NCBI GenBank assembly: GCA_026129405.1
Contig: JAHCID010000003.1
Location: 520,001 to 584,000, forward strand
Length of the DNA: 64,000 nucleotides
Direction of reading: 5' to 3'
Source of the DNA: a bacterium
GTDB lineage: Bacteria; Desulfobacterota; Binatia; DP-6
The notes under the pieces were generated by a model. The model saw nothing but the letters and a program-made list of their open reading frames with translations, searched no databases and was not told the origin of the DNA. This document shows positions 1-64,000 of the stretch, piece by piece. A program made the translations under genes and the position numbers. Every line of letters begins with the position of its first letter. Position 1 is the first letter of the stretch.

Positions 1-717
1 ACCCTGCACCAAGACCGGGCCGCCATCGGCGACGTCGAACCGCCCGGGCATCTGATGCAGGAACCGGTCGAGCACCTGATCCGGGCGGACGCCGAGGATC
101 GAACGCTCGGGACCGCACATGCCGGCGTCGCTCAAATGGGCGGTGCCTTTCGGCAGGATCGCCTCGTCCGCCGTCTGGACGTGCGTGTGGCTTCCCAAGA
201 CCGCTGACACCCTGCCATCGAGGAACCACCCCATGCCGACCTTCTCCGAGGTCGCTTCGCCGTGCATGTCGACGAGGACGACACGCGCCTGCGCCGTGAC
301 CTCCTCGAGGATGCCGTCGACCGCGCGGAACGGGCAGTCGGCGGGCGCCATGAACGTACGGCCGATCAAATTGATCACGGCTACCGGCACGCCGCTGCGA
401 CGCGATTCGCGCACGACCCAGCCCCGCCCCGGGACGTCGGGGGCGAAGTTGAGCGGTCGCAGGATGCGGGCGTTCTCGCCCATGTACGGAATGATGTCAC
501 GATGCTGCCAGATGTGATTGCCGGACGTGACGACGTCGACCCCGGCGTCCTGGAGCTCCTCGGCCCCACGGGCATTGAGCCCCTTGCCGTTCGAGGCATT
601 CTCGCCGTTCGCGACGACGAACTCCACGCCCGCCTCGCTGGTCAGGCGGCGAATGATGCGAGCGATCGCTCGCCGGCCAGGGCGGCCGACGACGTCGCCG
701 AGGAACAGGATACGCAT
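1..717 (-). CDS. ymdB: YmdB-family metallophosphoesterase (3' end cut by window edge)
   Basis: The reading frame runs off the left edge, so about 239 residues are visible. The N-terminus MRILFLGDVVGRPGRRA carries the first metal-binding Asp of the calcineurin-like fold. SGNHIWQH and GSHTHVQTADE supply the later Asn/His metal ligands of the TIGR00282/YmdB family, which is about 260-270 residues long, so only a short C-terminal piece is missing. Characterised members hydrolyse 2',3'-cyclic nucleotides. It begins 2 bp after the rny stop codon and is surely co-transcribed with it; the rny-ymdB pair is conserved in many bacteria and links the enzyme to RNA turnover. The start is the only ATG that fits the family N-terminus. 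Confidence 0.9.
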   Translation of the reverse strand, partial: MRILFLGDVVGRPGRRAIARIIRRLTSEAGVEFVVANGENASNGKGLNARGAEELQDAGVDVVTSGNHIWQHRDIIPYMGENARILRPLNFAPDVPGRGWVVRESRRSGVPVAVINLIGRTFMAPADCPFRAVDGILEEVTAQARVVLVDMHGEATSEKVGMGWFLDGRVSAVLGSHTHVQTADEAILPKGTAHLSDAGMCGPERSILGVRPDQVLDRFLHQMPGRFDVADGGPVLVQG

Positions 718-719
718 CG

Positions 720-2288
720 TCAGTGGGCGATCTCACTCGCGCGCGTTTCGCGGATCACGGTCACCTTGATCTGCCCCGGATACGCCATTTCCTGCTCGAT
801 CCGCTTGGCAATGTCACGCGCCAGCATCGACGTCTGGTCATCCGGCACCGACCCCGGGTCGACGATGATCCGCAGCTCGCGCCCTGCCTGCACCGCGAAC
901 GAGCGCTCGACCCCGTGGAACGAATTGCTGATCCGCTCGAGGTCCTCGAGCCGCTTCGCGTAGCTCTCGAGCACCTCGCGCCGCGCCCCGGGGCGCGCGC
1001 CCGACAACGCATCCGCCGCGTCGACCAGGGGTGCCAAGATCGTCTCCGCTTTCACCTCCTCGTGGTGCGCCGCGATCGCGTTGACGATCTTCGCGGACTC
1101 GCCGTACTTGCGCGCGATCTCGCCGCCGACGATCGCGTGCGAGCCCTCGACCTCGTGCGTGAGCGCCTTGCCGATGTCGTGCAGAAGACCTGCCCGGCGC
1201 GCCTGCTTGACGTTGAGCCCCAGCTCCGCCGCCAGGGCACCCGCGATGAAGGCCGTCTCGATCGAGTGCCCGAGGACGTTCTGGGCGTAGCTGTAGCGGT
1301 ACTTCAGCATGCCGACCAGGCGCACCAGCTCCTGGTGGATGCCGTGGAGTCCGAGCTCGATCACTGCACGCTGCCCCGCCTCGCGAATGCTCTCCTCGAG
1401 CTCCTGCTCCGCCTTGCGGACGACTTCCTCGATCCGCCCCGGGTGGATGCGCCCGTCGGAGATGAGACGATCCAACGCCAGCTTCGCCAGCTCACGACGG
1501 ATGGGGTTGTGGCACGAGATCACCACCGCCTCCGGGGTGTCGTCGATGATGAGATCGACGCCCGTGGCGGCCTCGATGGCGCGGATGTTGCGACCCTCCC
1601 GCCCGATGATGCGTCCCTTCATGTCGTCGCTCGGCAGCGCCACGACCTTGACGGTGCGCTCGGCGACGAACTCCCCGGAGAGCCGCTCGATCGCGATCGA
1701 GACGATCTTCTTGGCCCTGCGGTCGGCCTCCTCCCGCGCTTCCATCTCGATCTGCCGCACGTACTTCGCGGCTTCGCCCCGCACCTCCTCCGTCATCTGC
1801 GTGAGCAGCTGCTCGCGGGCTTCGTCGCGGGTGAGGCCTGCCACCTCTTCGAGCTTCGTACGCAGGCCGTCGGCGAGACGATCGGCCTCGGCCTTGCGCG
1901 CCTCGGTCTGCTGCTCGCGGCGTCGGACGCCCTCCTCGCGCTTCTCGATGTCCGCTTCTCGCTGGGAGATCCCCTCCAGGCGCCGATCGATGCCCTGCTC
2001 CTTCTGGGCGAGCCGCGCTTCCTGGGCGCTCAGCTCCCGACGTTGCTCCCGCGCCTCGCGTTCCGCCTCGCTGCGCGCCTGCATGAGAACGTCTTTGGCG
2101 CCCAGCTCGGCCTCGCGGCGGTGGCCCTCGGCCTCGCGCCGCGCGTCTTCGAGGAGGCGCTGGGCATTCGCCCGCGCGCTGGTCTCTGCCTGCGCGGCTC
2201 GCTGCCGGCGCGCGCGATCGAGGGCGAAAGCGACGAGCGCCCCGACGGCGACGCCGGCCACGGCGGCCAGGATCGTCCAGGTGATCAT
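720..2288 (-). CDS. rny: Ribonuclease Y
   Basis: A 522-residue membrane-anchored endoribonuclease that starts mRNA decay. It has one N-terminal membrane helix (residues about 4-24, beginning MITWTILAAVAGVAVGALVA), then a long charged coiled coil to about residue 200. A KH RNA-binding domain follows with GRIIGREGRNIRA near residue 222, and an HD phosphohydrolase domain with LLHDIGKALTHE near residue 367. Length and domain order match the family. The open frame extends further upstream, but the membrane helix and a GGAGA ribosome site fix the ATG at 2288. It overlaps the end of the upstream formyl-THF cyclo-ligase gene by 4 bp (ATGA) and is followed after 2 bp by ymdB. Confidence 0.95.
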   Translation of the reverse strand: MITWTILAAVAGVAVGALVAFALDRARRQRAAQAETSARANAQRLLEDARREAEGHRREAELGAKDVLMQARSEAEREAREQRRELSAQEARLAQKEQGIDRRLEGISQREADIEKREEGVRRREQQTEARKAEADRLADGLRTKLEEVAGLTRDEAREQLLTQMTEEVRGEAAKYVRQIEMEAREEADRRAKKIVSIAIERLSGEFVAERTVKVVALPSDDMKGRIIGREGRNIRAIEAATGVDLIIDDTPEAVVISCHNPIRRELAKLALDRLISDGRIHPGRIEEVVRKAEQELEESIREAGQRAVIELGLHGIHQELVRLVGMLKYRYSYAQNVLGHSIETAFIAGALAAELGLNVKQARRAGLLHDIGKALTHEVEGSHAIVGGEIARKYGESAKIVNAIAAHHEEVKAETILAPLVDAADALSGARPGARREVLESYAKRLEDLERISNSFHGVERSFAVQAGRELRIIVDPGSVPDDQTSMLARDIAKRIEQEMAYPGQIKVTVIRETRASEIAH

Positions 2289-2887
2289 GAATGGGTCTCC
2301 TTGCACATGCTCCGCGTGGCTCCGCGTCCCAGCAGGCGGGACTCCGTGACCACGAGATGCATGGGAACGTCCCATCGGTCGGTCGGCAGTGTGGGACGCA
2401 GTCGCGCCTCACAGGTCACCCCGATGCGGACAGCACTGGGAAAGGCGGACAGGGCACGATCGTACATCCCGGCGCCGCGCCCGAGGCGTGCGCCGGCCGG
2501 ATCGAAGGCCACGCCCGGAACGAGGAAGACGACGCCGGCCCCCGACCCAGTCAACCGAGCGCCGCCGGCGGGCTCGAGAAGCCCGTGGCACCCGCTCGGC
2601 CTCAGCTCGTGTAGCGCGGCGCTCCGGAACTGGAGCGTCTCGCCATCGAGACACGGCCAGAACATTGCCGGGGCCGCGACGTACCCCAGCGCCGGGCGCA
2701 GATCGATCTCCCCGTCGAGGGCCGCATAGGCGACCACGGCCCGCGCTTCGACGACATGCCGCAGGCGCACCAGGCGCTCGCACGCCAAACGCGACACCGC
2801 ATCCGACACCGCACGGCCCGAAGCTGCCGGACGCGCCTGCAGCGAGCGCCGCAGCGCCCGCTTGCTCTCTCGCTGATCGTCCCCCAT
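2285..2887 (-). CDS. fau: 5-formyltetrahydrofolate cyclo-ligase
   Basis: A 200-residue protein of the YgfA/Fau family, which converts 5-formyl-THF to 5,10-methenyl-THF with ATP. A basic N-terminus (SKRALRRSLQAR), a central VVAYAALDGEIDL strand and the nucleotide-binding loop LGRGAGMYDRAL near residue 139 are diagnostic. It ends in a 4-bp overlap with rny. The gene lies directly downstream of the candidate 6S RNA, which is the classic ssrS-ygfA arrangement of proteobacteria. It provides folate one-carbon units of the kind used by the folD/gcv operon 10 kb away. Confidence 0.92.
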   Translation of the reverse strand: MGDDQRESKRALRRSLQARPAASGRAVSDAVSRLACERLVRLRHVVEARAVVAYAALDGEIDLRPALGYVAAPAMFWPCLDGETLQFRSAALHELRPSGCHGLLEPAGGARLTGSGAGVVFLVPGVAFDPAGARLGRGAGMYDRALSAFPSAVRIGVTCEARLRPTLPTDRWDVPMHLVVTESRLLGRGATRSMCKETHS

Positions 2888-2949
2888 CGGCCGGGGTGGC
2901 CTCCTGGAGGACGAGGTCGACTGATGGTGCCTAGCGCCCCTCCGGCCGG

Positions 2950-3165
2950 CAGCGATCCTCGGACGATCGCTGGGCGGCCTTCTCGTGCGTCATACGATCC
3001 GCGCCACGTCTCCGTGGTTCGAGTCTGTGTCCTGCACCACCCCGCCCCGTCCCCTGACGTCGGCACCCACCCGCGCCTGCCGCCCGGATGGGATCGGTGT
3101 GATTCGTCGTGACCCCACCGGTGACGACGACCGCCCCCCAGCGCGATCCAACCCGGCGAGATCCC
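2950..3165 (-). ncRNA. ssrS: Candidate 6S RNA (ssrS) upstream of the cyclo-ligase gene
   Basis: The 325-bp gap between the small coiled-coil gene and fau has no credible ORF. On the minus strand, bases 3148-3131 (GATCGCGCTGGGGGGCGG) can pair with bases 2977-2965 (CCGCCCAGCGATC), giving a bulged closing stem 184 nt from end to end, the size of 6S RNA. A promoter (TTGCAG, 17 bp, TACAAG) places transcription start near 3165. Inside are further short stems, for example TCGTCGT with ACGACGA. The position in front of the ygfA-type gene is where 6S RNA sits in proteobacteria. I have not matched the conserved 6S bubble sequence, so the call rests on place, size, promoter and closing stem. Alternatively this is just a structured fau leader. 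Confidence 0.42.
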
Positions 3166-3171
3166 GGGCGA

Positions 3172-3200
3172 CTTGTAGTCGATCGTTCCGAAGCCTGCAA
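3172..3200 (-). promoter_or_regulatory. Promoter of the candidate 6S RNA / fau-rny unit
   Basis: On the minus strand, TTGCAG (3200-3195) and TACAAG (3177-3172) are separated by exactly 17 bp. Predicted start is near 3165, about 280 bases before the fau start codon, so a non-coding transcript or long leader precedes fau. Confidence 0.5.
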
Positions 3201-3212
3201 TGCAGGGACGGG

Positions 3213-3407
3213 TCAGGAGGGGCGCAGGACGTCGAGCAGCTCGAGAAGGCTGCCGAGACGGGCTCGCACCACCGCCCGCTCGTGCTCCAGCGCCGCGACG
3301 CGCTGCCGGAGCTCCCCGCAGACGCGCTCGGCTTCGACGAGGCGCTCGCGGAGCTCCTCGAGCGCCGCCGCCTCGTCCCATCCGGGCGGATCGTCGATGC
3401 GGGTCAT
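3213..3407 (-). CDS. Small coiled-coil protein, ZapB-like
   Basis: A 64-residue acidic protein that is almost entirely heptad-like helix from about residue 13 to 60 (for example LEELRERLVEAERVCGEL). In many deltaproteobacteria a ZapB/DUF904-type coiled coil lies upstream of zapA, 6S RNA and ygfA. Here the coiled coil precedes the candidate 6S RNA directly and no zapA is found between them. A role in division is therefore a context-based guess. It follows ftsY by 37 bp on the same strand. Codon use and the ATG start at 3407 are unremarkable. Confidence 0.6.
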   Translation of the reverse strand: MTRIDDPPGWDEAAALEELRERLVEAERVCGELRQRVAALEHERAVVRARLGSLLELLDVLRPS

Positions 3408-3444
3408 TGGACGCTCCTACGCCAAGTCGTCCGTAGCGACCAGC

Positions 3445-4482
3445 CTACCGGCCGTCGGCGCTCCCCAGGACGGCCGCGACGAAGGCGGCGGGATCGAACG
3501 GGCGCAGATCGTCTGGCGCTTCGCCGACGCCGATCCAGTGCACCGGCAGGCCGAGCTCGTGGCGTAGCGCCAGGAGGATTCCCCCCCGTGCGGTTCCGTC
3601 GAGCTTCGTCAGTGCGACCCCCGTCACCTCCACTGCCTCGCCGAACGTCCGCGCCTGGTTCAGCGCATTCTGGCCGGTGGTGGCATCGAGGACGAGCAAC
3701 GTTTCGTGCGGAGCGCCGGGCAGCTCCCGAGCGATCACGCGGCGTATCTTCTTGAGCTCGTCCATGAGCGGGGAGCGCGTGTGCAGGCGTCCAGCCGTGT
3801 CCACGAGGACGACGTCGATGCCCCGGGCGACGGCGGCACGTATGCCGTCGTAGACCACCGCCGAAGGATCCGCCCCGGCGGCGTGCCGCACCAGGTCGGC
3901 GCCGCTGCGCTCGGCCCATACCGTCAGCTGCTCGATCGCCGCCGCCCGGAAGGTATCCGCCGCGACGATCAGGACCTTGCGCCCCTCCTGGGTATGATGG
4001 GTGGCGAGCTTGCCGATGGTGGTCGTCTTGCCCACCCCATTGACCCCGACCACCAGCGTCACCCATGGCGTCGCGCTGGGAAGGGGCGCAGGGGCCGTCT
4101 CGACGAGCGCCGCGATCTCGCAGCGCAGGAGATCGCGGATCACCGCCGGATCGGCGCTCCCGGCGGCCGCCGCGCGCACGTGCTCGAGCAGCGCCGCGGT
4201 CGTCGGCACGCCGACGTCGGCCGCGATGAGCACCTCCTCGAGATCGGCGAGGATCGCCTCGAGCGGACGCGGCCCACGTCCGAGAACCGCATCGATCTGC
4301 CCCAGCAACCGCTCCCGGGTCGCGAGGAGCCCGCGTCGCAGGCGTTCCGCACCGCCGAGGGCGGGCGGCGCTGCCTCCGGGGACGACGCGAGTCTCCCGC
4401 CCCGGTGCCGCACCAGGATGACGGCGAGCACGACGGCCAGGACGGCGACGCCCGCCGCAACGAGAAGCGTCCCGGTGTCCAT
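3445..4482 (-). CDS. ftsY: Signal recognition particle receptor FtsY
   Basis: A 345-residue SRP GTPase that docks ribosome-nascent chain complexes at the membrane. An N-terminal membrane helix (TGTLLVAAGVAVLAVVLAVI, residues 3-22) replaces the long acidic domain of E. coli FtsY. The NG domain follows: P-loop GVNGVGKTTT near residue 145, DTAGRLHTR near 225 and TKLDGTARGG near 290. It lies 17 bp behind smc on the same strand. smc-ftsY adjacency is common in other phyla and supports co-transcription. Confidence 0.95.
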   Translation of the reverse strand: MDTGTLLVAAGVAVLAVVLAVILVRHRGGRLASSPEAAPPALGGAERLRRGLLATRERLLGQIDAVLGRGPRPLEAILADLEEVLIAADVGVPTTAALLEHVRAAAAGSADPAVIRDLLRCEIAALVETAPAPLPSATPWVTLVVGVNGVGKTTTIGKLATHHTQEGRKVLIVAADTFRAAAIEQLTVWAERSGADLVRHAAGADPSAVVYDGIRAAVARGIDVVLVDTAGRLHTRSPLMDELKKIRRVIARELPGAPHETLLVLDATTGQNALNQARTFGEAVEVTGVALTKLDGTARGGILLALRHELGLPVHWIGVGEAPDDLRPFDPAAFVAAVLGSADGR

Positions 4483-4499
4483 GTTCGTCGTCGCGCGAC

Positions 4500-7400
4500 T
4501 CAGGCGGCTTCGCTCAGCCGCACCGACACGACCTTGGAGACGCCCGCCTGCTCCATCGTGATGCCGTAGAGCGTGTCGGCGACCTCCATGGTCCGCCGGT
4601 TGTGCGTGATCAGCACGAACTGCGACGTCTCGGCCATCTCGTCGACCAGCATGTTGAAGCGGCCGATGTTGGCCTCGTCGAGCGGCGCGTCCACCTCGTC
4701 GAGGAGGCAGAACGGCGTCGGACGGATCATGAACAGGGAGAACACGAGCGAGGTCGCCGTGAGCGCCTTCTCGCCGCCGGAGAGCAGGCTCAGGGACTGG
4801 AGCTTCTTGCCCGGCAGCTGCACGACGATCTCGACCCCCGCCTCGGCGTCCTCATCCTCCCCCGGCACGAGCTCGAGGCGTGCCTGGCCCTCGGGGAACG
4901 CCTTCGGGAAGACCGTCGCCAGCTTGGCGTTGGCGGCGTAGAACGTCTCTTCGAACCGCTGGCGCGATGCGCGGGTCAGCTTGCCGATCGTCTGCCGCAG
5001 GTCCTCGAGGGAGTTCTCGAGATCCGCCCGCTGGTTGGCGAGGAAGCCATGCCGCTCCCGTACCTCTTCCAGCTCCGCGAGCGCGCCCGGGTTGACGTCG
5101 CCGAGGCGGACGAGGCGCGCGCGCAGCTCGTCCACGCGGGTCGCGTCGGTCTCGACGACCTCGGCCTCGGCGACGACGACGTCGTCGAGCGCTTCCAGCC
5201 CGAGGTCCCAGCGCTCCGCCAGGCGCTCGGCAAGCTGCTCGAGGGCGACACGCCGTTCCGCGGCGGCAACCTCACGCTCGCCCCGCGCCGCCCGCACGCT
5301 CTCGAGACGCTCGTGCGACGCGCGGCGGTCGAGGTCGTCGGCGGTCATGGCCGCTTCGGCGCGCTCGAGCTCCGCGAGAAGCTCACCGCGCTCGGCGTCG
5401 AGCGCCGCAGCACGGCGCTCGGCCTCGGCCCGCCGTGCAGCGGTCTCCTCGGCCTCCGCGGCAGCGCCGGCAGCGCCGGCATCGGCCGCGGCTGCGCTTT
5501 CCGCGACCGCCGTGACGCGGCCCGACACTTCACCCAGCGCGCTGCGGACCCGAGCGATCTCGTCCTGTGCCGCGCGATGGCGACCCGCCGCCGCGACCGC
5601 CTCGACGGCGCGCTCCGTCCGCACCTGCTCCGCCTGGGTGTAGTCGGCGCGCCAGGTCGTGAGAGCCTCCTGCCGCGAGACGAGATGGGCGCGATGCTCA
5701 TCGACGGCCGCCACGGCGGCACCGTGGGCGGTGCCGTAAGCCGACAGCTCCTCGGCGACGTGCTCGTCGGTGCCGGCGAGACCGCTCGCTTCGAGCGCGC
5801 CGATCTCGAGCTCCGCGGTGATTCGCGCGTGCTCCTCTTCGAGCCGCTCGCGGTCCTTGTCGACGCCCAGCTGCTCCAGGCGCAGCGACTGCAGCCGCTC
5901 CTCCTCGGCCGCGAGCGCGCTGCGGACCGCGCTCAGGTCGCCGCGCAGGGTACGCAGCCGGATCTCCGCGTCCTGCACGCGCGCGTCGACGGCGGCGACG
6001 GCCGCGTCGAGCTCGCGCAGCTCGCGCGCACGGGCGAGCAACGTCTCCTCGAGCGGGGGCTCGCTGCCGCCGGAGATCGCCCCAAGCGGGTCGATGGCCT
6101 CGCCCGCAAGGGTGACGACGGTGGCGGGATGGGCGGCGTCGCGCCACTGGCGGAGCGCGTCGTCGAGGTCGTCGGCGAGCAGCACGCCGCCGAGGAGGCC
6201 TTCGGCGAGACCCCAGTGCGCCGGATCGACCTCGATGGCGTCGACCAGGCGACGGCCGGGCGGCACGATCACCGTGGCCCGTCGCTCGGGATCGTTCGGC
6301 AGCACGGTCGCGCTGCCGCCGCTGCTCTCCTGGAGCCAACGCACGGCCGCGACGGCGGCGTCGGTATCCGTGACCACGACCTGTCCCAGCCGCGCGCCGA
6401 GTGCCGCGGCCACCGCGCGTTCCAGCTCCGCCGGCACCCGCAGGACCCCGGCCAGCAGGGCAGCGCCGCCTTGGGCACGCTCGAGCAGGCTGGCGACGCC
6501 GCGCGTACATCCCTCGTAGCGGGTCTGCAGCTCGCGCAGCGAATCGGCGCGCGAACGCAGCTGCGTCAGCTCGCGGCGCTCGCCCTCGAGGATCGTCGCC
6601 GCACGCGCCTCGTCCTCGGCGAGCACGCGGCTCCGCTCCGCGTGCTGCGCCCGGGCGGTCTCCGTGGCACGGAGCGCCTCGCTCAGCTCGGCGATGTGCC
6701 GGCGCACGTGCTCGCGAGCCGCAGCGTTGTCTTCCAGACGACGGCCCAGCGCGGCCTGCTCTTCCTCGAGCCGCAGACGCTGGCCCGCGATCTCCTCGCG
6801 TCGGCGGCGCAGCGCCTCGACGAGGTTGCGTAGCCGCGCCTCTTCGGCCTGTGCCTGCACGACGGCGTCCTTCGCCTCTTCCACGGCCAGCTCGAGCGGC
6901 GCCCCGTCGGCCGCGAGCGCGGCCAGGCGCTGCTCCGCGGCGCTGCGGACGCTCTCCGCCATGGCCAGCTCCTCGGTCAGGCGCGCGGCGTCGGCCGAGG
7001 CCCTTTCGCCCAGCGCTTCGAGTTGCGTCCGGCGGTCCTCGAGCGCGGCCACCTCCGCCCGAGCGGCCGCCGCACGCTCGGTGAGCTCGCGATACCGTGT
7101 GGCGAGGGCGTCGCTGCGTGCCGCCGCTTCGCGCGCGGCGACGCGCTGCTCGGTGAGCTCCGCGTCGACCGCACGCAGCCGCGCCTCGGTCTCCTGCCGC
7201 TTCGCACGCGCGACGTCGCTCGCGTCCTGGCTGCGACGCAGCTCCTCGTGCAGCGTCGCCTCCTCCGCCTGGAGCTCGACGATCGCGGAGCCCAGCGCCG
7301 TAGCCTCGGCCACCCAGGTCTGACGGCGGGTGGCCATGACGCGGAGATCGAGCTCGCGCAGCTCGCCCTTGATGCGATGGTATTCCTCGGCGCGCCGCGC

Positions 7401-8084
7401 CTGACGCTGGAGCGACGCCATCTGGCGCTCGAGCTCGGAGAGCACGTCCTGCACGCGGACGAGGTTGTCGCGCGTGCGCTCCATCTTGCGCTCCGCGGCG
7501 ACCTTGCGGGCGCGGAAGCGCGTCGTGCCCGCGGCCTCCTCGATGAAGAGGCGCATCTCCTCCGGCTTGGCATTGACGAGCTGCTCGACACGACCCTGCT
7601 CGATGATCGCGTAGGCCTTCGTGCCGACGCCGGTGCCGAGGAAGAGCTCGGTGATGTCCTTCAGGCGGCACGGTACCCGATTGATGAAGTACTCGGACTC
7701 GCCGGAGCGGAAATAGCGCCGGGTGACGAGCACCTCGCTCGCACGCTGGAGCTCCGGCGGAAGCTGCTCGCCGCCACCGACGCCCTCCGCGCGCTCCTCG
7801 GCCGCGCGCAAGAGGTCCTCGTCGCTGCGCTCCATGAGCAGCGACACCTCGGCCATGCCGAGCGGGCCGGTGTCGGCGTTGCCCGCGAAGATGACGTCTT
7901 CCATCGCGTCGCCGCGGAGGTGCTTCGGGCTCTGCTCGCCGAGCACCCAGCGGATGGCGTCGACGACGTTCGACTTGCCGCAGCCGTTCGGTCCGACGAT
8001 GGCCGTGACGCCCTGACGAAGCTCGACGACGGTGCGGTCCCGAAACGACTTGAACCCGCTCAGCTCGAGTTGCTTGATCCGCAT
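4500..8084 (-). CDS. smc: Chromosome segregation ATPase SMC
   Basis: A 1194-residue SMC protein of normal length. N-terminal Walker A is [16 protein letters not shown] (from about residue 32). It is followed by a long Ala/Glu/Arg-rich coiled coil, a hinge around residues 510-660 (starting near [16 protein letters not shown]), the returning coil, and the C-terminal head with [16 protein letters not shown] and Walker [17 protein letters not shown]. It condenses and segregates chromosomes with ScpAB, which are not in this window. The ATG at 8084 gives the family N-terminus [18 protein letters not shown] and has a GGAGGGG ribosome site. The extra 26 codons of open frame upstream are not supported. 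Confidence 0.96.
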
Positions 8085-8127
8085 CCACTTCCCCTCCGCC
8101 GCCCGAACCAGGCCGGCGCCCCTCGCG

Positions 8128-8727
8128 TCAGCGCGAGAGCTCCGTGTTCCAGTACGCTGCATCGACGCCGGAGAGGAACGGCAGCCATTCCTTGTGGCGT
8201 CGGAGACTGAAGGCTTCGAGCATGAACGGCGTCCACTGTGGCCGATACGGGAGGCGGATCAGCTTCATCCCCGCCTGCACCGGCGTGCGCCCGCCCTTCA
8301 CGCGGTTGCAGCGCAGGCAGGAGCAGACGACGTTCTCCCACGTCGACGCCCCGCCCTGCGAGCGCGGCACGACATGATCGAGGTTCAGCTCGGCGCGCGC
8401 GAACTGCCGGCCGCAGTACTGGCACTGGTTCTGGTCGCGCGCGTAGATGTTGTACCGGCTGAAGCGGACGTGACGCCGCGGCATCCGGTCGTAGGCGAGG
8501 AGCAGGATCACCCGCGGAACCCGGATGGCGCGATCGATGAGCCCGACCGCCTCCTCCTCCGCCGCCAGGTCGGCCCAGCTCTCGAAATCGAACGTCCGAT
8601 ACTGGACGTCCACCGCGTGCGCGACGTCCTGGTAGAGGAGTGACAACGCGCGCCGTACCGAAGTGATGTGCACCGGCATGTACGACCGGTTCAGCACGAG
8701 TACCTTGGTGTTCAGGACGGACGTCAC
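8128..8727 (-). CDS. HNH endonuclease family protein
   Basis: A 199-residue protein with an HNH zinc module in its middle: CQYCG near residue 103, LNLDHVVPRSQGG, then TWENVV and CLRCNRVKGGRTP. This is the complete C-x2-C, H-N-N, C-x2-C set. Family members start with a VLNTKVLVLNRSYMPV-like strand, which here follows the GTG at 8727. A longer frame starts with TTG at 8769, but that TTG is the -35 box of a well-spaced promoter, so the GTG is preferred. It probably leads the smc-ftsY unit (43 bp before smc). Chromosomal standalone members are common in actinobacteria and deltaproteobacteria and their targets are largely unknown. Confidence 0.85.
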   Translation of the reverse strand: MTSVLNTKVLVLNRSYMPVHITSVRRALSLLYQDVAHAVDVQYRTFDFESWADLAAEEEAVGLIDRAIRVPRVILLLAYDRMPRRHVRFSRYNIYARDQNQCQYCGRQFARAELNLDHVVPRSQGGASTWENVVCSCLRCNRVKGGRTPVQAGMKLIRLPYRPQWTPFMLEAFSLRRHKEWLPFLSGVDAAYWNTELSR

Positions 8728-8740
8728 GAGCGGCGCGGCG

Positions 8741-8769
8741 ACGCTACACGCGGGTCCCCCGGAAGTCAA
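8741..8769 (-). promoter_or_regulatory. Promoter of the HNH-smc-ftsY unit
   Basis: On the minus strand, TTGACT (8769-8764), 17 bp, TAGCGT (8746-8741), then 13 bp to the GTG at 8727. The promoter lies just after the gcvPB stop codon and separates the glycine-cleavage operon from the smc unit. Confidence 0.6.
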
Positions 8770-8775
8770 AATGTA

Positions 8776-10242
8776 CTAGTCCCGTTCAGGGGTTGCACCG
8801 GGCCGCCAGCGCAGGACGGGACGCCGCGCGGCGCGCGTCTCGTCGAGGCGGGCAAGCCGCGTGCGATGCGGAGCGGTGCGCAGCCGCGCCGGGTCGGTGC
8901 GCGCCTCCTCGGCGATCGACTCCATCGCTGCGACGAAGGTGTCGAGCGTGGCGAGGCTCTCCGTCTCCGTGGGCTCGATCATGAGCGCGCCCTTCACGAC
9001 CAGCGGGAAGTAGATGGTCGGCGCGTAGAAGCCGTGATCGAGGAGCCGCTTTGCAACGTCGAGCGTCGTCACCCCCTGCTCGGTGAGCGTGCGATCCGAG
9101 AAGACGCACTCGTGCATCGACGGGGTCTCGTACGCGAGGTGGTAGCTCGGGCGCAGGCGCGCACGCAGGTAGTTCGCGTTCAGCACGGCGAGCCGCGTGA
9201 CGTCGGTCAGCCCGGGCCCGCCCAGGCGTTCGACGTACGCCAGCGCACGCAGGAGGATGCCGAAATTGCCGTAGAAGGAGCGCACGCGGCCGACGCTCTT
9301 CGGCGCGTCGTCGCTCCACGCGTAGCCGTCGTCGCGACGGACGAGACGCGGGGTCGGCAGGAACGGCTCGAGGGTCGCCCGGACCGCCACCGGGCCGGCC
9401 CCCGGCCCGCCCCCGCCGTGCGGCGTCGAGAACGTCTTGTGCAGGTTGAACTGCATGACGTCGACGCCCATGTCGCCCGGCTTCGCGACCCCGAGCAGCG
9501 CGTTCATGTTCGCGCCGTCCATGTAGACGAGGCCGCCGCGCTCGTGAACGACGCGGGCCACGGCCTCGATGTTCTCCTCGAAGAGCCCCAGCGTGTTCGG
9601 GTTCGTCACCATGAGGGCGGCAACCGACTCGTCCATCACGACCGCCACGCTCTCGGGCTCGAGGAGACCGCGGGCGTTGACCGGGACCTCCGTCACCTCG
9701 TAGCCGCACAGCGCCGAGCTCGCGGGGTTGGTGCCATGCGCGCTCGCGGGAATGAGCACGCGGCGCCGGGCATCGCCGCGATCGACGTGATGGGCGCGCA
9801 CGAGGAGCATGCCGAGCAGCTCGCCCTGCGCGCCCGCGGCGGGCTGGAGCGAGACGGCGTCGAGCCCGCTCACGGCGCGCAGCGCGTGCTCGAGGGCGTC
9901 GATCACGGCGAGCGCACCTTGCGCGAGCGCGTCCGGGACGAGCGGGTGCAGCCTGGCGAAGCCCGGGATGCGCGCGATCTCCTCGTTGACCGCCGGGTTG
10001 TACTTCATCGTGCACGAGCCGAGCGGATACAGGGTCGTCGCCGCGCTCAGATTCCACTGCGAGAGACGCACGAAGTGGCGCAGCACCTCGAGCTCACCCA
10101 CCTCGGGAAAGCCCGCGAGATCGTCCTCGCGGCGCAGCTCGGGCGGCAACCCGAAGGCCGGCCCCTCGCCCTCGCCCGGCACGGCCCATCCCTCGCGCCC
10201 GCTCGCGCTGCGTTCGAAGATGAGGGGCTCGTCGAGCAGCAT
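8776..10242 (-). CDS. gcvPB: Glycine dehydrogenase (decarboxylating) subunit 2
   Basis: A 488-residue C-terminal-half subunit of the split P-protein, which decarboxylates glycine onto the lipoyl arm of GcvH with PLP. The PLP lysine lies in NLHKTFSTPHGGGG near residue 268. The N-terminal motif YPLGSCTMKYNP and the HGTNPASSA stretch are typical. The start codon lies 1 bp past the gcvPA stop, so translation is coupled. It is the last gene of the folD-gcvT-gcvH-gcvPA-gcvPB operon. The long N-terminal extension of the open frame overlaps gcvPA and is discarded. Confidence 0.96.
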   Translation of the reverse strand: MLLDEPLIFERSASGREGWAVPGEGEGPAFGLPPELRREDDLAGFPEVGELEVLRHFVRLSQWNLSAATTLYPLGSCTMKYNPAVNEEIARIPGFARLHPLVPDALAQGALAVIDALEHALRAVSGLDAVSLQPAAGAQGELLGMLLVRAHHVDRGDARRRVLIPASAHGTNPASSALCGYEVTEVPVNARGLLEPESVAVVMDESVAALMVTNPNTLGLFEENIEAVARVVHERGGLVYMDGANMNALLGVAKPGDMGVDVMQFNLHKTFSTPHGGGGPGAGPVAVRATLEPFLPTPRLVRRDDGYAWSDDAPKSVGRVRSFYGNFGILLRALAYVERLGGPGLTDVTRLAVLNANYLRARLRPSYHLAYETPSMHECVFSDRTLTEQGVTTLDVAKRLLDHGFYAPTIYFPLVVKGALMIEPTETESLATLDTFVAAMESIAEEARTDPARLRTAPHRTRLARLDETRAARRPVLRWRPGATPERD

Positions 10243-10243
10243 C

Positions 10244-11617
10244 TCAGCGTCCCCCCGCCGCGCGTGCGCGGCCTTCGCGCCCGAGGACGCGCACGAGCAC
10301 GTCGACCTGCTCCGGACGATGCACCTCCGTGACGCAGACGAGCAGCGTGCCGTCGAGCTCGGGATACCAGCGTCCGAGCGGGAAGCCGGCGACGAGGCCC
10401 TCGTCCGCGGCCACCGACTCCCACCGCGCCGCGACCTCGGGCGCCTCGACGACGAACTCGTTGAAGTACGTGCCGCGGAAGCGCAGCCGCACCCCGGCCG
10501 ATTCGAGACGCGCGGCGGTCGCATGCGCCGCCTGCCAGTTCGTCTGCGCGAGCCGCCGCAGGCCCTGGCGGCCGAGCATCGACAGGTGCACCGTCACGGC
10601 CAGCGAGCAGAGGCCCTGGTTCGTGCAGATGTTCGAGGTCGCGCGTTCGCGCCTGATGTGCTGCTCGCGGGTGGCGAGCGTCAGCGTGTAGCCGCGGCGC
10701 CCGTTGGCGTCGACGGTCTCGCCGACGATGCGTCCCGGCATCGCCCGCACGTGGCGCTCGTGGGTCGCGAAGAGTCCCACCCCCGGGCCGCCATACGAAG
10801 CCCCGAGGCCGAAGCTCTGCCCCTCGGCCACCGCGATGTCGGCGCCCGCCGACCCGGGCGAGCGCAACATCGCGAGCGCCACGGCTTCCGCGGTCGCGGT
10901 GACCACCAGCGCGCCGGCGTCGTGCACGGCGGCCGCTATCGCGGCGACGTCCTCGACGACGCCGAAGACGTTGGGCTGGCCGACGACGACGCACAGGGCA
11001 TCGGCCCCGAGGCGGTCCCGCAGCTCGGCGGCATCGAGGCGACCGTCGGCCCCGAACGGAACCTCCTCGACGACGAGGTCACCGAGCCCGCGGAGATACG
11101 TCGCGATCACCTGACGATAGTGCGGGTGGAGGCTGCGCGCGACGAGGATGCGCCGGCGGTCGCCCTTGAGACGCCGCGCCATCAGCACCGCCTCGGCGGT
11201 CCCGGACGCGCCGTCGTACATGCTGGCGTTCGCGACGTCCATGCCGAGGAGCATCGCCGCGAACGTCTGGAACTCGAAGATCGCCTGGAGCGTCCCCTGG
11301 CTGACCTCGGGCTGGTACGGCGTATAGGCCGTCGCGAACTCCGAGCGCAGGAGGACCTGGTTGACGACCGCCGGAACGTGGTGCGGATAGGCCCCCGCAC
11401 CGAGGAACACGGCGGTGGAGGCCGGCACGTTGGTCGCGGCACGCGCCGCAAAGCGGTCGACGAGCTCGGGTTCGCTGAGACCGGGCGGCAGCGCGATGCC
11501 CGCGCGCTCGCGCAACCCTGCGGGCACGGCGGTGAGCAGGTCGTCGATGCTGCCGACGCCGATGGCCGCGAGCATGGCCGCGATCTCGTCCGGCGTGTGG
11601 GGGACGTAGGGGTTCAC
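10244..11617 (-). CDS. gcvPA: Glycine dehydrogenase (decarboxylating) subunit 1
   Basis: A 457-residue N-terminal-half subunit of the two-chain glycine decarboxylase. It shows the family start [16 protein letters not shown], the conserved [14 protein letters not shown] stretch, and [21 protein letters not shown] at 11617 is chosen because it overlaps the gcvH stop by 4 bp (GTGA) and gives the standard N-terminus. Upstream codons in the same frame belong to gcvH in another frame. It works with GcvPB as a heterodimer pair, GcvH as carrier and GcvT as aminomethyltransferase, all encoded here. Confidence 0.95.
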
Positions 11618-12006
11618 GAGCCGTGCTCGCTCGCCACGTGGGCGCGGTAGGCCTCGGCGGCGAGCAACGTCTCGAGCTGCGCGACGTCGGCGAGGCGCAG
11701 GCGGATCATCCAGCCCTCGCCGTAGGGGTCGCGGTTCACCGACTCGGGGGCGTCGCGCAGCGCCTCGTTGACGGCGACGACGGTACCGGCCACCGGCGCG
11801 AGCAGATCCGAGACCGACTTGTTCGACTCGACGACGCCGAACGCCTGCCCGGGCGTGAGCGCCGTGCCCACCGCCGGCAGCTCCACGAAAACGACGTCGC
11901 CGAGCGCCTCCTGCGCGAAGTCGGTGATGCCGACGACGCCTTCGTCCGCCTCGGCGCGCAGCCACTCGTGGTCCTTCGTGTACTTCAATGTCTCAGGGAT
12001 CTGCAT
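11614..12006 (-). CDS. gcvH: Glycine cleavage system H protein (lipoyl carrier)
   Basis: A 130-residue lipoyl-domain protein. The lipoylated lysine is in [10 protein letters not shown] near residue 62, and the fold is outlined by KYTKDHEWL at the N-terminus and [13 protein letters not shown] near the end. It shuttles the aminomethyl group between P and T proteins. The ATG at 12006 gives the canonical start [16 protein letters not shown]; a longer frame is not needed. It overlaps gcvT by 14 bp upstream and gcvPA by 4 bp downstream. Confidence 0.96.
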
Positions 12007-13105
12007 GTCCTGCCTCAGGGCGGGGTCGCCGGTAGAAGGGGCGCGCCACCACGCGCCCGGAATGCCGCCGGCCACGGATCTCCACCGAGATCGAGGTGCC
12101 GGTCGCCGCGGCGGATGCCGCTACGTATCCCATGCCGATGAAGCTCCCGAGGGTCGGGGACTTCGTACCGCTGGTGACGGTCCCGACGCGCTCGTCGTCG
12201 CGGAACACCGCGTGACCATGCCGGGGAATACCGGGCTCGTCGAGCGCGATCCCGACCAGCCGCCGCGGGACGCCGGCGGCGTCCTGGCGGGCGAGCGCGT
12301 CGCGGCCGAGGAAGTCGTCCTTGCCGAGCTTCACCACCCAGCCGAGCGAGGCCTCGAGCGGTGTCGTGGTGGCGTCCATGTCGGTCCCGCAGAGCGGGAG
12401 CGCGGCCTCGAGTCGAAGCGTGTCGCGGGCGCCGAGCCCCGCCGCCATGCCGCCGCGGCGTGTGACCGCCGCGTGTACGGCCTCCCAGGCGGCAACCGTG
12501 TGCCCGGCGGCGACCACCAGCTCGAAGCCGTCCTCGCCGGTGTAGCCGGTGCGGGACACGAGCATCTCGATGCCGGCGATCCGCGCGGAGCGGATGCCGA
12601 ACGGCGGCACCTGCGCGAGATCGAGCGCCGTGAGCGTGCCGAGGACCGCCGCGGCCTCCGGACCCTGTAGCGCGAGGAGCCCGGTCCCCGCGCTCTGGTC
12701 GCCGACCTCGACGTCATGCCCGGCATGCTCGCGCACCCAGGCGAGGTCGGCGGGTGCGTTCGACGCGTTGACGATCATGAGCCAACGCTCGGGTGCGAGG
12801 CGGTAGACGATGAGATCGTCGAGCACCCCACCCTCGGAGTTGCAGAACAGCGTGTACTGCCCCTCACCGTCGCGCAGCCGATCGACGTCGTTCACGCCGA
12901 GGCGCTGGCAGAGCGCACGGGCTCCGGGGCCGCGCAACTCGATCTCGCCCATGTGGCTCACGTCGAAGAGGCCGCAGCAGCGGCGCACCGCGTGATGCTC
13001 CTCGAGCATCCCCGCGTACGACACCGGCATGTCCCAGCCGGCGAACTCGACGAACCGTGCGCCCAGCGCACGGTGGACGTCGTAGAGCGGCGTGCGGAAG
13101 GCCAT
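11993..13105 (-). CDS. gcvT: Aminomethyltransferase (glycine cleavage T protein)
   Basis: A 370-residue T protein that transfers the methylene unit from GcvH to THF. It begins [20 protein letters not shown] after the initiator, with [16 protein letters not shown] in the folate-binding N-domain and [15 protein letters not shown] in the middle, both family signatures. The length is standard. It starts 6 bp after folD, so there is no room for a glycine riboswitch in front of gcvT. The 5,10-methylene-THF it makes is the substrate of the co-transcribed FolD. Confidence 0.96.
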
Positions 13106-13111
13106 GCGCGG

Positions 13112-13966
13112 CTACGCGGCTCCCGTCGCCCGCGTGGCCGCGGTGACGGTGTTGGCGAGCAGCATCGCCACGGTCATCGGCCCGACGCCCCCCGGCACCG
13201 GCGTGATGTAGGCGGCGCGCTCGGCGGCCGGCGCGAACTCGACGTCGCCGCACAGCTTGCCGTCGGGCCCGCGGTTGGTTCCGACGTCGATCACCACCGC
13301 GCCGGGGCGTATCCAGGCGCCACGCACGAGGCCCGTCTGCCCCGCCGCTGCGATCACCACGTCCGCGCGTCCGATCTCGACGGCGAGATCGCGCGTGCGC
13401 GAGTGGCATATCGTGACGGTGGCGTGCTGCTCGAGGAGGAGCATGGCCATCGGCTTGCCGACGAGGACGCTGCGTCCGACCACCACGGCCTGGGCGCCGC
13501 GCAACGACACGCCCGTGGTCTCGAGCAGGCGCATCACGCCGAGCGGTGTGCATGGGCGCGGCCCGGGACGTCCTGCCATGAGGAGTCCCTGGTTGACCGG
13601 GTGCAGCCCGTCGACGTCCTTCCCCGGGGGGATGAGATCGAGCACCGCCTGGGCGTCGAGGTGCGCCGGCAACGGCAGCTGGACCAGGATACCGTGGACG
13701 GCGGGATCGTCGCCCAGCGCACGCACCAGGCGGGCGAGCTCGTCCTGCGTCGTGGTCGCCGCCAGGCGATGGCCGATCGAGCGCATGCCGACCTCGACGC
13801 AGGCCTTCTGCTTCATGCCGACGTAGACCCCGGAGGCCGGGTCGTCGCCGACCAGGACCGTCGCCAGGCCCGGCTGGATCCCCCCAGCGACCAGGCGCGC
13901 GACCTGCTCCCGGATTCCGCTCCGGACCTCCGCTGCCACCGCCTTGCCGTCGATCGTGTGACCCAC
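13112..13966 (-). CDS. folD: Bifunctional methylene-THF dehydrogenase / methenyl-THF cyclohydrolase
   Basis: A 284-residue FolD, which interconverts 5,10-methylene-, methenyl- and 10-formyl-THF. Catalytic Lys is in [14 protein letters not shown], followed by [25 protein letters not shown] and the NADP-binding [14 protein letters not shown]. The GTG at 13966 yields the usual length and the N-terminus [15 protein letters not shown]. The much longer open frame upstream runs antisense to ald and is rejected. It is the first gene of the glycine-cleavage operon, which links glycine breakdown to formyl-folate used by the purine genes at the far end of the window. Confidence 0.94.
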
Positions 13967-13983
13967 CCGCGTGTCCCGGGGCC

Positions 13984-14012
13984 TTTTAACGAAGCGGGCG
14001 CGGCCGAGGCAA
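13984..14012 (-). promoter_or_regulatory. Promoter of the folD-gcv operon
   Basis: On the minus strand, TTGCCT (14012-14007), 17 bp, TTAAAA (13989-13984), ending 17 bp before the GTG of folD. The 75-bp divergent gap with ald contains no room for a riboswitch aptamer. Confidence 0.5.
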
Positions 14013-14029
14013 GGCAGGGAATCGTCTGC

Positions 14030-14035
14030 TACACT
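14030..14035 (+). promoter_or_regulatory. -10 element of ald, 6 bp before the start codon
   Basis: TACACT ends 6 bp before the ATG at 14042, so the transcript should begin at or next to the start codon. No Shine-Dalgarno sequence is present. The matching -35 (around 14007-14012) is weak and overlaps the -35 box of folD on the other strand. Confidence 0.45.
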
Positions 14036-14041
14036 CGCCGC

Positions 14042-15151
14042 ATGATCGTCGGCGTGCCGCGCGAGGTGAAGGACGAGGAGAGCCGGGTCGCCTTGACGCC
14101 GAGCGGAGTCGGGGCGCTGGTCGCACACGGGCACACGGTGCTCGTCGAGTACGGCGCCGGCGTGGGATCGAGCCTGCCGGACGCGCTCTACCGCGATGCG
14201 GGCGCGCAGATGGTCGACGCGCTCGGCGTCTGGAGCCAGGCCGAGATGGTGCTGAAGGTGAAGGAGCCGGTCCCGGGGGAATTCGCGCTGCTCCGGCGCG
14301 ATCAGATCCTCTTCACCTATCTCCACCTGGCCGCCAATCCGGAGCTCACGCGCGTGCTCGTCGAGCGTGGCGTACGCGCCCTCGCCTACGAGACGCTCCA
14401 GCTCGCCGACGGCTCGCTCCCGCTGCTCGCGCCGATGAGCGAGGTCGCAGGACGGCTCGCCGTCCAGGTGGGTGCGTGGTGTCTCCAGGCGCAGAACGGC
14501 GGGCGCGGCGTGCTGCTCTCCGGCGCGTCGGGCGTGCGGCCGGCGCGCGTCGTGATCCTGGGGGCGGGAATCGCGGGGATGAACGCCTGCCAGGTCGCCG
14601 TCGGCGTCGGTGCGCAGGTGTCGATCCTCGACATCGACCCGGCCAAGCTGCGCTACGTCCACGACATCCTCGGCGGCCACGTGACGACGGTGATGTCGAA
14701 CCGCGCCAACGTCGAAGAGGAGGTCCGGGCCGCGGATCTCGTCATCGGTGCCGTGCTGATCCCGGGGGCGCTCGCGCCGCGCCTCGTCTCGCGCGCACTG
14801 ATCGCCGCGATGCGGCCGGGGGCGGCGTTCGTCGACGTCGCCATCGATCAGGGCGGGTGCGCGGAGACCTCGCGCCCCACCTCGCACGCGCGGCCGACCT
14901 ACGTCGTCGATGGGGTGGTGCACTACTGCGTCACCAACATGCCCGGCATCGTGCCGCACACCTCGACCTACGCGCTCACCAACGCCACGCTGTCCTATGC
15001 GCTCGAGATCGCCGACCACGGGCTGGCCGATGCGCTGCGCCGTCGTCCCGCCCTGGTGCCGGCCTGCAACGTCCTGGGTGGACGCGTGACGCATCCGGGC
15101 GTCGCAGCGGCCATCGCGGTCGAGCCCGTCGAGGCGCTGTCAGTGGTTTGA
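14042..15151 (+). CDS. ald: Alanine dehydrogenase
   Basis: A 369-residue NAD-dependent enzyme that interconverts L-alanine and pyruvate plus ammonia. It starts [20 protein letters not shown]. Other motifs are the catalytic Lys in [10 protein letters not shown], catalytic His in [12 protein letters not shown], Rossmann loop [13 protein letters not shown] near residue 170, and [14 protein letters not shown] with the essential Asp. The length is exactly typical. It is divergent from folD, with a -10 element 6 bp before the ATG. The ATG is fixed by the family N-terminus, although the frame is open far upstream. Confidence 0.96.
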
Positions 15152-15185
15152 CAGGCGGACGCGGCGCCACCGCGAGGCGCTTGGT

Positions 15186-15215
15186 TTGCCTGTGGAACAG
15201 GCTTCCGGTCACAAT
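15186..15215 (+). promoter_or_regulatory. Promoter of the 189-residue hypothetical gene
   Basis: TTGCCT (15186-15191), 18 bp, CACAAT (15210-15215), then a 26-bp leader containing GGGAGGA 8 bp before the ATG. It contrasts with the leaderless layout seen at many other genes here. Confidence 0.45.
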
Positions 15216-15241
15216 CGCACCAGCACGGGAGGACGAGCTCG

Positions 15242-15811
15242 ATGCTGGCGACCGACTCGCTGACCAGCCTGTTTCGCGATCTGGTACGTGCCGCCATGGC
15301 GACGCAGCAGGTCGAGTCGTCGGAAACCACCGAGTTCTATCTGGTGCAGCTGCTCCAGGCGTTCACACGCCCGGATCGACCGGACCTGCTCGACCCGCCG
15401 CTCGCCATCGCCTACCTCGACGCGCTCCAAGCCCCGGCGTGGCAGCGCTACGGCAAGCTGCGCCGAGTGGGCGACACCGCCCTGTTCGTCACCGGCGTCT
15501 TCGTCGACAGCCTCGAGCGGAGCACGGTGGGCGCCGGCTACTACGAGGCGCTCGGGCGCAACGCCTATGCCCGCCTCTCGGCGGAGCCGAGCCACGGGGG
15601 CCTGGCGGAGTCCTTCGAAGAGCTCGCGGACCGCTTCCCGGAGTTCGTCCGCGTGTTCGCGGAGATCAGCGAGCAGGAGCTGTTTCGCCGCGACCAGGAC
15701 ACCGTGCGCGTCTACCGGCGTTGGCTCAGCGGGCGTAGCGAGCGCGACCGGGCCATTCTCGTCCGCCGCGGCCTGATCCCCTACGCGCCGCCGGCGAACC
15801 AGCGGCACTGA
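15242..15811 (+). CDS. Conserved hypothetical protein, 189 residues
   Basis: I do not recognise the family. The protein is soluble-looking, acidic and helix-rich, without a signal peptide or membrane segment. It begins MLATDSLTSLFRDLVRAAMA and ends with a basic stretch (RAILVRRGLIPYAPPANQRH). A run of Glu/Phe-rich helices (SFEELADRFPEFVRVFAEI) around residues 120-150 is the most conserved-looking part. It has its own promoter and a strong GGGAGGA ribosome site. It converges on the methyltransferase gene with an 18-bp gap that holds no clear terminator. Confidence 0.75.
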   Translation: MLATDSLTSLFRDLVRAAMATQQVESSETTEFYLVQLLQAFTRPDRPDLLDPPLAIAYLDALQAPAWQRYGKLRRVGDTALFVTGVFVDSLERSTVGAGYYEALGRNAYARLSAEPSHGGLAESFEELADRFPEFVRVFAEISEQELFRRDQDTVRVYRRWLSGRSERDRAILVRRGLIPYAPPANQRH

Positions 15812-15829
15812 CGCCGCCCTACGATCGCG

Positions 15830-16522
15830 CTAGGAGGCGTGGCTCGCGATCTGCTCGACGGCTGCGATCGCCTCGGCCGGCACGGCCTTCGCGTTGCGCG
15901 CGATCACGATCGTGAAGAGGGAGCGGCGCGAGGTCTTCCACTGCCGCTCGACGTGCAGCGCGCGGCGGTCGAGGACGTCGGGCAATCGCAGCGTGGTCCA
16001 GCCGAGCTTGCGGAACAGCGGATCGACGGAACGCTGGAGCTTCGCCACCAGCGGATGTGGGCTCCGGAAGTGGTTGATGATGACGATCAGCCCACCCGGG
16101 CGGCAAACCCGCTGCGCCTCCATCAGCATGCGAACCGGGTCGGGGACGACGCTGATCACGTGGAAGGCCATCACGTAGTCGAAGCTGTCGTCCGGAAACG
16201 TGAGGTCGAGCGCATTGCCCTGCTCCAACGAGACGTGGCGCCAGCCGTTGCGGTTCACCCGATCCTGCGCGCGCTCGAGCATCTCCGGCGCCAGGTCGAT
16301 GCCCGTCACCTGGCAGTGCGACGGATAGGCGTCCAGCGACAGGCCGGTTCCCACGCCGAGCTCGAGGACCCGGGCGCCGGGCTCGATCTTCAGGGAGCGC
16401 ACCACCCGCGCGATGCGCGGATAGAAGACGCGGCCGAAGAACATGTCGTAGAGATGCGAGAACTCGTAATAGACGGCGCTCTCGTGGGGCTGCGTATTGG
16501 CCACGGTCATGCGATTCCCCAT
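15830..16522 (-). CDS. PmtA-like SAM-dependent methyltransferase
   Basis: A 230-residue class I methyltransferase. SAM-binding motif I is VLELGVGTGLSLD (about residues 52-64), followed by TGIDLAPEMLERAQ and GNALDLTFPDDSFDYVMAFH. The N-terminal YYEFSHLYDMFFGRVFYPRI resembles the Rhodobacter-type phosphatidylethanolamine N-methyltransferase PmtA, which makes phosphatidylcholine. That substrate is plausible but not proven by sequence alone; a quinone or other small-molecule methyltransferase is the alternative. The start could also be the ATG four codons downstream (MTVANTQ). It is downstream of the HTH gene on the same strand. Confidence 0.82.
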   Translation of the reverse strand: MGNRMTVANTQPHESAVYYEFSHLYDMFFGRVFYPRIARVVRSLKIEPGARVLELGVGTGLSLDAYPSHCQVTGIDLAPEMLERAQDRVNRNGWRHVSLEQGNALDLTFPDDSFDYVMAFHVISVVPDPVRMLMEAQRVCRPGGLIVIINHFRSPHPLVAKLQRSVDPLFRKLGWTTLRLPDVLDRRALHVERQWKTSRRSLFTIVIARNAKAVPAEAIAAVEQIASHAS

Positions 16523-16598
16523 GTCACGTGCGTTCCCGATGGGAACACCTCCCGCTACATCGGCGCGTCATACGAAGGACGCGCACCCGGGACGTGGA

Positions 16599-16790
16599 TC
16601 ATGCCGCGGTCGTGCCCCGCAGCTCTCGCTTGAACGATGCGATCTCGTGGCGACGGAAACGCCACTGACGCCCGCGCTTGAAGGCCGGCAGGACACTCTT
16701 GCGCGCCAGCTCGTTCACGGTGTCCGGGCTGAGATCGAGGATCTCCGCGACCTCCTTGCTGTTCAACAGCATGTCGTCCTTGTCGAACAT
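16599..16790 (-). CDS. Excisionase/MerR-type helix-turn-helix protein
   Basis: A 63-residue stand-alone DNA-binding domain of the TIGR01764 excisionase family. LLNSKEVAEILDLSPDTVNE forms the winged HTH, and LPAFKRGRQWRFRRHEIASF is the characteristic wing and third helix. No integrase or attachment site lies nearby, so despite the family name this is probably a chromosomal regulator rather than a phage excisionase. It lies 76 bp ahead of the methyltransferase on the same strand and could regulate or simply accompany it. Confidence 0.85.
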   Translation of the reverse strand: MFDKDDMLLNSKEVAEILDLSPDTVNELARKSVLPAFKRGRQWRFRRHEIASFKRELRGTTAA

Positions 16791-16826
16791 GGGCCGATCA
16801 CCGTGCGACCGATTGGATCGGCGTTT

Positions 16827-16855
16827 GTGCTATCAGGGGCCTCTTGCGCCGTCAA
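16827..16855 (-). promoter_or_regulatory. Promoter of the HTH gene
   Basis: On the minus strand, TTGACG (16855-16850), 17 bp, TAGCAC (16832-16827). A leader of roughly 30 nt follows to the ATG at 16790. The -35 box overlaps the stop codon of the RecJ-like gene. Confidence 0.5.
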
Positions 16856-18099
16856 GAAACTACCGTTTTATTCGGGATTTCGGGTGCTTGCACCTCCTCA
16901 GGGCGCAGCCCGGCAAGGCGCGTCTCGACCCCCCCCGGGGTCGCCCGGACCGCGTACAGGACGTCGAAACGCTCGTCCGGTGCGACTTCCAGGATGCTGG
17001 ATCCGGTGGCCACGGCACGCACCGTGCGCCCGTCCTGGCGCAGACGCAGCCGCTGATAGGGGCGCATCGGATCCCCCGCGAGGCGCGCGCCGTCGACGCG
17101 AACCCCACGCGCGAGAAACAGCGGTTCGGGATTGCCGATGCCGTACGGCTCGAGACGGCGCATGGCGAGAGCGAGCCCCGGCGTGAGCGTCGCGAGCGGC
17201 ACCTCGGCGTCGTACGTGCGCTCGCCGTGCGCGTGGACGGTCGGCGGCGTCGTACCGCGCCAGCGGGCGAATGCGACCTCGGCCGCCGCCGCCGCGCGCT
17301 CCGCCGCGTCCGTCGCCGGCGCGGCGACCAGTCGAGCGAGTGCGTCCAGCCCGCCCGCCCGCCAGACCGCGTCGAGACGCGGCACGACGCGCAGAGCGAC
17401 ACGATTGGCGCTCGGGTACGGGACGTCAGCCGTGGCGCACAACGCGCGCAGGCCAGGTCGACGAGACAGCGCCGGCATGCCGACGGCGACGATGGTGCGA
17501 TGCTCGTCGCGCATCGACACCGGCGGCGTCTCGGCGAGCACGGCGAGGGCAAGGAGATCGAGCGCGCGACGCGCATCCGGCATGACGTCCGCGGGTCCGA
17601 TACGTCGCACACGCGCGAGGAGGTAGAGGGTCGCGGTCGCGGTTCCCGCTCCGGCCGGCAGACCGCTGTCGGCGCCGTGCGGACGCCAGGTCACCGGCGA
17701 CGTCCCAGTGCCGTCGACATGCCAGGCGTCCGGCCCGAGCCTGAGCCGCGCTGCGCCGCGGGCTTCGGGAAGGCACGCGCGCATCGCCATCGCGGCGAGC
17801 CCGCAGGCGACCGGCGCGGCGTCCGCGACCGCGATCGCGAGCCCGGCGGCGAGGGCCGCGCCGACGGCACGGGCGAAGGCGTCCAGCGCACCCGCCGCCG
17901 CCGGCGGGCGCAGCCCGCGCGCGAGTGACGGCTCGAGGAACGCGATCGCGGCCTCGGCCTCCGCGACCTCGCGCTGCCAGAGCAGCTCGGCGAGCAACCC
18001 GCCGTGGGCATACCGGCGCGCGAGCGCGCGCACCAGCTCGGCGGGCACCGGCTCCGGCCGGCGCGGCGCCCACGGCGGCGGGACGTCGGGGCGGCGCAT
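16852..18099 (-). CDS. RecJ-like protein lacking the DHH catalytic motifs
   Basis: A 415-residue protein against about 570 for RecJ exonuclease. RecJ homology is visible in three places. WQREVAEAEAAIAFLEPSL matches the N-terminus. LDLLALAVLAETPPV then DEHRTIVAVGMPAL corresponds to RecJ LDLVALGTIADVVPL-ENR (residues about 185-225). MRRLEPYGIGNPEPLFLARG (about 312-331) is the OB-fold signature. The catalytic blocks are gone: the DYDVDG position reads ADAAPVAC, there is no DHH, and the NAAGR loop is absent. It sits 13 bp after secF, where some deltaproteobacteria carry recJ. An intact frame argues for a retained non-nuclease role rather than a pseudogene. Confidence 0.75.
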   Translation of the reverse strand: MRRPDVPPPWAPRRPEPVPAELVRALARRYAHGGLLAELLWQREVAEAEAAIAFLEPSLARGLRPPAAAGALDAFARAVGAALAAGLAIAVADAAPVACGLAAMAMRACLPEARGAARLRLGPDAWHVDGTGTSPVTWRPHGADSGLPAGAGTATATLYLLARVRRIGPADVMPDARRALDLLALAVLAETPPVSMRDEHRTIVAVGMPALSRRPGLRALCATADVPYPSANRVALRVVPRLDAVWRAGGLDALARLVAAPATDAAERAAAAAEVAFARWRGTTPPTVHAHGERTYDAEVPLATLTPGLALAMRRLEPYGIGNPEPLFLARGVRVDGARLAGDPMRPYQRLRLRQDGRTVRAVATGSSILEVAPDERFDVLYAVRATPGGVETRLAGLRPEEVQAPEIPNKTVVS

Positions 18100-18112
18100 C
18101 GCCGCCCCTCGC

Positions 18113-19102
18113 TCACGCCGCCTTCGCCCGACCGCGCTCCATGAACAGCACGAGCGGCGAGGCGATGTAGATCGTCGAATAGGTGCCCGCGATGAATCCC
18201 ACGAGCAGCGCGAAGGCGAAGCTGTGGATGACGTCGCCGCCGAACAGGAAGAGGGCGGCAACGACCAGCACGGCGGTGGTGTTCGTGATGATCGTGCGCG
18301 AGAGCGTTTCGTTGATGGACGTGTTGACGATCGTGCGCAGGTCGTCCTTGCGCATGAGACGCATGTTCTCGCGGATGCGATCCGAGATGATCACGGTGTC
18401 GTTCACCGAGAAGCCGACGATCGTGAGCAACGCCGCGACCGTCGTGAGATCGATCTCCATGTTCGCGAGAGACAGGGCGCCGATCGTGAACAACACGTCG
18501 TGTGCGAGGGCCACGGCCGCGCCGATGCCGAAGCGCAGATCGAAGCGGAAGGCAATGTAGATGCCCATCATGATCGTCGCCACGAGCACGGCCAGACCCG
18601 CGTCGCGCCACAGTGCCTTGCCTACCTTCGGCCCGACGGTCTCGATCCGCAGCGTCTCGTAGGTGCCCTCGCCGAACTTCTTGGCGAGCCCATCCTTGAT
18701 GGTGTTCGCCGTAACCTCGCCGGCCGTTTCGTCGCCCTCCTCCCCCTGGGCACGGATCTGGAACTCGTGTCCCTCGGAGCCGACGTCCTGGACGCTGATC
18801 CCCCGCAACCCCGCCGCATCGAGCGCGTCACGCACGTCGCCGATGGCCGTCGTCTTCTCGAAGCGCACTTGCACCATCGTGCCGCCCTCGAAGTCGATCC
18901 CGTAGTTGAGCCCGCGCCACCACACCGACACCAACCCGACGAGGATGAAGACGACGGATACCATCGTCATCATCGGCGCCTGCTTCACGAAGTCGATGCC
19001 CGGGTTGGCCGGGATCAGCGTGAAGAACTTGGGCGGCGTCGCGGCCGGCCGCTCACCCGACGTGGGACGCGGCGCCGCCGTGCCCGGCTTCGTAGCCTTC
19101 AT
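18113..19102 (-). CDS. secF: Protein translocase subunit SecF
   Basis: A 329-residue SecF with six membrane helices. The N-terminal cytoplasmic tail is followed by TM1 (APMMTMVSVVFILVGLVSVW) and the periplasmic GLNYGIDFEGGTMVQV motif. The helix bundle with DLTTVAALLTIVGFSVNDTV and SDRIREN completes the family pattern. With SecD it uses the proton gradient to pull preproteins out of SecYEG. Its ATG overlaps the secD stop by 4 bp. The huge upstream extension of the open frame is antisense noise. Confidence 0.96.
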   Translation of the reverse strand: MKATKPGTAAPRPTSGERPAATPPKFFTLIPANPGIDFVKQAPMMTMVSVVFILVGLVSVWWRGLNYGIDFEGGTMVQVRFEKTTAIGDVRDALDAAGLRGISVQDVGSEGHEFQIRAQGEEGDETAGEVTANTIKDGLAKKFGEGTYETLRIETVGPKVGKALWRDAGLAVLVATIMMGIYIAFRFDLRFGIGAAVALAHDVLFTIGALSLANMEIDLTTVAALLTIVGFSVNDTVIISDRIRENMRLMRKDDLRTIVNTSINETLSRTIITNTTAVLVVAALFLFGGDVIHSFAFALLVGFIAGTYSTIYIASPLVLFMERGRAKAA

Positions 19103-20658
19103 ACGCTCACCGTGGCGAGGCGACGGCGACTCGCGAGCCAATCGTAGATGACGCGGGTGGCGAACACGGCCGTTGCGAGCGTGGTGATGATGCCGAGGCA
19201 GAGCGTCACCGCGAATCCGCGCACGGGGCCGGTTCCGAACTGGAAGAGGATCGCGCCCGAAAGGAACGTCGTGACGTTGCTGTCGAGGATCGCGCTCCAG
19301 GCGCGCTCGTAGCCCGCGTCGATCGCGGCGCGCGGGCTCTTCCCGACCGTGAGCTCCTCGCGGATGCGCTCGAGGATCAGCACGTTGGCGTCCACCGCCA
19401 TGCCGACCGTGAGCACGATGCCCGCGATGCCCGGCAGGGTCAGCGTGAACCCGAAAGCCGCGAACGCGCCGAGCAGGAGAAGGACGTTGAGCAGCAAGGC
19501 CAGGTCGGCGATCACCCCGCCGCCGCGATAGTAGAGCAGCATGAACGCGATGATGATGAAGCTGCCGACGGCGAAGGAGAGCGAACCCTGGCGGATCGAA
19601 TCCTTGCCCAGCGACGGGCCGACGGTGCGCTCCTCGAGGAGCTTCAGGGGCGCGGGGAGCGCGCCGTTGCGCAGCACGTTGGCGAGATCCTGCGCCTCGG
19701 TGAAGGTGAAGCGCCCGGTGATCTGGCCCTGCCCGCCGGTGATCGGCTCGCGGATCTCGGGCGCCGACTGCACGAAGCCGTCGAGGACGATGGCGAGGCG
19801 GCGACGCACGTTCTTCGTCGTCGCGTCGCCGAACAGCCTGGCGCCGCGGTTGTCGAGGACGAAGTCCACCGCCATGCCTTCGGTGGCGCTGCCGGGCCGC
19901 ACGCTGGCATCGGAGATGACGTCGCCGGTCATGATCGGCCGTTTCTCGACCAGGTACTGGGTACGACCGCCGCGGTCGCCGAGCCCCGGCAGCACCTGGA
20001 CGCCAGGCCCCGGGGCCTGCACCGTGCCCGCCTGCGGCCCCTCGGCGAGCAGCTTGAACTCCAGCTGCGCAGTGCGGCCGATCAGCTCCTTGGCGCGCTG
20101 TGGATCCTGGATGCCGGGCAGCTGGACCACGATCTCGTCGGACCCCTGCGTCTGCAGCGTCGGCTCCGTGACCCCGAACTGGTCGATGCGGTTGCGCATG
20201 ATGTCGACCGCCTGCTCGACGACGCCCTGCCGGATGCGCACGATCTCGCGCTGCGACAGCTCGAGCGAGAGATCCGCCGCGTCGGAGCCGGCCGGTTCGG
20301 TCACCGTCAGCGACGGGAAGCGATCCTCGACGATCTTGCGTGCCTCGGCGCGGCGACTGCGGTCCGCGAGGCGGATCTGGATCGTGCGACCGCTGCGATC
20401 GACGGTGAACGCTCCGACCTTGGCGTCGCGCAGCTCGCGCTCGAGGTCGCGGCTCATGCGATCGACCGTGTTGTCGATCGCCTGCTCGATCTCGACCTGG
20501 TACAGGAGATGGGTGCCGCCCTGGAGGTCGAGGCCGAGACGGATCGGCTGCTTCCACGGCCACCACTCCGGCGGCGTCGCGAAGGTCGGCACGAGCACGA
20601 CCAACGACCCCACGAGCGCGGCCACGAACAGCAGGCCGCGATATCCGACCGACGCCAT
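19099..20658 (-). CDS. secD: Protein translocase subunit SecD
   Basis: A 519-residue SecD. An N-terminal TM helix (YRGLLFVAALVGSLVVLVP) precedes RLGLDLQGGTHLLYQVE, the large periplasmic P1 domain with ELIGRTAQLEFKLLAEG, and five further membrane helices including LPGIAGIVLTVGMAVDANVL and ERIREEL. It starts directly after the yajC stop codon with no gap and overlaps secF by 4 bp, so yajC-secD-secF are one coupled block. Confidence 0.97.
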   Translation of the reverse strand: MASVGYRGLLFVAALVGSLVVLVPTFATPPEWWPWKQPIRLGLDLQGGTHLLYQVEIEQAIDNTVDRMSRDLERELRDAKVGAFTVDRSGRTIQIRLADRSRRAEARKIVEDRFPSLTVTEPAGSDAADLSLELSQREIVRIRQGVVEQAVDIMRNRIDQFGVTEPTLQTQGSDEIVVQLPGIQDPQRAKELIGRTAQLEFKLLAEGPQAGTVQAPGPGVQVLPGLGDRGGRTQYLVEKRPIMTGDVISDASVRPGSATEGMAVDFVLDNRGARLFGDATTKNVRRRLAIVLDGFVQSAPEIREPITGGQGQITGRFTFTEAQDLANVLRNGALPAPLKLLEERTVGPSLGKDSIRQGSLSFAVGSFIIIAFMLLYYRGGGVIADLALLLNVLLLLGAFAAFGFTLTLPGIAGIVLTVGMAVDANVLILERIREELTVGKSPRAAIDAGYERAWSAILDSNVTTFLSGAILFQFGTGPVRGFAVTLCLGIITTLATAVFATRVIYDWLASRRRLATVSV

Positions 20659-21003
20659 CTACGCCTTCTCCTTGTCCCGCGTCTCGCCCGCGCCGTCGGC
20701 GCCGACGACGGTCTGGATCGCCGTCTTCTCGAAGAGGACCTGCACCTTCGGAGCGATCTCCACCGTGACGGTGCGCTCCGCCACCGCCATGACGCGGCCG
20801 TGCATTCCGGAGCCCATGATCACCTGATCGTTGCGCTTCACGCCGCCGACGAGCTGCTCGTGCTCCTTCCGCCGCCGCTGCTCCGGGCGCAGCAGGACGA
20901 AATAGAAGATCGCCACCATCAGCAGGATGAAGCCGATGTTGTAGATGGCGGGCGGCCCCGCCGATTCGGCGCCGGTCTGGGCCCACGCGACGGCGACCAT
21001 CAT
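20659..21003 (-). CDS. yajC: Preprotein translocase subunit YajC
   Basis: A 114-residue accessory Sec subunit. It has one membrane helix (AIYNIGFILLMVAIFYFVLL), then RPEQRRRKEHEQLVGGVKRN and the soluble tail with VIMGSGMHGRVMAVAE. Two ATG codons lie in tandem (21003 and 21000); both are possible starts. The tgt stop overlaps them. The order tgt-yajC-secD-secF is widespread in bacteria. Confidence 0.95.
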   Translation of the reverse strand: MMVAVAWAQTGAESAGPPAIYNIGFILLMVAIFYFVLLRPEQRRRKEHEQLVGGVKRNDQVIMGSGMHGRVMAVAERTVTVEIAPKVQVLFEKTAIQTVVGADGAGETRDKEKA

Positions 21004-22109
21004 GACGCCCACGCTCCTGCGGCGGCCACGGAACGGGTCGGGAAGGTCCCGGCGTCGAGGTCCGCGCGAATCGTGCGCATCAGCTCGAGGTAGAAGTGGA
21101 GGTTGTGGAGGGTCGCCAGCTGGGCACCGAGCATCTCCTTCGCCATGGCCAGGTGGCGGAGCGCCCCGCGGCTGAAGTGGCGGCACGTGTAGCACGTGCA
21201 CGCAGGGTCGACCGGCGCCCCGTCCTGGGCGTGCCGGGCGTTGCGGATCATGAGCTTGCCGTCGCGCGTGAAGAGCATCCCGTTGCGTCCGTTGCGAGTG
21301 GGCAGGACGCAATCGAACAGGTCATAGCCCATGCCCACAGAGGTGAGCAAATCCCGCGGTGTCCCCATGCCCATGAGATAGCGTGGACGATCCGGCGGCA
21401 GGAGGCGAGCACTGGCCGCGGCGATGCGTCGGGTTTCCTCCGGAGGCTCGCCGACCGAGAGACCACCCACGGCATAGCCGTCGAACCCGAGCCCCACGAG
21501 GTCGGCGGCGCTCTCCGCGCGGCGCGCGACGTCGAACCCGCCCTGCACGATGCCGAACAGCGCCATGTCCGGGCGTCGGCGGGCGGCGAGCCCCCGCGCG
21601 GCCCACGCGGTGGTGCGGGCCAGGGCGGCGGCGACGCGGGCCGGCCCGGCGTCGCCAGCGACACACTCGTCGAGCGACATCGCGACGTCGACGCCGAGGT
21701 CCTCCTGCACCCGGATCACGTCCTCGGGGCGGAGGAAGCCCTTGCTGCCGTCGACGTGGGAGCGGAAGTGCACGCCGTCGTCGACCACCTTCACGAGCCC
21801 GGTCAGGCTGAAGATCTGATAGCCGCCGCTGTCGGTGAGGATCGGGCCGGGCCACCCGAGCAGGCCGTGCACGCCGCCGAGCGCACGCACCACGTCGACG
21901 CCGGGACGCTGGGCCAGATGGTACGCGTTGGAGAGGATCATTCCGGCCCCCAGCTCCGCGAGCTGCGCGGGCGTCACGCCCTTCACGGAGCCGTGCGTCG
22001 CCACGGGCATGAACGCCGGGGTCTCGACCGGGCCGTGGGCCGTGAGGAGCCGGCCGCGTCGCGCGCCGCCGGGCGCGGTACCGAGGAGGACGAAGGACGG
22101 AACGGTCAC
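21000..22109 (-). CDS. tgt: tRNA-guanine transglycosylase
   Basis: A 369-residue TGT that swaps guanine-34 for preQ1 in GUN tRNAs. The catalytic Asp lies in LTDSGGYQIFSL (about residue 93) and the nucleophilic Asp in YDLFDCVLPTRNGRNG (about residue 265). Zinc ligands are CTCYTC with a following His in ATLHNLHFYLEL. GTG at 22109 overlaps the queA stop by 4 bp. It acts just before QueA in queuosine synthesis. Confidence 0.97.
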   Translation of the reverse strand: MTVPSFVLLGTAPGGARRGRLLTAHGPVETPAFMPVATHGSVKGVTPAQLAELGAGMILSNAYHLAQRPGVDVVRALGGVHGLLGWPGPILTDSGGYQIFSLTGLVKVVDDGVHFRSHVDGSKGFLRPEDVIRVQEDLGVDVAMSLDECVAGDAGPARVAAALARTTAWAARGLAARRRPDMALFGIVQGGFDVARRAESAADLVGLGFDGYAVGGLSVGEPPEETRRIAAASARLLPPDRPRYLMGMGTPRDLLTSVGMGYDLFDCVLPTRNGRNGMLFTRDGKLMIRNARHAQDGAPVDPACTCYTCRHFSRGALRHLAMAKEMLGAQLATLHNLHFYLELMRTIRADLDAGTFPTRSVAAAGAWAS

Positions 22110-23128
22110 GCGATCAACATCGCATCGCCGTAGCTGTAGAAGCGATAGCGGCGCTCGACGGCCTCGGCATAGGCGGCGTGGAGGGCGTCCCAGCCGGTGA
22201 ACGCGGCGACCAGCGCGAGCAGCGGTGTCCGCGGCAGATGGAAGTTGGTGAGGAGCGCGTCGACGACCCGCAGCGTGTGGCCAGGGCGAACGAAGAGGTC
22301 CGCGCTTCCCTCGCCTGCGGCCAGCGGTCCCCGCGCCGCGGCCGACTCGAGCGCCCGTACGGTCGTCGTGCCCACGGCGACGACGCGCCCGCCGGCCGCG
22401 CGTGTCACGGCGATGCGTGCGACCGTGTCGCCCGGAAGCTCATACCGCTCGGGCTCCATCGCGAAGCCGTCGAGATCGCCGTCCCGGATCGGCAGGAAGG
22501 TGCCGGGGCCGACGTGGAGCGTCAGCGCCGCGTGCCCGACGCCGCGCACCGCGAGCGCCGCCAGGAGGTCGGGCGTCAGGTGGAGCCCGGCGGTGGGCGC
22601 CGCGATGGCCCCCGGCACGCGCGCGAAGGTGGTCTGGTAGCGCTCCCGATCGGTCGTCGTCGGACCGTCGGGCCGACGGATGTAGGGCGGCAGCGGCAAC
22701 TCGCCCACGCGGTCGAGCCACGCGTGCACGGGTTCGTCGAGGTCGAGCCGCACGCGCCAGCGTCCGCCGCCGTGCGCCGCGAGCCAGGTCCCGGTGCCGT
22801 CCGCGAAGTGCACCGTCTCACCGACGCGCGGCGTGCCCCGCACGATCGCATCCCAGACCGCCGGGCCGTCGGCCTCGGCGAGGAGCAGGAGCTCGAGCCG
22901 ACCGCCGCTGGGGCGCCGCGCCCGCAGGCGCGCCGGCACGACCCGGGCTTCGTTCAGCACGAGGAGATCGCCCTCCCGAAGCAGGGTGGGCAACGCGGCC
23001 ACGGTGTGGTGGCCGCGTATGGTGCCGGTGCGGGCCAGGTGCAGGAGTCGCGCCGCCGTGCGTTCGGCCGCGGGCTCCTGCGCGATCAGCTCGGGCGGCA
23101 GCGCGTAGTCGAGATCCGCGAGTCTCAT
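22106..23128 (-). CDS. queA: S-adenosylmethionine:tRNA ribosyltransferase-isomerase
   Basis: A 340-residue QueA, which adds the cyclopentene-type ring precursor from SAM to preQ1-tRNA. Motifs include [19 protein letters not shown] at the N-terminus, [31 protein letters not shown] and [19 protein letters not shown]. The ATG at 23128 overlaps the slipin stop by 4 bp, so queuosine genes are translationally coupled to the upstream slipin-NfeD pair. Length and motifs are normal. Confidence 0.97.
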
Positions 23129-23889
23129 GCGCTCCCGTCGCCGCGGGTGCGTGCTGCGTCGAGCAGCGGCCGCAGCAGATCGATCGGCACGGGGAAGACG
23201 GTCGTCGAGTTGTTCTCCGTGGCGATCTCGGAGAGCGTCTGGAGGTAGCGCAGCTGAAGCGTGATCGGCTCCTTGGCCATCACGGAGGCCGCCTCGAGCA
23301 GCCGCTGCGACGCCTGGAACTCGCCTTCCGCGGCGATCACCTTGGCACGGCGCTCGCGCTCGGCTTCGGCCTGCTTCGCCATCGCGCGGCGCATCTCCTC
23401 CGGCAGGTCGATGTGCTTCAAGGCCACCTGCACGACCTTGATACCCCAGGGCCCGGTCTGCTGATCGATGATGCTCTGGAGGTGGGTGTTGATCTTCTCG
23501 CGCTCGCTCAGCAGCTCGTCGAGCTCCGCCTCGCCGCAGACGCTGCGCAGCGTGGTCTGCGCGTTCTGCGACGTCGCGAAGAGGAAGTTCTCGACCTCGA
23601 TCACCGACCGGCCCGGATCGATGACGCGGAAGTAGAGGACCGCATTCACCTTCACCGACACGTTGTCGCGCGTGATCACGTCCTGCGACGGGACGTCCAT
23701 GGTGATCGTGCGCAGATCGGTGCGCTGCGCGGACTCGATCACGGGGAGAACGTAGGTGATGCCCGGCCCGCGCACGCCACTGAAGCGGCCGAGACGGAAG
23801 ACCACGAGGCGCTCGTACTCGCGAACGATCTTGATCGACGAGACGAGCACGAAAACGAGGAAGAGGATCGGCAGGTACGAGCTGATCAT
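23125..23889 (-). CDS. Slipin / SPFH (band 7) family membrane protein
   Basis: A 254-residue stomatin-like protein. One N-terminal membrane hairpin ([18 protein letters not shown]) is followed by the SPFH domain ([20 protein letters not shown]) and a charged coil with [20 protein letters not shown]. Slipins form oligomeric scaffolds in membrane microdomains. Bacterial slipins are usually encoded next to an NfeD protease, exactly as here, where nfeD lies 14 bp upstream. Its ribosome site is GGGAGAACGCGATG. Confidence 0.93.
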
Positions 23890-23903
23890 CGCGTTCTCCC
23901 GGA

Positions 23904-25253
23904 TCAGGTGGTGGCCGTCCCGACGGGACGGACGTGGAGGACGAGGCCGTCGATACCGGTGACCTCGATCGGGGTGCCGGGCTCGATCGGGACGTCGCTA
24001 CGAGCGCTCCAGTACTCGCCGGCCACGAGCACCATGCCCTGCGGCGCGAGCCGCTGGCGCACCTCACCGTGCAGGCCCAGCATCCCTTCGCTGCCGGTCG
24101 TGGGCTTGCGAAACTGCGTGCGCACCACGAGCAGGCTCACGATCAGCATGAGCGCACCGACCGTCCCGGCCACGCTCACGATCAGGCTCCGCGCGACGGC
24201 GACCCCGCCCCCGCCCTCCGTGTCGAAGAGGAACAGCGACCCGAGCACGAGCGCCACGAGACCGCCGACGGCGAGCGCGCCGAAGGTCGGCACGAACGCC
24301 TCGGCGACGAGCAGCACGACGCCGAGCAGGAGGAGCGCGAGCGCGCCGTAGTTCACGGGCAACACCTGGAGCGCCGTCAGCGCGAGCAGCAGGCAGATCG
24401 CCCCGGCGACGCCGGGCAGGCCGAAGCCGGGATGCGTCAGCTCGACGTAGAGCCCCACCAGCCCCGCCATGAGGAGGAGATAGGCGAGATTCGGGTCGGC
24501 GAGGACGTTGAGCACCCGCTGCGCCAGCCGCATCTCGTAGTCGTGCACGCGCGGCTGACCGTCGGCGTCGAGGACCATGTCGAGGGCCAGCTTGGTCTGC
24601 ACCCCGGCGACCTCGACCGTCTTGCCCTCGGCCCAGCGCACGATGGCGCCGAGGTCCTTCGCGACCAGATCGACGACGTGGATCTTGGCCGCCTCGTCGG
24701 CGGTGATCGAGACGCTCTCGCGCACCGCCTTCACCGCCCACTCGACGTTGCGGCCGCGCTGGCGCGCGATCGCCTCGCTGAACGAGGCCGTGAAGTTCTC
24801 GACCTTCTCGCCCATCGCGCCCGGGATGTCCTCGCCCTGCCCGCCCACGGGATGCGCGGCGCCGATGCTCGTGCCGGGTGCCATCGCCGCGACGTGTGCC
24901 GCCATGGTGACGAAGACGCCGGCCGAACCGGCGCCGGCCCCGCTCGGCGCGACCCACACGATCACCGGAAGCGGCGCCCCGAGCAGCGCCTTCACGATCG
25001 TGCGCGCCGATTGCAGAAGGCCGCCCGGCGTATCGAGCTGGACGACGAGCGCCGGCGCGCCCTCGCGCACGGCACGCGCGATCGACTCGTCGAGGAACGC
25101 GGCCACGGCGGGATTGATCGAGCCGTCGACGACGATTCGCGCCAGTGCGGGCGATCCGAGCGACGGTGCCGATTCGGGTGGCGGCTGCGTCGCGGCGCGT
25201 CCCGCGAGCCCGAGCGCCAGCGCGCCCACCAGCAGCGGAAGGACGCGCCTCAT
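23904..25253 (-). CDS. nfeD: NfeD membrane-bound serine protease
   Basis: A 449-residue long-form NfeD. A signal peptide ([20 protein letters not shown]) leads into a ClpP-like serine protease domain. [16 protein letters not shown] and the nucleophile region [17 protein letters not shown] (about residues 105-121) are the key motifs. Four or more membrane helices follow, ending in a C-terminal OB-like domain ([20 protein letters not shown]). Related proteases clip the C-terminus of stomatins, and the partner slipin is directly downstream. The start overlaps the udg4 stop by 4 bp. Confidence 0.93.
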
Positions 25254-26107
25254 CGCCGTGCGGGCACGGGAAGGCCGAGGACGGCCATCACCTGCTGGAT
25301 GTCCTCCCACACGAGACGCTTGTCGCCGGGCGTGCGGAGCAGATACGCGGGGTGGAGCGTCGGCATCACCCGGATGCCGTGGTAGTCGTACCACCGGCCG
25401 CGCATGCGTGTGATCGGGGTCTTGTCGCGCAGCAGCGTCTGGGCCGCGAACTTCCCGAGCGCCACGATCACCTCCGGCTTGATGATCTCGAGCTGACGCA
25501 GCAGGAACGGCTCGCAGGACTCGACCTCGTCGGGCTCCGGGTTGCGGTTCTGCGGCGGGCGGCACTTGATGACGTTGCAGATGTATACGTCCTCGCGCCG
25601 TAGCTGCATGCCCTTCGTGATGATCTCCGTGAGCAGCTGCCCGGCGCGACCGACGAAGGGCTCGCCGCGCGCGTCCTCGTCGGCCCCGGGACCCTCGCCG
25701 ACGAAGACGAGGCGGGCGCTCGGGTTGCCGACGCCGAAGACGAGGTTCGTCCGACAGGGGGCCAGCTTGCAGCGCCGGCAGTCGCCGATCGCGGCACGGA
25801 GGGCCTCGAGGTCCCCCGCCTGGGCAACGCCCTGTGGTGCGAAGAGCTCGTACGCCCGTTCGGCGACGACCTTCGCCGGCGCGGGCGCACCCGCCGTAGC
25901 CTCGCCGGCGGGGTCCGTTGCCTCCACCGACGCCTCTGCAGCCGCCGCCTGCGGCGTCGGCGCGTGCGCATCCGCCATTTCCGCCCGGCGCGGCAGGCCG
26001 AGCGCGCCGAGCGAGCGCTGGTGGACGAGGTGGGCGCGCAGCGCGGCCAGCGTCTCCTGGAGGGAACCTTGAGAGGTCGCGCCGGCCGTCGTAGACTCCG
26101 TGGACAT
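25250..26107 (-). CDS. udg: Type 4 (Fe-S) uracil-DNA glycosylase
   Basis: A 285-residue family-4 UDG that excises uracil from DNA. Fe-S cysteines lie in CRRCKLAPCR and in CNVIKCRPPQNRNPEPDEVE plus the following SC. The catalytic GEGPGADEDARGEPFVGRAG and LHPAYLLRTP motifs are present. An N-terminal helix (LAALRAHLVHQRSLGALGLP) followed by an Ala/Pro-rich linker is commonly fused to this family in deltaproteobacteria. The ATG at 26107 is preferred. Its start codon overlaps that of the divergent phospholipase-like gene. It heads the long run ending in the RecJ-like gene. Confidence 0.93.
   Translation of the reverse strand: MSTESTTAGATSQGSLQETLAALRAHLVHQRSLGALGLPRRAEMADAHAPTPQAAAAEASVEATDPAGEATAGAPAPAKVVAERAYELFAPQGVAQAGDLEALRAAIGDCRRCKLAPCRTNLVFGVGNPSARLVFVGEGPGADEDARGEPFVGRAGQLLTEIITKGMQLRREDVYICNVIKCRPPQNRNPEPDEVESCEPFLLRQLEIIKPEVIVALGKFAAQTLLRDKTPITRMRGRWYDYHGIRVMPTLHPAYLLRTPGDKRLVWEDIQQVMAVLGLPVPARR
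26069..26097 (+). promoter_or_regulatory. Promoter of the phospholipase-like gene
   Basis: TTGAGA (26069-26074), 17 bp, TAGACT (26092-26097), then 8 bp to the ATG at 26106. The whole promoter lies inside the first codons of udg on the opposite strand. It implies a leaderless message starting at or next to the ATG. Confidence 0.6.
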
Positions 26108-26966
26108 GTGGCTGCTCGGCCTGATCGCCTTCGTCCTGTGCGTCTGGCCGGATGAAGCACTGGCGTGGGGTCCGGTGACGCACCTCACGCACGGTTCGCA
26201 AGTCCTCGCGAACCTTAGCAGCGCCTCCGGAGCCCTGCAAGAAATCCTGCGGCCGGAGCGCTTCGCGTACCTCTACGGCTGCGTCGCCGCCGACATCATC
26301 CACGCCAAGAAGTACACGCGCAGCCTCTACACGCACTGCCACTGCTGGCCGGTCGGCTGGCAGATCGTCGAGGCGGCGTCGAACGACCGCGAGACCGCCT
26401 TCGCATACGGCTACCTCTCGCACCTCGCCGCCGACGTCTACTCGCACAACCACTTCGTACCGGTGCAGCTCGTCGTCAGCTTCGAGGCGCGGGCGCTGCG
26501 CCACATCTACTGGGAGGCACGCTTCGACGCCGCCCAGGCGCGCGACCGCTGGCGCCTCATGCGCCAGGTGTTCGCGCATCCCTTTCCCGATCTCGACCGC
26601 CTCGTCGAGCGTGTGGTCGAGCGCACCTTGTTCTCGTTCCGCACCAACAAACGCATCTTCGACTCGCTGATGGCGCTGCAGCAGCTCGAGCAGTGGCAGG
26701 AGATGGTCCGCGGCCTCGGCGAGCGCTCGCGCTACCCGCTGCCGGCGTCGGAAGTCGATCGCTTCAACGGGCTCTGCGTCACGGCGATCGAGGACCTGCT
26801 GCTGAACGGCCGCGACAGCGCCTGCCAGGCCGCCGATCCCACCGGGCGCGACGCTCTGGCGCGCGCCGATGCCCTGCGCCGCAAGCTGCGGCAGCTGAAG
26901 CGCATCGGACAGATGCCCGGCAGCATCGCCGCCGAGCTGCGCGCCCTCAAGACCGACGTCGCCTAG
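26106..26966 (+). CDS. Secreted zinc-dependent phospholipase C-like protein
   Basis: A 286-residue protein of the zinc-dependent PLC/S1-P1-like group. The signal peptide MWLLGLIAFVLCVWPDEALA would be cut just before Trp, giving a mature N-terminus WGPVTHLTHG. In this family the N-terminal Trp and early His are zinc ligands. YLSHLAADVYSHNHFVPVQL (about residues 105-125) provides the HxxxD/H zinc motif. Role in the cell is not known; lipid hydrolysis in the envelope is the simplest guess. A GTG two codons upstream is possible, but promoter spacing favours the ATG. It overlaps coaBC tail to tail by 20 bp. Confidence 0.82.
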   Translation: MWLLGLIAFVLCVWPDEALAWGPVTHLTHGSQVLANLSSASGALQEILRPERFAYLYGCVAADIIHAKKYTRSLYTHCHCWPVGWQIVEAASNDRETAFAYGYLSHLAADVYSHNHFVPVQLVVSFEARALRHIYWEARFDAAQARDRWRLMRQVFAHPFPDLDRLVERVVERTLFSFRTNKRIFDSLMALQQLEQWQEMVRGLGERSRYPLPASEVDRFNGLCVTAIEDLLLNGRDSACQAADPTGRDALARADALRRKLRQLKRIGQMPGSIAAELRALKTDVA

Positions 26967-28176
26967 CGCGGCTGCGGAGCCGCGGCGCCCGCCGTGACGC
27001 CACCCAGTCGAGGATGCGACCGGCGACCTCGTCCTTCGCGAGCACGGGCAGTGCGACGTCGCCGCCGGCGGCGTCGAAGAGATGGACGACGTTGGTGTCG
27101 CTGCCGAAGCCGGCGCCGGGCGCAGTGACGTCGTTGCCCACGATGAGATCGAGGCGCTTGCTGCGCAGCTTCCGCCGGGCCTCGGCCGCGAGGTGCTGCG
27201 TCTCGGCGGCGAAGCCGACGACGATCCGGCGTCCCTTGCGCGCCGCGAGCGAGGTGAGGATGTCGCGCGTGCGTGCGAGAGGGAGCGTCAACGCGGTGTC
27301 GGCCTTCTTCATCTTCTGCGCCGCCGGGCGTGCCGGCGCGTAGTCGGCCACGGCCGCGGCCATGACCAGCACGGTCGCGCGTGGCCAGGCCGCGTCGAGC
27401 GCCTCGGCCATCTCGCGGGCGCTCTCGACGTGCACGCAGGTGACGCCGGGCGGGGGCGGCAGCGCCGTAGGCCCGGCGACGAGCGTGACGGTCGCGCCGC
27501 GCCGCCGCGCGACGCGCGCGAGCGCGAAGCCCATCTTCCCGCTCGAATGGTTGGACAGGTAGCGCACCGGGTCGACGGCCTCGCGCGTCGGCCCGGCCGA
27601 CACCAGCACGTGCTCGCCGGCGAGGTCCTGCGGGGTGAGCGCGACGTGGACCGCCTCGACCACCGCGGCCGGCTCGGCGAGCCGCCCGGCGCCTTCCCAG
27701 CCGCAGGCGAGCATCCCGCTGCCGGGGCCGACGACGTGCACGCCGCGCGCGCGCAGCCGCTCCACGTTCTCGCGCGTGGCCGGGTGCTCCCACATGTTGA
27801 CGTTCATCGCGGGTGCGACCACGACCGGCGCGCGCGTCGCGAGCAGCACGGTACCGAGGAGGTCGTCGGCGATGCCGTGCGTCGCCTTGGCGATGGCGTT
27901 CGCGGTGGCGGGCGCGATCAGCACGACGTCGGCCTCGTCGGCCAGCCGGATGTGGCCGATCTGCGATTCCTGGCCGAGGTCGAAGGTATCGGTGGCGACG
28001 GGATGGCCGCTGAGCGTCTGGAGCGTCAGCGGTGTCACGAACTCGCGCGCACCCGCGGTCATGATGACCCGGGTCTCCGCCCCGGCCTGCACGAGGAGAC
28101 GAACGACCTCGCACGCCTTGTAGCAGGCGATGCCGCCCGTGAGCGCAACCATGACGCGGCGCCCGCTGAGGCTCAC
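26947..28176 (-). CDS. coaBC: Bifunctional CoaBC (phosphopantothenoylcysteine synthetase/decarboxylase)
   Basis: A 409-residue two-domain enzyme of coenzyme A synthesis. The N-terminal FMN-dependent decarboxylase has VALTGGIACYKACEVVR, APAMNVNMWEHPATREN and the active-site PGSGMLACGWEGAGRLAEP. The C-terminal synthetase has SAGPTREAVDPVRYLSNHSS and AAAVADYAPA with KMKK. GTG at 28176 overlaps the preceding stop by 4 bp and yields SLSGRRVMVALTGG as in relatives; the ATG at 28152 is less likely. It is the last gene of the inositol-lipid-like operon. Confidence 0.95.
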   Translation of the reverse strand: MSLSGRRVMVALTGGIACYKACEVVRLLVQAGAETRVIMTAGAREFVTPLTLQTLSGHPVATDTFDLGQESQIGHIRLADEADVVLIAPATANAIAKATHGIADDLLGTVLLATRAPVVVAPAMNVNMWEHPATRENVERLRARGVHVVGPGSGMLACGWEGAGRLAEPAAVVEAVHVALTPQDLAGEHVLVSAGPTREAVDPVRYLSNHSSGKMGFALARVARRRGATVTLVAGPTALPPPPGVTCVHVESAREMAEALDAAWPRATVLVMAAAVADYAPARPAAQKMKKADTALTLPLARTRDILTSLAARKGRRIVVGFAAETQHLAAEARRKLRSKRLDLIVGNDVTAPGAGFGSDTNVVHLFDAAGGDVALPVLAKDEVAGRILDWVASRRAPRLRSRARRRRS

Positions 28177-29180
28177 GGCGCCCGCTCCAGGCCCGGCTCG
28201 CCGGGCTGCTGCGCGGCCAGCTCGCGGAGCGAGAGGTTCTCCCGCGCGAGACAGACGGCGCCGAGCCCGACGTTGATGCTCATCTGGAGGACCCACGTGA
28301 GCAGCGAATAGCCGACGGCGACGTCCTCGGAGACGTGGAACAGTCCGAGCGCCAGCACGCAGCCGTACTGCCAGGTGCCAACGAAGCCCGGCCCCTGCGG
28401 CAGGAAGACGGCCGCGGCGACGACGACGAGCGAGGCGAGCGCGGCGGGCAGGAGCGGCGCATCGATGCCGAGCGCGAGGAGGCAGATGAGAAAGGAGCAG
28501 CCGTTCGCCGCCCAGACGAGCGCCGACATCGCGAGGATCGCGACCACCGAGCGCACCGAGCCGAGGCTGCCGAGCGCGCCCAGCACCTCGAGCGCGAGCG
28601 GCCGCAGACGGCGCGAGGGTCCGTCGGGCAGGCGCGCCAGGAGCGCGTCGACGAGGCGCTCCACCCGGTTGCGGAAGGCCTGCACGAGGACCAGCGCGAC
28701 GAGGACGCCGGCCGCTCCCATACCCGCGAGCAGCGCCAGGCGCGCCATCCACTCCGGCAGGGGATACACGAGCGAGAGCGCCAGGAAGCAGAACAGGACG
28801 AGCATCATGTCGAACAGCCGCTCGAGGACGACGCTCGACAGCGTCGGCGCGAAGCCGAGCCCGGTGCGCCGGGCGAGCAAGGCGGGACGCACGAATTCGC
28901 CGAGGCGCAACGGCAACACGGCGCTCGCCATGAACCCGATCGCAGTGGCGGAGAAGGCGGGGCCGATCGCCACGCGTCCGAGCGGCGCGAGGAGCAGCAG
29001 CCACCGCCGCGCGCGCAACCACAGCGCGGTCACGCCGATGCCGACGCCGACTCCGAGCCAGCCGAGCTCCGCGCCGGCGAGGATGCGGCCCACCGCGGCC
29101 CAGTCGGTTCCGCGGGTGGCGAGCCACAGGCAGGCGGCAGAGACGCCGATGCCGAGGGTCAGGCGCAGAGCGTTTCGCAG
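28173..29180 (-). CDS. LPG-synthase-TM / UPF0104-type flippase-like membrane protein
   Basis: An integral membrane protein with about 7-8 helices of the lysylphosphatidylglycerol-synthase TM / glycosyltransferase-2-associated family. ARRWLLLLAP, AVLPLRLGEFVRPALLARR and LPQGPGFVGTWQYGCVLALG are its conserved stretches. Members are linked to lipid or lipid-linked sugar transport across membranes. The expected first helix (LRLTLGIGVSAACLWLATRG) is encoded before the GTG at 29093, but that stretch has no in-frame ATG, GTG or TTG. A CTG at 29180, preceded by GGAGG, would restore it and is used here. A frameshift after the ATG at 29203 is the alternative. Confidence 0.8.
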   Translation of the reverse strand: MRNALRLTLGIGVSAACLWLATRGTDWAAVGRILAGAELGWLGVGVGIGVTALWLRARRWLLLLAPLGRVAIGPAFSATAIGFMASAVLPLRLGEFVRPALLARRTGLGFAPTLSSVVLERLFDMMLVLFCFLALSLVYPLPEWMARLALLAGMGAAGVLVALVLVQAFRNRVERLVDALLARLPDGPSRRLRPLALEVLGALGSLGSVRSVVAILAMSALVWAANGCSFLICLLALGIDAPLLPAALASLVVVAAAVFLPQGPGFVGTWQYGCVLALGLFHVSEDVAVGYSLLTWVLQMSINVGLGAVCLARENLSLRELAAQQPGEPGLERAP

Positions 29181-29202
29181 GCGGGCCTCCGGGTGCGCGG
29201 CA

Positions 29203-29388
29203 TTATCGCCCGCGCTCCTCCGGGACGAAAGCAGCGGCGCGTCCCCGCCACAGCCCCAGCCCGGCCGTCGCAGCGCCGGCCGCGAGCAGCAGCCAGGCGG
29301 TGCCCTGCCAGCTCGAGTCGAGGCGCAGGCCGAAGCCGAGCATCAGCAGGAGGAAGCCGACCGGTCGCAGGACGCCGGGTGCGATCAC
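29203..29388 (-). CDS. Small two-helix membrane protein, 61 residues
   Basis: The GTG at 29388 overlaps the stop of the preceding CDP-alcohol phosphatidyltransferase by 4 bp (GTGA), the same coupling used throughout this operon. The product has two predicted membrane helices: LRPVGFLLLMLGFGLRL, and a second within GTAWLLLAAGAATAGLGLW. It ends in a short charged tail. I do not recognise a family. Its conserved placement between the phosphatidyltransferase and the flippase-like gene suggests a role with inositol lipid export or modification. Its stop (TAA) overlaps an out-of-frame ATG. Too short for most gene callers, but the coupling makes it likely real. Confidence 0.6.
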   Translation of the reverse strand: MIAPGVLRPVGFLLLMLGFGLRLDSSWQGTAWLLLAAGAATAGLGLWRGRAAAFVPEERGR

Positions 29389-30149
29389 GAACGACCCCTC
29401 GCGCCGCGCAGGGCGCGGACGCCGTCGCGCGTGCGTTCGACCGCCGTCCAGAGCGAGATCGCGGCCAGCATCACGAGCGCGAGGCGCAGTACCCAATGTC
29501 GCGGCGGCCCACCGCCGACGAGGCAGCCGAGATGCGCGACGAGGCCCGAGACGAACGCGCCGAAGCCGAGGAGCACGTAGCGCTCGGGACGTTGCGCGCG
29601 GCCGCTCAGCAGCGCGATGCCGAGCCCCTCCGCACGCGCACGAGCGTAGCTCACCATCTGTGAGCCGAAGGCCGCGAGTGCGACCACCAGCAGCATCGGA
29701 TCGTCGCGGAAGTAGGCGCCGAGGCCGACGAAGGTGGCGAACTCGGCCCACCGATCGACGACCGAGTCGAGAAAGGCGCCGCGTGCGGATGCGGTGCCGG
29801 CCCGCCGGGCCAATCCGCCGTCGAGGATGTCGAGCGTCCCCGCCAGGATCACGAGCCAGCCGCCCAGGAAGAGGGCGCCGCCGGCGAAGGCGACTCCGGC
29901 GAGCACGCTGACGCCGAGCTGCCCCCAGGTGAGCTGATCCGGCGTGACGCCGCGGCTCGCGAGCCCCGCTTCGAGCGGGGCCAGGAGACCGCGGTACCAG
30001 GCCCGCACCTGCGGACCGATGAGGGGTGCGCTGCCGCCCTGCTCCGCGTCGGCCACCGCCGTGCGCCGGATGGCCCGCACCGCGAGGACGATCGTGCCGC
30101 CGATCACCAGCACGGCGAGCGCGGCCGTCCCCGGCCGGCACTCCGGCAT
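29385..30149 (-). CDS. CDP-alcohol phosphatidyltransferase, phosphatidylinositol-phosphate synthase-like
   Basis: A 254-residue membrane enzyme with the full CDP-alcohol signature D-x2-D-G-x2-A-R-x8-G-x3-D-x3-D, seen as DILDGGLARRAGTASARGAF followed by LDSVVD (about residues 108-133). The downstream SYARARAEGLG and GRAQRPERY stretches resemble actinobacterial phosphatidylinositol-phosphate synthase, which condenses CDP-diacylglycerol with inositol 1-phosphate. Ino1, which makes that substrate, is the immediately upstream gene (5-bp gap), strongly supporting the assignment. An extra N-terminal membrane helix (ALAVLVIGGTIVLAVRAI) is present. Alternative: another head group such as glycerol phosphate. 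Confidence 0.85.
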   Translation of the reverse strand: MPECRPGTAALAVLVIGGTIVLAVRAIRRTAVADAEQGGSAPLIGPQVRAWYRGLLAPLEAGLASRGVTPDQLTWGQLGVSVLAGVAFAGGALFLGGWLVILAGTLDILDGGLARRAGTASARGAFLDSVVDRWAEFATFVGLGAYFRDDPMLLVVALAAFGSQMVSYARARAEGLGIALLSGRAQRPERYVLLGFGAFVSGLVAHLGCLVGGGPPRHWVLRLALVMLAAISLWTAVERTRDGVRALRGARGRS

Positions 30150-30154
30150 CGTGC

Positions 30155-31258
30155 TCAGCGTTCGGACTCGCCGCGCAGGAAGCGCTCGACCGCGTCGCGC
30201 GCCTCGTCGTCCGGAAACTGCCGCGGCGGGTGCTTCATCAGGTACGACGACACGCTCGTGAGCGGCCCGCCGATCCCGCGGTCGCGCGCGAGCTGACAGC
30301 AGCGGATCGCGTCGATCACGACGCCCGCCGAGTTCGGGCTGTCCTGAACGGACAGGCGCAGCTCGATCTCGATCGGCGCGTTGCCGAAGCCGCGGCCTTC
30401 CATCCGCAGGAAGCACACCTTGTTGTCGCCCTGCCACGGCACGTAGTCGCTCGGGCCGATGTGGATGCGCTCGCGCGGCAGTGCCTGCGGCAGCACGCTC
30501 TGGACCGCTTCGGTCTTCGACACGCGCTTCGCCCCGGTGCGGTCGTGCGCGAGCATGTTGAGGAAGTCGGTGTTGCCGCCGAAGTTGAGCTGATACGTGC
30601 GGTCGAGCACGACGCCGCGGTCGGCGAACAGCTTGGCGAGCGTGCGGTGCACGATGGTGGCGCCCACCTGCGACTTCACGTCGTCGCCGACCGCGGGGAT
30701 GCCGCGTCGCTCGAACTCGGCCCCCCACTGCGGGTCGGACACGATGAAGGCCGGGATGCAGTTCACGAGCGAGACGCCCGTCTCGAGGCAGGCGCGCGCG
30801 TAGTGCTCCGTCGCCTGCTGGCTGCCGACGGGAAGGTAGCTGACCAGCACCTCGGCGCCCGTGCGGCGCAACGTCTCCGCGACGTCGACCGGTCGCCGCT
30901 CGGCCGGCAGGAAGGTCTCGTCCGGCGGGTAGTCGCCCATGTGGGGCGCGATCCCGTCGAGGACCGGACCCATCTCGACGGTGACGTTCGACGACGGCAG
31001 CTTCGGCCAGAGCGTGCGCGTGTTGTTCGGCGCGGCGAACGCCGCCACGTCGAGCGGCTGGCCGACCTTGCGGCGGTCGACGTCGAAGGCGCAGACCACC
31101 TCGAGGTCGCTCGGTCGATAGCCGCCGATCACCTCGTGCATCAAGCCGATCGGCGGCTCGCCCGGATCGCGGTCGGCGGCGCGGTAGAACTCGATGCCCT
31201 GGAGGAGACTGCTCGCGCAGTTGCCTACGCCAACGATGCCGACGGGGATCCTTCCCAT
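30155..31258 (-). CDS. ino1: Inositol-3-phosphate (myo-inositol-1-phosphate) synthase
   Basis: A 367-residue NAD-dependent synthase that turns glucose 6-phosphate into inositol phosphate. Motifs are the Rossmann loop VGIVGVGNCASSLLQG, LPVGSQQATEHYARACLETG, DDVKSQVGATIVHRTLAKLF and LNFGGNTDFLNML. The size fits the short prokaryotic form. A TTG seven codons upstream is possible, but the ATG at 31258 gives the normal N-terminus. It is the first gene of a five-gene unit (ino1, PIP-synthase-like, 61-aa protein, flippase-like, coaBC). Inositol lipids are uncommon outside actinobacteria, some Bacteroidetes and a few other bacteria. Confidence 0.95.
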   Translation of the reverse strand: MGRIPVGIVGVGNCASSLLQGIEFYRAADRDPGEPPIGLMHEVIGGYRPSDLEVVCAFDVDRRKVGQPLDVAAFAAPNNTRTLWPKLPSSNVTVEMGPVLDGIAPHMGDYPPDETFLPAERRPVDVAETLRRTGAEVLVSYLPVGSQQATEHYARACLETGVSLVNCIPAFIVSDPQWGAEFERRGIPAVGDDVKSQVGATIVHRTLAKLFADRGVVLDRTYQLNFGGNTDFLNMLAHDRTGAKRVSKTEAVQSVLPQALPRERIHIGPSDYVPWQGDNKVCFLRMEGRGFGNAPIEIELRLSVQDSPNSAGVVIDAIRCCQLARDRGIGGPLTSVSSYLMKHPPRQFPDDEARDAVERFLRGESER

Positions 31259-31304
31259 GCTCCTCGCTCGCGCGGGCAACGATGGGACCCGTCGCGCTGC
31301 GCCG

Positions 31305-31333
31305 CATATAACGATCGGGCGTAGCGCTGTAAA
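31305..31333 (-). promoter_or_regulatory. Promoter of the ino1 operon
   Basis: On the minus strand, TTTACA (31333-31328), 17 bp, TATATG (31310-31305). A leader of about 40 nt precedes the ATG of ino1. Confidence 0.55.
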
Positions 31334-31345
31334 TGCCGGACGAGG

Positions 31346-31681
31346 CTACTTCTTGCGGAAGCGCGAGGGGAACTCGGCACCGAACTCCTGATCTGGATGG
31401 ATGGCTCGCGCCTTGGCGAGGAGCTGCTCCTCGCTCTCGACATCCTTCGGGTTCGGAACGCAGCAATCGACCGGACACACGGCGGCGCACTGCTCCTGAT
31501 CGAAGAAGCCGACGCACTCGGTGCACTTCTCGGGGACGATGTAGTACGTGTCCTGCGCGAGCGCAGGATGCGACTGCCCCTCCCGCTCCCACTGCGCGCC
31601 GCCCTCGTAGATCGCCGTGTTCGGGCACTCGGGCTCGCAGGCGCCGCAGTTGATGCACTCTTCCGTGATCATGGTCGACAT
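31346..31681 (-). CDS. Ferredoxin with two [4Fe-4S] clusters, YfhL-type
   Basis: A 111-residue ferredoxin. Cluster I ligands are in [12 protein letters not shown] (residues 9-20). Cluster II is [20 protein letters not shown], the long-spaced C-x2-C-x8-C-x3-C motif of the Allochromatium vinosum/YfhL class, followed by a basic tail ending FRKK. Such ferredoxins have very low potentials; partners are not evident here. It is monocistronic with its own promoter 9 bp before the ATG. Confidence 0.93.
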
Positions 31682-31690
31682 GACCCCGGC

Positions 31691-31719
31691 AGGCTACAAC
31701 GCACCTCCGGCGATGACAA
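31691..31719 (-). promoter_or_regulatory. Promoter of the ferredoxin gene
   Basis: On the minus strand, TTGTCA (31719-31714), 17 bp, TAGCCT (31696-31691), then 9 bp to the ATG at 31681. There is no Shine-Dalgarno sequence, so a leaderless or near-leaderless message is expected. Confidence 0.6.
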
Positions 31720-31751
31720 CCAACGCGAGGCGTCGCGCCCGCTCCAGCGGC

Positions 31752-32831
31752 TCAGCCGTCGACGCCGCGGGTGGCCGCCGGCGCCATCTTCCGGGCTGCC
31801 GCGACGACGCGCGACGCCAGTCCGCGGAAGGCCAGCGACACCGGATGCTCGGGCTCGGCGACCGTGATGGGAACGCCGCGATCGCCGCCCGCCCGCACCG
31901 CCGGCTCGATCGGGATCTGGGCCAGGAGCGGGATGCCGAAATGGGTCGCCAGCCGCGTCCCGCCGCCCGCGCCGAAGAGGGCGTCCTCGGTGCCGCACGA
32001 CGGGCAGACGTAGCCGGCCATGTTCTCGACGACGCCGAGGACGGGCGTGCTCACCTGGCCGAACATCGCGACGCCGCGTCCGACGTCGAGCAGTGAGACG
32101 TCCTGCGGCGTCGTCACCACGACGGCCCCCGTGACCGGGACCTGCTGCACGAGCGACAGCACGGCGTCGCCCGTGCCCGGCGGCAGGTCGACGACGAGGA
32201 ACTCGGCCGGGCCCCAATCGACGTCGTGCAGGAACTGCCGCACGATCCCCATCACGACGGGCCCCCGCCAGATGACGGGAGACTGCTCCTCGAGGAACAT
32301 CGCCATCGAGACGACGCGCACGCCGTGACGCGCCGGCGGGATGAGGCGCTTCTCGCGCGTCATGGTCGGCCGCTCGTCGAGCCCGAACATCATGGCGGCG
32401 CTGGGCCCATAGACGTCGACGTCGACGAGTCCCACGCCGCGCGCCTCGCGCGCGAGCGCCACGGCCAGATTGGCGGCGACCGTGGACTTGCCGACGCCGC
32501 CCTTCCCGCTCGCGACCGCGATCACGTGGGTGACCCCGGGAAGCGGCGCGCGGGCCGCGAACGGATCGCGCCCGCGTCCGGCCTCGCTCCCGGCGAGCTC
32601 CACGCGTACGGCGCGCACGCCCGGCAGCGCGCCGACGGCACGCTCCACCTCGGCGACGAGGCGCGCGCGGACGTCTGGCTTGTCGGTCCCGGGACGCAGG
32701 GCGACGTCGACCGTGCCGTCGGCGACGCGCACGTCGGTCACCATCCCGAGGGTGACGATGTCGCGGCGGAAGCCCGGGAACGGGACGCCGCGCAACGCCG
32801 CGCGCACGCCGTCGATCGCGGGCAGGGTCAT
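31752..32831 (-). CDS. Mrp/NBP35-family Fe-S cluster carrier ATPase
   Basis: A 359-residue P-loop scaffold/carrier of Fe-S clusters. It has an N-terminal MIP18/DUF59 domain (about residues 1-85) and the deviant Walker A SGKGGVGKSTVAANLA near residue 109. DVDVYGPSAAMMFGL, DLPPGTGDAVLSLVQQ and the cluster-binding pair in AGYVCPSCGTEDALFG complete it. It binds and transfers [4Fe-4S] clusters. Its ATG lies 7 bp after a -10 element. It neighbours the ferredoxin gene (70 bp apart) on the same strand, but each has its own promoter. Confidence 0.93.
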   Translation of the reverse strand: MTLPAIDGVRAALRGVPFPGFRRDIVTLGMVTDVRVADGTVDVALRPGTDKPDVRARLVAEVERAVGALPGVRAVRVELAGSEAGRGRDPFAARAPLPGVTHVIAVASGKGGVGKSTVAANLAVALAREARGVGLVDVDVYGPSAAMMFGLDERPTMTREKRLIPPARHGVRVVSMAMFLEEQSPVIWRGPVVMGIVRQFLHDVDWGPAEFLVVDLPPGTGDAVLSLVQQVPVTGAVVVTTPQDVSLLDVGRGVAMFGQVSTPVLGVVENMAGYVCPSCGTEDALFGAGGGTRLATHFGIPLLAQIPIEPAVRAGGDRGVPITVAEPEHPVSLAFRGLASRVVAAARKMAPAATRGVDG

Positions 32832-32838
32832 CGCGCGG

Positions 32839-32867
32839 ACGGTAGCGGCGGCCGGCGACGGATGCAA
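32839..32867 (-). promoter_or_regulatory. Promoter of the Mrp gene
   Basis: On the minus strand, TTGCAT (32867-32862), 17 bp, TACCGT (32844-32839), then 7 bp to the ATG at 32831. Leaderless layout without a ribosome site. Confidence 0.55.
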
Positions 32868-32914
32868 CGCACGCGCCGCCCGGATCGCACCGGCGTCCGA
32901 CGCCCGGGCTCGCC

Positions 32915-32943
32915 TTGACTTTGTCGCGGCGTTCTCGTTGATT
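32915..32943 (+). promoter_or_regulatory. Promoter of the polyprenyl synthase gene
   Basis: TTGACT (32915-32920), 17 bp, TTGATT (32938-32943), then 6 bp to the GTG at 32950. The spacing supports the GTG as start and a leaderless message. Confidence 0.55.
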
Positions 32944-32949
32944 CCGCCC

Positions 32950-33951
32950 GTGTCGTCACGAAGCGGTCCGCGCGTCGCCGTGCCGTCCGTCGACGTGCTG
33001 CCGGCCGCCGTGACCGCGGACTTGGCGCGCGTCGAGGAACGGGTCGCGGCCGAGCTCGTCTCGCGCGAGCCGCGCCTCCAGTCGATCGCCGCCCACCTCG
33101 TCCAGGCCGGCGGCAAGCGGGTCCGCCCGCTCGTGATCCTCCTCGTGCACCACGCCCTCGCCGGCGACGCCCGCGCGCGACGCGAGGACGCGATCGAGGC
33201 CGCGGTCGCGCTCGAGCTCATCCACTCGGCGACGCTGCTCCACGACGACATCATCGACGGCGGCGAGACGCGGCGCGGCCGCCCGTCGGCCCTCAAGACC
33301 TTCGGCCTGGCGGACACCCTCGTCGCCGGCGACTTCCTCTTCTGTCGCGCGTTCGCGCTGTGCGCCCGGTTCGAGGCCGAGGTGGTGCGCTGGGCCGCCG
33401 ACGCCTGCGTCAGCCTCACCGAGGGCGAGATCATGCAGGGGCGCCTGCGCCACGATCCCGCCGTCACGGAGGCCGACTACGACGAGATCATCGAGCGCAA
33501 GACGGCCTCGCTGTTCGCCGTCGGCGCCAAGACCGCGGCTCATCTCGCCGGCGGGTCGCCGGCGATGGTGGCGGCGATGGAGGCCTGCGGCCGTCACGTC
33601 GGTCTGGCGTTCCAGATGCAGGACGACCTGCTCGACGTCGCGGGCCACACCGCGGTGACCGGGAAGCCGCGCGGCATCGACCTGCGGGACGGCAACCCGT
33701 CGCTGCCGGTGGTGCTCACGTTGGCGCGCGATCCCGGGTTCCACGCGCTGTTCGCGCGTCGCTCGCCTTCGGCCGCGGACGTCGAGGACGGGCTCGCGCG
33801 CATCGATCGCGCCGGGGTCCTCGGCATCGTCGCCGACCGCGCCCGCGCGCAGCTCGCTGCGGCGCTCGCCGCGATCGAGCGCCTGCCCCCGTCCGCGGCT
33901 CGGGGCGCCCTCGTCGACCTCGCGCGTGGCATGGACGAGCGCACGGCCTGA
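32950..33951 (+). CDS. Polyprenyl (octaprenyl-type) diphosphate synthase
   Basis: A 333-residue trans-isoprenyl diphosphate synthase. The first Asp-rich motif is in LIHSATLLHDDIIDGGETRR and the second in AFQMQDDLLDVAG. GGKRVRPLVILLVHHAL near residue 55 and GKPRGIDLRDGNPSLPVVL complete the family pattern. It likely makes the side chain of a respiratory quinone. The chain length cannot be read reliably from sequence. The GTG at 32950 is chosen because a promoter ends 6 bp ahead; a GTG 11 codons further on is possible. It is divergent from mrp and followed by moaA. Confidence 0.9.
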   Translation: MSSRSGPRVAVPSVDVLPAAVTADLARVEERVAAELVSREPRLQSIAAHLVQAGGKRVRPLVILLVHHALAGDARARREDAIEAAVALELIHSATLLHDDIIDGGETRRGRPSALKTFGLADTLVAGDFLFCRAFALCARFEAEVVRWAADACVSLTEGEIMQGRLRHDPAVTEADYDEIIERKTASLFAVGAKTAAHLAGGSPAMVAAMEACGRHVGLAFQMQDDLLDVAGHTAVTGKPRGIDLRDGNPSLPVVLTLARDPGFHALFARRSPSAADVEDGLARIDRAGVLGIVADRARAQLAAALAAIERLPPSAARGALVDLARGMDERTA

Positions 33952-33965
33952 GCGCTGCGCGTTCG

Positions 33966-33994
33966 TTGACTTCGCCGGACCCGCCGCCGAAGAT
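33966..33994 (+). promoter_or_regulatory. Promoter of moaA
   Basis: TTGACT (33966-33971), 17 bp, GAAGAT (33989-33994), then 6 bp to the ATG at 34001. The -10 is weak, but position and spacing match the pattern used at neighbouring genes. Confidence 0.42.
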
Positions 33995-34000
33995 GCGGCG

Positions 34001-34990
34001 ATGCCCCGGGATGGCTTCGATCGCGAGATCGATTATCTGCGCATCTCGCTGACGGACCGGTGCAACCTGCGCTGCGTCTACTGCATGCCGCTCGGGCCCC
34101 TGCGCTTCCTTCCCCCCGGCGAGCTCCTGACGGCGGCCGAGATCGAAGCCGTCGTGCGGGCCGCCGTCGCCGTCGGCTTCCGCAAGTTCCGCTTCACCGG
34201 CGGAGAGCCGACGCTACGGGCCGACCTGGTCGAGATCGTGGCGCGCACGGCCGCCGTCCCGGGCGTCGGCGATCTCGCGATGACGACCAACGCCGTGCTG
34301 CTCGCCGAGCTGGCGGCGCCGCTCGCGGCGGCGGGGCTCCGCCGGGTCAACGTACACCTCGACGCGCTCGATCCCGAGCGACTGACGCGCGTGATGCGCT
34401 GGGGCCGCTTCGCCGACGTCTGGCGCGGCATCGAGGCGGCCGAGGCCGCCGGGCTGCGCCCCATGAAGCTGAACACCGTCGTCGTCCGCGGCTTCAACGA
34501 AGACGACGTCGTGCCGCTCGCGACGCTGACGCGCACGCGCGACTGGCACGTCCGCTTCATCGAGACCATGCCCCTCGGGGGCGACGAGCCGTCGCGCCTG
34601 GCGCGCACGCACCTCGTCCCGAGCGCGACGGTACGCGCGCGCATCATCGCGGCGCTCGGCCCGCTGGAGCCCCTGCCCACCCGGCACCCCAGCGACGAGT
34701 CGCGCAACTACCGGCTCGCCGGCGCGCCCGGCGTCGTCGGCTTCATCAGCCCGGTCAGCGAGCCGTACTGCGGCAGCTGCAACCGCATGCGGCTCACCGC
34801 CGAAGGCCGCTTCCACCTCTGCCTCCTCAACGACGACGCCCTCGACGTGCGTGCCGCGCTCCGCGCCGGCGCGGACGACGAGGCGATCGGCCGTATCCTG
34901 CTCACCGCCGTCGCCGGCAAGCCCACCGGCCATCGGCTCGACCTCGGCCGCTCCACCGCGGAGCGCCAGATGTTCCAGATCGGGGGATGA
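34001..34990 (+). CDS. moaA: GTP 3',8-cyclase MoaA
   Basis: A 329-residue radical SAM enzyme that starts molybdopterin synthesis from GTP. The radical-SAM cluster is in RISLTDRCNLRCVYCMPLG (about residues 16-34), and the C-terminal cluster in PYCGSCNRMRLTAEGRFHLC. The protein ends in the required Gly-Gly (FQIGG). All motifs needed for activity are intact. No other mo- genes lie in the window. It has a promoter ending 6 bp before the ATG; the frame is open further upstream into the polyprenyl synthase gene, but that extension is not family-like. Confidence 0.96.
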   Translation: MPRDGFDREIDYLRISLTDRCNLRCVYCMPLGPLRFLPPGELLTAAEIEAVVRAAVAVGFRKFRFTGGEPTLRADLVEIVARTAAVPGVGDLAMTTNAVLLAELAAPLAAAGLRRVNVHLDALDPERLTRVMRWGRFADVWRGIEAAEAAGLRPMKLNTVVVRGFNEDDVVPLATLTRTRDWHVRFIETMPLGGDEPSRLARTHLVPSATVRARIIAALGPLEPLPTRHPSDESRNYRLAGAPGVVGFISPVSEPYCGSCNRMRLTAEGRFHLCLLNDDALDVRAALRAGADDEAIGRILLTAVAGKPTGHRLDLGRSTAERQMFQIGG

Positions 34991-34997
34991 ATCGCGC

Positions 34998-35678
34998 ATG
35001 ACGATCGCAGGTCTCGACGACGCCACCGCCGCGCTGTCCGGTGCGGTGCTCGGACCGCGCGAGCTCGAGGCCGCGCTCGGCTTCGATCCGCTCGCCGTGC
35101 TCACGCCGGAGGAGCGCGCCGCCGTCGGCCGCCTGCCCTTCACGGCGGCGGACTGGGAGACGGCGCGTGCGGAGGGCGAGATGCTCGTCCTGCGCGTGCC
35201 GCGCGCCCCGGACGGCGCCCTCACGATGCTGCGGCTCGCCGAGCGTCTCGGCGGCGGCTTCGATCCGAAGGTCCACAAGGGCGTCGGCTATGCGCTGCGC
35301 GACGAATGGACGATCGACATCCAGGCGTTCGCCACCGAGGACACCGCGCCCGCCGGCTGGTACCTCGTCCGCCGCGCACCGCTCGGGGCGACGTGCAACC
35401 GGCCCTATCGCGAGCAGGATGCGGTGCTGGAGACGCTCGGCGCGACCCGCCCCGGCATCCCACGCCGCCGCAGCGCCGTCGAGGTCGCCTTCGACACGCT
35501 CTGCTGGGCGAAGGTGCGCGGCGAGCGTCTCCTCGAGGGCACGTGGGACTGGACGCGCAGCGCGAGCAGCGACCAGGGCTATGCGGCGCTCGGGGAGCAC
35601 GGCGCCGGCGGGCTCGGCGTGATCGCGTACTCGCGCGCCGTGCGCTTCGGCACCCTCGGCGTCTGCCCGCAGCGTTGA
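34998..35678 (+). CDS. Conserved hypothetical protein, 226 residues
   Basis: I do not recognise the family. It starts 7 bp after moaA and is presumably co-transcribed. The protein is soluble-looking. It opens with LGPRELEAALGFDPLAVLTP, has LPFTAADWETARAEGEML and GYALRDEWTIDIQAFATEDT in the middle, and WYLVRRAPLGATCNRPYREQ near residue 125. The Trp-rich stretch GTWDWTRSASSDQGYAALGE precedes a C-terminus ending VCPQR. No signal peptide or membrane segment. A link to molybdenum cofactor is suggested only by position. Confidence 0.72.
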   Translation: MTIAGLDDATAALSGAVLGPRELEAALGFDPLAVLTPEERAAVGRLPFTAADWETARAEGEMLVLRVPRAPDGALTMLRLAERLGGGFDPKVHKGVGYALRDEWTIDIQAFATEDTAPAGWYLVRRAPLGATCNRPYREQDAVLETLGATRPGIPRRRSAVEVAFDTLCWAKVRGERLLEGTWDWTRSASSDQGYAALGEHGAGGLGVIAYSRAVRFGTLGVCPQR

Positions 35679-35686
35679 TCGCGGGT

Positions 35687-35716
35687 TTGCGGACCGGCGA
35701 CGGGCTCTGGTAGGCC
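35687..35716 (+). promoter_or_regulatory. Promoter of the 82-residue hypothetical gene
   Basis: TTGCGG (35687-35692), 18 bp, TAGGCC (35711-35716), then 6 bp to the GTG at 35723. Confidence 0.4.
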
Positions 35717-35722
35717 GACCCC

Positions 35723-35971
35723 GTGTACTTCGTCACCATGAAGACGCCGGGGTACTGCCTCTTCAGCACGACGCCGAGCGAGCGCTTCGCGATCGGTCTG
35801 CTCGACGATCAGCAGCGCGTGCACATGCTGGCCCGCAAGGCGGACGGCTGGGCCGTCGTGCACGACTGGCCGGTGGGCGAGCACTCGCATACCGACCTGA
35901 TGCTCCGTCTCGGCGACGTGCCGGAGCCGGAGACGGTCGAGGAGCTGGCCAGGCTCGCCACCGGGGCCTGA
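35723..35971 (+). CDS. Hypothetical protein, 82 residues
   Basis: A small protein without recognisable family. It begins YFVTMKTPGYCLFSTTPSER after the initiator and contains a His/Asp-rich centre (VHDWPVGEHSHTDLMLRLGD). The GTG at 35723 lies 6 bp behind a TAGGCC -10 element; an ATG five codons later is the alternative. It ends 3 bp before the first CoA-transferase gene, so it probably belongs to that operon and could be an accessory or regulatory subunit. No membrane segment. Confidence 0.62.
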   Translation: MYFVTMKTPGYCLFSTTPSERFAIGLLDDQQRVHMLARKADGWAVVHDWPVGEHSHTDLMLRLGDVPEPETVEELARLATGA

Positions 35972-35974
35972 CGG

Positions 35975-37159
35975 GTGCCCGACGCGCTGGAGGGCATCCG
36001 CGTCCTCGACGTCGGCGGCGGCGTGGCGGCCGGCTACGCCACGAAGCTGCTCGCGGATATGGGTGCCGACGTCGTCAAGGTGGAAGCGCCGGGGGGCGAT
36101 CCGACCCGGGGCCGCGGGCCGTTCCCCAAGGGCCAGCCCGATCCGGAGGCCAGCGGCCTCTTCCTCTACCTCAACACCAACAAGCGCGGCGCCGTCGTCG
36201 ATCTCGCCGCCGCGTCCGGGCAACGCACGCTCGAGCGGCTGGCCGGCTGGGCCGATCTCCTCGTGCACGACGTGCATCCCACCGCGATGGCGGCGCACGG
36301 GCTCGACTGGGAGCGCCTGCACGCGGCCAACCCACGGCTCGTCATGACCTCGATCGCCCCGTTCGGCCTCACGGGGCCGCGCGCCACCTGGAAGGCGACC
36401 GATCTCGTCCTGTGGAACGCGGGCGGGGTCGCGACCCTGAACGGCGATCCGCAGCATCCCGAGCTGCCGCCGCTGAAGGCGTTCGGCGACCAGGCCGCGT
36501 TCCAGGCCGGCCTCAACGCCGCGATCCCGTCGCTGGCCGCGCTCTTCGCGCGCCTCGGCTCCGGCGTCGGCGAGCACGTCGAGGTGTCGGCGCAGGAGGC
36601 GGTGGCCGCAATCCTCGAGCTCACGTTCGAGTTCTGGCCCTACTGCGGGCTGGTTGCGTCGCGGCTCGGCGCCAAGCCCATCCAGCCGCTCTGCTTCATG
36701 GAGTGCCGCGACGGCTGGATCTTCGTCTGCTGCGTCGAGGAGCATCAGTGGAAGCAGTTCGTCGAGATCATGGGCAACCCGGAGTGGGCCCAGATGGATA
36801 TCTTCGAGACACGCATCGCCCGCGGGGCGAACTTCGACGCGCTCCAGATATTCCTCCAGGAGTGGTGCGCGACGCAGTCGGTGCAGGAGCTCTACGAGGC
36901 CGCGCAGGCGCACCGCGTGCCGTTCGCGCCGGTGTCGACGATGGGCGACCTCGTCGCGTCGCCGCACCTGAAGACGCGCGGCTTCTTCGCCACGCTCGCC
37001 CATCCGACCGCGGGTGAGATCACCATGCCGGGCGCGCCGTACCGGCTGTCGGCGACGCCCTGGCGCATCCGCCGTCCCGCACCGACGCTCGGCCAGCACA
37101 CGGCGGGGGTGCTGGCGATGGTCGGCGTCGACGCGAGCGACGCGGGGGCCGGGGCATGA
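35975..37159 (+). CDS. Class III (CaiB/BaiF) CoA-transferase, first of a coupled pair
   Basis: A 394-residue family III CoA-transferase. The N-terminus LEGIRVLDVGGGVAAGYATK and DMGADVVKVEAPGGDPTRGR are typical CoA-binding motifs. LPPLKAFGDQAAFQAGLNAA (about residues 163-182) holds the likely catalytic Asp that forms the acyl anhydride. Its GTG start lies 3 bp after the 82-residue gene, and its stop overlaps the ATG of the second transferase. It could form a heteromer with that partner, as in BbsEF or SmtAB. The acyl substrate cannot be read from sequence. Confidence 0.9.
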   Translation: MPDALEGIRVLDVGGGVAAGYATKLLADMGADVVKVEAPGGDPTRGRGPFPKGQPDPEASGLFLYLNTNKRGAVVDLAAASGQRTLERLAGWADLLVHDVHPTAMAAHGLDWERLHAANPRLVMTSIAPFGLTGPRATWKATDLVLWNAGGVATLNGDPQHPELPPLKAFGDQAAFQAGLNAAIPSLAALFARLGSGVGEHVEVSAQEAVAAILELTFEFWPYCGLVASRLGAKPIQPLCFMECRDGWIFVCCVEEHQWKQFVEIMGNPEWAQMDIFETRIARGANFDALQIFLQEWCATQSVQELYEAAQAHRVPFAPVSTMGDLVASPHLKTRGFFATLAHPTAGEITMPGAPYRLSATPWRIRRPAPTLGQHTAGVLAMVGVDASDAGAGA

Positions 37160-38376
37160 CCAGGCGCGCACCGCTCGAGGGCATCCGTGTCGCCGACTTC
37201 ACCTGGGTGTGGGCCGGCCCCCACTGCACCCTCCAGCTCGCGCACCTCGGCGCCGAGGTGATCCGGGTCGAGAGCGCGACGCGGCTGTGCGTCACGCGGC
37301 TGCTGCCGCCCTATGCGAAGTTCGAGCCGGGCCCGAACCGCAGCGGCTACTTCAACCAGTACAACCAGGGCAAGAAGAGCCTCACGCTCGACCTGAAGCG
37401 TCCCGAGGCGCTCGCCGTGGCGAAGCGGCTCTGCGCGGCGAGCGACGTGGTGGTCGAGAACTTCGCCGCCGGCGTGATGGACCGGATGGGGCTGGGTTGG
37501 GACGTCCTGCACGGCCTGCGTCGCGACCTCGTCATGATCGCGCTCTCCGGCTACGGCGCGACGGGCCCCGAGTCGACCAACGTCTCCTACGGGCCTGCGC
37601 AGGTGCCGCTCTCGGGGATGTCGTCGGTGACCGGCTATCGGGGCCATCCGCCGATGCACGTCGGCGTCTCCTACGGCGACCCGACCGGCGGGCTGCACGG
37701 GGCGGTTGCCGTACTGGCCGCCCTGCTGCATCGCGCCCGCACCGGCCAGGGCCAGTACATCGACCTCTCCCAGTGGGAGACCTCGATGGCCGTGCTGCCC
37801 GAGGCGCTCATGCGCTTCACGATGACGGGCGCGGCGCCGGAGCGCGACGGCAATCGTGATCCGCACATGGCGCCCCACGGCGTGTGGCAGGCCGCGGGCG
37901 ACGAGCAGCGCTGGGTCGCGATCGCCGTCGAGGACGACGCCGGCTTCGCGCGCCTCGCCACGCTGATGGGCCAGCCGCAGCTCGCACGCGACCCGCGCTT
38001 CGTCACGCTCGCCGCGCGCAAGCGCCACGAGGAGGCTCTCGAGGAGCTGGTCGCGGCGTGGGCCGCGGGCGAGGACGCCGACGCGCTGGTGGAACGCCTC
38101 CAGGGCGCCGGCATCGCCGCCTTCGTGTCGGCGCGCAACCGCGATCTGGCCGAGGACCCGCATCTGCGCGAGCGCGGCTTCCCGGTGACGCTCGAGCACC
38201 CCGAGGTCGGAGCGATGATGCATCTCGGCGTACCGTGGCGCATGTCGGCGAGCGACAGCCGCGTGCGCCGCGCCGCCCCCTGCCTCGGGCAGGATACCGA
38301 CCAGGTGCTGCGCGACGTCTGCGGCTACGGCGACGACGAGATCGCCGCCATGCGCACCGCCGGCACCCTGGCCTGA
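37156..38376 (+). CDS. Class III (CaiB/BaiF) CoA-transferase, second of a coupled pair
   Basis: A 406-residue paralogue of the preceding gene, starting at an ATGA overlap with it. LEGIRVADFTWVWAGPHCTL at the N-terminus, FNQYNQGKKSLTLDLKRPEA and GVSYGDPTGGLHGAVAVLAA carry the family features; the Asp of GDPTGG is the expected catalytic residue. Tight translational coupling of two non-identical class III transferases fits a heteromeric enzyme. Possible substrates include succinyl/benzylsuccinyl-type, carnitine-type or steroid acids; there is no adjacent dehydrogenase or ligase to decide. Confidence 0.9.
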   Translation: MTRRAPLEGIRVADFTWVWAGPHCTLQLAHLGAEVIRVESATRLCVTRLLPPYAKFEPGPNRSGYFNQYNQGKKSLTLDLKRPEALAVAKRLCAASDVVVENFAAGVMDRMGLGWDVLHGLRRDLVMIALSGYGATGPESTNVSYGPAQVPLSGMSSVTGYRGHPPMHVGVSYGDPTGGLHGAVAVLAALLHRARTGQGQYIDLSQWETSMAVLPEALMRFTMTGAAPERDGNRDPHMAPHGVWQAAGDEQRWVAIAVEDDAGFARLATLMGQPQLARDPRFVTLAARKRHEEALEELVAAWAAGEDADALVERLQGAGIAAFVSARNRDLAEDPHLRERGFPVTLEHPEVGAMMHLGVPWRMSASDSRVRRAAPCLGQDTDQVLRDVCGYGDDEIAAMRTAGTLA

Positions 38377-38377
38377 C

Positions 38378-38406
38378 GCCGGCGCGGCCTGCGGCCGTCA
38401 GCCGGC
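38378..38406. terminator. Possible bidirectional hairpin between convergent genes
   Basis: GCCGGC at 38378-38383 pairs with GCCGGC at 38401-38406, enclosing CGGCC-TGC-GGCCG. It lies between the convergent CoA-transferase and exchanger genes. There is no T-tract, so its terminator role is uncertain. Confidence 0.3.
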
Positions 38407-39705
38407 GAGCTCGGAGTGCGGCGTGCGGAAGCCGTCGCGCAGCAGGCGCGGGATCGCCGCCCGCTCGCGCAGGCCGATCAGCACCGCCAGCACGAGGTAC
38501 ACGACGGAGACGCCGATGCGCTCGGCGCCGTGCCAGTCCTCGGGCACCATCGCGCCCAGCAGGAACTGTCCCCAGAAGAGACCGAAGAGCAGCAGCGCCT
38601 CGACCAGGGAGATCGAGAGCGAGAGCAGGATCGCCACCGCGAAGACGGACTGCGCCGACGTGAGCAGCAGCTCCTCGCGCTGGCGCGGCTCGACCGGCAG
38701 CCCGTCGAACGAGCCGGACGCGAGCGCGAACACCACCGGCAGCGTGCCGACGAGCAGCGTCCACTGGTTCACCTTCGACGACACCAGCGTCCCGAGACCG
38801 GCGCTCGTATTGAGGCGCCAGGCATAGAGCCCGGCGACGAGCAGCTCCGGCGCCTCGGAGGCCAGCGGTGCGAGCCACTGCACGAGCACGAACTCGCTGA
38901 TCCCGATCTCGCGCCCCGTCGCGACCAGTGCCTCGGCGAAGTGCTCCGCGACGAGCAGGATCACCGCCGCGGCGAACACGAACAGGACCGCGACCGCCGT
39001 CCGCCGCGCGCGCGGGCCGAAGGTGCCGATATAGCGCGCAGGCCCGATCAGGTGCGGCTCGGCCGCCGGCGCCGACGACAGCCGGATCGTGTAGGCGACG
39101 AAGATGCCGACCAGGACCAGCGCATCGAGCAGGGTCACCGTCGACTTCATCGGCAGCGTCAGCGAGTACATCGTCGCGACCGCGAGATAGCTCAGCTCCA
39201 CCGACTGCGAGCGCTCGAGCGCGACGGCGTGAAACGGTATGCGGCGCTGCCGATGGCGCCACCAGGCGATGAAGATGACCATCGACCAGCCGATGCCGAT
39301 GAGAAGGCGATTGGCACCGGTCATGTTCGCCAGCGCGAGCGAGCATGGCGACTCGACGACCGCGTCCGGTGCGCGGCAGGCAGACCCGAACTCGGCGACG
39401 GCATGTCCCGCCTTCCAGGCGAAGACCATGTCGACGGCGTACTCGGGCAGCACCGCGATGAAGGCCAGCGCCGCGATGGCGAGCCCGGCGGAGACGTCGA
39501 GCTGCGCGACCTCGGCCGCCCACGCGAGCATGAAGGCCGCACCGACGATCGCGATGCCGAAGAGCACGGCCTGCGTGACCTGGGACAGCTCCGGATGCGT
39601 CAGCCGCACGACGATGCCGGGCAGCGTCGCCAGGACGGCGAGGGCCAGCGACAGGCGCTGGCGGGCGGGATGGACGTCCGAGAGGTCGCCGGCCACGCTC
39701 GTCAT
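38398..39705 (-). CDS. Sodium/calcium exchanger-like (CaCA superfamily) membrane protein
   Basis: A 435-residue protein with about 10-12 membrane helices and two inverted alpha-like repeats. The first contains LAFIAVLPEYAVDMVFAW and NMTGANRLLIGIGWS; the second contains VQWLAPLASEAPELLVAGLY and GTLVSSKVNQWTLLVGTLP. The acidic residues in the P-E motifs are the expected cation ligands. The cation (Ca, Na, K or another) is not determinable. It stands alone on the minus strand, convergent with the CoA-transferases and divergent from ptsN. Confidence 0.85.
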   Translation of the reverse strand: MTSVAGDLSDVHPARQRLSLALAVLATLPGIVVRLTHPELSQVTQAVLFGIAIVGAAFMLAWAAEVAQLDVSAGLAIAALAFIAVLPEYAVDMVFAWKAGHAVAEFGSACRAPDAVVESPCSLALANMTGANRLLIGIGWSMVIFIAWWRHRQRRIPFHAVALERSQSVELSYLAVATMYSLTLPMKSTVTLLDALVLVGIFVAYTIRLSSAPAAEPHLIGPARYIGTFGPRARRTAVAVLFVFAAAVILLVAEHFAEALVATGREIGISEFVLVQWLAPLASEAPELLVAGLYAWRLNTSAGLGTLVSSKVNQWTLLVGTLPVVFALASGSFDGLPVEPRQREELLLTSAQSVFAVAILLSLSISLVEALLLFGLFWGQFLLGAMVPEDWHGAERIGVSVVYLVLAVLIGLRERAAIPRLLRDGFRTPHSELAG

Positions 39706-39714
39706 CGGGCGCGC

Positions 39715-39742
39715 CGATTATCAGATCGTTGCGGGTCCGCAA
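39715..39742 (-). promoter_or_regulatory. Probable promoter of the exchanger gene
   Basis: On the minus strand, TTGCGG (39742-39737) lies 16 bp before TAATCG (39720-39715), which overlaps a better GATAAT (39722-39717). The -10 ends 9-11 bp before the ATG at 39705. Confidence 0.35.
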
Positions 39743-39803
39743 GCGGTTTCATGCAGCCGCGTCTCGCGCGCGACGGCGGAAGGAAGCGTCCGCGTCGTTT
39801 TCG

Positions 39804-39832
39804 TTGTCAAGGAACCGGCGGAACGGTACACC
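39804..39832 (+). promoter_or_regulatory. Promoter of the PtsN-like gene
   Basis: TTGTCA (39804-39809), 17 bp, TACACC (39827-39832), then 9 bp to the ATG at 39842. Confidence 0.55.
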
Positions 39833-39841
39833 GACGCCCGC

Positions 39842-40312
39842 ATGCGTGCGGTGGATCTGCTCCGTCCCGAGGACATCGTCCTCGACCCGCCGTGGCGCAG
39901 CTTCCAGGACACGGTCGCCGGCCTGGTCGACGTCCTCGTTCGGGCCGGCTCACTGCCCGCGGCGGCAGCCCCGGACGCGGTGCGTGCCGTGCTGGCGCGC
40001 GAGCGCGAAGCCTCGACGGCCGTCCTCGACGTCGGCGTGGCGGTGCCGCACGCCCGCCTGGCGGGCCTCGCCGCGCCCATGATCGCCATGGCGGTGGCGT
40101 CCCGCGGACTCTACGAGGCCGTGCCGACCGTGCCGATCCGGGTGGTGGCCATGGTGCTGTCGCCGCCCGCGGCCCTCGACGACCACCTGCGCATCCTCGG
40201 TGGCCTCGCCACCCTGCTGCGCTCCCCCGAGCTGCGGGGCGAGCTCCAGGCCTCGGGCAGCGCCGAGCGCGCCCTCACCGCGCTCGGCCGCCACGCGCGT
40301 TCGGCCCCCTGA
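39842..40312 (+). CDS. PTS IIA-like (PtsN/fructose type) phosphocarrier domain
   Basis: A 156-residue single-domain EIIA. It begins MRAVDLLRPEDIVLDPPWRS, and the phosphorylatable His is in LDVGVAVPHARLAGLAAPM near residue 66. ALDDHLRILGGLATLLRSPE follows. No other PTS component is encoded in the window, so it may work in a regulatory phosphorelay like nitrogen-PTS EIIA-Ntr. It precedes the DUF4912-GH57 pair, which has its own promoter in the 61-bp gap. The open frame before the ATG is antisense to the exchanger gene. Confidence 0.85.
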   Translation: MRAVDLLRPEDIVLDPPWRSFQDTVAGLVDVLVRAGSLPAAAAPDAVRAVLAREREASTAVLDVGVAVPHARLAGLAAPMIAMAVASRGLYEAVPTVPIRVVAMVLSPPAALDDHLRILGGLATLLRSPELRGELQASGSAERALTALGRHARSAP

Positions 40313-40338
40313 AAGCCGTTCGCCGCACTGCGCCATCG

Positions 40339-40367
40339 TTGCCGGCGGAGCGGGTGCCGGCTACGAT
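40339..40367 (+). promoter_or_regulatory. Promoter of the DUF4912-GH57 unit
   Basis: TTGCCG (40339-40344), exactly 17 bp, TACGAT (40362-40367), then 6 bp to the GTG at 40374. One of the clearest leaderless-type promoters in the window, and it decides the start codon of the DUF4912 gene. Confidence 0.62.
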
Positions 40368-40373
40368 GCGAAC

Positions 40374-41153
40374 GTGGTGCTGACCCAGGTTTTGGGCGCC
40401 GCACGCAGCGCGCTCGACACGGTCGAGTCCTGCGGCGCGGCCGTCGGCCGGTTCGTCCGGGATCGGCTGGAGCCGCTCCTCGGCGGCCTGGTCGGACGGA
40501 TGCTCGGCGGACCCTGGAGCGCGCTACGCCGCTCGACGCCCCCTCCCGCCGATGCCGCACGCGATCGCGTCGAGGAGTCCAAGTTCTGGCTCGGACCGGC
40601 CGTCCGCGGCGAGCCGGCGGTCGGGCCGTCGAGCGGCGAGCACGGCGAGCTGCCGCGGGCGTACGGGCGTGACCGGTGCGTGCTGCTGCCGCGCGATCCG
40701 TGGTGGCTGTTCGCCTTCTGGGAGGTCACGCCCACAACGCGGGTGGCGGCGCTGCGCGCGCTGGCGGCGGAAGCCGAGGGTGCGGTCGAGGTGCTGCGGG
40801 TCTTCGAGCGGCCGCTCGGCGGTGCCGAGCGGCTGGCCTTCGACGTCGAGCTGACACCGGGAGCCGACCGCTGGTACGTCCCGCTCGGACGTCCCGGCGG
40901 CGCCTGGGTGGTCGAGCTCGGTCTGCGCACCGCGCGTGGTCGCTTCGTACCGCTCGTGCGCTCGAATCCCGCCGTCGCTCCCGCGGCAGCGGCCTCCGAG
41001 CAGACCGAGGTCGAGTGGGTGACGGTGCGCGCACAGGGCGGCCCGGATCCGGCGGCGACGGCGTGGTCGGGGCAGCGCGTCGCCGAGCCCGACGTGCGCA
41101 GCCTGCTCGACGCGGGCAAAAGCCGTTCCAGCGAGGCCGTTCCCGCCCGCTGA
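40374..41153 (+). CDS. DUF4912 domain protein
   Basis: A 259-residue protein. The DUF4912 core begins near VEESKFWLGP (about residue 66) and includes YGRDRCVLLPRDPWWLFAFW, a hallmark, then a beta-rich half with WYVPLGRPGGAWVVELGLRT. DUF4912 proteins are very often encoded next to GH57 glucanotransferases, as here with a 21-bp gap. A carbohydrate-binding or enzyme-docking role is plausible but unproven. The N-terminal 60 residues are amphipathic (VGRFVRDRLEPLLGGLVGRM) and may touch the membrane. The start is set by the promoter 6 bp upstream of the GTG. Confidence 0.85.
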   Translation: MVLTQVLGAARSALDTVESCGAAVGRFVRDRLEPLLGGLVGRMLGGPWSALRRSTPPPADAARDRVEESKFWLGPAVRGEPAVGPSSGEHGELPRAYGRDRCVLLPRDPWWLFAFWEVTPTTRVAALRALAAEAEGAVEVLRVFERPLGGAERLAFDVELTPGADRWYVPLGRPGGAWVVELGLRTARGRFVPLVRSNPAVAPAAAASEQTEVEWVTVRAQGGPDPAATAWSGQRVAEPDVRSLLDAGKSRSSEAVPAR

Positions 41154-41174
41154 CGCGGTCTCCGGGGCTTCACG

Positions 41175-42749
41175 ATGGTGCAGGGACGCATCGCCTTCCT
41201 GCTGCACGCCCATCTGCCCTGGGTGCGGCATCCGGACCAGGAGGACTTCCTCGAGGAGCGCTGGCTCTTCGAGGCGATCACCGAATCGTACCTGCCCCTG
41301 CTGGGGATCCTCGACGGCCTCGACGCCGACGGCGTGCCGGTGCGGCTCGGGCTGTCGCTCAGCCCGACGCTCCTCGGCATGCTCTCCGACCGCCTCCTGC
41401 GGGCGCGCTACCTGCGTCACCTCGATCGCCTGGTCGAGCTGGCCGAGAAGGAGGAGCGCCGGACGCGCGACTCGTTCCCGTTCCATCGCTGTGCCGAGCG
41501 CTATCTCGAGCGCTTCGTCGCCGCGCGCACACAGTTCCTCGATCGCTGGCAGCAGGACCTCGTCGGCGCCTTCCGCGGCTTCCAGGAGCGCGGGCTCGTC
41601 GAGATACTGACCACGGCTGCCACCCACGGGCTCCTGCCCCTGCTGGCGTCCTGCCCCGGGGCGGTCCGCGCGCAGATCGAGGTCGCCGTCGCCGAGTACC
41701 GGCGATTCTTCGGCCGGTCGCCGGCCGGCTTCTGGCTTCCCGAGTGCGCCTTCGCCCCGGAGCTCGAGGACGACCTCGCCCGGGCGGGGGTGCGCTGGAC
41801 GGTCGTCGACACGCACGGGATCACCCACGCAACGCCGCGGCCGGTGTACGGCGTCTACGCGCCGATCGCGTGTCCGTCCGGGCTCGCGGTCTTCGGGCGC
41901 GACCCCGAGAGCTCGCGACAGGTCTGGAGCGTCGAAGCGGGCTACCCGGGTGATCCCTGGTACCGCGACTTCTATCGCGACATCGGCTTCGACCTGCCCG
42001 AGGACTACCTGCGCCCGTACCTACCCCCCAGCGGCCGCGTACACACGGGGCTCAAGTACCATCGCATCACCGGCGCGACCGACGCCAAGGAGCCCTACGA
42101 GCCGGATCGTGCGCGCGAACGCGTGGCGGAGCACGCGGCGCACTTCGTCGAGGCTCGCCGGGTCCAGATCGAGGAGCTGGCGGGCGCGATGGACCGTCCG
42201 CCCATCGTCGTCTGCCCGTACGACGCCGAGCTCTTCGGCCACTGGTGGTTCGAGGGGCCGCTGTGGCTCGATCAGGTCCTGCGCCGGTTCGCGGTCACGC
42301 CCGGCCTCGAGATGGTGACGCCGGGCGACGATCTGGCACGCAGCCCGGTCATGCAGCGCGCGACGCCCGCGGCGAGCACGTGGGGGTGGAAGGGGCATCA
42401 CGAGGTCTGGCTGGCGCGCCAGAACGACTGGATATACCCGCACCTGCACGCCACCGCGGAGCGGCTGCAGGCGCTCGTGCGACGGCTTCCCCGTCCGGAC
42501 GAGCGTACCCGCCGCGCCCTCGCGCAGGCGACGCGCGAGCTGCTGCTGGCGCAGGCGAGCGACTGGGCCTTCATGCTCTCCCGCGAGACGACGACGGAGT
42601 ACGCCGTGCGCCGCACGCGTGAGAGCCTGCTGCGGTGCCAGCGTCTCTGCGCACAGATCGAGCGCGACGCGATCGACGAGCTCGATCTCGCGGCGCTCGA
42701 GGATCACGACAACCTGTTCCCCGCGCTCGACCCGCGCCTGCTCGCCTGA
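41175..42749 (+). CDS. GH57 1,4-alpha-glucan branching enzyme
   Basis: A 524-residue glycoside hydrolase family 57 enzyme with a C-terminal helical DUF1957 domain. It opens with GRIAFLLHAHLPWVRHPDQE. The catalytic Glu is expected in SPAGFWLPECAFAPELEDDL (about residues 178-197) and the catalytic Asp in VVCPYDAELFGHWWFEGPLW (about residues 345-364). AASTWGWKGHHEVWLARQN precedes the C-terminal helices. The type resembles Thermus/Thermococcus GH57 branching enzymes, which make alpha-1,6 branches in glycogen. It is paired with DUF4912; malQ, a partner in glycogen or maltodextrin metabolism, is 11 kb away. Confidence 0.9.
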   Translation: MVQGRIAFLLHAHLPWVRHPDQEDFLEERWLFEAITESYLPLLGILDGLDADGVPVRLGLSLSPTLLGMLSDRLLRARYLRHLDRLVELAEKEERRTRDSFPFHRCAERYLERFVAARTQFLDRWQQDLVGAFRGFQERGLVEILTTAATHGLLPLLASCPGAVRAQIEVAVAEYRRFFGRSPAGFWLPECAFAPELEDDLARAGVRWTVVDTHGITHATPRPVYGVYAPIACPSGLAVFGRDPESSRQVWSVEAGYPGDPWYRDFYRDIGFDLPEDYLRPYLPPSGRVHTGLKYHRITGATDAKEPYEPDRARERVAEHAAHFVEARRVQIEELAGAMDRPPIVVCPYDAELFGHWWFEGPLWLDQVLRRFAVTPGLEMVTPGDDLARSPVMQRATPAASTWGWKGHHEVWLARQNDWIYPHLHATAERLQALVRRLPRPDERTRRALAQATRELLLAQASDWAFMLSRETTTEYAVRRTRESLLRCQRLCAQIERDAIDELDLAALEDHDNLFPALDPRLLA

Positions 42750-42765
42750 TTGCGCGCAACTCCCC

Positions 42766-42794
42766 TTGTCAGCACCGGGGGCATCCCCTACAGT
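42766..42794 (+). promoter_or_regulatory. Promoter of the 181-residue membrane protein gene
   Basis: TTGTCA (42766-42771), 17 bp, TACAGT (42789-42794), 11 bp before the ATG at 42806. Confidence 0.55.
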
Positions 42795-42805
42795 CCCGAG
42801 GCGGG

Positions 42806-43351
42806 ATGTCCACCGCGCTCGTGGCGCTCCTGCTCCTTCCGCTGGCGCTCGCGCTCGTGGTGGGGCTCGTGTTGCTGCTGGCGCAGCCGCTGTTCGCCCC
42901 GCTGCTCGGCGGCGTCGAGCGTGCCCGCCTCCGGCGCACCGCCGCACGCGTGGCGCGCGGCGACGCCTATCGGCGCGACGGGCAGGTCGATCTCGCGCTG
43001 CGCGAGTACGAGGCCGGGTTCTGTCTCGTCATCGTACGCGCCGATCCGCGGCTGGCCGACGAGATCGTGCGCCATCACACCGGCCTCCTCTCCCGCCTGC
43101 TCACCGTCGCCGACGCGGCGCCCGGGCAGCGCGTGCGTCTGCTGGCGCTGGCCAAGGTCGATCGCCTGCTCGACCGGCGCGCGGAGATGCAGCGGGCGCA
43201 TCTCCAGCTGCGGCATCGCTCGCTCCGCGACGGCCGCCGCATCCAGCTCGAGCGCGAGCTGCGCCGCAACGCGCGCGACACCCGCGCCGCCATCCGCGAG
43301 CTCATCGCCGACATCCAGGTGCTCACGGCGCGCCGGGTAGCGGTGCAATAG
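42806..43351 (+). CDS. Hypothetical membrane-anchored coiled-coil protein, 181 residues
   Basis: No family recognised. One strong N-terminal membrane helix ([20 protein letters not shown], residues 3-22) is followed by a hydrophobic [18 protein letters not shown] stretch. The remainder is a highly charged Arg/Leu helical tail. [20 protein letters not shown] around residues 50-70 resembles a single TPR-like unit. It follows the GH57 gene but has its own promoter and terminator. A scaffold role is only a guess. Confidence 0.72.
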
Positions 43352-43390
43352 CCGGCCGGATCGCCTTCCTGCGGCCCGGTTTCTTTTCTT
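43352..43390 (+). terminator. Intrinsic terminator after the 181-residue gene
   Basis: CCGGCCG (43352-43358) pairs with CGGCCCGG (43372-43379) with one bulge, followed by TTTCTTTTCTT. Its position right behind the stop codon and the T-rich tail make it one of the best terminators in the window. Confidence 0.6.
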
Positions 43391-43510
43391 CGCCGTCCCG
43401 TCCCGGCAGCACCGCGACGTGCAGGCGGCGGTGGGCAGCCCCGGGCGACGGCCTGCCGCCGGCCGCGCGCCGCGCCATCACCCGACCCTTCCGCCGCGCC
43501 TCCGGGCCGC

Positions 43511-43516
43511 TATAGT
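43511..43516 (+). promoter_or_regulatory. -10 element of uvrA
   Basis: TATAGT ends 13 bp before the ATG at 43530. A -35 element is weak (around 43488-43494). It follows the terminator of the previous gene by 120 bp. Confidence 0.45.
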
Positions 43517-43529
43517 GGGGAGTCCGGTC

Positions 43530-49090
<5,561 letters not shown>

Positions 49091-49094
<4 letters not shown>

Positions 49095-49127
49095 GCTCCT
49101 GTGCCGCGGCCCGCCGGCGGCGCTCAG
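49091..49127. terminator. Possible bidirectional hairpin between uvrA and the esterase gene
   Basis: CTGAGC (49091-49096) and GCTCAG (49122-49127) flank a GC-rich interior that can also fold. It covers both convergent stop codons. There is no T-tract. Confidence 0.3.
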
Positions 49128-50032
49128 CAGAGCTGGCGGACGGCCTCCACGACCGGTGCCCACCCGGCCGTTTCGGGCTCGATCAGCTCGAAGTGTCCGA
49201 CGCCGTCGAGCGACACCAACGAGGCCTGATCGCCGCGGGCAACGGCGACGGCCTGGTAGTCGAGGCTCATCTGGGCAGGCACCACGCGGTCGTTCCGACC
49301 GTGCAGCAGGACCTGCGGCACGCCGAGCGGCAGCAGCGCGGCGGGCGACGCGGTGTCGTAGCGCTGCGGGACCTCGTCGGGCCTGCCGCCCAACAGCTTG
49401 CCGACGACGTCGAACCCCAGGTCCCACGCCTGTCGCAGGTCGACGAGACCGGCGAGCGACACGGCCCCCTGTACCCGGATGGCGCGGCGATCGCGCAGCT
49501 CACCTTCGCGGATCCAGCGGCGCCCGGCCCCCCACAGCGCGAGTTGGCCGCCGGCCGAGTGCCCGAGGGTGACGAGGCGGCGGAGGTCGATGGGCTGACG
49601 CCGCGCCATCGCGCGCAGCTGGTCGAGCCCGGCGCCGACGTCGAGGAACGTGCCGGGCCATCCTCCCCCCGGATCGCCGAGGCAGCGGTACTCGAGGTTC
49701 CAGGTGGCATACCCCTGGTAGGTGAGCGCCTCGCACGCGGCGGTCATGACGTCGAGCCCCTGCGCCGACGACCAGAAGCCGCCGTGGATCACGACGACCA
49801 CGGGCGCGCGGGTGCCGCGGGTGGAGGGAAGGCGCAGATCCCCGAACTGCTGCGGCTGCTTGCCGTAGGCGATGCGCTCGAACGGCAGCGTCGCGCTGAT
49901 CGGCTTCGGAGGCTCCTGGGGCGGGGGCGATGGGTTCGCGGTCGCGCGGGCGCCCGGACGACACCCTCCGAGCAGCGCCAGCCCGGCGCCGCCGGCCGCG
50001 CCCCGCAGCAAGGCGCGTCTGGTCAGATGCAC
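49124..50032 (-). CDS. Tat-exported lipoprotein, alpha/beta-hydrolase (BD-FAE/kynurenine formamidase-like)
   Basis: A 302-residue esterase-like protein. The N-terminus HLTRRALLRGAAGGAGLALL has the twin-Arg motif followed by lipobox LLGGC, so it should be exported folded and lipidated. The hydrolase domain shows VVVIHGGFWSS (oxyanion loop), LGHSAGGQLALWGAG (nucleophile Ser), LLHGRNDRVVP (acid) and DGVGHFELI (His), a complete triad. The substrate is unknown. The GTG at 50032 is chosen because a 17-bp-spaced promoter ends 9 bp upstream; the longer frame lacks sense. It converges on uvrA. Confidence 0.86.
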   Translation of the reverse strand: MHLTRRALLRGAAGGAGLALLGGCRPGARATANPSPPPQEPPKPISATLPFERIAYGKQPQQFGDLRLPSTRGTRAPVVVVIHGGFWSSAQGLDVMTAACEALTYQGYATWNLEYRCLGDPGGGWPGTFLDVGAGLDQLRAMARRQPIDLRRLVTLGHSAGGQLALWGAGRRWIREGELRDRRAIRVQGAVSLAGLVDLRQAWDLGFDVVGKLLGGRPDEVPQRYDTASPAALLPLGVPQVLLHGRNDRVVPAQMSLDYQAVAVARGDQASLVSLDGVGHFELIEPETAGWAPVVEAVRQLC

Positions 50033-50041
50033 GGCCGCCGG

Positions 50042-50070
50042 TGATAAGCCAGGGAGACGGGTAGCCGCAA
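50042..50070 (-). promoter_or_regulatory. Promoter of the Tat lipoprotein esterase
   Basis: On the minus strand, TTGCGG (50070-50065), 17 bp, TTATCA (50047-50042), 9 bp to the GTG at 50032. It lies within the 453-bp intergenic region 50033-50485. Between 50071 and 50350 that region shows nothing I can name. Confidence 0.5.
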
Positions 50071-50350
50071 CTCGCAGAGCGCAAACTCGACGGCTCGCGT
50101 CGCATCCCGGATTCCAGAAGCCGTGCATCGGCGCACGCCCATCGGCAGAGGCGTCCGCTCCACGGACACTGCGGCCCGATGAACGGGCCGTGGCTCAGTC
50201 GCCTTTCGCTTCGAACGCCGATTCACCGACGGAATCGTTCGCGTTCTACCTGGCCGACGCGCATGCGACGCGCACGTTCTCCGGGTTGCGCCCGGGCTCG
50301 GGCAGTGCGGCCCTCCTGGTGACGTTCTATACAACCATCCACCGTTTCCC

Positions 50351-50379
50351 TTGCGTTCATGCACGAAGGCCGCGATGAT
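50351..50379 (+). promoter_or_regulatory. Promoter of the DUF4215/poly-Thr protein gene
   Basis: TTGCGT (50351-50356), 17 bp, GATGAT (50374-50379). It implies a leader of about 100 nt, unusually long for this window. Confidence 0.45.
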
Positions 50380-50409
50380 GCCGCGCCCGCTCCGTCCGAA
50401 AACCCCCGT

Positions 50410-50426
50410 GGGAACATGAAGTTCCC
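50410..50426 (+). promoter_or_regulatory. Leader hairpin upstream of the DUF4215/poly-Thr protein
   Basis: GGGAAC, loop ATGAA, GTTCCC: a perfect 6-bp stem in the leader, 60 bp ahead of the start codon. It may protect the message or control translation; no known riboswitch is recognised. Confidence 0.35.
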
Positions 50427-50485
50427 CGGGCATGTCGATTGCTCCGGCCGGCAGCGTGCGGATTTTTCTCCGGAAGGGGCCTCTC

Positions 50486-53149
50486 ATGCGGATCCAGCGG
50501 ACTCTCCTGCCTTCGCTCGCGGCGGCGATCATGCTGCTGTCGCCGGCGCTGGCAGCGGCGCAGAGCACGAGCATTGCGGACTACGTGCTGCTTGCGCGGA
50601 CGTCGCTACGCGCAAAGGCGCTCAAGTTGCTCTCGGGCGACGCTGCCGTCACCGCGGGAACGCTGATAACCCGCAACGAGCTCGCCGCAGCGAACTCCAC
50701 CATCGCCGGCCCCGCGGTGAGGATGGACAAGAAGTCGAAGTGCGCCGCGCTGTACGCGAACACCGCCATGGGAGCCGGCGCCAACTGCGGCCCGGCGCAG
50801 GCCTTCAGCGCGCCCTTCGCCGATCTCGCCACGGCCTGCGACTTCCCCCCGTCGTTCCCGGCCTGCAACCCGGGCGCGCCGGTGGTCGTATTGAACGGGA
50901 AGACGACGGTGCTGCCTCCCGGCGTGTACGGCGAGCTCCAGGTGGCGGGCGGCTCGGGTGGCCCGGCCATCGTCGAGCTGAACGGGACCTACACGTTCTG
51001 CGGCGTGCGCGTGGCGCGCAACGGCGTCATCCGTTTCGCGGGCCCCTCGACGATGAACGTCAGGGACTCGCTGCTCCTCAGCACGTCCGCGGATCTGGTG
51101 CCGAAGTCGCCCGCGGTCGCGGCCCAGGACGTGCACGTCTTCGTCCGCGGCCGCAGCGTGCGCTTCTCGCGCCTCGCTCAGGTCGGTGCGCTCGTCTGTG
51201 CTCCGGAAGCGCGTCTGAGCGCCGGCAGCGGTGCCACCCTCGAGGGCCGCTTCGTCGCCGACTCGATCCGCCTGCGACAGAACAAGGTCGCCACCTCGGG
51301 AACGTCTGCGACGACCACGACCACCACGATCGCCACGACCACCACCACGACCACCACGATCGCGACGACCACCACGACGACCACGTCGTCGACGACCTCC
51401 ACCCTCCCCGGCTCGGTCTGCGGCAACGGCATCCTCGAAGTCGGTGAGGAATGCGATACAAACGACTTCGGCAGCGCCACCTGTCCCGGCGGCTCCGTCG
51501 CCGGCGCCCTCCTCACCTGCACCGAGGGCTGCACCATCGACTTCTCGGGCTGCCCGGCGGTGACGACCACCACCACGATCGCGCCGAGCACGACGACCAC
51601 GACGATCGACCCGGAGTCGACGACCACGACCACGACGCTGCCGGACGAGACCACGACGACGACCACGCAGGTCGAGCCCACGACCACGACCACCACGCTC
51701 GAGCCGCCCCCGACCACGACGACGACGCTCCAGCCGGTCTGCGGCAACGGCGTTCTCGAGGCCGGTGAGGAATGCGACACCGACGACTTCGGCAGCGCCA
51801 CCTGTCCCGGCGGCTCCGTCGCCGGCGCCCTCCTCACCTGCACGGAGGGCTGCACCATCGACTTCTCGGGCTGCCCGGGCGTGACGACCACCACGCTCGA
51901 CCAGGGCACCACCACCACGACCACCACGCTGCCGGACGAGACCACGACGACCACCGTCACGCCGTCGACGACGACCACCACCACGGTGCCGACGAGCTGC
52001 GGCAACGGCGTCATCGATCAGGGTGAGGAGTGCGACGGGACCGAGTTCGGCGACGCCGCCTGCCCCGGGAGCTCGGTGGCGGGCGCGTTCCTCACCTGCA
52101 CGGGTAGCTGCACGATCGATTTCAGCGGATGCCCGGGGGCGTCGACGACCACGACGACGCTCGAGACCACCACGACCACGCTGGCCACGACCACGACGAC
52201 GACCACGCTCAGCCCCGGCTCGACCACCACGACGACGATCCCGGGCACCTGCGGGGACGGCACCGTCGATCCGGGTGAGCAGTGCGACGACGGCAACACC
52301 ACGCCGTGCGACGGCTGCTCCGCGACCTGCCAGATCGAGGAGGTCGGCAACGGCGTCGTCGAATGCGACGAGGAGTGCGACGACGGCAACACCGTCGACT
52401 GCGACGGCTGCAGCAGCACGGGCACCATCGAGGGCTGCGGCAACAACGTCGCCGAGTGCGGCGAGGTGTGCGACGGCACCGACCTGAACGGCGGGACCTG
52501 CCCCGGGTCGCCGACCGGCGCCCTCCTCTGCAACGAGGACTGCTCGGGCTTCGACACCTCGCGGTGCACCTCGATCGGCGAAGAGGACTGCACGAACTGC
52601 ATCGACGACAACGGCGACGGCCTCGTCGACTTCGAGGACCCGCAGTGCTGCTCGGCGCCGAACGCCTTCATCAGCACCGTCCGCAAGGGCAAGCTGAAGC
52701 CGCGCAAGAACGGCCGCAGCTTCCTCCGCCTGCGCGAGGTGCTCGATCAGAGCGGTGGCCTGCAGCTGAAGCCCATGAGCGAGCAGGTGACGCTCCAGAT
52801 CCGGCAGGGCGACAATCAGCTGCTCTGCGCCCGCGTTCCTGCTGGACTGCTCATGAAGAAGGGGAAGTGGTGGAAGTTCTGGGCGAAGCGCAGCGCGAAG
52901 AAGCAGATCGTCCAGACCCAGGCCCAGGGCATCCAGGACATGGCGATCCGCATCCGGAAGAATGGCAAGGTACGCTTCAAAGCGTTCGGCCGCCGCGTGA
53001 TGATGACGACGCCGCCCTCGGGCAATCTCGAGATCACGGTCGGCTTCACCGACCCGACGATCGGCAACGCCTCGAACCGCTGCTCGCGGGTAACCCAGCC
53101 GTTCGTGAACAAGGGCACCAAGGGCGCGATCAAAGCCGTGCGCCCCTGA
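50486..53149 (+). CDS. Secreted DUF4215-type repeat protein with poly-threonine linkers
   Basis: An 887-residue exported protein. The signal peptide (RIQRTLLPSLAAAIMLLSPA, cut near AAAQ) is followed by a roughly 250-residue beta-rich domain (LPPGVYGELQVAGGSGGPAI). Mucin-like linkers of Thr with sparse Pro/Ala/Leu then alternate with Cys-rich repeats. The repeats start CGNGxxxxGEECD (about residues 311, 418, 506, 591), plus DUF4215-like GEQCDDGNTTPCDGCSATCQ. Next comes NCIDDNGDGLVDFEDPQCC, a Ca-loop-like motif, and a basic beta-rich C-terminal domain of about 150 residues. No sortase or membrane anchor is visible. GGAAGGGG precedes the ATG. Similar proteins occur in Myxococcota/Binatota-type genomes. 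Function unknown; adhesin or surface-layer role is plausible. Confidence 0.85.
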   Translation: MRIQRTLLPSLAAAIMLLSPALAAAQSTSIADYVLLARTSLRAKALKLLSGDAAVTAGTLITRNELAAANSTIAGPAVRMDKKSKCAALYANTAMGAGANCGPAQAFSAPFADLATACDFPPSFPACNPGAPVVVLNGKTTVLPPGVYGELQVAGGSGGPAIVELNGTYTFCGVRVARNGVIRFAGPSTMNVRDSLLLSTSADLVPKSPAVAAQDVHVFVRGRSVRFSRLAQVGALVCAPEARLSAGSGATLEGRFVADSIRLRQNKVATSGTSATTTTTTIATTTTTTTTIATTTTTTTSSTTSTLPGSVCGNGILEVGEECDTNDFGSATCPGGSVAGALLTCTEGCTIDFSGCPAVTTTTTIAPSTTTTTIDPESTTTTTTLPDETTTTTTQVEPTTTTTTLEPPPTTTTTLQPVCGNGVLEAGEECDTDDFGSATCPGGSVAGALLTCTEGCTIDFSGCPGVTTTTLDQGTTTTTTTLPDETTTTTVTPSTTTTTTVPTSCGNGVIDQGEECDGTEFGDAACPGSSVAGAFLTCTGSCTIDFSGCPGASTTTTTLETTTTTLATTTTTTTLSPGSTTTTTIPGTCGDGTVDPGEQCDDGNTTPCDGCSATCQIEEVGNGVVECDEECDDGNTVDCDGCSSTGTIEGCGNNVAECGEVCDGTDLNGGTCPGSPTGALLCNEDCSGFDTSRCTSIGEEDCTNCIDDNGDGLVDFEDPQCCSAPNAFISTVRKGKLKPRKNGRSFLRLREVLDQSGGLQLKPMSEQVTLQIRQGDNQLLCARVPAGLLMKKGKWWKFWAKRSAKKQIVQTQAQGIQDMAIRIRKNGKVRFKAFGRRVMMTTPPSGNLEITVGFTDPTIGNASNRCSRVTQPFVNKGTKGAIKAVRP
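51416..51568 (+). repeat. Near-identical 153-bp coding repeat, copy 1
   Basis: Encodes one Cys-rich unit (VCGNGILEVGEECD onwards). It matches 51737-51889 with only scattered differences, mostly in the first third. A more diverged third copy lies near 51998-52138. Confidence 0.8.
51737..51889 (+). repeat. Near-identical 153-bp coding repeat, copy 2
   Basis: Second copy of the Cys-rich unit. The middle and end of the unit, from the codons for DFGSATCPGG to SGCPG, are almost base-for-base the same as copy 1, which points to recent internal duplication or gene conversion. Confidence 0.8.
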
Positions 53150-53161
53150 GAACCTCGTCGA

Positions 53162-54001
53162 TCACCGGGCTCGCGGGCCGAGTCGGCCCGCGAGCACCGG
53201 CGCTCCCATCCGATCCCGCACGACCTGCACCGACAGGCGTGCGGGATCGCCGTTCAGGGGCACGGTGACGCGAGCCTGACCGCCCGCCCCGCGTACGAGG
53301 GGAACCGAAGCGCGCGTCTGCCCGGCCTCGTCGCGCAGCTCCACGCGATAGCCTTCCCCGTCAGGCAGCGGCGGGAGGGCCAGCGCGAAGACGAGCAGGC
53401 GATCGCCGCCGACCCGCCAGACACCATGGCCGCGCACGTCACGGTACGGCGGCACGGGCTCGAGGGCCGCGATCCGCGCGTCCGGTGCGGCCAGCGCCCG
53501 CCCCGCCTCGGTCGCGATCCGGTCTCCCGGGAGTGCCTCGGACCGCGCACGGGGTGGCGCGGCCGTCGCCTCGGTGGGGCGCGTCCGACCGGCCAGCAGC
53601 TCGGCCTCGAGCTGCGCAGCCCGCGCGGCGAGAGCCGCGTGCTGCACGCGCGTCGCCGCCGCGTCGGCGCGGGTGCCGGCCAGCTCGGCCTCGACTCGTA
53701 CCAGGCGCACCACCAGCGCATCGAAGCGAGCTCGTTCCTCCTGCGCCGCCTCGCCTGCGTGACGCACTGCCCACGCACCGCCTCCCAGGGCTGCCAGCAC
53801 GGCGGCGCCGGCAGCCGCCCGGCGCAGCCGGGTGCTCGAGCCGCCGGCCGCGGCGGCGACGCGCCCCGAGCGTCCGAACGCGAGGCGCAGGCACTCGGCG
53901 CATCCGCTGGCCAGATGCCGCCGGATGACCTCGACGTCCTCCGGACACAGCCGCCCCGTGACATACGCGGGCAGCCGCTCCCGGAGCACGTCGTGGGTCA
54001 C
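53162..54001 (-). CDS. Anti-sigma-factor-like protein with zinc-finger and membrane helix
   Basis: A 279-residue protein. The N-terminal zf-HC2-like module has the ligands in RRHLASGCAECLRLAFGRSG (H-x3-C-x2-C). A membrane helix follows (RAAAGAAVLAALGGGAWAV, about residues 60-78), then a coiled coil (RFDALVVRLVRVEAELAGTR) and a C-terminal beta-rich domain (GEGYRVELRDEAGQTRASVP) resembling anti-sigma-K/RskA tails. The GTG at 54001 overlaps the malQ stop by 4 bp. No sigma factor gene is adjacent, so its partner would be encoded elsewhere. The coupling to malQ is unusual. Confidence 0.7.
   Translation of the reverse strand: MTHDVLRERLPAYVTGRLCPEDVEVIRRHLASGCAECLRLAFGRSGRVAAAAGGSSTRLRRAAAGAAVLAALGGGAWAVRHAGEAAQEERARFDALVVRLVRVEAELAGTRADAAATRVQHAALAARAAQLEAELLAGRTRPTEATAAPPRARSEALPGDRIATEAGRALAAPDARIAALEPVPPYRDVRGHGVWRVGGDRLLVFALALPPLPDGEGYRVELRDEAGQTRASVPLVRGAGGQARVTVPLNGDPARLSVQVVRDRMGAPVLAGRLGPRAR
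53169..53195. terminator. Perfect 11-bp inverted repeat between convergent genes
   Basis: GCTCGCGGGCC, loop GAGTC, GGCCCGCGAGC. It lies 20 bp after the DUF4215-protein stop and inside the last codons of the anti-sigma-like gene. The stem is strong but has no T-tract. Likely a terminator of the plus-strand gene. Confidence 0.45.
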
Positions 54002-55545
54002 GTCGGCGACCGCCGGTGCCGTTCGGCGAGCCGTCGCAGCCGCGCCGCGGTGGCCGCCGCGAGCTCGTCGGTGGGATCGTCGACCGCCCAGGGCATGCGA
54101 TAGCTCCAGTTCGTGTCCTGGACGGTCGAAGGAACGTTGATGCGCTCGCCGCCGCCGTACGCATCGGGCAGCGGCAACAGGACGAGCGCCGAGCGGCTGG
54201 CGTAGAGGACGTCCAGCAGCGCCTCGTGGATCGCCGGCGTAAACGCAGCGCCGCGACCATCGAGCCCGTGCAGTCCGGGGATCTGCGTCAGGGCCTCGCG
54301 CTCGTCGGGACTCAGCTCGTGCTCCCACCAGGTGCGCAGCGTCGAGGTGTCGTGGGTGCCGGACGTGCCGACGGAGCACACGGGCCACGCCGCGGGATCG
54401 CGGAAACGACCGTCGTCCCGCTCCCAGCGCAGGACGCGGAAGCCCGGCAGACCGAGGTCGTGCAGCGAGGCGCGCACGAAGTCGGGGATACTGCCAAGAT
54501 CCTCGACCAGGAGATCGGCGTCGCCGGCGACCTGCATCGCGAGCCGCAGCAGGTCCTCGCCCTGCGCCCGCTGGGCACCCTCGTCGTGGGGAACGAACCC
54601 CGGGGCGCCGTCGCGCGGGATCTCCCACAGGCGGTAGTAGCCGACGACGTGATCGATGCGCCCACCGTCGAACAGCTCGACGAGCCGTCGCACACGCGAC
54701 GCCCACCAGGCGTGCCCGCCCTCGGCCATGACGTCCCGCCGCATCGCCGGCAGCCCCCAGTCCTGGCCCTCCGGATCGAAGTAGTCGGGCGGCGCGCCGA
54801 CCGTGGCGTCGAGGCGGAACGCGCGCTGGTCTGCCCACACGTCGGCGCTGTCGGCCGCGACCATGAACGGCACGTCGCCTAGGAGGCGCACGCCCGCGGC
54901 CCGCGCCGCACCGCGGGCCGCCCCCCACTGCTCTTCGGCCACCCACTGCACCCAGGCCTGGAAGGCGACCGTCTGGTCGAGGCTCGTGCGCAGATCGGCG
55001 AGCGCGGTGGGGTCGGCGGCAGCGAGGCGCTCGGGCCAGGCCGTCCAGGCCGCCTCACCATGCGCCCCGCGCAGGGCGCGGTAGAGCGCATAGGGCTCGA
55101 GCCACTCGGCGTGGGCGACGCGAAACGCTGCGAAGGCCGCCGTCCGCGCAGCGTCTGCCCGGCGACCGAAGCGCTCGAACGCGAGGCGCAGGCCGGCCTG
55201 CTTGAGGGCGCGGACGCGCTCGTAGGCGATCGTCCCGGCGTCCCGCACCGCGGCGATCCCCGCTCGGAGCTCGGCCGGCAAGCCGTCGGCCATCTCGGGT
55301 AGCTGATCGACGGCCACATAGACGGGGTCGATGGCGAACGAGCTGAGGCCGCCGTACGGACTGCGCTCGCCCGGCGGCACCTCGAAGATGGGCAGCAGCT
55401 GCACGGCCGCGACGTGCGCCGACTCCATCCAGCGGATCAGACCGGGCAGGTCGCCGATGTCGCCCATCCCCCAGTCGCGTCCGCTACGCAGGCTGAACAG
55501 CGGCAATACGATGCCGGCATCGCGGCGCTCCGCAAACCCGTTCAC
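53998..55545 (-). CDS. malQ: 4-alpha-glucanotransferase (amylomaltase, GH77)
   Basis: A 515-residue GH77 enzyme. Motifs include AGIVLPLFSLRSGRDWGMGD at the start, SPYGGLSSFAIDPVYV, and GVRLLGDVPFMVAADSADVW. GGRIDHVVGYYRLWEIPRDG and LLVEDLGSIPDFVRASLHDL follow, with VGTSGTHDTSTLRTWWEHEL near the C-terminus. The catalytic nucleophile Asp lies in FDGGRIDHVVG and the acid/base Glu in VEDLG. It rearranges maltodextrins. The GTG at 55545 is chosen; a TTG at 55605 in frame is the -35 box. It is co-translated with the downstream anti-sigma-like gene. Confidence 0.94.
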   Translation of the reverse strand: MNGFAERRDAGIVLPLFSLRSGRDWGMGDIGDLPGLIRWMESAHVAAVQLLPIFEVPPGERSPYGGLSSFAIDPVYVAVDQLPEMADGLPAELRAGIAAVRDAGTIAYERVRALKQAGLRLAFERFGRRADAARTAAFAAFRVAHAEWLEPYALYRALRGAHGEAAWTAWPERLAAADPTALADLRTSLDQTVAFQAWVQWVAEEQWGAARGAARAAGVRLLGDVPFMVAADSADVWADQRAFRLDATVGAPPDYFDPEGQDWGLPAMRRDVMAEGGHAWWASRVRRLVELFDGGRIDHVVGYYRLWEIPRDGAPGFVPHDEGAQRAQGEDLLRLAMQVAGDADLLVEDLGSIPDFVRASLHDLGLPGFRVLRWERDDGRFRDPAAWPVCSVGTSGTHDTSTLRTWWEHELSPDEREALTQIPGLHGLDGRGAAFTPAIHEALLDVLYASRSALVLLPLPDAYGGGERINVPSTVQDTNWSYRMPWAVDDPTDELAAATAARLRRLAERHRRSPT

Positions 55546-55576
55546 CCGAACCCTCGTCCCCAGGTCATGTCCCCCC

Positions 55577-55605
55577 GAGGTAGCACGGGCACGGAAACGC
55601 CCCAA
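55577..55605 (-). promoter_or_regulatory. Promoter of malQ
   Basis: On the minus strand, TTGGGG (55605-55600), 17 bp, TACCTC (55582-55577). A short leader of about 25-30 nt precedes the GTG at 55545. The TTG of the -35 box could be mistaken for a start codon. Confidence 0.42.
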
Positions 55606-55663
55606 GCCGGAACGGAACGCGTCGCACGCTCGTAGGGGCCTGTCCCCGGCACGTCGGGCGCGC

Positions 55664-55669
55664 TAGCCT
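55664..55669 (+). promoter_or_regulatory. -10 element of the small lipoprotein gene
   Basis: TAGCCT ends 8 bp before the ATG at 55678. The -35 is weak. Leaderless layout. Confidence 0.35.
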
Positions 55670-55677
55670 TCGCACCG

Positions 55678-55902
55678 ATGATGCCGAAGCGCGCGTGGAT
55701 CGTGCTCGTCGCCGCGGCGCTACTGCCCGCCTGTCGGCTGGGAACCCTGCCCGCCGGACCGCTCGGGTGCGTCGCGCAGGACGCGGAGGACCACTCGGTG
55801 CGCTGCGCCGCGCTCGCCGACGCGTATCCCGGCGACGGCTGCACCTGCGTCGATGCCATCACCCGCGCGGCCTACCGTGGACGCGTGCAGCAGACGCAGT
55901 GA
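55678..55902 (+). CDS. Small lipoprotein, 74 residues
   Basis: The signal sequence PKRAWIVLVAAALLPAC ends in a good lipobox (LLPAC), giving a mature lipoprotein of about 55 residues. The mature part has four more cysteines (LGCVAQ, VRCAAL, DGCTCVD), which could form two disulfides. No family recognised. It is followed by the terminator shared with the tRNA gene. An ATG one codon downstream is equally possible. Confidence 0.65.
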   Translation: MMPKRAWIVLVAAALLPACRLGTLPAGPLGCVAQDAEDHSVRCAALADAYPGDGCTCVDAITRAAYRGRVQQTQ

Positions 55903-55943
55903 CGATCGACACCGCGCTGCTTGGCCCGCGAGGCCCAGAAACG

Positions 55944-55982
55944 AAAAACCGGTCCGCCCGACGTCCCTTGGGCAGGACCGGT
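55944..55982 (-). terminator. Intrinsic terminator of tRNA-Gly
   Basis: Read on the minus strand: ACCGGTCC then GCCC pair with GGGC then GGACCGGT, with one bulged base. The run TTTTT follows, then CGTTT. A textbook Rho-independent terminator 28 bp after the tRNA. Confidence 0.8.
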
Positions 55983-56010
55983 CCTTCACGACCGTGCTGA
56001 CGGTATCGAG

Positions 56011-56084
56011 AGCGGGTGACCGGGGTCGAACCGGCGACCTTGTGCTTGGCAAGCACACGCTCTAGCCAACTGAGCTACACCCGC
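56011..56084 (-). tRNA. tRNA-Gly(GCC)
   Basis: A complete cloverleaf. The acceptor stem is GCGGGTG/CACCCGC and the D-arm is GCTC-AGTTGGCTA-GAGC. The anticodon arm is TGTGC-TTGCCAA-GCACA with anticodon GCC, and the T-arm is GCCGG-TTCGACC-CCGGT. The discriminator is T and the CCA end is not encoded. It has its own promoter and terminator. Confidence 0.95.
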
Positions 56085-56095
56085 GCGAAGGACGG

Positions 56096-56124
56096 TTGAT
56101 ACCGGGGGGGCCCCAGGGAGTCAA
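56096..56124 (-). promoter_or_regulatory. Promoter of tRNA-Gly
   Basis: On the minus strand, TTGACT (56124-56119), 17 bp, TATCAA (56101-56096). Transcription would start about 5 bp before the mature tRNA. It confirms the consensus used elsewhere in the window. Confidence 0.65.
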
Positions 56125-56136
56125 CCGCGCGCGGGG

Positions 56137-56748
56137 TCAGTAGAGCGGGACGCGGCGCAGGACGCGAACATAGTAATCGACCGCCGACCAGACGGCGAGC
56201 ACGAGCGCGACCCAGAGGAGGACCATGCCGGCGGCGTGGAAGTCGACGCGCAGGCCGGTGCCCGGGATCGCGTACTCGTAATGCAGCAGCAGACCTTCCA
56301 GCGCGAACATCTGGAAGATCATCTTGTACTTGCCGAGTTCCTCGGCCGGCACGACGACGCCGCTGGCGGAGGCGAGGCTGCGCAGCCCAGTCACCGCCAG
56401 CTCGCGTAGCGCGATGACTGCCGCCATCCACGCCGGCACGCGGGGCTCCGGCGACATACCCGCCAGCATGATGAGCACGCCGACGACGATCAGCTTGTCC
56501 GCGAGCGGGTCGAGGAACTTGCCGAGGGCGGTGGTGATGCCGTTGCGGCGCGCGATCCAGCCGTCGAGGAAATCCGTGATGCAGGCGGTGAAGAAGATGA
56601 AGCCCGCGAGCGCGCTCGGACCGGGACCGGGCCAGAGCAAGACGACGATGACGATCGGGACGAGCGCGATGCGGAAGAGGCTCAGGAGATTCGGGAGCGT
56701 CGTGACCTGCGCTCCCCGCGCCGCGAGATCAACGACGGGCGTAGACAC
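56137..56748 (-). CDS. pgsA: CDP-diacylglycerol-glycerol-3-phosphate 3-phosphatidyltransferase
   Basis: A 203-residue membrane enzyme that makes phosphatidylglycerol phosphate. NLLSLFRIALVPIVIVVLLW near the N-terminus and the CDP-alcohol signature TDFLDGWIARRNGITTALGK followed by FLDPLADK are diagnostic of PgsA. LRELAVTGLRSLASASGVVV follows. The start is the GTG at 56748, giving 13 residues before TTLPNLL; the valine at that point is GTC and cannot start. It overlaps the transglycosylase gene by 20 bp and is co-transcribed with it. This is the second CDP-alcohol transferase in the window, distinct from the inositol-type one. Confidence 0.93.
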   Translation of the reverse strand: MSTPVVDLAARGAQVTTLPNLLSLFRIALVPIVIVVLLWPGPGPSALAGFIFFTACITDFLDGWIARRNGITTALGKFLDPLADKLIVVGVLIMLAGMSPEPRVPAWMAAVIALRELAVTGLRSLASASGVVVPAEELGKYKMIFQMFALEGLLLHYEYAIPGTGLRVDFHAAGMVLLWVALVLAVWSAVDYYVRVLRRVPLY

Positions 56749-57373
56749 GGCCGGCCTCGCGCATGTAGCCGACCCGATAGCGCAGCACGCGTGCCAGGTA
56801 CTCGCGAGTCTCCTGGATCGCCGGCACACCGCCGGCCGCCTCGACGCGCGCGTGGCCGGCGTTGTACGCCGCCACGGCCAGCGGAATGTTGCCGCCGTAG
56901 CGATCGAGGAGCATGCGCAGGTGGCGCACGCCGCCTTCGATGTTGTCGCGAGGGGAGAACACGTTGCGGACCTGATGTTGGGCTGCGGTGGCCGGCATGA
57001 GCTGCATGAGGCCGAGCGCGCCCGCACGGGACACCGCGTGCCGGTTGAAGCCCGACTCGGCCTTGATGATCGCCTTCACGAGCGCATACTCGACGTCGTA
57101 GGCGTCGGCAATCGTACGGATCAGGCCGTCGTAGGTCGTCGGACCCTGCGGCGCGCGTGCGGCGGCGCCGAGAAGCGGCAACGGGCGAATGGGCCGGGCC
57201 TTCGGCGCTTCCTTCAGGAGCACTTCCGACGTCCCGGTGGCTGGGGCGTTCGTGATGTGCAGCACGCCGCGGTCGTCGCGGAACGAGTAGATGTCCGCGC
57301 TCGCCGCCCCGACGAGCCCTCCCAGAAGCACCCCCGTGGTCGCCGCGACGGCGATCCCCACCACCAACCGCAT
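56729..57373 (-). CDS. Lytic transglycosylase with N-terminal DUF4124-like domain
   Basis: A 214-residue exported SLT-type murein hydrolase. The signal peptide (RLVVGIAVAATTGVLLGGLV) is followed by a DUF4124-like segment (ADIYSFRDDRGVLHITNAPA). The catalytic SLT domain carries the active Glu in IIKAESGFNRHAVS (about residue 118), ALGLMQLMPATAAQ and AVAAYNAGHARVEAAGG. The ATG at 57373 lies 9 bp after a 17-bp-spaced promoter, which rules out the longer frame. It heads a two-gene unit with pgsA. Confidence 0.92.
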   Translation of the reverse strand: MRLVVGIAVAATTGVLLGGLVGAASADIYSFRDDRGVLHITNAPATGTSEVLLKEAPKARPIRPLPLLGAAARAPQGPTTYDGLIRTIADAYDVEYALVKAIIKAESGFNRHAVSRAGALGLMQLMPATAAQHQVRNVFSPRDNIEGGVRHLRMLLDRYGGNIPLAVAAYNAGHARVEAAGGVPAIQETREYLARVLRYRVGYMREAGRVYARR

Positions 57374-57382
57374 CCGGCGCCG

Positions 57383-57411
57383 AGAATAGGAGCGTACCCC
57401 GCAAAGGTCAA
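57383..57411 (-). promoter_or_regulatory. Promoter of the transglycosylase-pgsA unit
   Basis: On the minus strand, TTGACC (57411-57406), 17 bp, TATTCT (57388-57383), 9 bp to the ATG at 57373. Close to consensus. Confidence 0.65.
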
Positions 57412-57452
57412 ACCGTACCTCCTCCCCTTGACCCGCCCGGGAGGGCGCGGGA

Positions 57453-59102
57453 ATGGTGGCCGACCAAGGCATGGACGCGGACTATCTCGTCGTCGGCAGC
57501 GGGATCGCCGGCCTCACGTGCGCGCTGGCGTGCGCCCGGCATGGGCGGGTGCTGCTGGTGACGAAGGATCGTCTGCCCGAGAGCTCCAGCCAGTACGCCC
57601 AGGGCGGCATCGCTTCCGTCTGGAGCCCCGAGGATAGCTTCGAGTCCCACATCGCCGACACGATCGGCGCCGGAGCCGACGTCGGGCACCGGGACGTGAT
57701 CGAAACCGTGGTCCGCGAGGGACCGGATCGGGTCCGGGAGCTCATCGCGCGCGGCGTCAACTTCGACGTGCGCGGCGACCCCGACGACCGCGAGTACGAC
57801 CTCGGTCAGGAAGGGGGTCACTCGAAGCGGCGCATCCTCCACGCCACCGACGCCACCGGCCACGAGATCATCCGCGCCCTCGGCGAAGCCGTCCGCGCGA
57901 CGCCGGCCATCGACGTGCGCGAGAACCTCCTCGCCGTCGACCTCTGCCTGGACCGGAGCCAGGACCCGCCCGTGTGCTGGGGCGCCTACGTGCTCGACCG
58001 CGAGACCCGCGCGGTGCACCGCCTGCTCGCGCGCGCGACGTTCCTCTGCACGGGCGGCCTCGGGAAGGTCTACCTCTACACCTCGAATCCCGACGTCGCG
58101 ACCGGCGACGGCGTCGCGATGGCGTTCCGCGCCGGCGCCGCCGTCGCGAACATGGAGTTCGTCCAGTTCCACCCGACCTGCCTCTTCCACCCGCAGGCGA
58201 AGTCGTTCCTCCTGACGGAGGCGCTACGCGGCGAAGGCGCGCTGCTGCGACGCCCCGACGGCGAACGTTTCATGCCGCGCTACGATCCGCGTGCGGAGCT
58301 GGCGCCGCGCGACATCGTCGCGCGCGCCATCGACAACGAGATGAAGGTGCACGGCTACGAGTGCGTGTACCTCGACATCAGCCATCGCGAGCGCGAGTGG
58401 ATCAGGACGCGCTTCCCCACGGTCTACGCCGGCTGCGCGCGCTTCGGCATCGATCTCGCGGGCGGGCCGGTACCGGTCGTGCCGGCGGCGCACTACGCTT
58501 GCGGCGGCGTCCTCACCGACCTCGACGCCCGCACCGATCTGCCGCGCCTCTACGCCTGCGGCGAGGTCGCGTGCACCGGCCTCCATGGTGCCAACCGCCT
58601 CGCGTCCAATTCCCTGCTCGAGGCCCTCGTCTTCGCCGACCGCGCCGCGCGCCACGCCGTCGCCCTCGTGACCGCCGACCAGACGCCGGTGCCCGCGATC
58701 CCCGCCTGGGATCCGGGGCGCGCGACGGACAGCGACGAGTCGGTGGTCGTCACCCAGAACTGGGACGAGATCCGGCGCTTCATGTGGAACTACGTCGGCA
58801 TCGTCCGCAGCGATCGGCGACTCCAGCGGGCACTGACCCGCATCGAGCTCCTGCAGGAGGAGATCCGCGCCTACTACTGGGACTTCCTCCTCACCAGCGA
58901 CCTCGTCGAGCTGCGCAACATCGCGACGGTGGCCGAGCTCATCATCGCCTGCGCCCTCGCCCGTCCGGAGAGCCGCGGGTTGCACTACACGATCGACCAC
59001 CCGCACGCGGACCCGAACTGGCTGCACGACACGGTGGTGCGCCGCGGACCCCATGGGCGTCCGGTCGCAGTCCCGCCCCGCCGCCAGCGCAACGCCGGCT
59101 GA
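57453..59102 (+). CDS. nadB: L-aspartate oxidase
   Basis: A 549-residue FAD enzyme that oxidises aspartate to iminoaspartate for NAD synthesis. FAD-binding ADYLVVGSGIAGLTCALACA is at the N-terminus. SSQYAQGGIASVWSPEDSFE, EGGHSKRRILHATDATGHEI and TGLHGANRLASNSLLEALVF are the conserved blocks. GGGAGG lies 8 bp before the ATG at 57453; an ATG six codons later is an alternative. NadA and NadC are not in this window. It converges on purF across a long hairpin. Confidence 0.95.
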   Translation: MVADQGMDADYLVVGSGIAGLTCALACARHGRVLLVTKDRLPESSSQYAQGGIASVWSPEDSFESHIADTIGAGADVGHRDVIETVVREGPDRVRELIARGVNFDVRGDPDDREYDLGQEGGHSKRRILHATDATGHEIIRALGEAVRATPAIDVRENLLAVDLCLDRSQDPPVCWGAYVLDRETRAVHRLLARATFLCTGGLGKVYLYTSNPDVATGDGVAMAFRAGAAVANMEFVQFHPTCLFHPQAKSFLLTEALRGEGALLRRPDGERFMPRYDPRAELAPRDIVARAIDNEMKVHGYECVYLDISHREREWIRTRFPTVYAGCARFGIDLAGGPVPVVPAAHYACGGVLTDLDARTDLPRLYACGEVACTGLHGANRLASNSLLEALVFADRAARHAVALVTADQTPVPAIPAWDPGRATDSDESVVVTQNWDEIRRFMWNYVGIVRSDRRLQRALTRIELLQEEIRAYYWDFLLTSDLVELRNIATVAELIIACALARPESRGLHYTIDHPHADPNWLHDTVVRRGPHGRPVAVPPRRQRNAG

Positions 59103-59105
59103 CGC

Positions 59106-59158
59106 GTGTCCCGCGTCCGATCCCGCCCGATCCGGAACGAGCTTCGGACTCGGGACAC
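59106..59158. terminator. Long hairpin between convergent nadB and purF
   Basis: GTGTCCCG (59106-59113) pairs with CGGGACAC (59151-59158). After one mismatch, GTCCGA (59115-59120) pairs with TCGGAC (59144-59149), giving a 14-bp stem with a 23-nt loop. Probably a bidirectional terminator. No strong T-tract. Confidence 0.55.
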
Positions 59159-60579
59159 TAGCGTGCGTGCGCGCGCTCGCGCGCCTCGAACAGGTGCAGC
59201 TGGCGTGCGCGCAGCTCGCCGGAGAGCGGCACGGGATAGCGCCCGGTGAAGCAGGCATCGCAGAACCGCTCGCCGTTGCCGCCGTTGAAGGCGAAGAGGC
59301 CGGGGAGGCTCAGGTACGCCAGCGAGTCGGCGCCGAGAAACGCGCGCGTGTCCTCGAGGCTGTGCGACGACGCGATCAGCTCCTGCCGGGTCGGCGTGTC
59401 GATGCCGTAGTAGCAGGGATTCGTCGTCGGCGGGGAGCTGATGCGCATGTGCACCTCGCGCGCGCCCGCGGCACGCACCATGTGCACGAGCTTGCGGCTC
59501 GTGGTGCCGCGCACGATCGAGTCGTCGACCACGACGACTCGCTTGCCTTCGAGCACCTCGCGCAGGGCGTTCAGCTTCACCTTGACGCCGAAGTGGCGGA
59601 TCGAGCTGGTGGGCTCGATGAACGTGCGCCCGACGTAGTGGTTGCGGATGAGGCCCATTTCGAACGGGATACCCGCCTCTTCGGAGTAGCCGATGGCGGC
59701 GGGCACGCCGGAGTCCGGCACGGGGATCACGATGTCGGCCGGGACGGCGCTCTCGCGCGCCAGCTGGCGGCCGAGCTCCTTGCGTACCTCGTAGACGTTG
59801 CGCCCGTACACGTTGCTGTCGGGGCGTGCGAAGTAGACGTACTCGAACACGCAGTGGTGCGGCGGCGCCGGTGGAAACGGCTGGTACGAGGTGACGCCGC
59901 GCTCGTCGAGCACGACGACCTCCCCCGGGCGCACCTCGCGTACGTACGTCGCATCGACGAGGTCGAGCGCGCAGGTCTCGGACGTGACCACCCATGCGTC
60001 GCCGATGCGGCCGAGCACGAGCGGGCGAAAGCCGCCGGGATCGCGCGCTGCGATCACCTGCCGCTCGGTGAGGAACACCAGGGAATAGGCGCCGCGCACC
60101 TGCGTGAGCGCGTCGACGATGCGCGCCAGGACGCCGTCGGCCCCCGACTGCGCGATCAGGTGGATGATGACCTCGGTGTCCGACGTGGACTGGAAGATCG
60201 ACCCGCGCGCCTCGAGCTCGCCGCGCAGGCGGTCGGCGTTCACGAGGTTGCCGTTGTGCGCGATGGCGAGTGCGCCGTGCGCCCACTCGACGACGAACGG
60301 CTGACAGTTCTTGAGCAGCGTCGAGCCGGTCGTCGAGTAGCGGTTGTGGCCGATCGCGAGACGTCCTTCGAGCGTCGCGAGGATGTCCTCGGTGAAGATG
60401 TCGGCCACGAGGCCCATGCCGCGGTGGCTGATGAGCGCGTCACCGTCGGAGGCGACGATGCCCGCGGACTCCTGGCCGCGATGCTGGAGAGCATAGAGCC
60501 CGAGATAGGCGAGTGTCGCGGCCTCCGGATGGCCGTACACGCCCACGACGCCGCATTCCTCGTGGAATTTGTCCGTCAT
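59158..60579 (-). CDS. purF: Amidophosphoribosyltransferase
   Basis: A 473-residue enzyme for the first committed step of purine synthesis. The N-terminal propeptide MTDKFHEE would be removed to expose Cys9 of CGVVGVYG, the glutaminase nucleophile. The PRPP loop is [20 protein letters not shown]. Cysteines in [15 protein letters not shown] and RFCDACF match the [4Fe-4S] ligands of the Bacillus subtilis-type enzyme. It is the last gene of the pur cluster, 53 bp after purL. Confidence 0.96.
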
Positions 60580-60632
60580 GTCTCCCAACCCGGGCAGTGT
60601 AGCCCGTGCGTCGCGGGGAGTACACGGCGCCG

Positions 60633-62840
60633 TCATGCGCCGAGTCGCTTCTCCAGCGTGCGGCGCCAGCGCTCGCGCGCGGCTTCCACGGACACGTTGA
60701 GCACGTCGCCGATGACGAGATTGTGTCCCCGCACCTCGCCCAGCACCTCCAGCGGTACGTCCTCGCGGCGCGCCAGCTCGCGCAGGCGGTTCAGATGCCG
60801 CCGCCGCAGCGAGACGAGCATGCGGGACTGGCTCTCGCCGAAGAGGACGGCGTCGGTCCGCATGCCGCCCTCGAGCGTGACGCGGACGCCGAGACGACCC
60901 CCGCCGAACGAGCACTCGGCGAGCGCCACCGCGAGGCCGCCCTCGGCGAGGTCGTGTGCCGAACGCAGCAGCCGCTCCTGCGCGGCGGCGAGCACCAGCG
61001 CGTGCAGGCGTTTCTCGGCGTCGAGATCGATCCACGGCGGCGTGCCGCGCGTCATGCCGTGGATCACCGCGAGATACTCGGAACCGCCCAGCTCCTCGCG
61101 CGTCCGGCCGAACAGCACCACGACGTCGCCCTCGGCCTTCCACCATGGGGTCAACACGTCGTCGACGTCGTCGACGAGGCCGACCATCGCGATGATCGGC
61201 GTCGGCGCGATGCTGCGGCCGTCGGTCTCGTTGTAGAAGCTGACGTTGCCGCTCACGACGGGCGTACCGAGCGCGACGCAGGCGTCGCGGATGCCGGCGA
61301 TCCCCTGCTGGAACTCCCACATGACGTCGGGCCGCTCGGGGTTGCCGTAGTTGAGGCAGTCGCTCAGCGCGAGCGGGCGCGCGCCCACGGCGACGCAGTT
61401 GCGCGCCGACTCGACCACCGCGAGCATCGCCCCGAGGTAAGGGTCGAGGCGACCGTAGCGGCTGTTGCAATCGGTCGTCAGGGCCAGCGCGCGGCGGGTG
61501 CCTTCGATGCGCACCACGGCAGCGTCGCCGCCCGGGCGGACGAGGGTGTTGCCGCCGACGTACTGGTCGTACTGGCGGTAGACCCATTCGCGCGAGCACA
61601 GGTTCGGGCTCTCGAGCAGGGTCAGCAGCGCCGCGCCGAAGTCCTTCGGCTCGCCGATCGTCCCGAGGTCGAGCCGCTGCATCTCCTCGAGCCGCGCCGG
61701 CTCCTCGGCCGGGCGGCGATAGAAGGGCGCCCGCTCGGTGAGCGGCGCGACCGGCAAGGTCACGACCTCCTCGCCGTGCCAGCGCGCGCGGTAGATGCCG
61801 TCGTCGGTGATGTGGCCGACGACCACCGCCTCGAGATCCCACTTCTCGAAGATCGCCTTGACGGCGTCCTCGCTGCCCTGATGCGCGACGAGCAGCATGC
61901 GCTCCTGCGATTCCGAGAGCAGGATCTCGTAGGGCGACATCCCGGCCTCGCGCAGCGGCACGCGGTCGAGGTCGAGGACGATGCCCGCGCCACCCCGCCC
62001 CGCCATCTCGAACGAGCTGGACGTCAGCCCGGCGGCCCCCATGTCCTGGATGGCGACGATGTGGTCGGTCCGCATCAGCTCGAGGCACGCCTCGAGGAGG
62101 AGCTTCTCCGCGAACGGATCGCCGACCTGCACGGCCGGGCGCTTCTCGGACGCGAGCGCGTCGAGGGCCGCCGACGCGAGCAGGCTCGCGCCGTGGATGC
62201 CGTCGCGCCCGGTACGCGAGCCCACGTAGATGACGGGATTGCCCGGCCCGGCCGCGCTGGCACGGAAGAGCCGGTCGGCGGGCGCGATGCCGATCGTGAA
62301 CGCGTTCACGAGGATGTTGTGGTCGTAGCCGGCGTCGAAGTAGACCTCGCCGCCCACCGTCGGCACGCCGAAGCAGTTGCCGTAGTGCCCCACGCCCCCC
62401 ACCACGCCGCGCACGAGGAACGGCGTGCGCGGATGGTCGAGCGAGCCGAAGCGCAGCGAGTCGAGAATCGCGATCGGCCGCGCGCCCATGGTGAAGACGT
62501 CGCGCAGGATCCCGCCGACCCCGGTCGTCGCACCCTGGAACGGCTCCACGAACGACGGGTGGTTGTGGCTCTCGATCTTGAAGACGGCGGCCAGCCCGTC
62601 GCCGATGTCGACCGCGCCGGCGTTCTCGCCGGGCCCCTGGAGAACCTGCGGTCCCGTCGTCGGCAGCTGGCGCAACCACGCCCGCGAGCTCTTGTAGGAG
62701 CAATGCTCCGACCACATGACGCCGAACACCGCGATCTCCTCGAACCGCGGCTCGCGGCCGAGGATGTCGAGGATGCGCTGGTACTCGTCGGGGGTGAGCC
62801 CCTGCTCGGCCGCGACCTCGGCGGCGGTGGGTGCACCCAT
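60633..62840 (-). CDS. purL: Phosphoribosylformylglycinamidine synthase subunit PurL
   Basis: A 735-residue small-form PurL, which needs PurQ (glutaminase) and PurS. It shows [60 protein letters not shown] and [20 protein letters not shown], the standard ATP and FGAR motifs. It starts 3 bp after the purQ stop. Length and motifs are those of the three-subunit enzyme type. Confidence 0.97.
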
Positions 62841-62843
62841 GCC

Positions 62844-63581
62844 TCAGGGTCCCGGAACGACGGTGGGCTCGCGCCGTCCTGCGGCCCCGCCGCGGCCGAG
62901 CCAGGCCTGGGCGGAGCGGAACAGCGTGAGGCCATCCTCCCCGCCGGTGAGGCGGTCGGTGGCGTGCTCGGGGTGCGGCATGAGGCCGACGACGTTGCGG
63001 GCCGCGTTGGTGACGCCGGCGACGTTGCCGATCGAGCCGTTCGGGTTCGCCTCTGCCACCGTGCGTCCGGCGCGATCGACGTAGCGGAAGACGATGCGTC
63101 CCTCCGCCTCGAGCGCCGCACAGGTCGCCTCGTCGGCGACCCAGCAGCCCTCGCCGTGCTTCACGGGCAGCGCGAGCAGGTCGCCGGGACGGCACCCGTA
63201 CGTGAACGGCGTGTCCGCCGTCTCGACGCGCACCGTGACGACGTCGCAGACGAAGCGCAGCGAGCGGTTGCGCACGAGCGCGCCCGGCAGCAACCCGGCC
63301 TCGCACAGGATCTGGAAGCCGTTGCAGATGCCGAGCACGAGGCCGCCCGCCCGTGCGTGCTCGCCGACGGCGTCCATCACCGGCGAGAACCGCGCCATCG
63401 CGCCGCATCGCAGGTAGTCGCCGTACGAGAACCCGCCGGGCAGCACCACGCAGTCGACGCCGCGCACGGTGCGATCCTTGTGCCACAGCGGGATCGCCTC
63501 GTCGCCGAGGATGCGCTCCGCCACCCGCAGCGTGTCGCGGTCGTCGTTGGAGCCCGGGAAGGTGACGACGCCCCAGCGCAC
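62844..63581 (-). CDS. purQ: Phosphoribosylformylglycinamidine synthase subunit PurQ
   Basis: A 245-residue class I glutaminase subunit. Nucleophile Cys is in [20 protein letters not shown] (near residue 88), and the His/Glu pair in [12 protein letters not shown]. The N-terminus [20 protein letters not shown] is family-typical. It starts with GTG at 63581, 2 bp after the purS stop. It supplies ammonia to PurL. Confidence 0.96.
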
Positions 63582-63583
63582 GT

Positions 63584-63844
63584 CTACGCGGTCCCCTCGT
63601 CGATCTCGAAGCGGAAATCCTCGATCACGCCGTTGGCGAGCAGCTGCTCGCACATGCCGCGCACCCGCACCGCCGCCGCCTCGCGCGTGAGGTCGCGCAG
63701 GCGCAGCTCGACGTACCGTCCGACGTGAACCTCGCCCACCTCCGGAAAGCCGAGCGCGTGCAACGAGTGCTGGACGGCCTTCCCCTGCGGATCGAGGATG
63801 CCGCGCTTCGGCGTCACGACCACACGTGCGACGAGCGCCGGCAT
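63584..63844 (-). CDS. purS: Phosphoribosylformylglycinamidine synthase subunit PurS
   Basis: An 86-residue PurS that bridges PurL and Pur[21 protein letters not shown] and [20 protein letters not shown] are the conserved stretches. The ATG overlaps the purC stop by 4 bp, continuing the tight coupling of the pur operon. Confidence 0.96.
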
Positions 63845-64000
63845 CAGGCGGCCGTCCCGCAGATGCGGCGCGCCGCTTCCTGGTACGCGTCCTCGATGTT
63901 GCCGAGGTCTCGGCGGAAGCGATCCTTGTCGAGCTTCTGGCCGGTGTGCTTGTCCCAGAAGCGGCAGGTGTCGGGACAGATCTCGTCGGCGACGAGCATC
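63844..64000 (-). CDS. purC: SAICAR synthetase PurC (3' end only)
   Basis: The last 51 codons are visible: [20 protein letters not shown], then [20 protein letters not shown] and a short tail. This is the C-terminal signature of phosphoribosylaminoimidazole-succinocarboxamide synthase. It continues beyond the right edge of the window. Its stop overlaps the purS start, so purC-purS-purQ-purL-purF is one operon. Confidence 0.93.

What the first reader, a model, noticed from the sequence alone, without database searches (positions are those of the whole stretch)
8741..57411. Recurrent leaderless promoter grammar at first genes of operons
In front of many unrelated genes I see TTGnnn, a spacer of 17 bp, and a TAnnnT-like box ending only 6-9 bp before the start codon. 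Cases (last base of -10, start codon): 26097/26106, 31691/31681, 32839/32831, 32943/32950, 33994/34001, 39832/39842, 40367/40374, 50042/50032, 57383/57373. Weaker cases are 14035/14042, 35716/35723 (18-bp spacer) and 55669/55678. Slightly longer gaps (11-13 bp) occur at 8741/8727, 42794/42806 and 43516/43530. If transcription starts 6-8 bp after the -10, these messages begin at the start codon. Intra-operon genes instead use Shine-Dalgarno sites or ATGA/GTGA overlaps. Widespread leaderless initiation is known in actinobacteria and Deinococcus but is not a textbook trait of deltaproteobacterium-like lineages.
Basis: partly seen in the sequence, partly recalled or inferred. Interest (0 to 1): 0.75.

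Follow-up and report, generated by a model that had tools for sequence, protein, structure and literature searches.

The report
Leaderless-type promoters in uncultured Binatota
In this uncultured bacterium about a third of first-in-operon genes carry their promoter so close to the start codon that the messenger RNA should begin at the start codon itself, a real and lineage-wide way of starting genes that is already known from other bacteria but, as far as the papers held here show, had not been described for this group.

Summary
The pattern is real, and it reaches far beyond the window. I called genes from coding potential alone in 864 kb of this genome. A motif search with no position prior then recovered TTGmC-N17/18-TAnnnT upstream of operon-first genes, and the sites pile up 6-9 bp before the start codon. 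An estimated 36-38% of 473 operon-first genes have the -10 box within about 4-13 bp of the start, against 2-4% for intra-operon genes, 2% for internal ATG/GTG codons and 0-1% for shuffles. These genes show no Shine-Dalgarno (SD) excess and no TTG starts. Homology-fixed starts agree: TAnnnT lies 4-10 bp upstream in 20/30 Binatia alanine dehydrogenase genes and 13/29 Binatota moaA genes. The organism is Candidatus Binatota. The spacing is enriched in 57 of 58 genomes of its class, more strongly than elsewhere in its phylum. Best explanation: ordinary sigma70-type promoters making leaderless or near-leaderless mRNAs, beside SD-led initiation. No 5' end has been mapped. Leaderless genes were already predicted in 8 of 33 delta-proteobacterial genomes in 2011, so this is a new lineage with a known architecture.

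The parts
26069..26097 (+). Promoter TTGAGA-N17-TAGACT, 8 bp before ATG 26106 (zinc-dependent phospholipase C domain gene)
   Evidence: score 9.2, none of 300 shuffles reach it; start agrees with coding-only call; Pfam
31691..31719 (-). Promoter TTGTCA-N17-TAGCCT, 9 bp before ATG 31681 (4Fe-4S ferredoxin)
   Evidence: score 8.4, none of 300 shuffles; one homologue with 84% identity has the same ATG but an SD-like leader
32839..32867 (-). Promoter TTGCAT-N17-TACCGT, 7 bp before ATG 32831 (Mrp/NUBPL-type Fe-S P-loop ATPase)
   Evidence: score 7.4; relative L101 keeps TTGCCT..TACTGT 7 bp before its ATG
32915..32943 (+). Promoter TTGACT-N17-TTGATT, 6 bp before GTG 32950 (polyprenyl synthetase)
   Evidence: score 5.9, p 0.013; coding-only start lies 30 nt downstream
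33966..33994 (+). Promoter TTGACT-N17-GAAGAT, 6 bp before ATG 34001 (moaA)
   Evidence: score 8.3; start fixed by 29 Binatota orthologues, 13 with TAnnnT at 4-10 bp; L101 keeps TTGACT..GAAGAT
35687..35716 (+). Promoter TTGCGG-N18-TAGGCC, 6 bp before GTG 35723 (small conserved protein)
   Evidence: score 5.6, p 0.013; three homologues share this start
39804..39832 (+). Promoter TTGTCA-N17-TACACC, 9 bp before ATG 39842 (PTS EIIA-2 domain)
   Evidence: score 7.8, p 0.003
40339..40367 (+). Promoter TTGCCG-N17-TACGAT, 6 bp before GTG 40374 (DUF4912)
   Evidence: score 8.9
50041..50070 (-). Promoter TTGCGG-N18-TATCAC, 8 bp before GTG 50032 (alpha/beta hydrolase)
   Evidence: score 6.6, p 0.023; coding-only start lies 21 nt downstream
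57383..57411 (-). Promoter TTGACC-N17-TATTCT, 9 bp before ATG 57373 (SLT transglycosylase)
   Evidence: score 8.8
8741..8769 (-). Promoter TTGACT-N17-TAGCGT, 13 bp before GTG 8727 (HNH endonuclease); expected leader about 5-7 nt
   Evidence: score 9.3
42766..42794 (+). Promoter TTGTCA-N17-TACAGT, 11 bp before ATG 42806; expected leader about 3-5 nt
   Evidence: score 8.8
14027..14035 (+). Extended -10 TGCTACACT without -35, 6 bp before ATG 14042 (alanine dehydrogenase)
   Evidence: fails the two-box test, but 20 of 30 Binatia orthologues have TAnnnT 4-10 bp before the homologous start, several with TGC in front
55664..55669 (+). -10-like TAGCCT 8 bp before ATG 55678; weak
   Evidence: p 0.12
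43511..43516 (+). -10-like TATAGT 13 bp before ATG 43530 (UvrA-like gene by its N-terminal sequence); weak -35
   Evidence: p 0.10

Best explanation
In this Binatota genome the primary sigma70-type RNA polymerase uses ordinary promoters (TTGmC, 17-18 bp, TAnnnT). For roughly a third or more of operon-first genes the -10 box sits 6-9 bp before the start codon, so transcription, which normally begins 6-8 bp after the box, should start at the start codon or within about 3 nt of it. The resulting mRNAs have no leader and no SD. By analogy with other bacteria they would be read by start-codon-dependent initiation without SD contact. Downstream genes in operons are reached through 4-nt overlaps and some SD sites, and other first genes have leaders with SD. 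Shown: the motif, its spacing, its position, its absence at control sites, and its conservation across the class. Inferred: transcription start sites, absence of leaders, and the ribosomal route.
For: Expectation-maximisation search with a uniform position prior on coding-only starts: sites pile up at gaps 6-9. Fraction with a 4-13 bp gap: 0.38 of operon-first genes, 0.04 intra-operon, 0.01 shuffled, 0.024 internal RTG; 0.36 (bootstrap 0.32-0.39) in a second fit over gaps 4-11. TTG sits at spacer 17 or 18 of the boxes 5-9 bp from starts. SD 5-mers in the leaderless set 11% vs 8% shuffled; in genes whose promoter is 20+ bp away 50% vs 13%; TTG starts 0 of 113. Whole-genome pattern counts with no gene calling: gap 6-9 exceeds gap 18-21 in 57 of 58 class genomes, 1412 vs 654, against 2150 vs 1576 for 56 other genomes of the phylum, rank-test p 2e-10. 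Homology-fixed starts: ald 20/30; moaA 13/29 with 0/29 SD in Binatota against 0/8 with 4/8 SD in Acidobacteria.
Against: No transcript 5' ends exist for this organism here. Orthologue counts are not phylogenetically independent. The 80-kb surveys of other class families give 1-32% and are noisy, with family f47 near zero. Part of the gap distribution (10-13 bp) implies leaders of several nt rather than none. No 16S tail was available to check the anti-SD.
Confidence: 0.88

Rival explanations
1. The boxes are real promoters, but the annotated starts are wrong: transcription begins near the proposed start and translation starts at a later in-frame codon, so the mRNAs have ordinary leaders.
For: Several reader starts lie 9-30 nt upstream of my coding-only calls.
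Against: The position peak is measured on coding-only starts that know nothing of promoters. For moaA and ald the start is fixed by homology in 29 and 30 relatives and the box still often lies 4-10 bp upstream.
Confidence: 0.05
2. Short-leader promoters: most transcripts carry leaders of 2-10 nt rather than being leaderless in the strict sense, and the ribosome treats them as a separate case.
For: Gaps range from 5 to 13 bp, and three window sites have 11-13 bp.
Against: The mode is 6-7 bp, which puts +1 on the start codon at the usual -10 to +1 distance.
Confidence: 0.2
3. The enrichment is a composition effect: AT-rich sequence near starts in a 72% GC genome mimics TAnnnT and TTG.
For: A priori plausible in a high-GC genome with AT-richer intergenic sequence; no tool result favours it.
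Against: Dinucleotide shuffles of the same upstream sequences give 0-1%. TTG appears almost only at spacers 17-18. The same pattern with an 18-21 bp gap, or read backwards, is far rarer in the class.
Confidence: 0.02

Closest known systems
Leaderless genes of Actinobacteria (Mycobacterium, Streptomyces)
   Same: TA-like -10 signal about 10 bp before the start codon of many genes, mixed with SD-led genes (PMC3160421; PMC3898074 for M. tuberculosis, abstract only)
   Different: Here most such promoters also carry a clear TTG -35 at 17-18 bp. In my one actinobacterial control (Rhodococcus pRHL1) the -10-only signal was strong (TAnnnT ratio 8.5) but the two-box signal weak. Binatia keep ribosomal protein S21 (56/58), and the Corynebacterium control has no match.
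-10 region adjacent to ORF in Deinococcus-Thermus
   Same: -10 box directly before the ORF with expression by leaderless mRNA (PMC12340547, abstract)
   Different: Different phylum; experimentally studied there, sequence-only here. Only the outline of that paper was read.
Predicted leaderless genes in delta-proteobacteria (Zheng et al. 2011)
   Same: Computational TA-like signal about 10 bp upstream of starts; 8 of 33 genomes, 5.7-20.6% of genes
   Different: I did not see which genomes those were; Binatota is a separate phylum-level lineage. Here about 24% of all genes by extrapolation (0.36-0.38 of 473 first genes out of 724 classified).

Membership tests
Sigma70-type (RpoD) promoter | -35 TTGACA-like and -10 TATAAT-like hexamers separated by 16-18 bp | tested here: met
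   learned TTGmC / TAnnnT, spacer weights 17: 0.58, 18: 0.35; spacer test
Sigma70-type (RpoD) promoter | RpoD-type sigma factor in the genome | tested here: met
   two proteins over the TIGR02393 cut-off
Leaderless gene (sequence definition of PMC3160421) | TA-like signal about 10 bp upstream of the translation start | tested here: met
Leaderless gene (sequence definition of PMC3160421) | no SD signal in these genes | tested here: met
   SD 5-mers 11% vs 8% shuffled
Leaderless mRNA (strict) | transcript 5' end at the first base of the start codon | not testable with these tools
   no RNA data held
Leaderless mRNA (strict) | translation without SD-anti-SD contact | not testable with these tools
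   needs ribosome or reporter assays

The most novel reading that the evidence does not exclude
Leaderless initiation is a main mode for operon-first genes across a whole uncultured class (Binatia), stronger there than in the rest of its phylum, and it coexists with S1, S21 and IF3, so this lineage would have expanded leaderless genes without losing the ribosomal protein S21.
Probability: 0.4. Interest if true: 0.5.

Novelty: new member of a known kind. Interest (0 to 1): 0.42.

Why it matters
If true, gene starts in Binatota MAGs are likely to be mispredicted by SD-oriented gene finders, and the class joins Actinobacteria and Deinococcus-Thermus as a lineage in which leaderless mRNA is a main mode. 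It also offers another place to ask what in the ribosome permits this, since S21 is kept here. The only paper in the library that holds both 'Binatota' and 'leaderless' does so through a reference title and is unrelated.

Tried and rejected
The strict pattern TTGnnn-N16-18-TAnnnT alone is too rare (about 5% of divergent genes), so a weight matrix was learned. Whole-genome consensus TTGACA-N17-TATAAT with up to 2 mismatches gave only 11 hits. The 16S 3' end could not be read: no hit in the own genome, and two relatives hit only to model position 902. The actinobacterial plasmid as positive control was weak on the two-box motif and useful only for the -10 box. 80 kb per relative proved too little for firm per-genome fractions; whole-genome pattern counts were added. 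Deinococcus and Streptomyces plasmids were not held under the accessions tried. The GeneMarkS-2 paper is not in the library.

Full report
What the window is. It is bases 520001-584000 of contig 3 of a 5.63-Mb, 15-contig assembly, 71.9% GC. The moaA product at 34001 matches Candidatus Binataceae/Binatia and 'Deltaproteobacteria' MAGs at up to 70% identity, so I take the organism for a member of Candidatus Binatota. The class members sampled fall into 14 families, and the phylum sample holds many more.

Check of the observation. I fetched 800 kb of the same genome beside the window and called 728 genes with a caller that uses only codon statistics and start-codon weights, with no ribosome-binding or promoter term. 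Genes were sorted into divergent, same-strand gap of 60 or more, gap 26-59, and intra-operon (gap 25 or less). The strict pattern TTGnnn-N16-18-TAnnnT lies 6-10 bp before 10 of 218 divergent starts and before no intra-operon start, where shuffles give about 0.01 per position.

A two-box model learned by expectation-maximisation with a uniform position prior converged on TTGmC and TAnnnT with spacers 17 (0.58) and 18 (0.35). Its best sites pile up at gaps of 6-9 bp. Fitting positions freely gives 0.38 of 473 operon-first genes with the box 4-13 bp from the start: 0.45 of divergent genes, 0.55 of gap 26-59, 0.20 of gap 60 or more. Controls give 0.04 for intra-operon genes, 0.024 for internal ATG/GTG codons and 0.01 for shuffles. 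A second fit over gaps 4-11 gives 0.36, bootstrap 0.32-0.39. The 20 TAnnnT boxes 5-9 bp from starts have TTG at spacer 17 ten times, at 18 three times, and once anywhere else from 8 to 29.

With a model trained without the window, 12 of 15 sites are significant one by one. The three failures lack a TTG -35. One of them, ald at 14042, is supported by its orthologues: 20 of 30 Binatia ald genes have TAnnnT 4-10 bp before the homologous start, and several share TGC in front, which reads as an extended -10. In the window's 29 operon-first genes, 12 carry the motif 4-13 bp before a start at or just upstream of the called one. The genes are unrelated: a phospholipase-like protein, ferredoxin, Mrp-type ATPase, polyprenyl synthetase, moaA, PTS EIIA, DUF4912, hydrolase, transglycosylase, HNH nuclease.

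What goes with it. Genes in the leaderless set show no SD excess (11% vs 8% shuffled) and never start with TTG (0 of 113). Genes with a promoter 20 bp or more upstream do show SD (50% vs 13%). Intra-operon genes mostly overlap the upstream gene by 4 or 1 nt, 130 of 251. So two start systems coexist.

Relatives. A pattern count over whole genomes, with no gene calling, compared TTGMC-N18/19-TANNNT-N6..9-ATG with the same pattern and an 18-21 bp gap. Class total 1412 vs 654, ratio above 1 in 57 of 58 genomes; 56 genomes elsewhere in the phylum 2150 vs 1576; rank test p 2e-10. The excess outside the class is small but not nil, so the phylum may hold some too. The 80-kb surveys gave 0.38 for a family member, 0.32 for one family-f49 genome, 0.01-0.22 for other class members, 0.00-0.02 for four phylum genomes with one low-GC genome at 0.16, and 0.00 for E. 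coli. In moaA, whose start is fixed by alignment, 13 of 29 Binatota genes have TAnnnT at 4-10 bp and none has an SD 5-mer; Acidobacteria have 0 of 8 and 4 of 8. Relative L101 keeps TTGACT..GAAGAT at nearly the same place (6 bp here, 7 bp there).

Mechanism. The simplest reading is a normal sigma70-type promoter with the coding sequence starting where the transcript starts. That the spacing to the start codon, not only the promoter, is kept across the class argues that it is used. The genome has two RpoD-type sigma factors over the curated cut-off, a full-length S1 match, S21 and IF3, so nothing in the initiation set I checked is missing. How the ribosome handles these mRNAs is inferred from other bacteria.

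Comparison with what is known. Leaderless genes are established in Actinobacteria and Deinococcus-Thermus and predicted in many phyla. The 2011 survey lists delta-proteobacteria with 8 of 33 genomes, 15.8% on average (PMC3160421). [quoted passage not shown] The finding is therefore a new lineage with a known architecture. What stands out is its strength (about 24% of all genes by extrapolation), the clear -35 box, and the kept S21, for which the tool's Thermus, Deinobacterium, Thermotoga and Corynebacterium control genomes show no match. That last contrast rests on four genomes and is only a lead.

Limits. No 5' ends; operons are guessed from gene order; orthologues are not independent; 16S tails were not available; about 15% of the own genome was sampled for the gene-based statistics.

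Noticed in passing
window 26105-26108: Two divergent genes (uracil-DNA glycosylase family on -, phospholipase-like on +) share a palindromic CATG start as called, so the + promoter lies inside the - gene. Two more such pairs occur in the 864-kb sample, one with leaderless-type promoters on both sides. The - start at 26107 is not independently verified.
   Followed up: partly
864-kb sample of the own genome: Divergent gene pairs have no start-to-start distance between 0 and 49 bp and a broad mode at 80-140 bp, roughly what two back-to-back promoters without leaders would need.
   Followed up: no
G000:C4:166589-167299 (L041) and G000:C2:530307-531014 (L042): Two RpoD-type sigma factors over the curated cut-off in one genome.
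   Followed up: no
class survey: Ribosomal protein S21 is present in 56 of 58 class genomes but has no match in the tool's Thermus, Deinobacterium, Thermotoga and Corynebacterium controls.
   Followed up: no
L205, L206 (ald of family f47): In two f47 genomes ald lacks the near -10 box and shows an SD-like sequence instead, a possible switch of initiation mode within the class.
   Followed up: no
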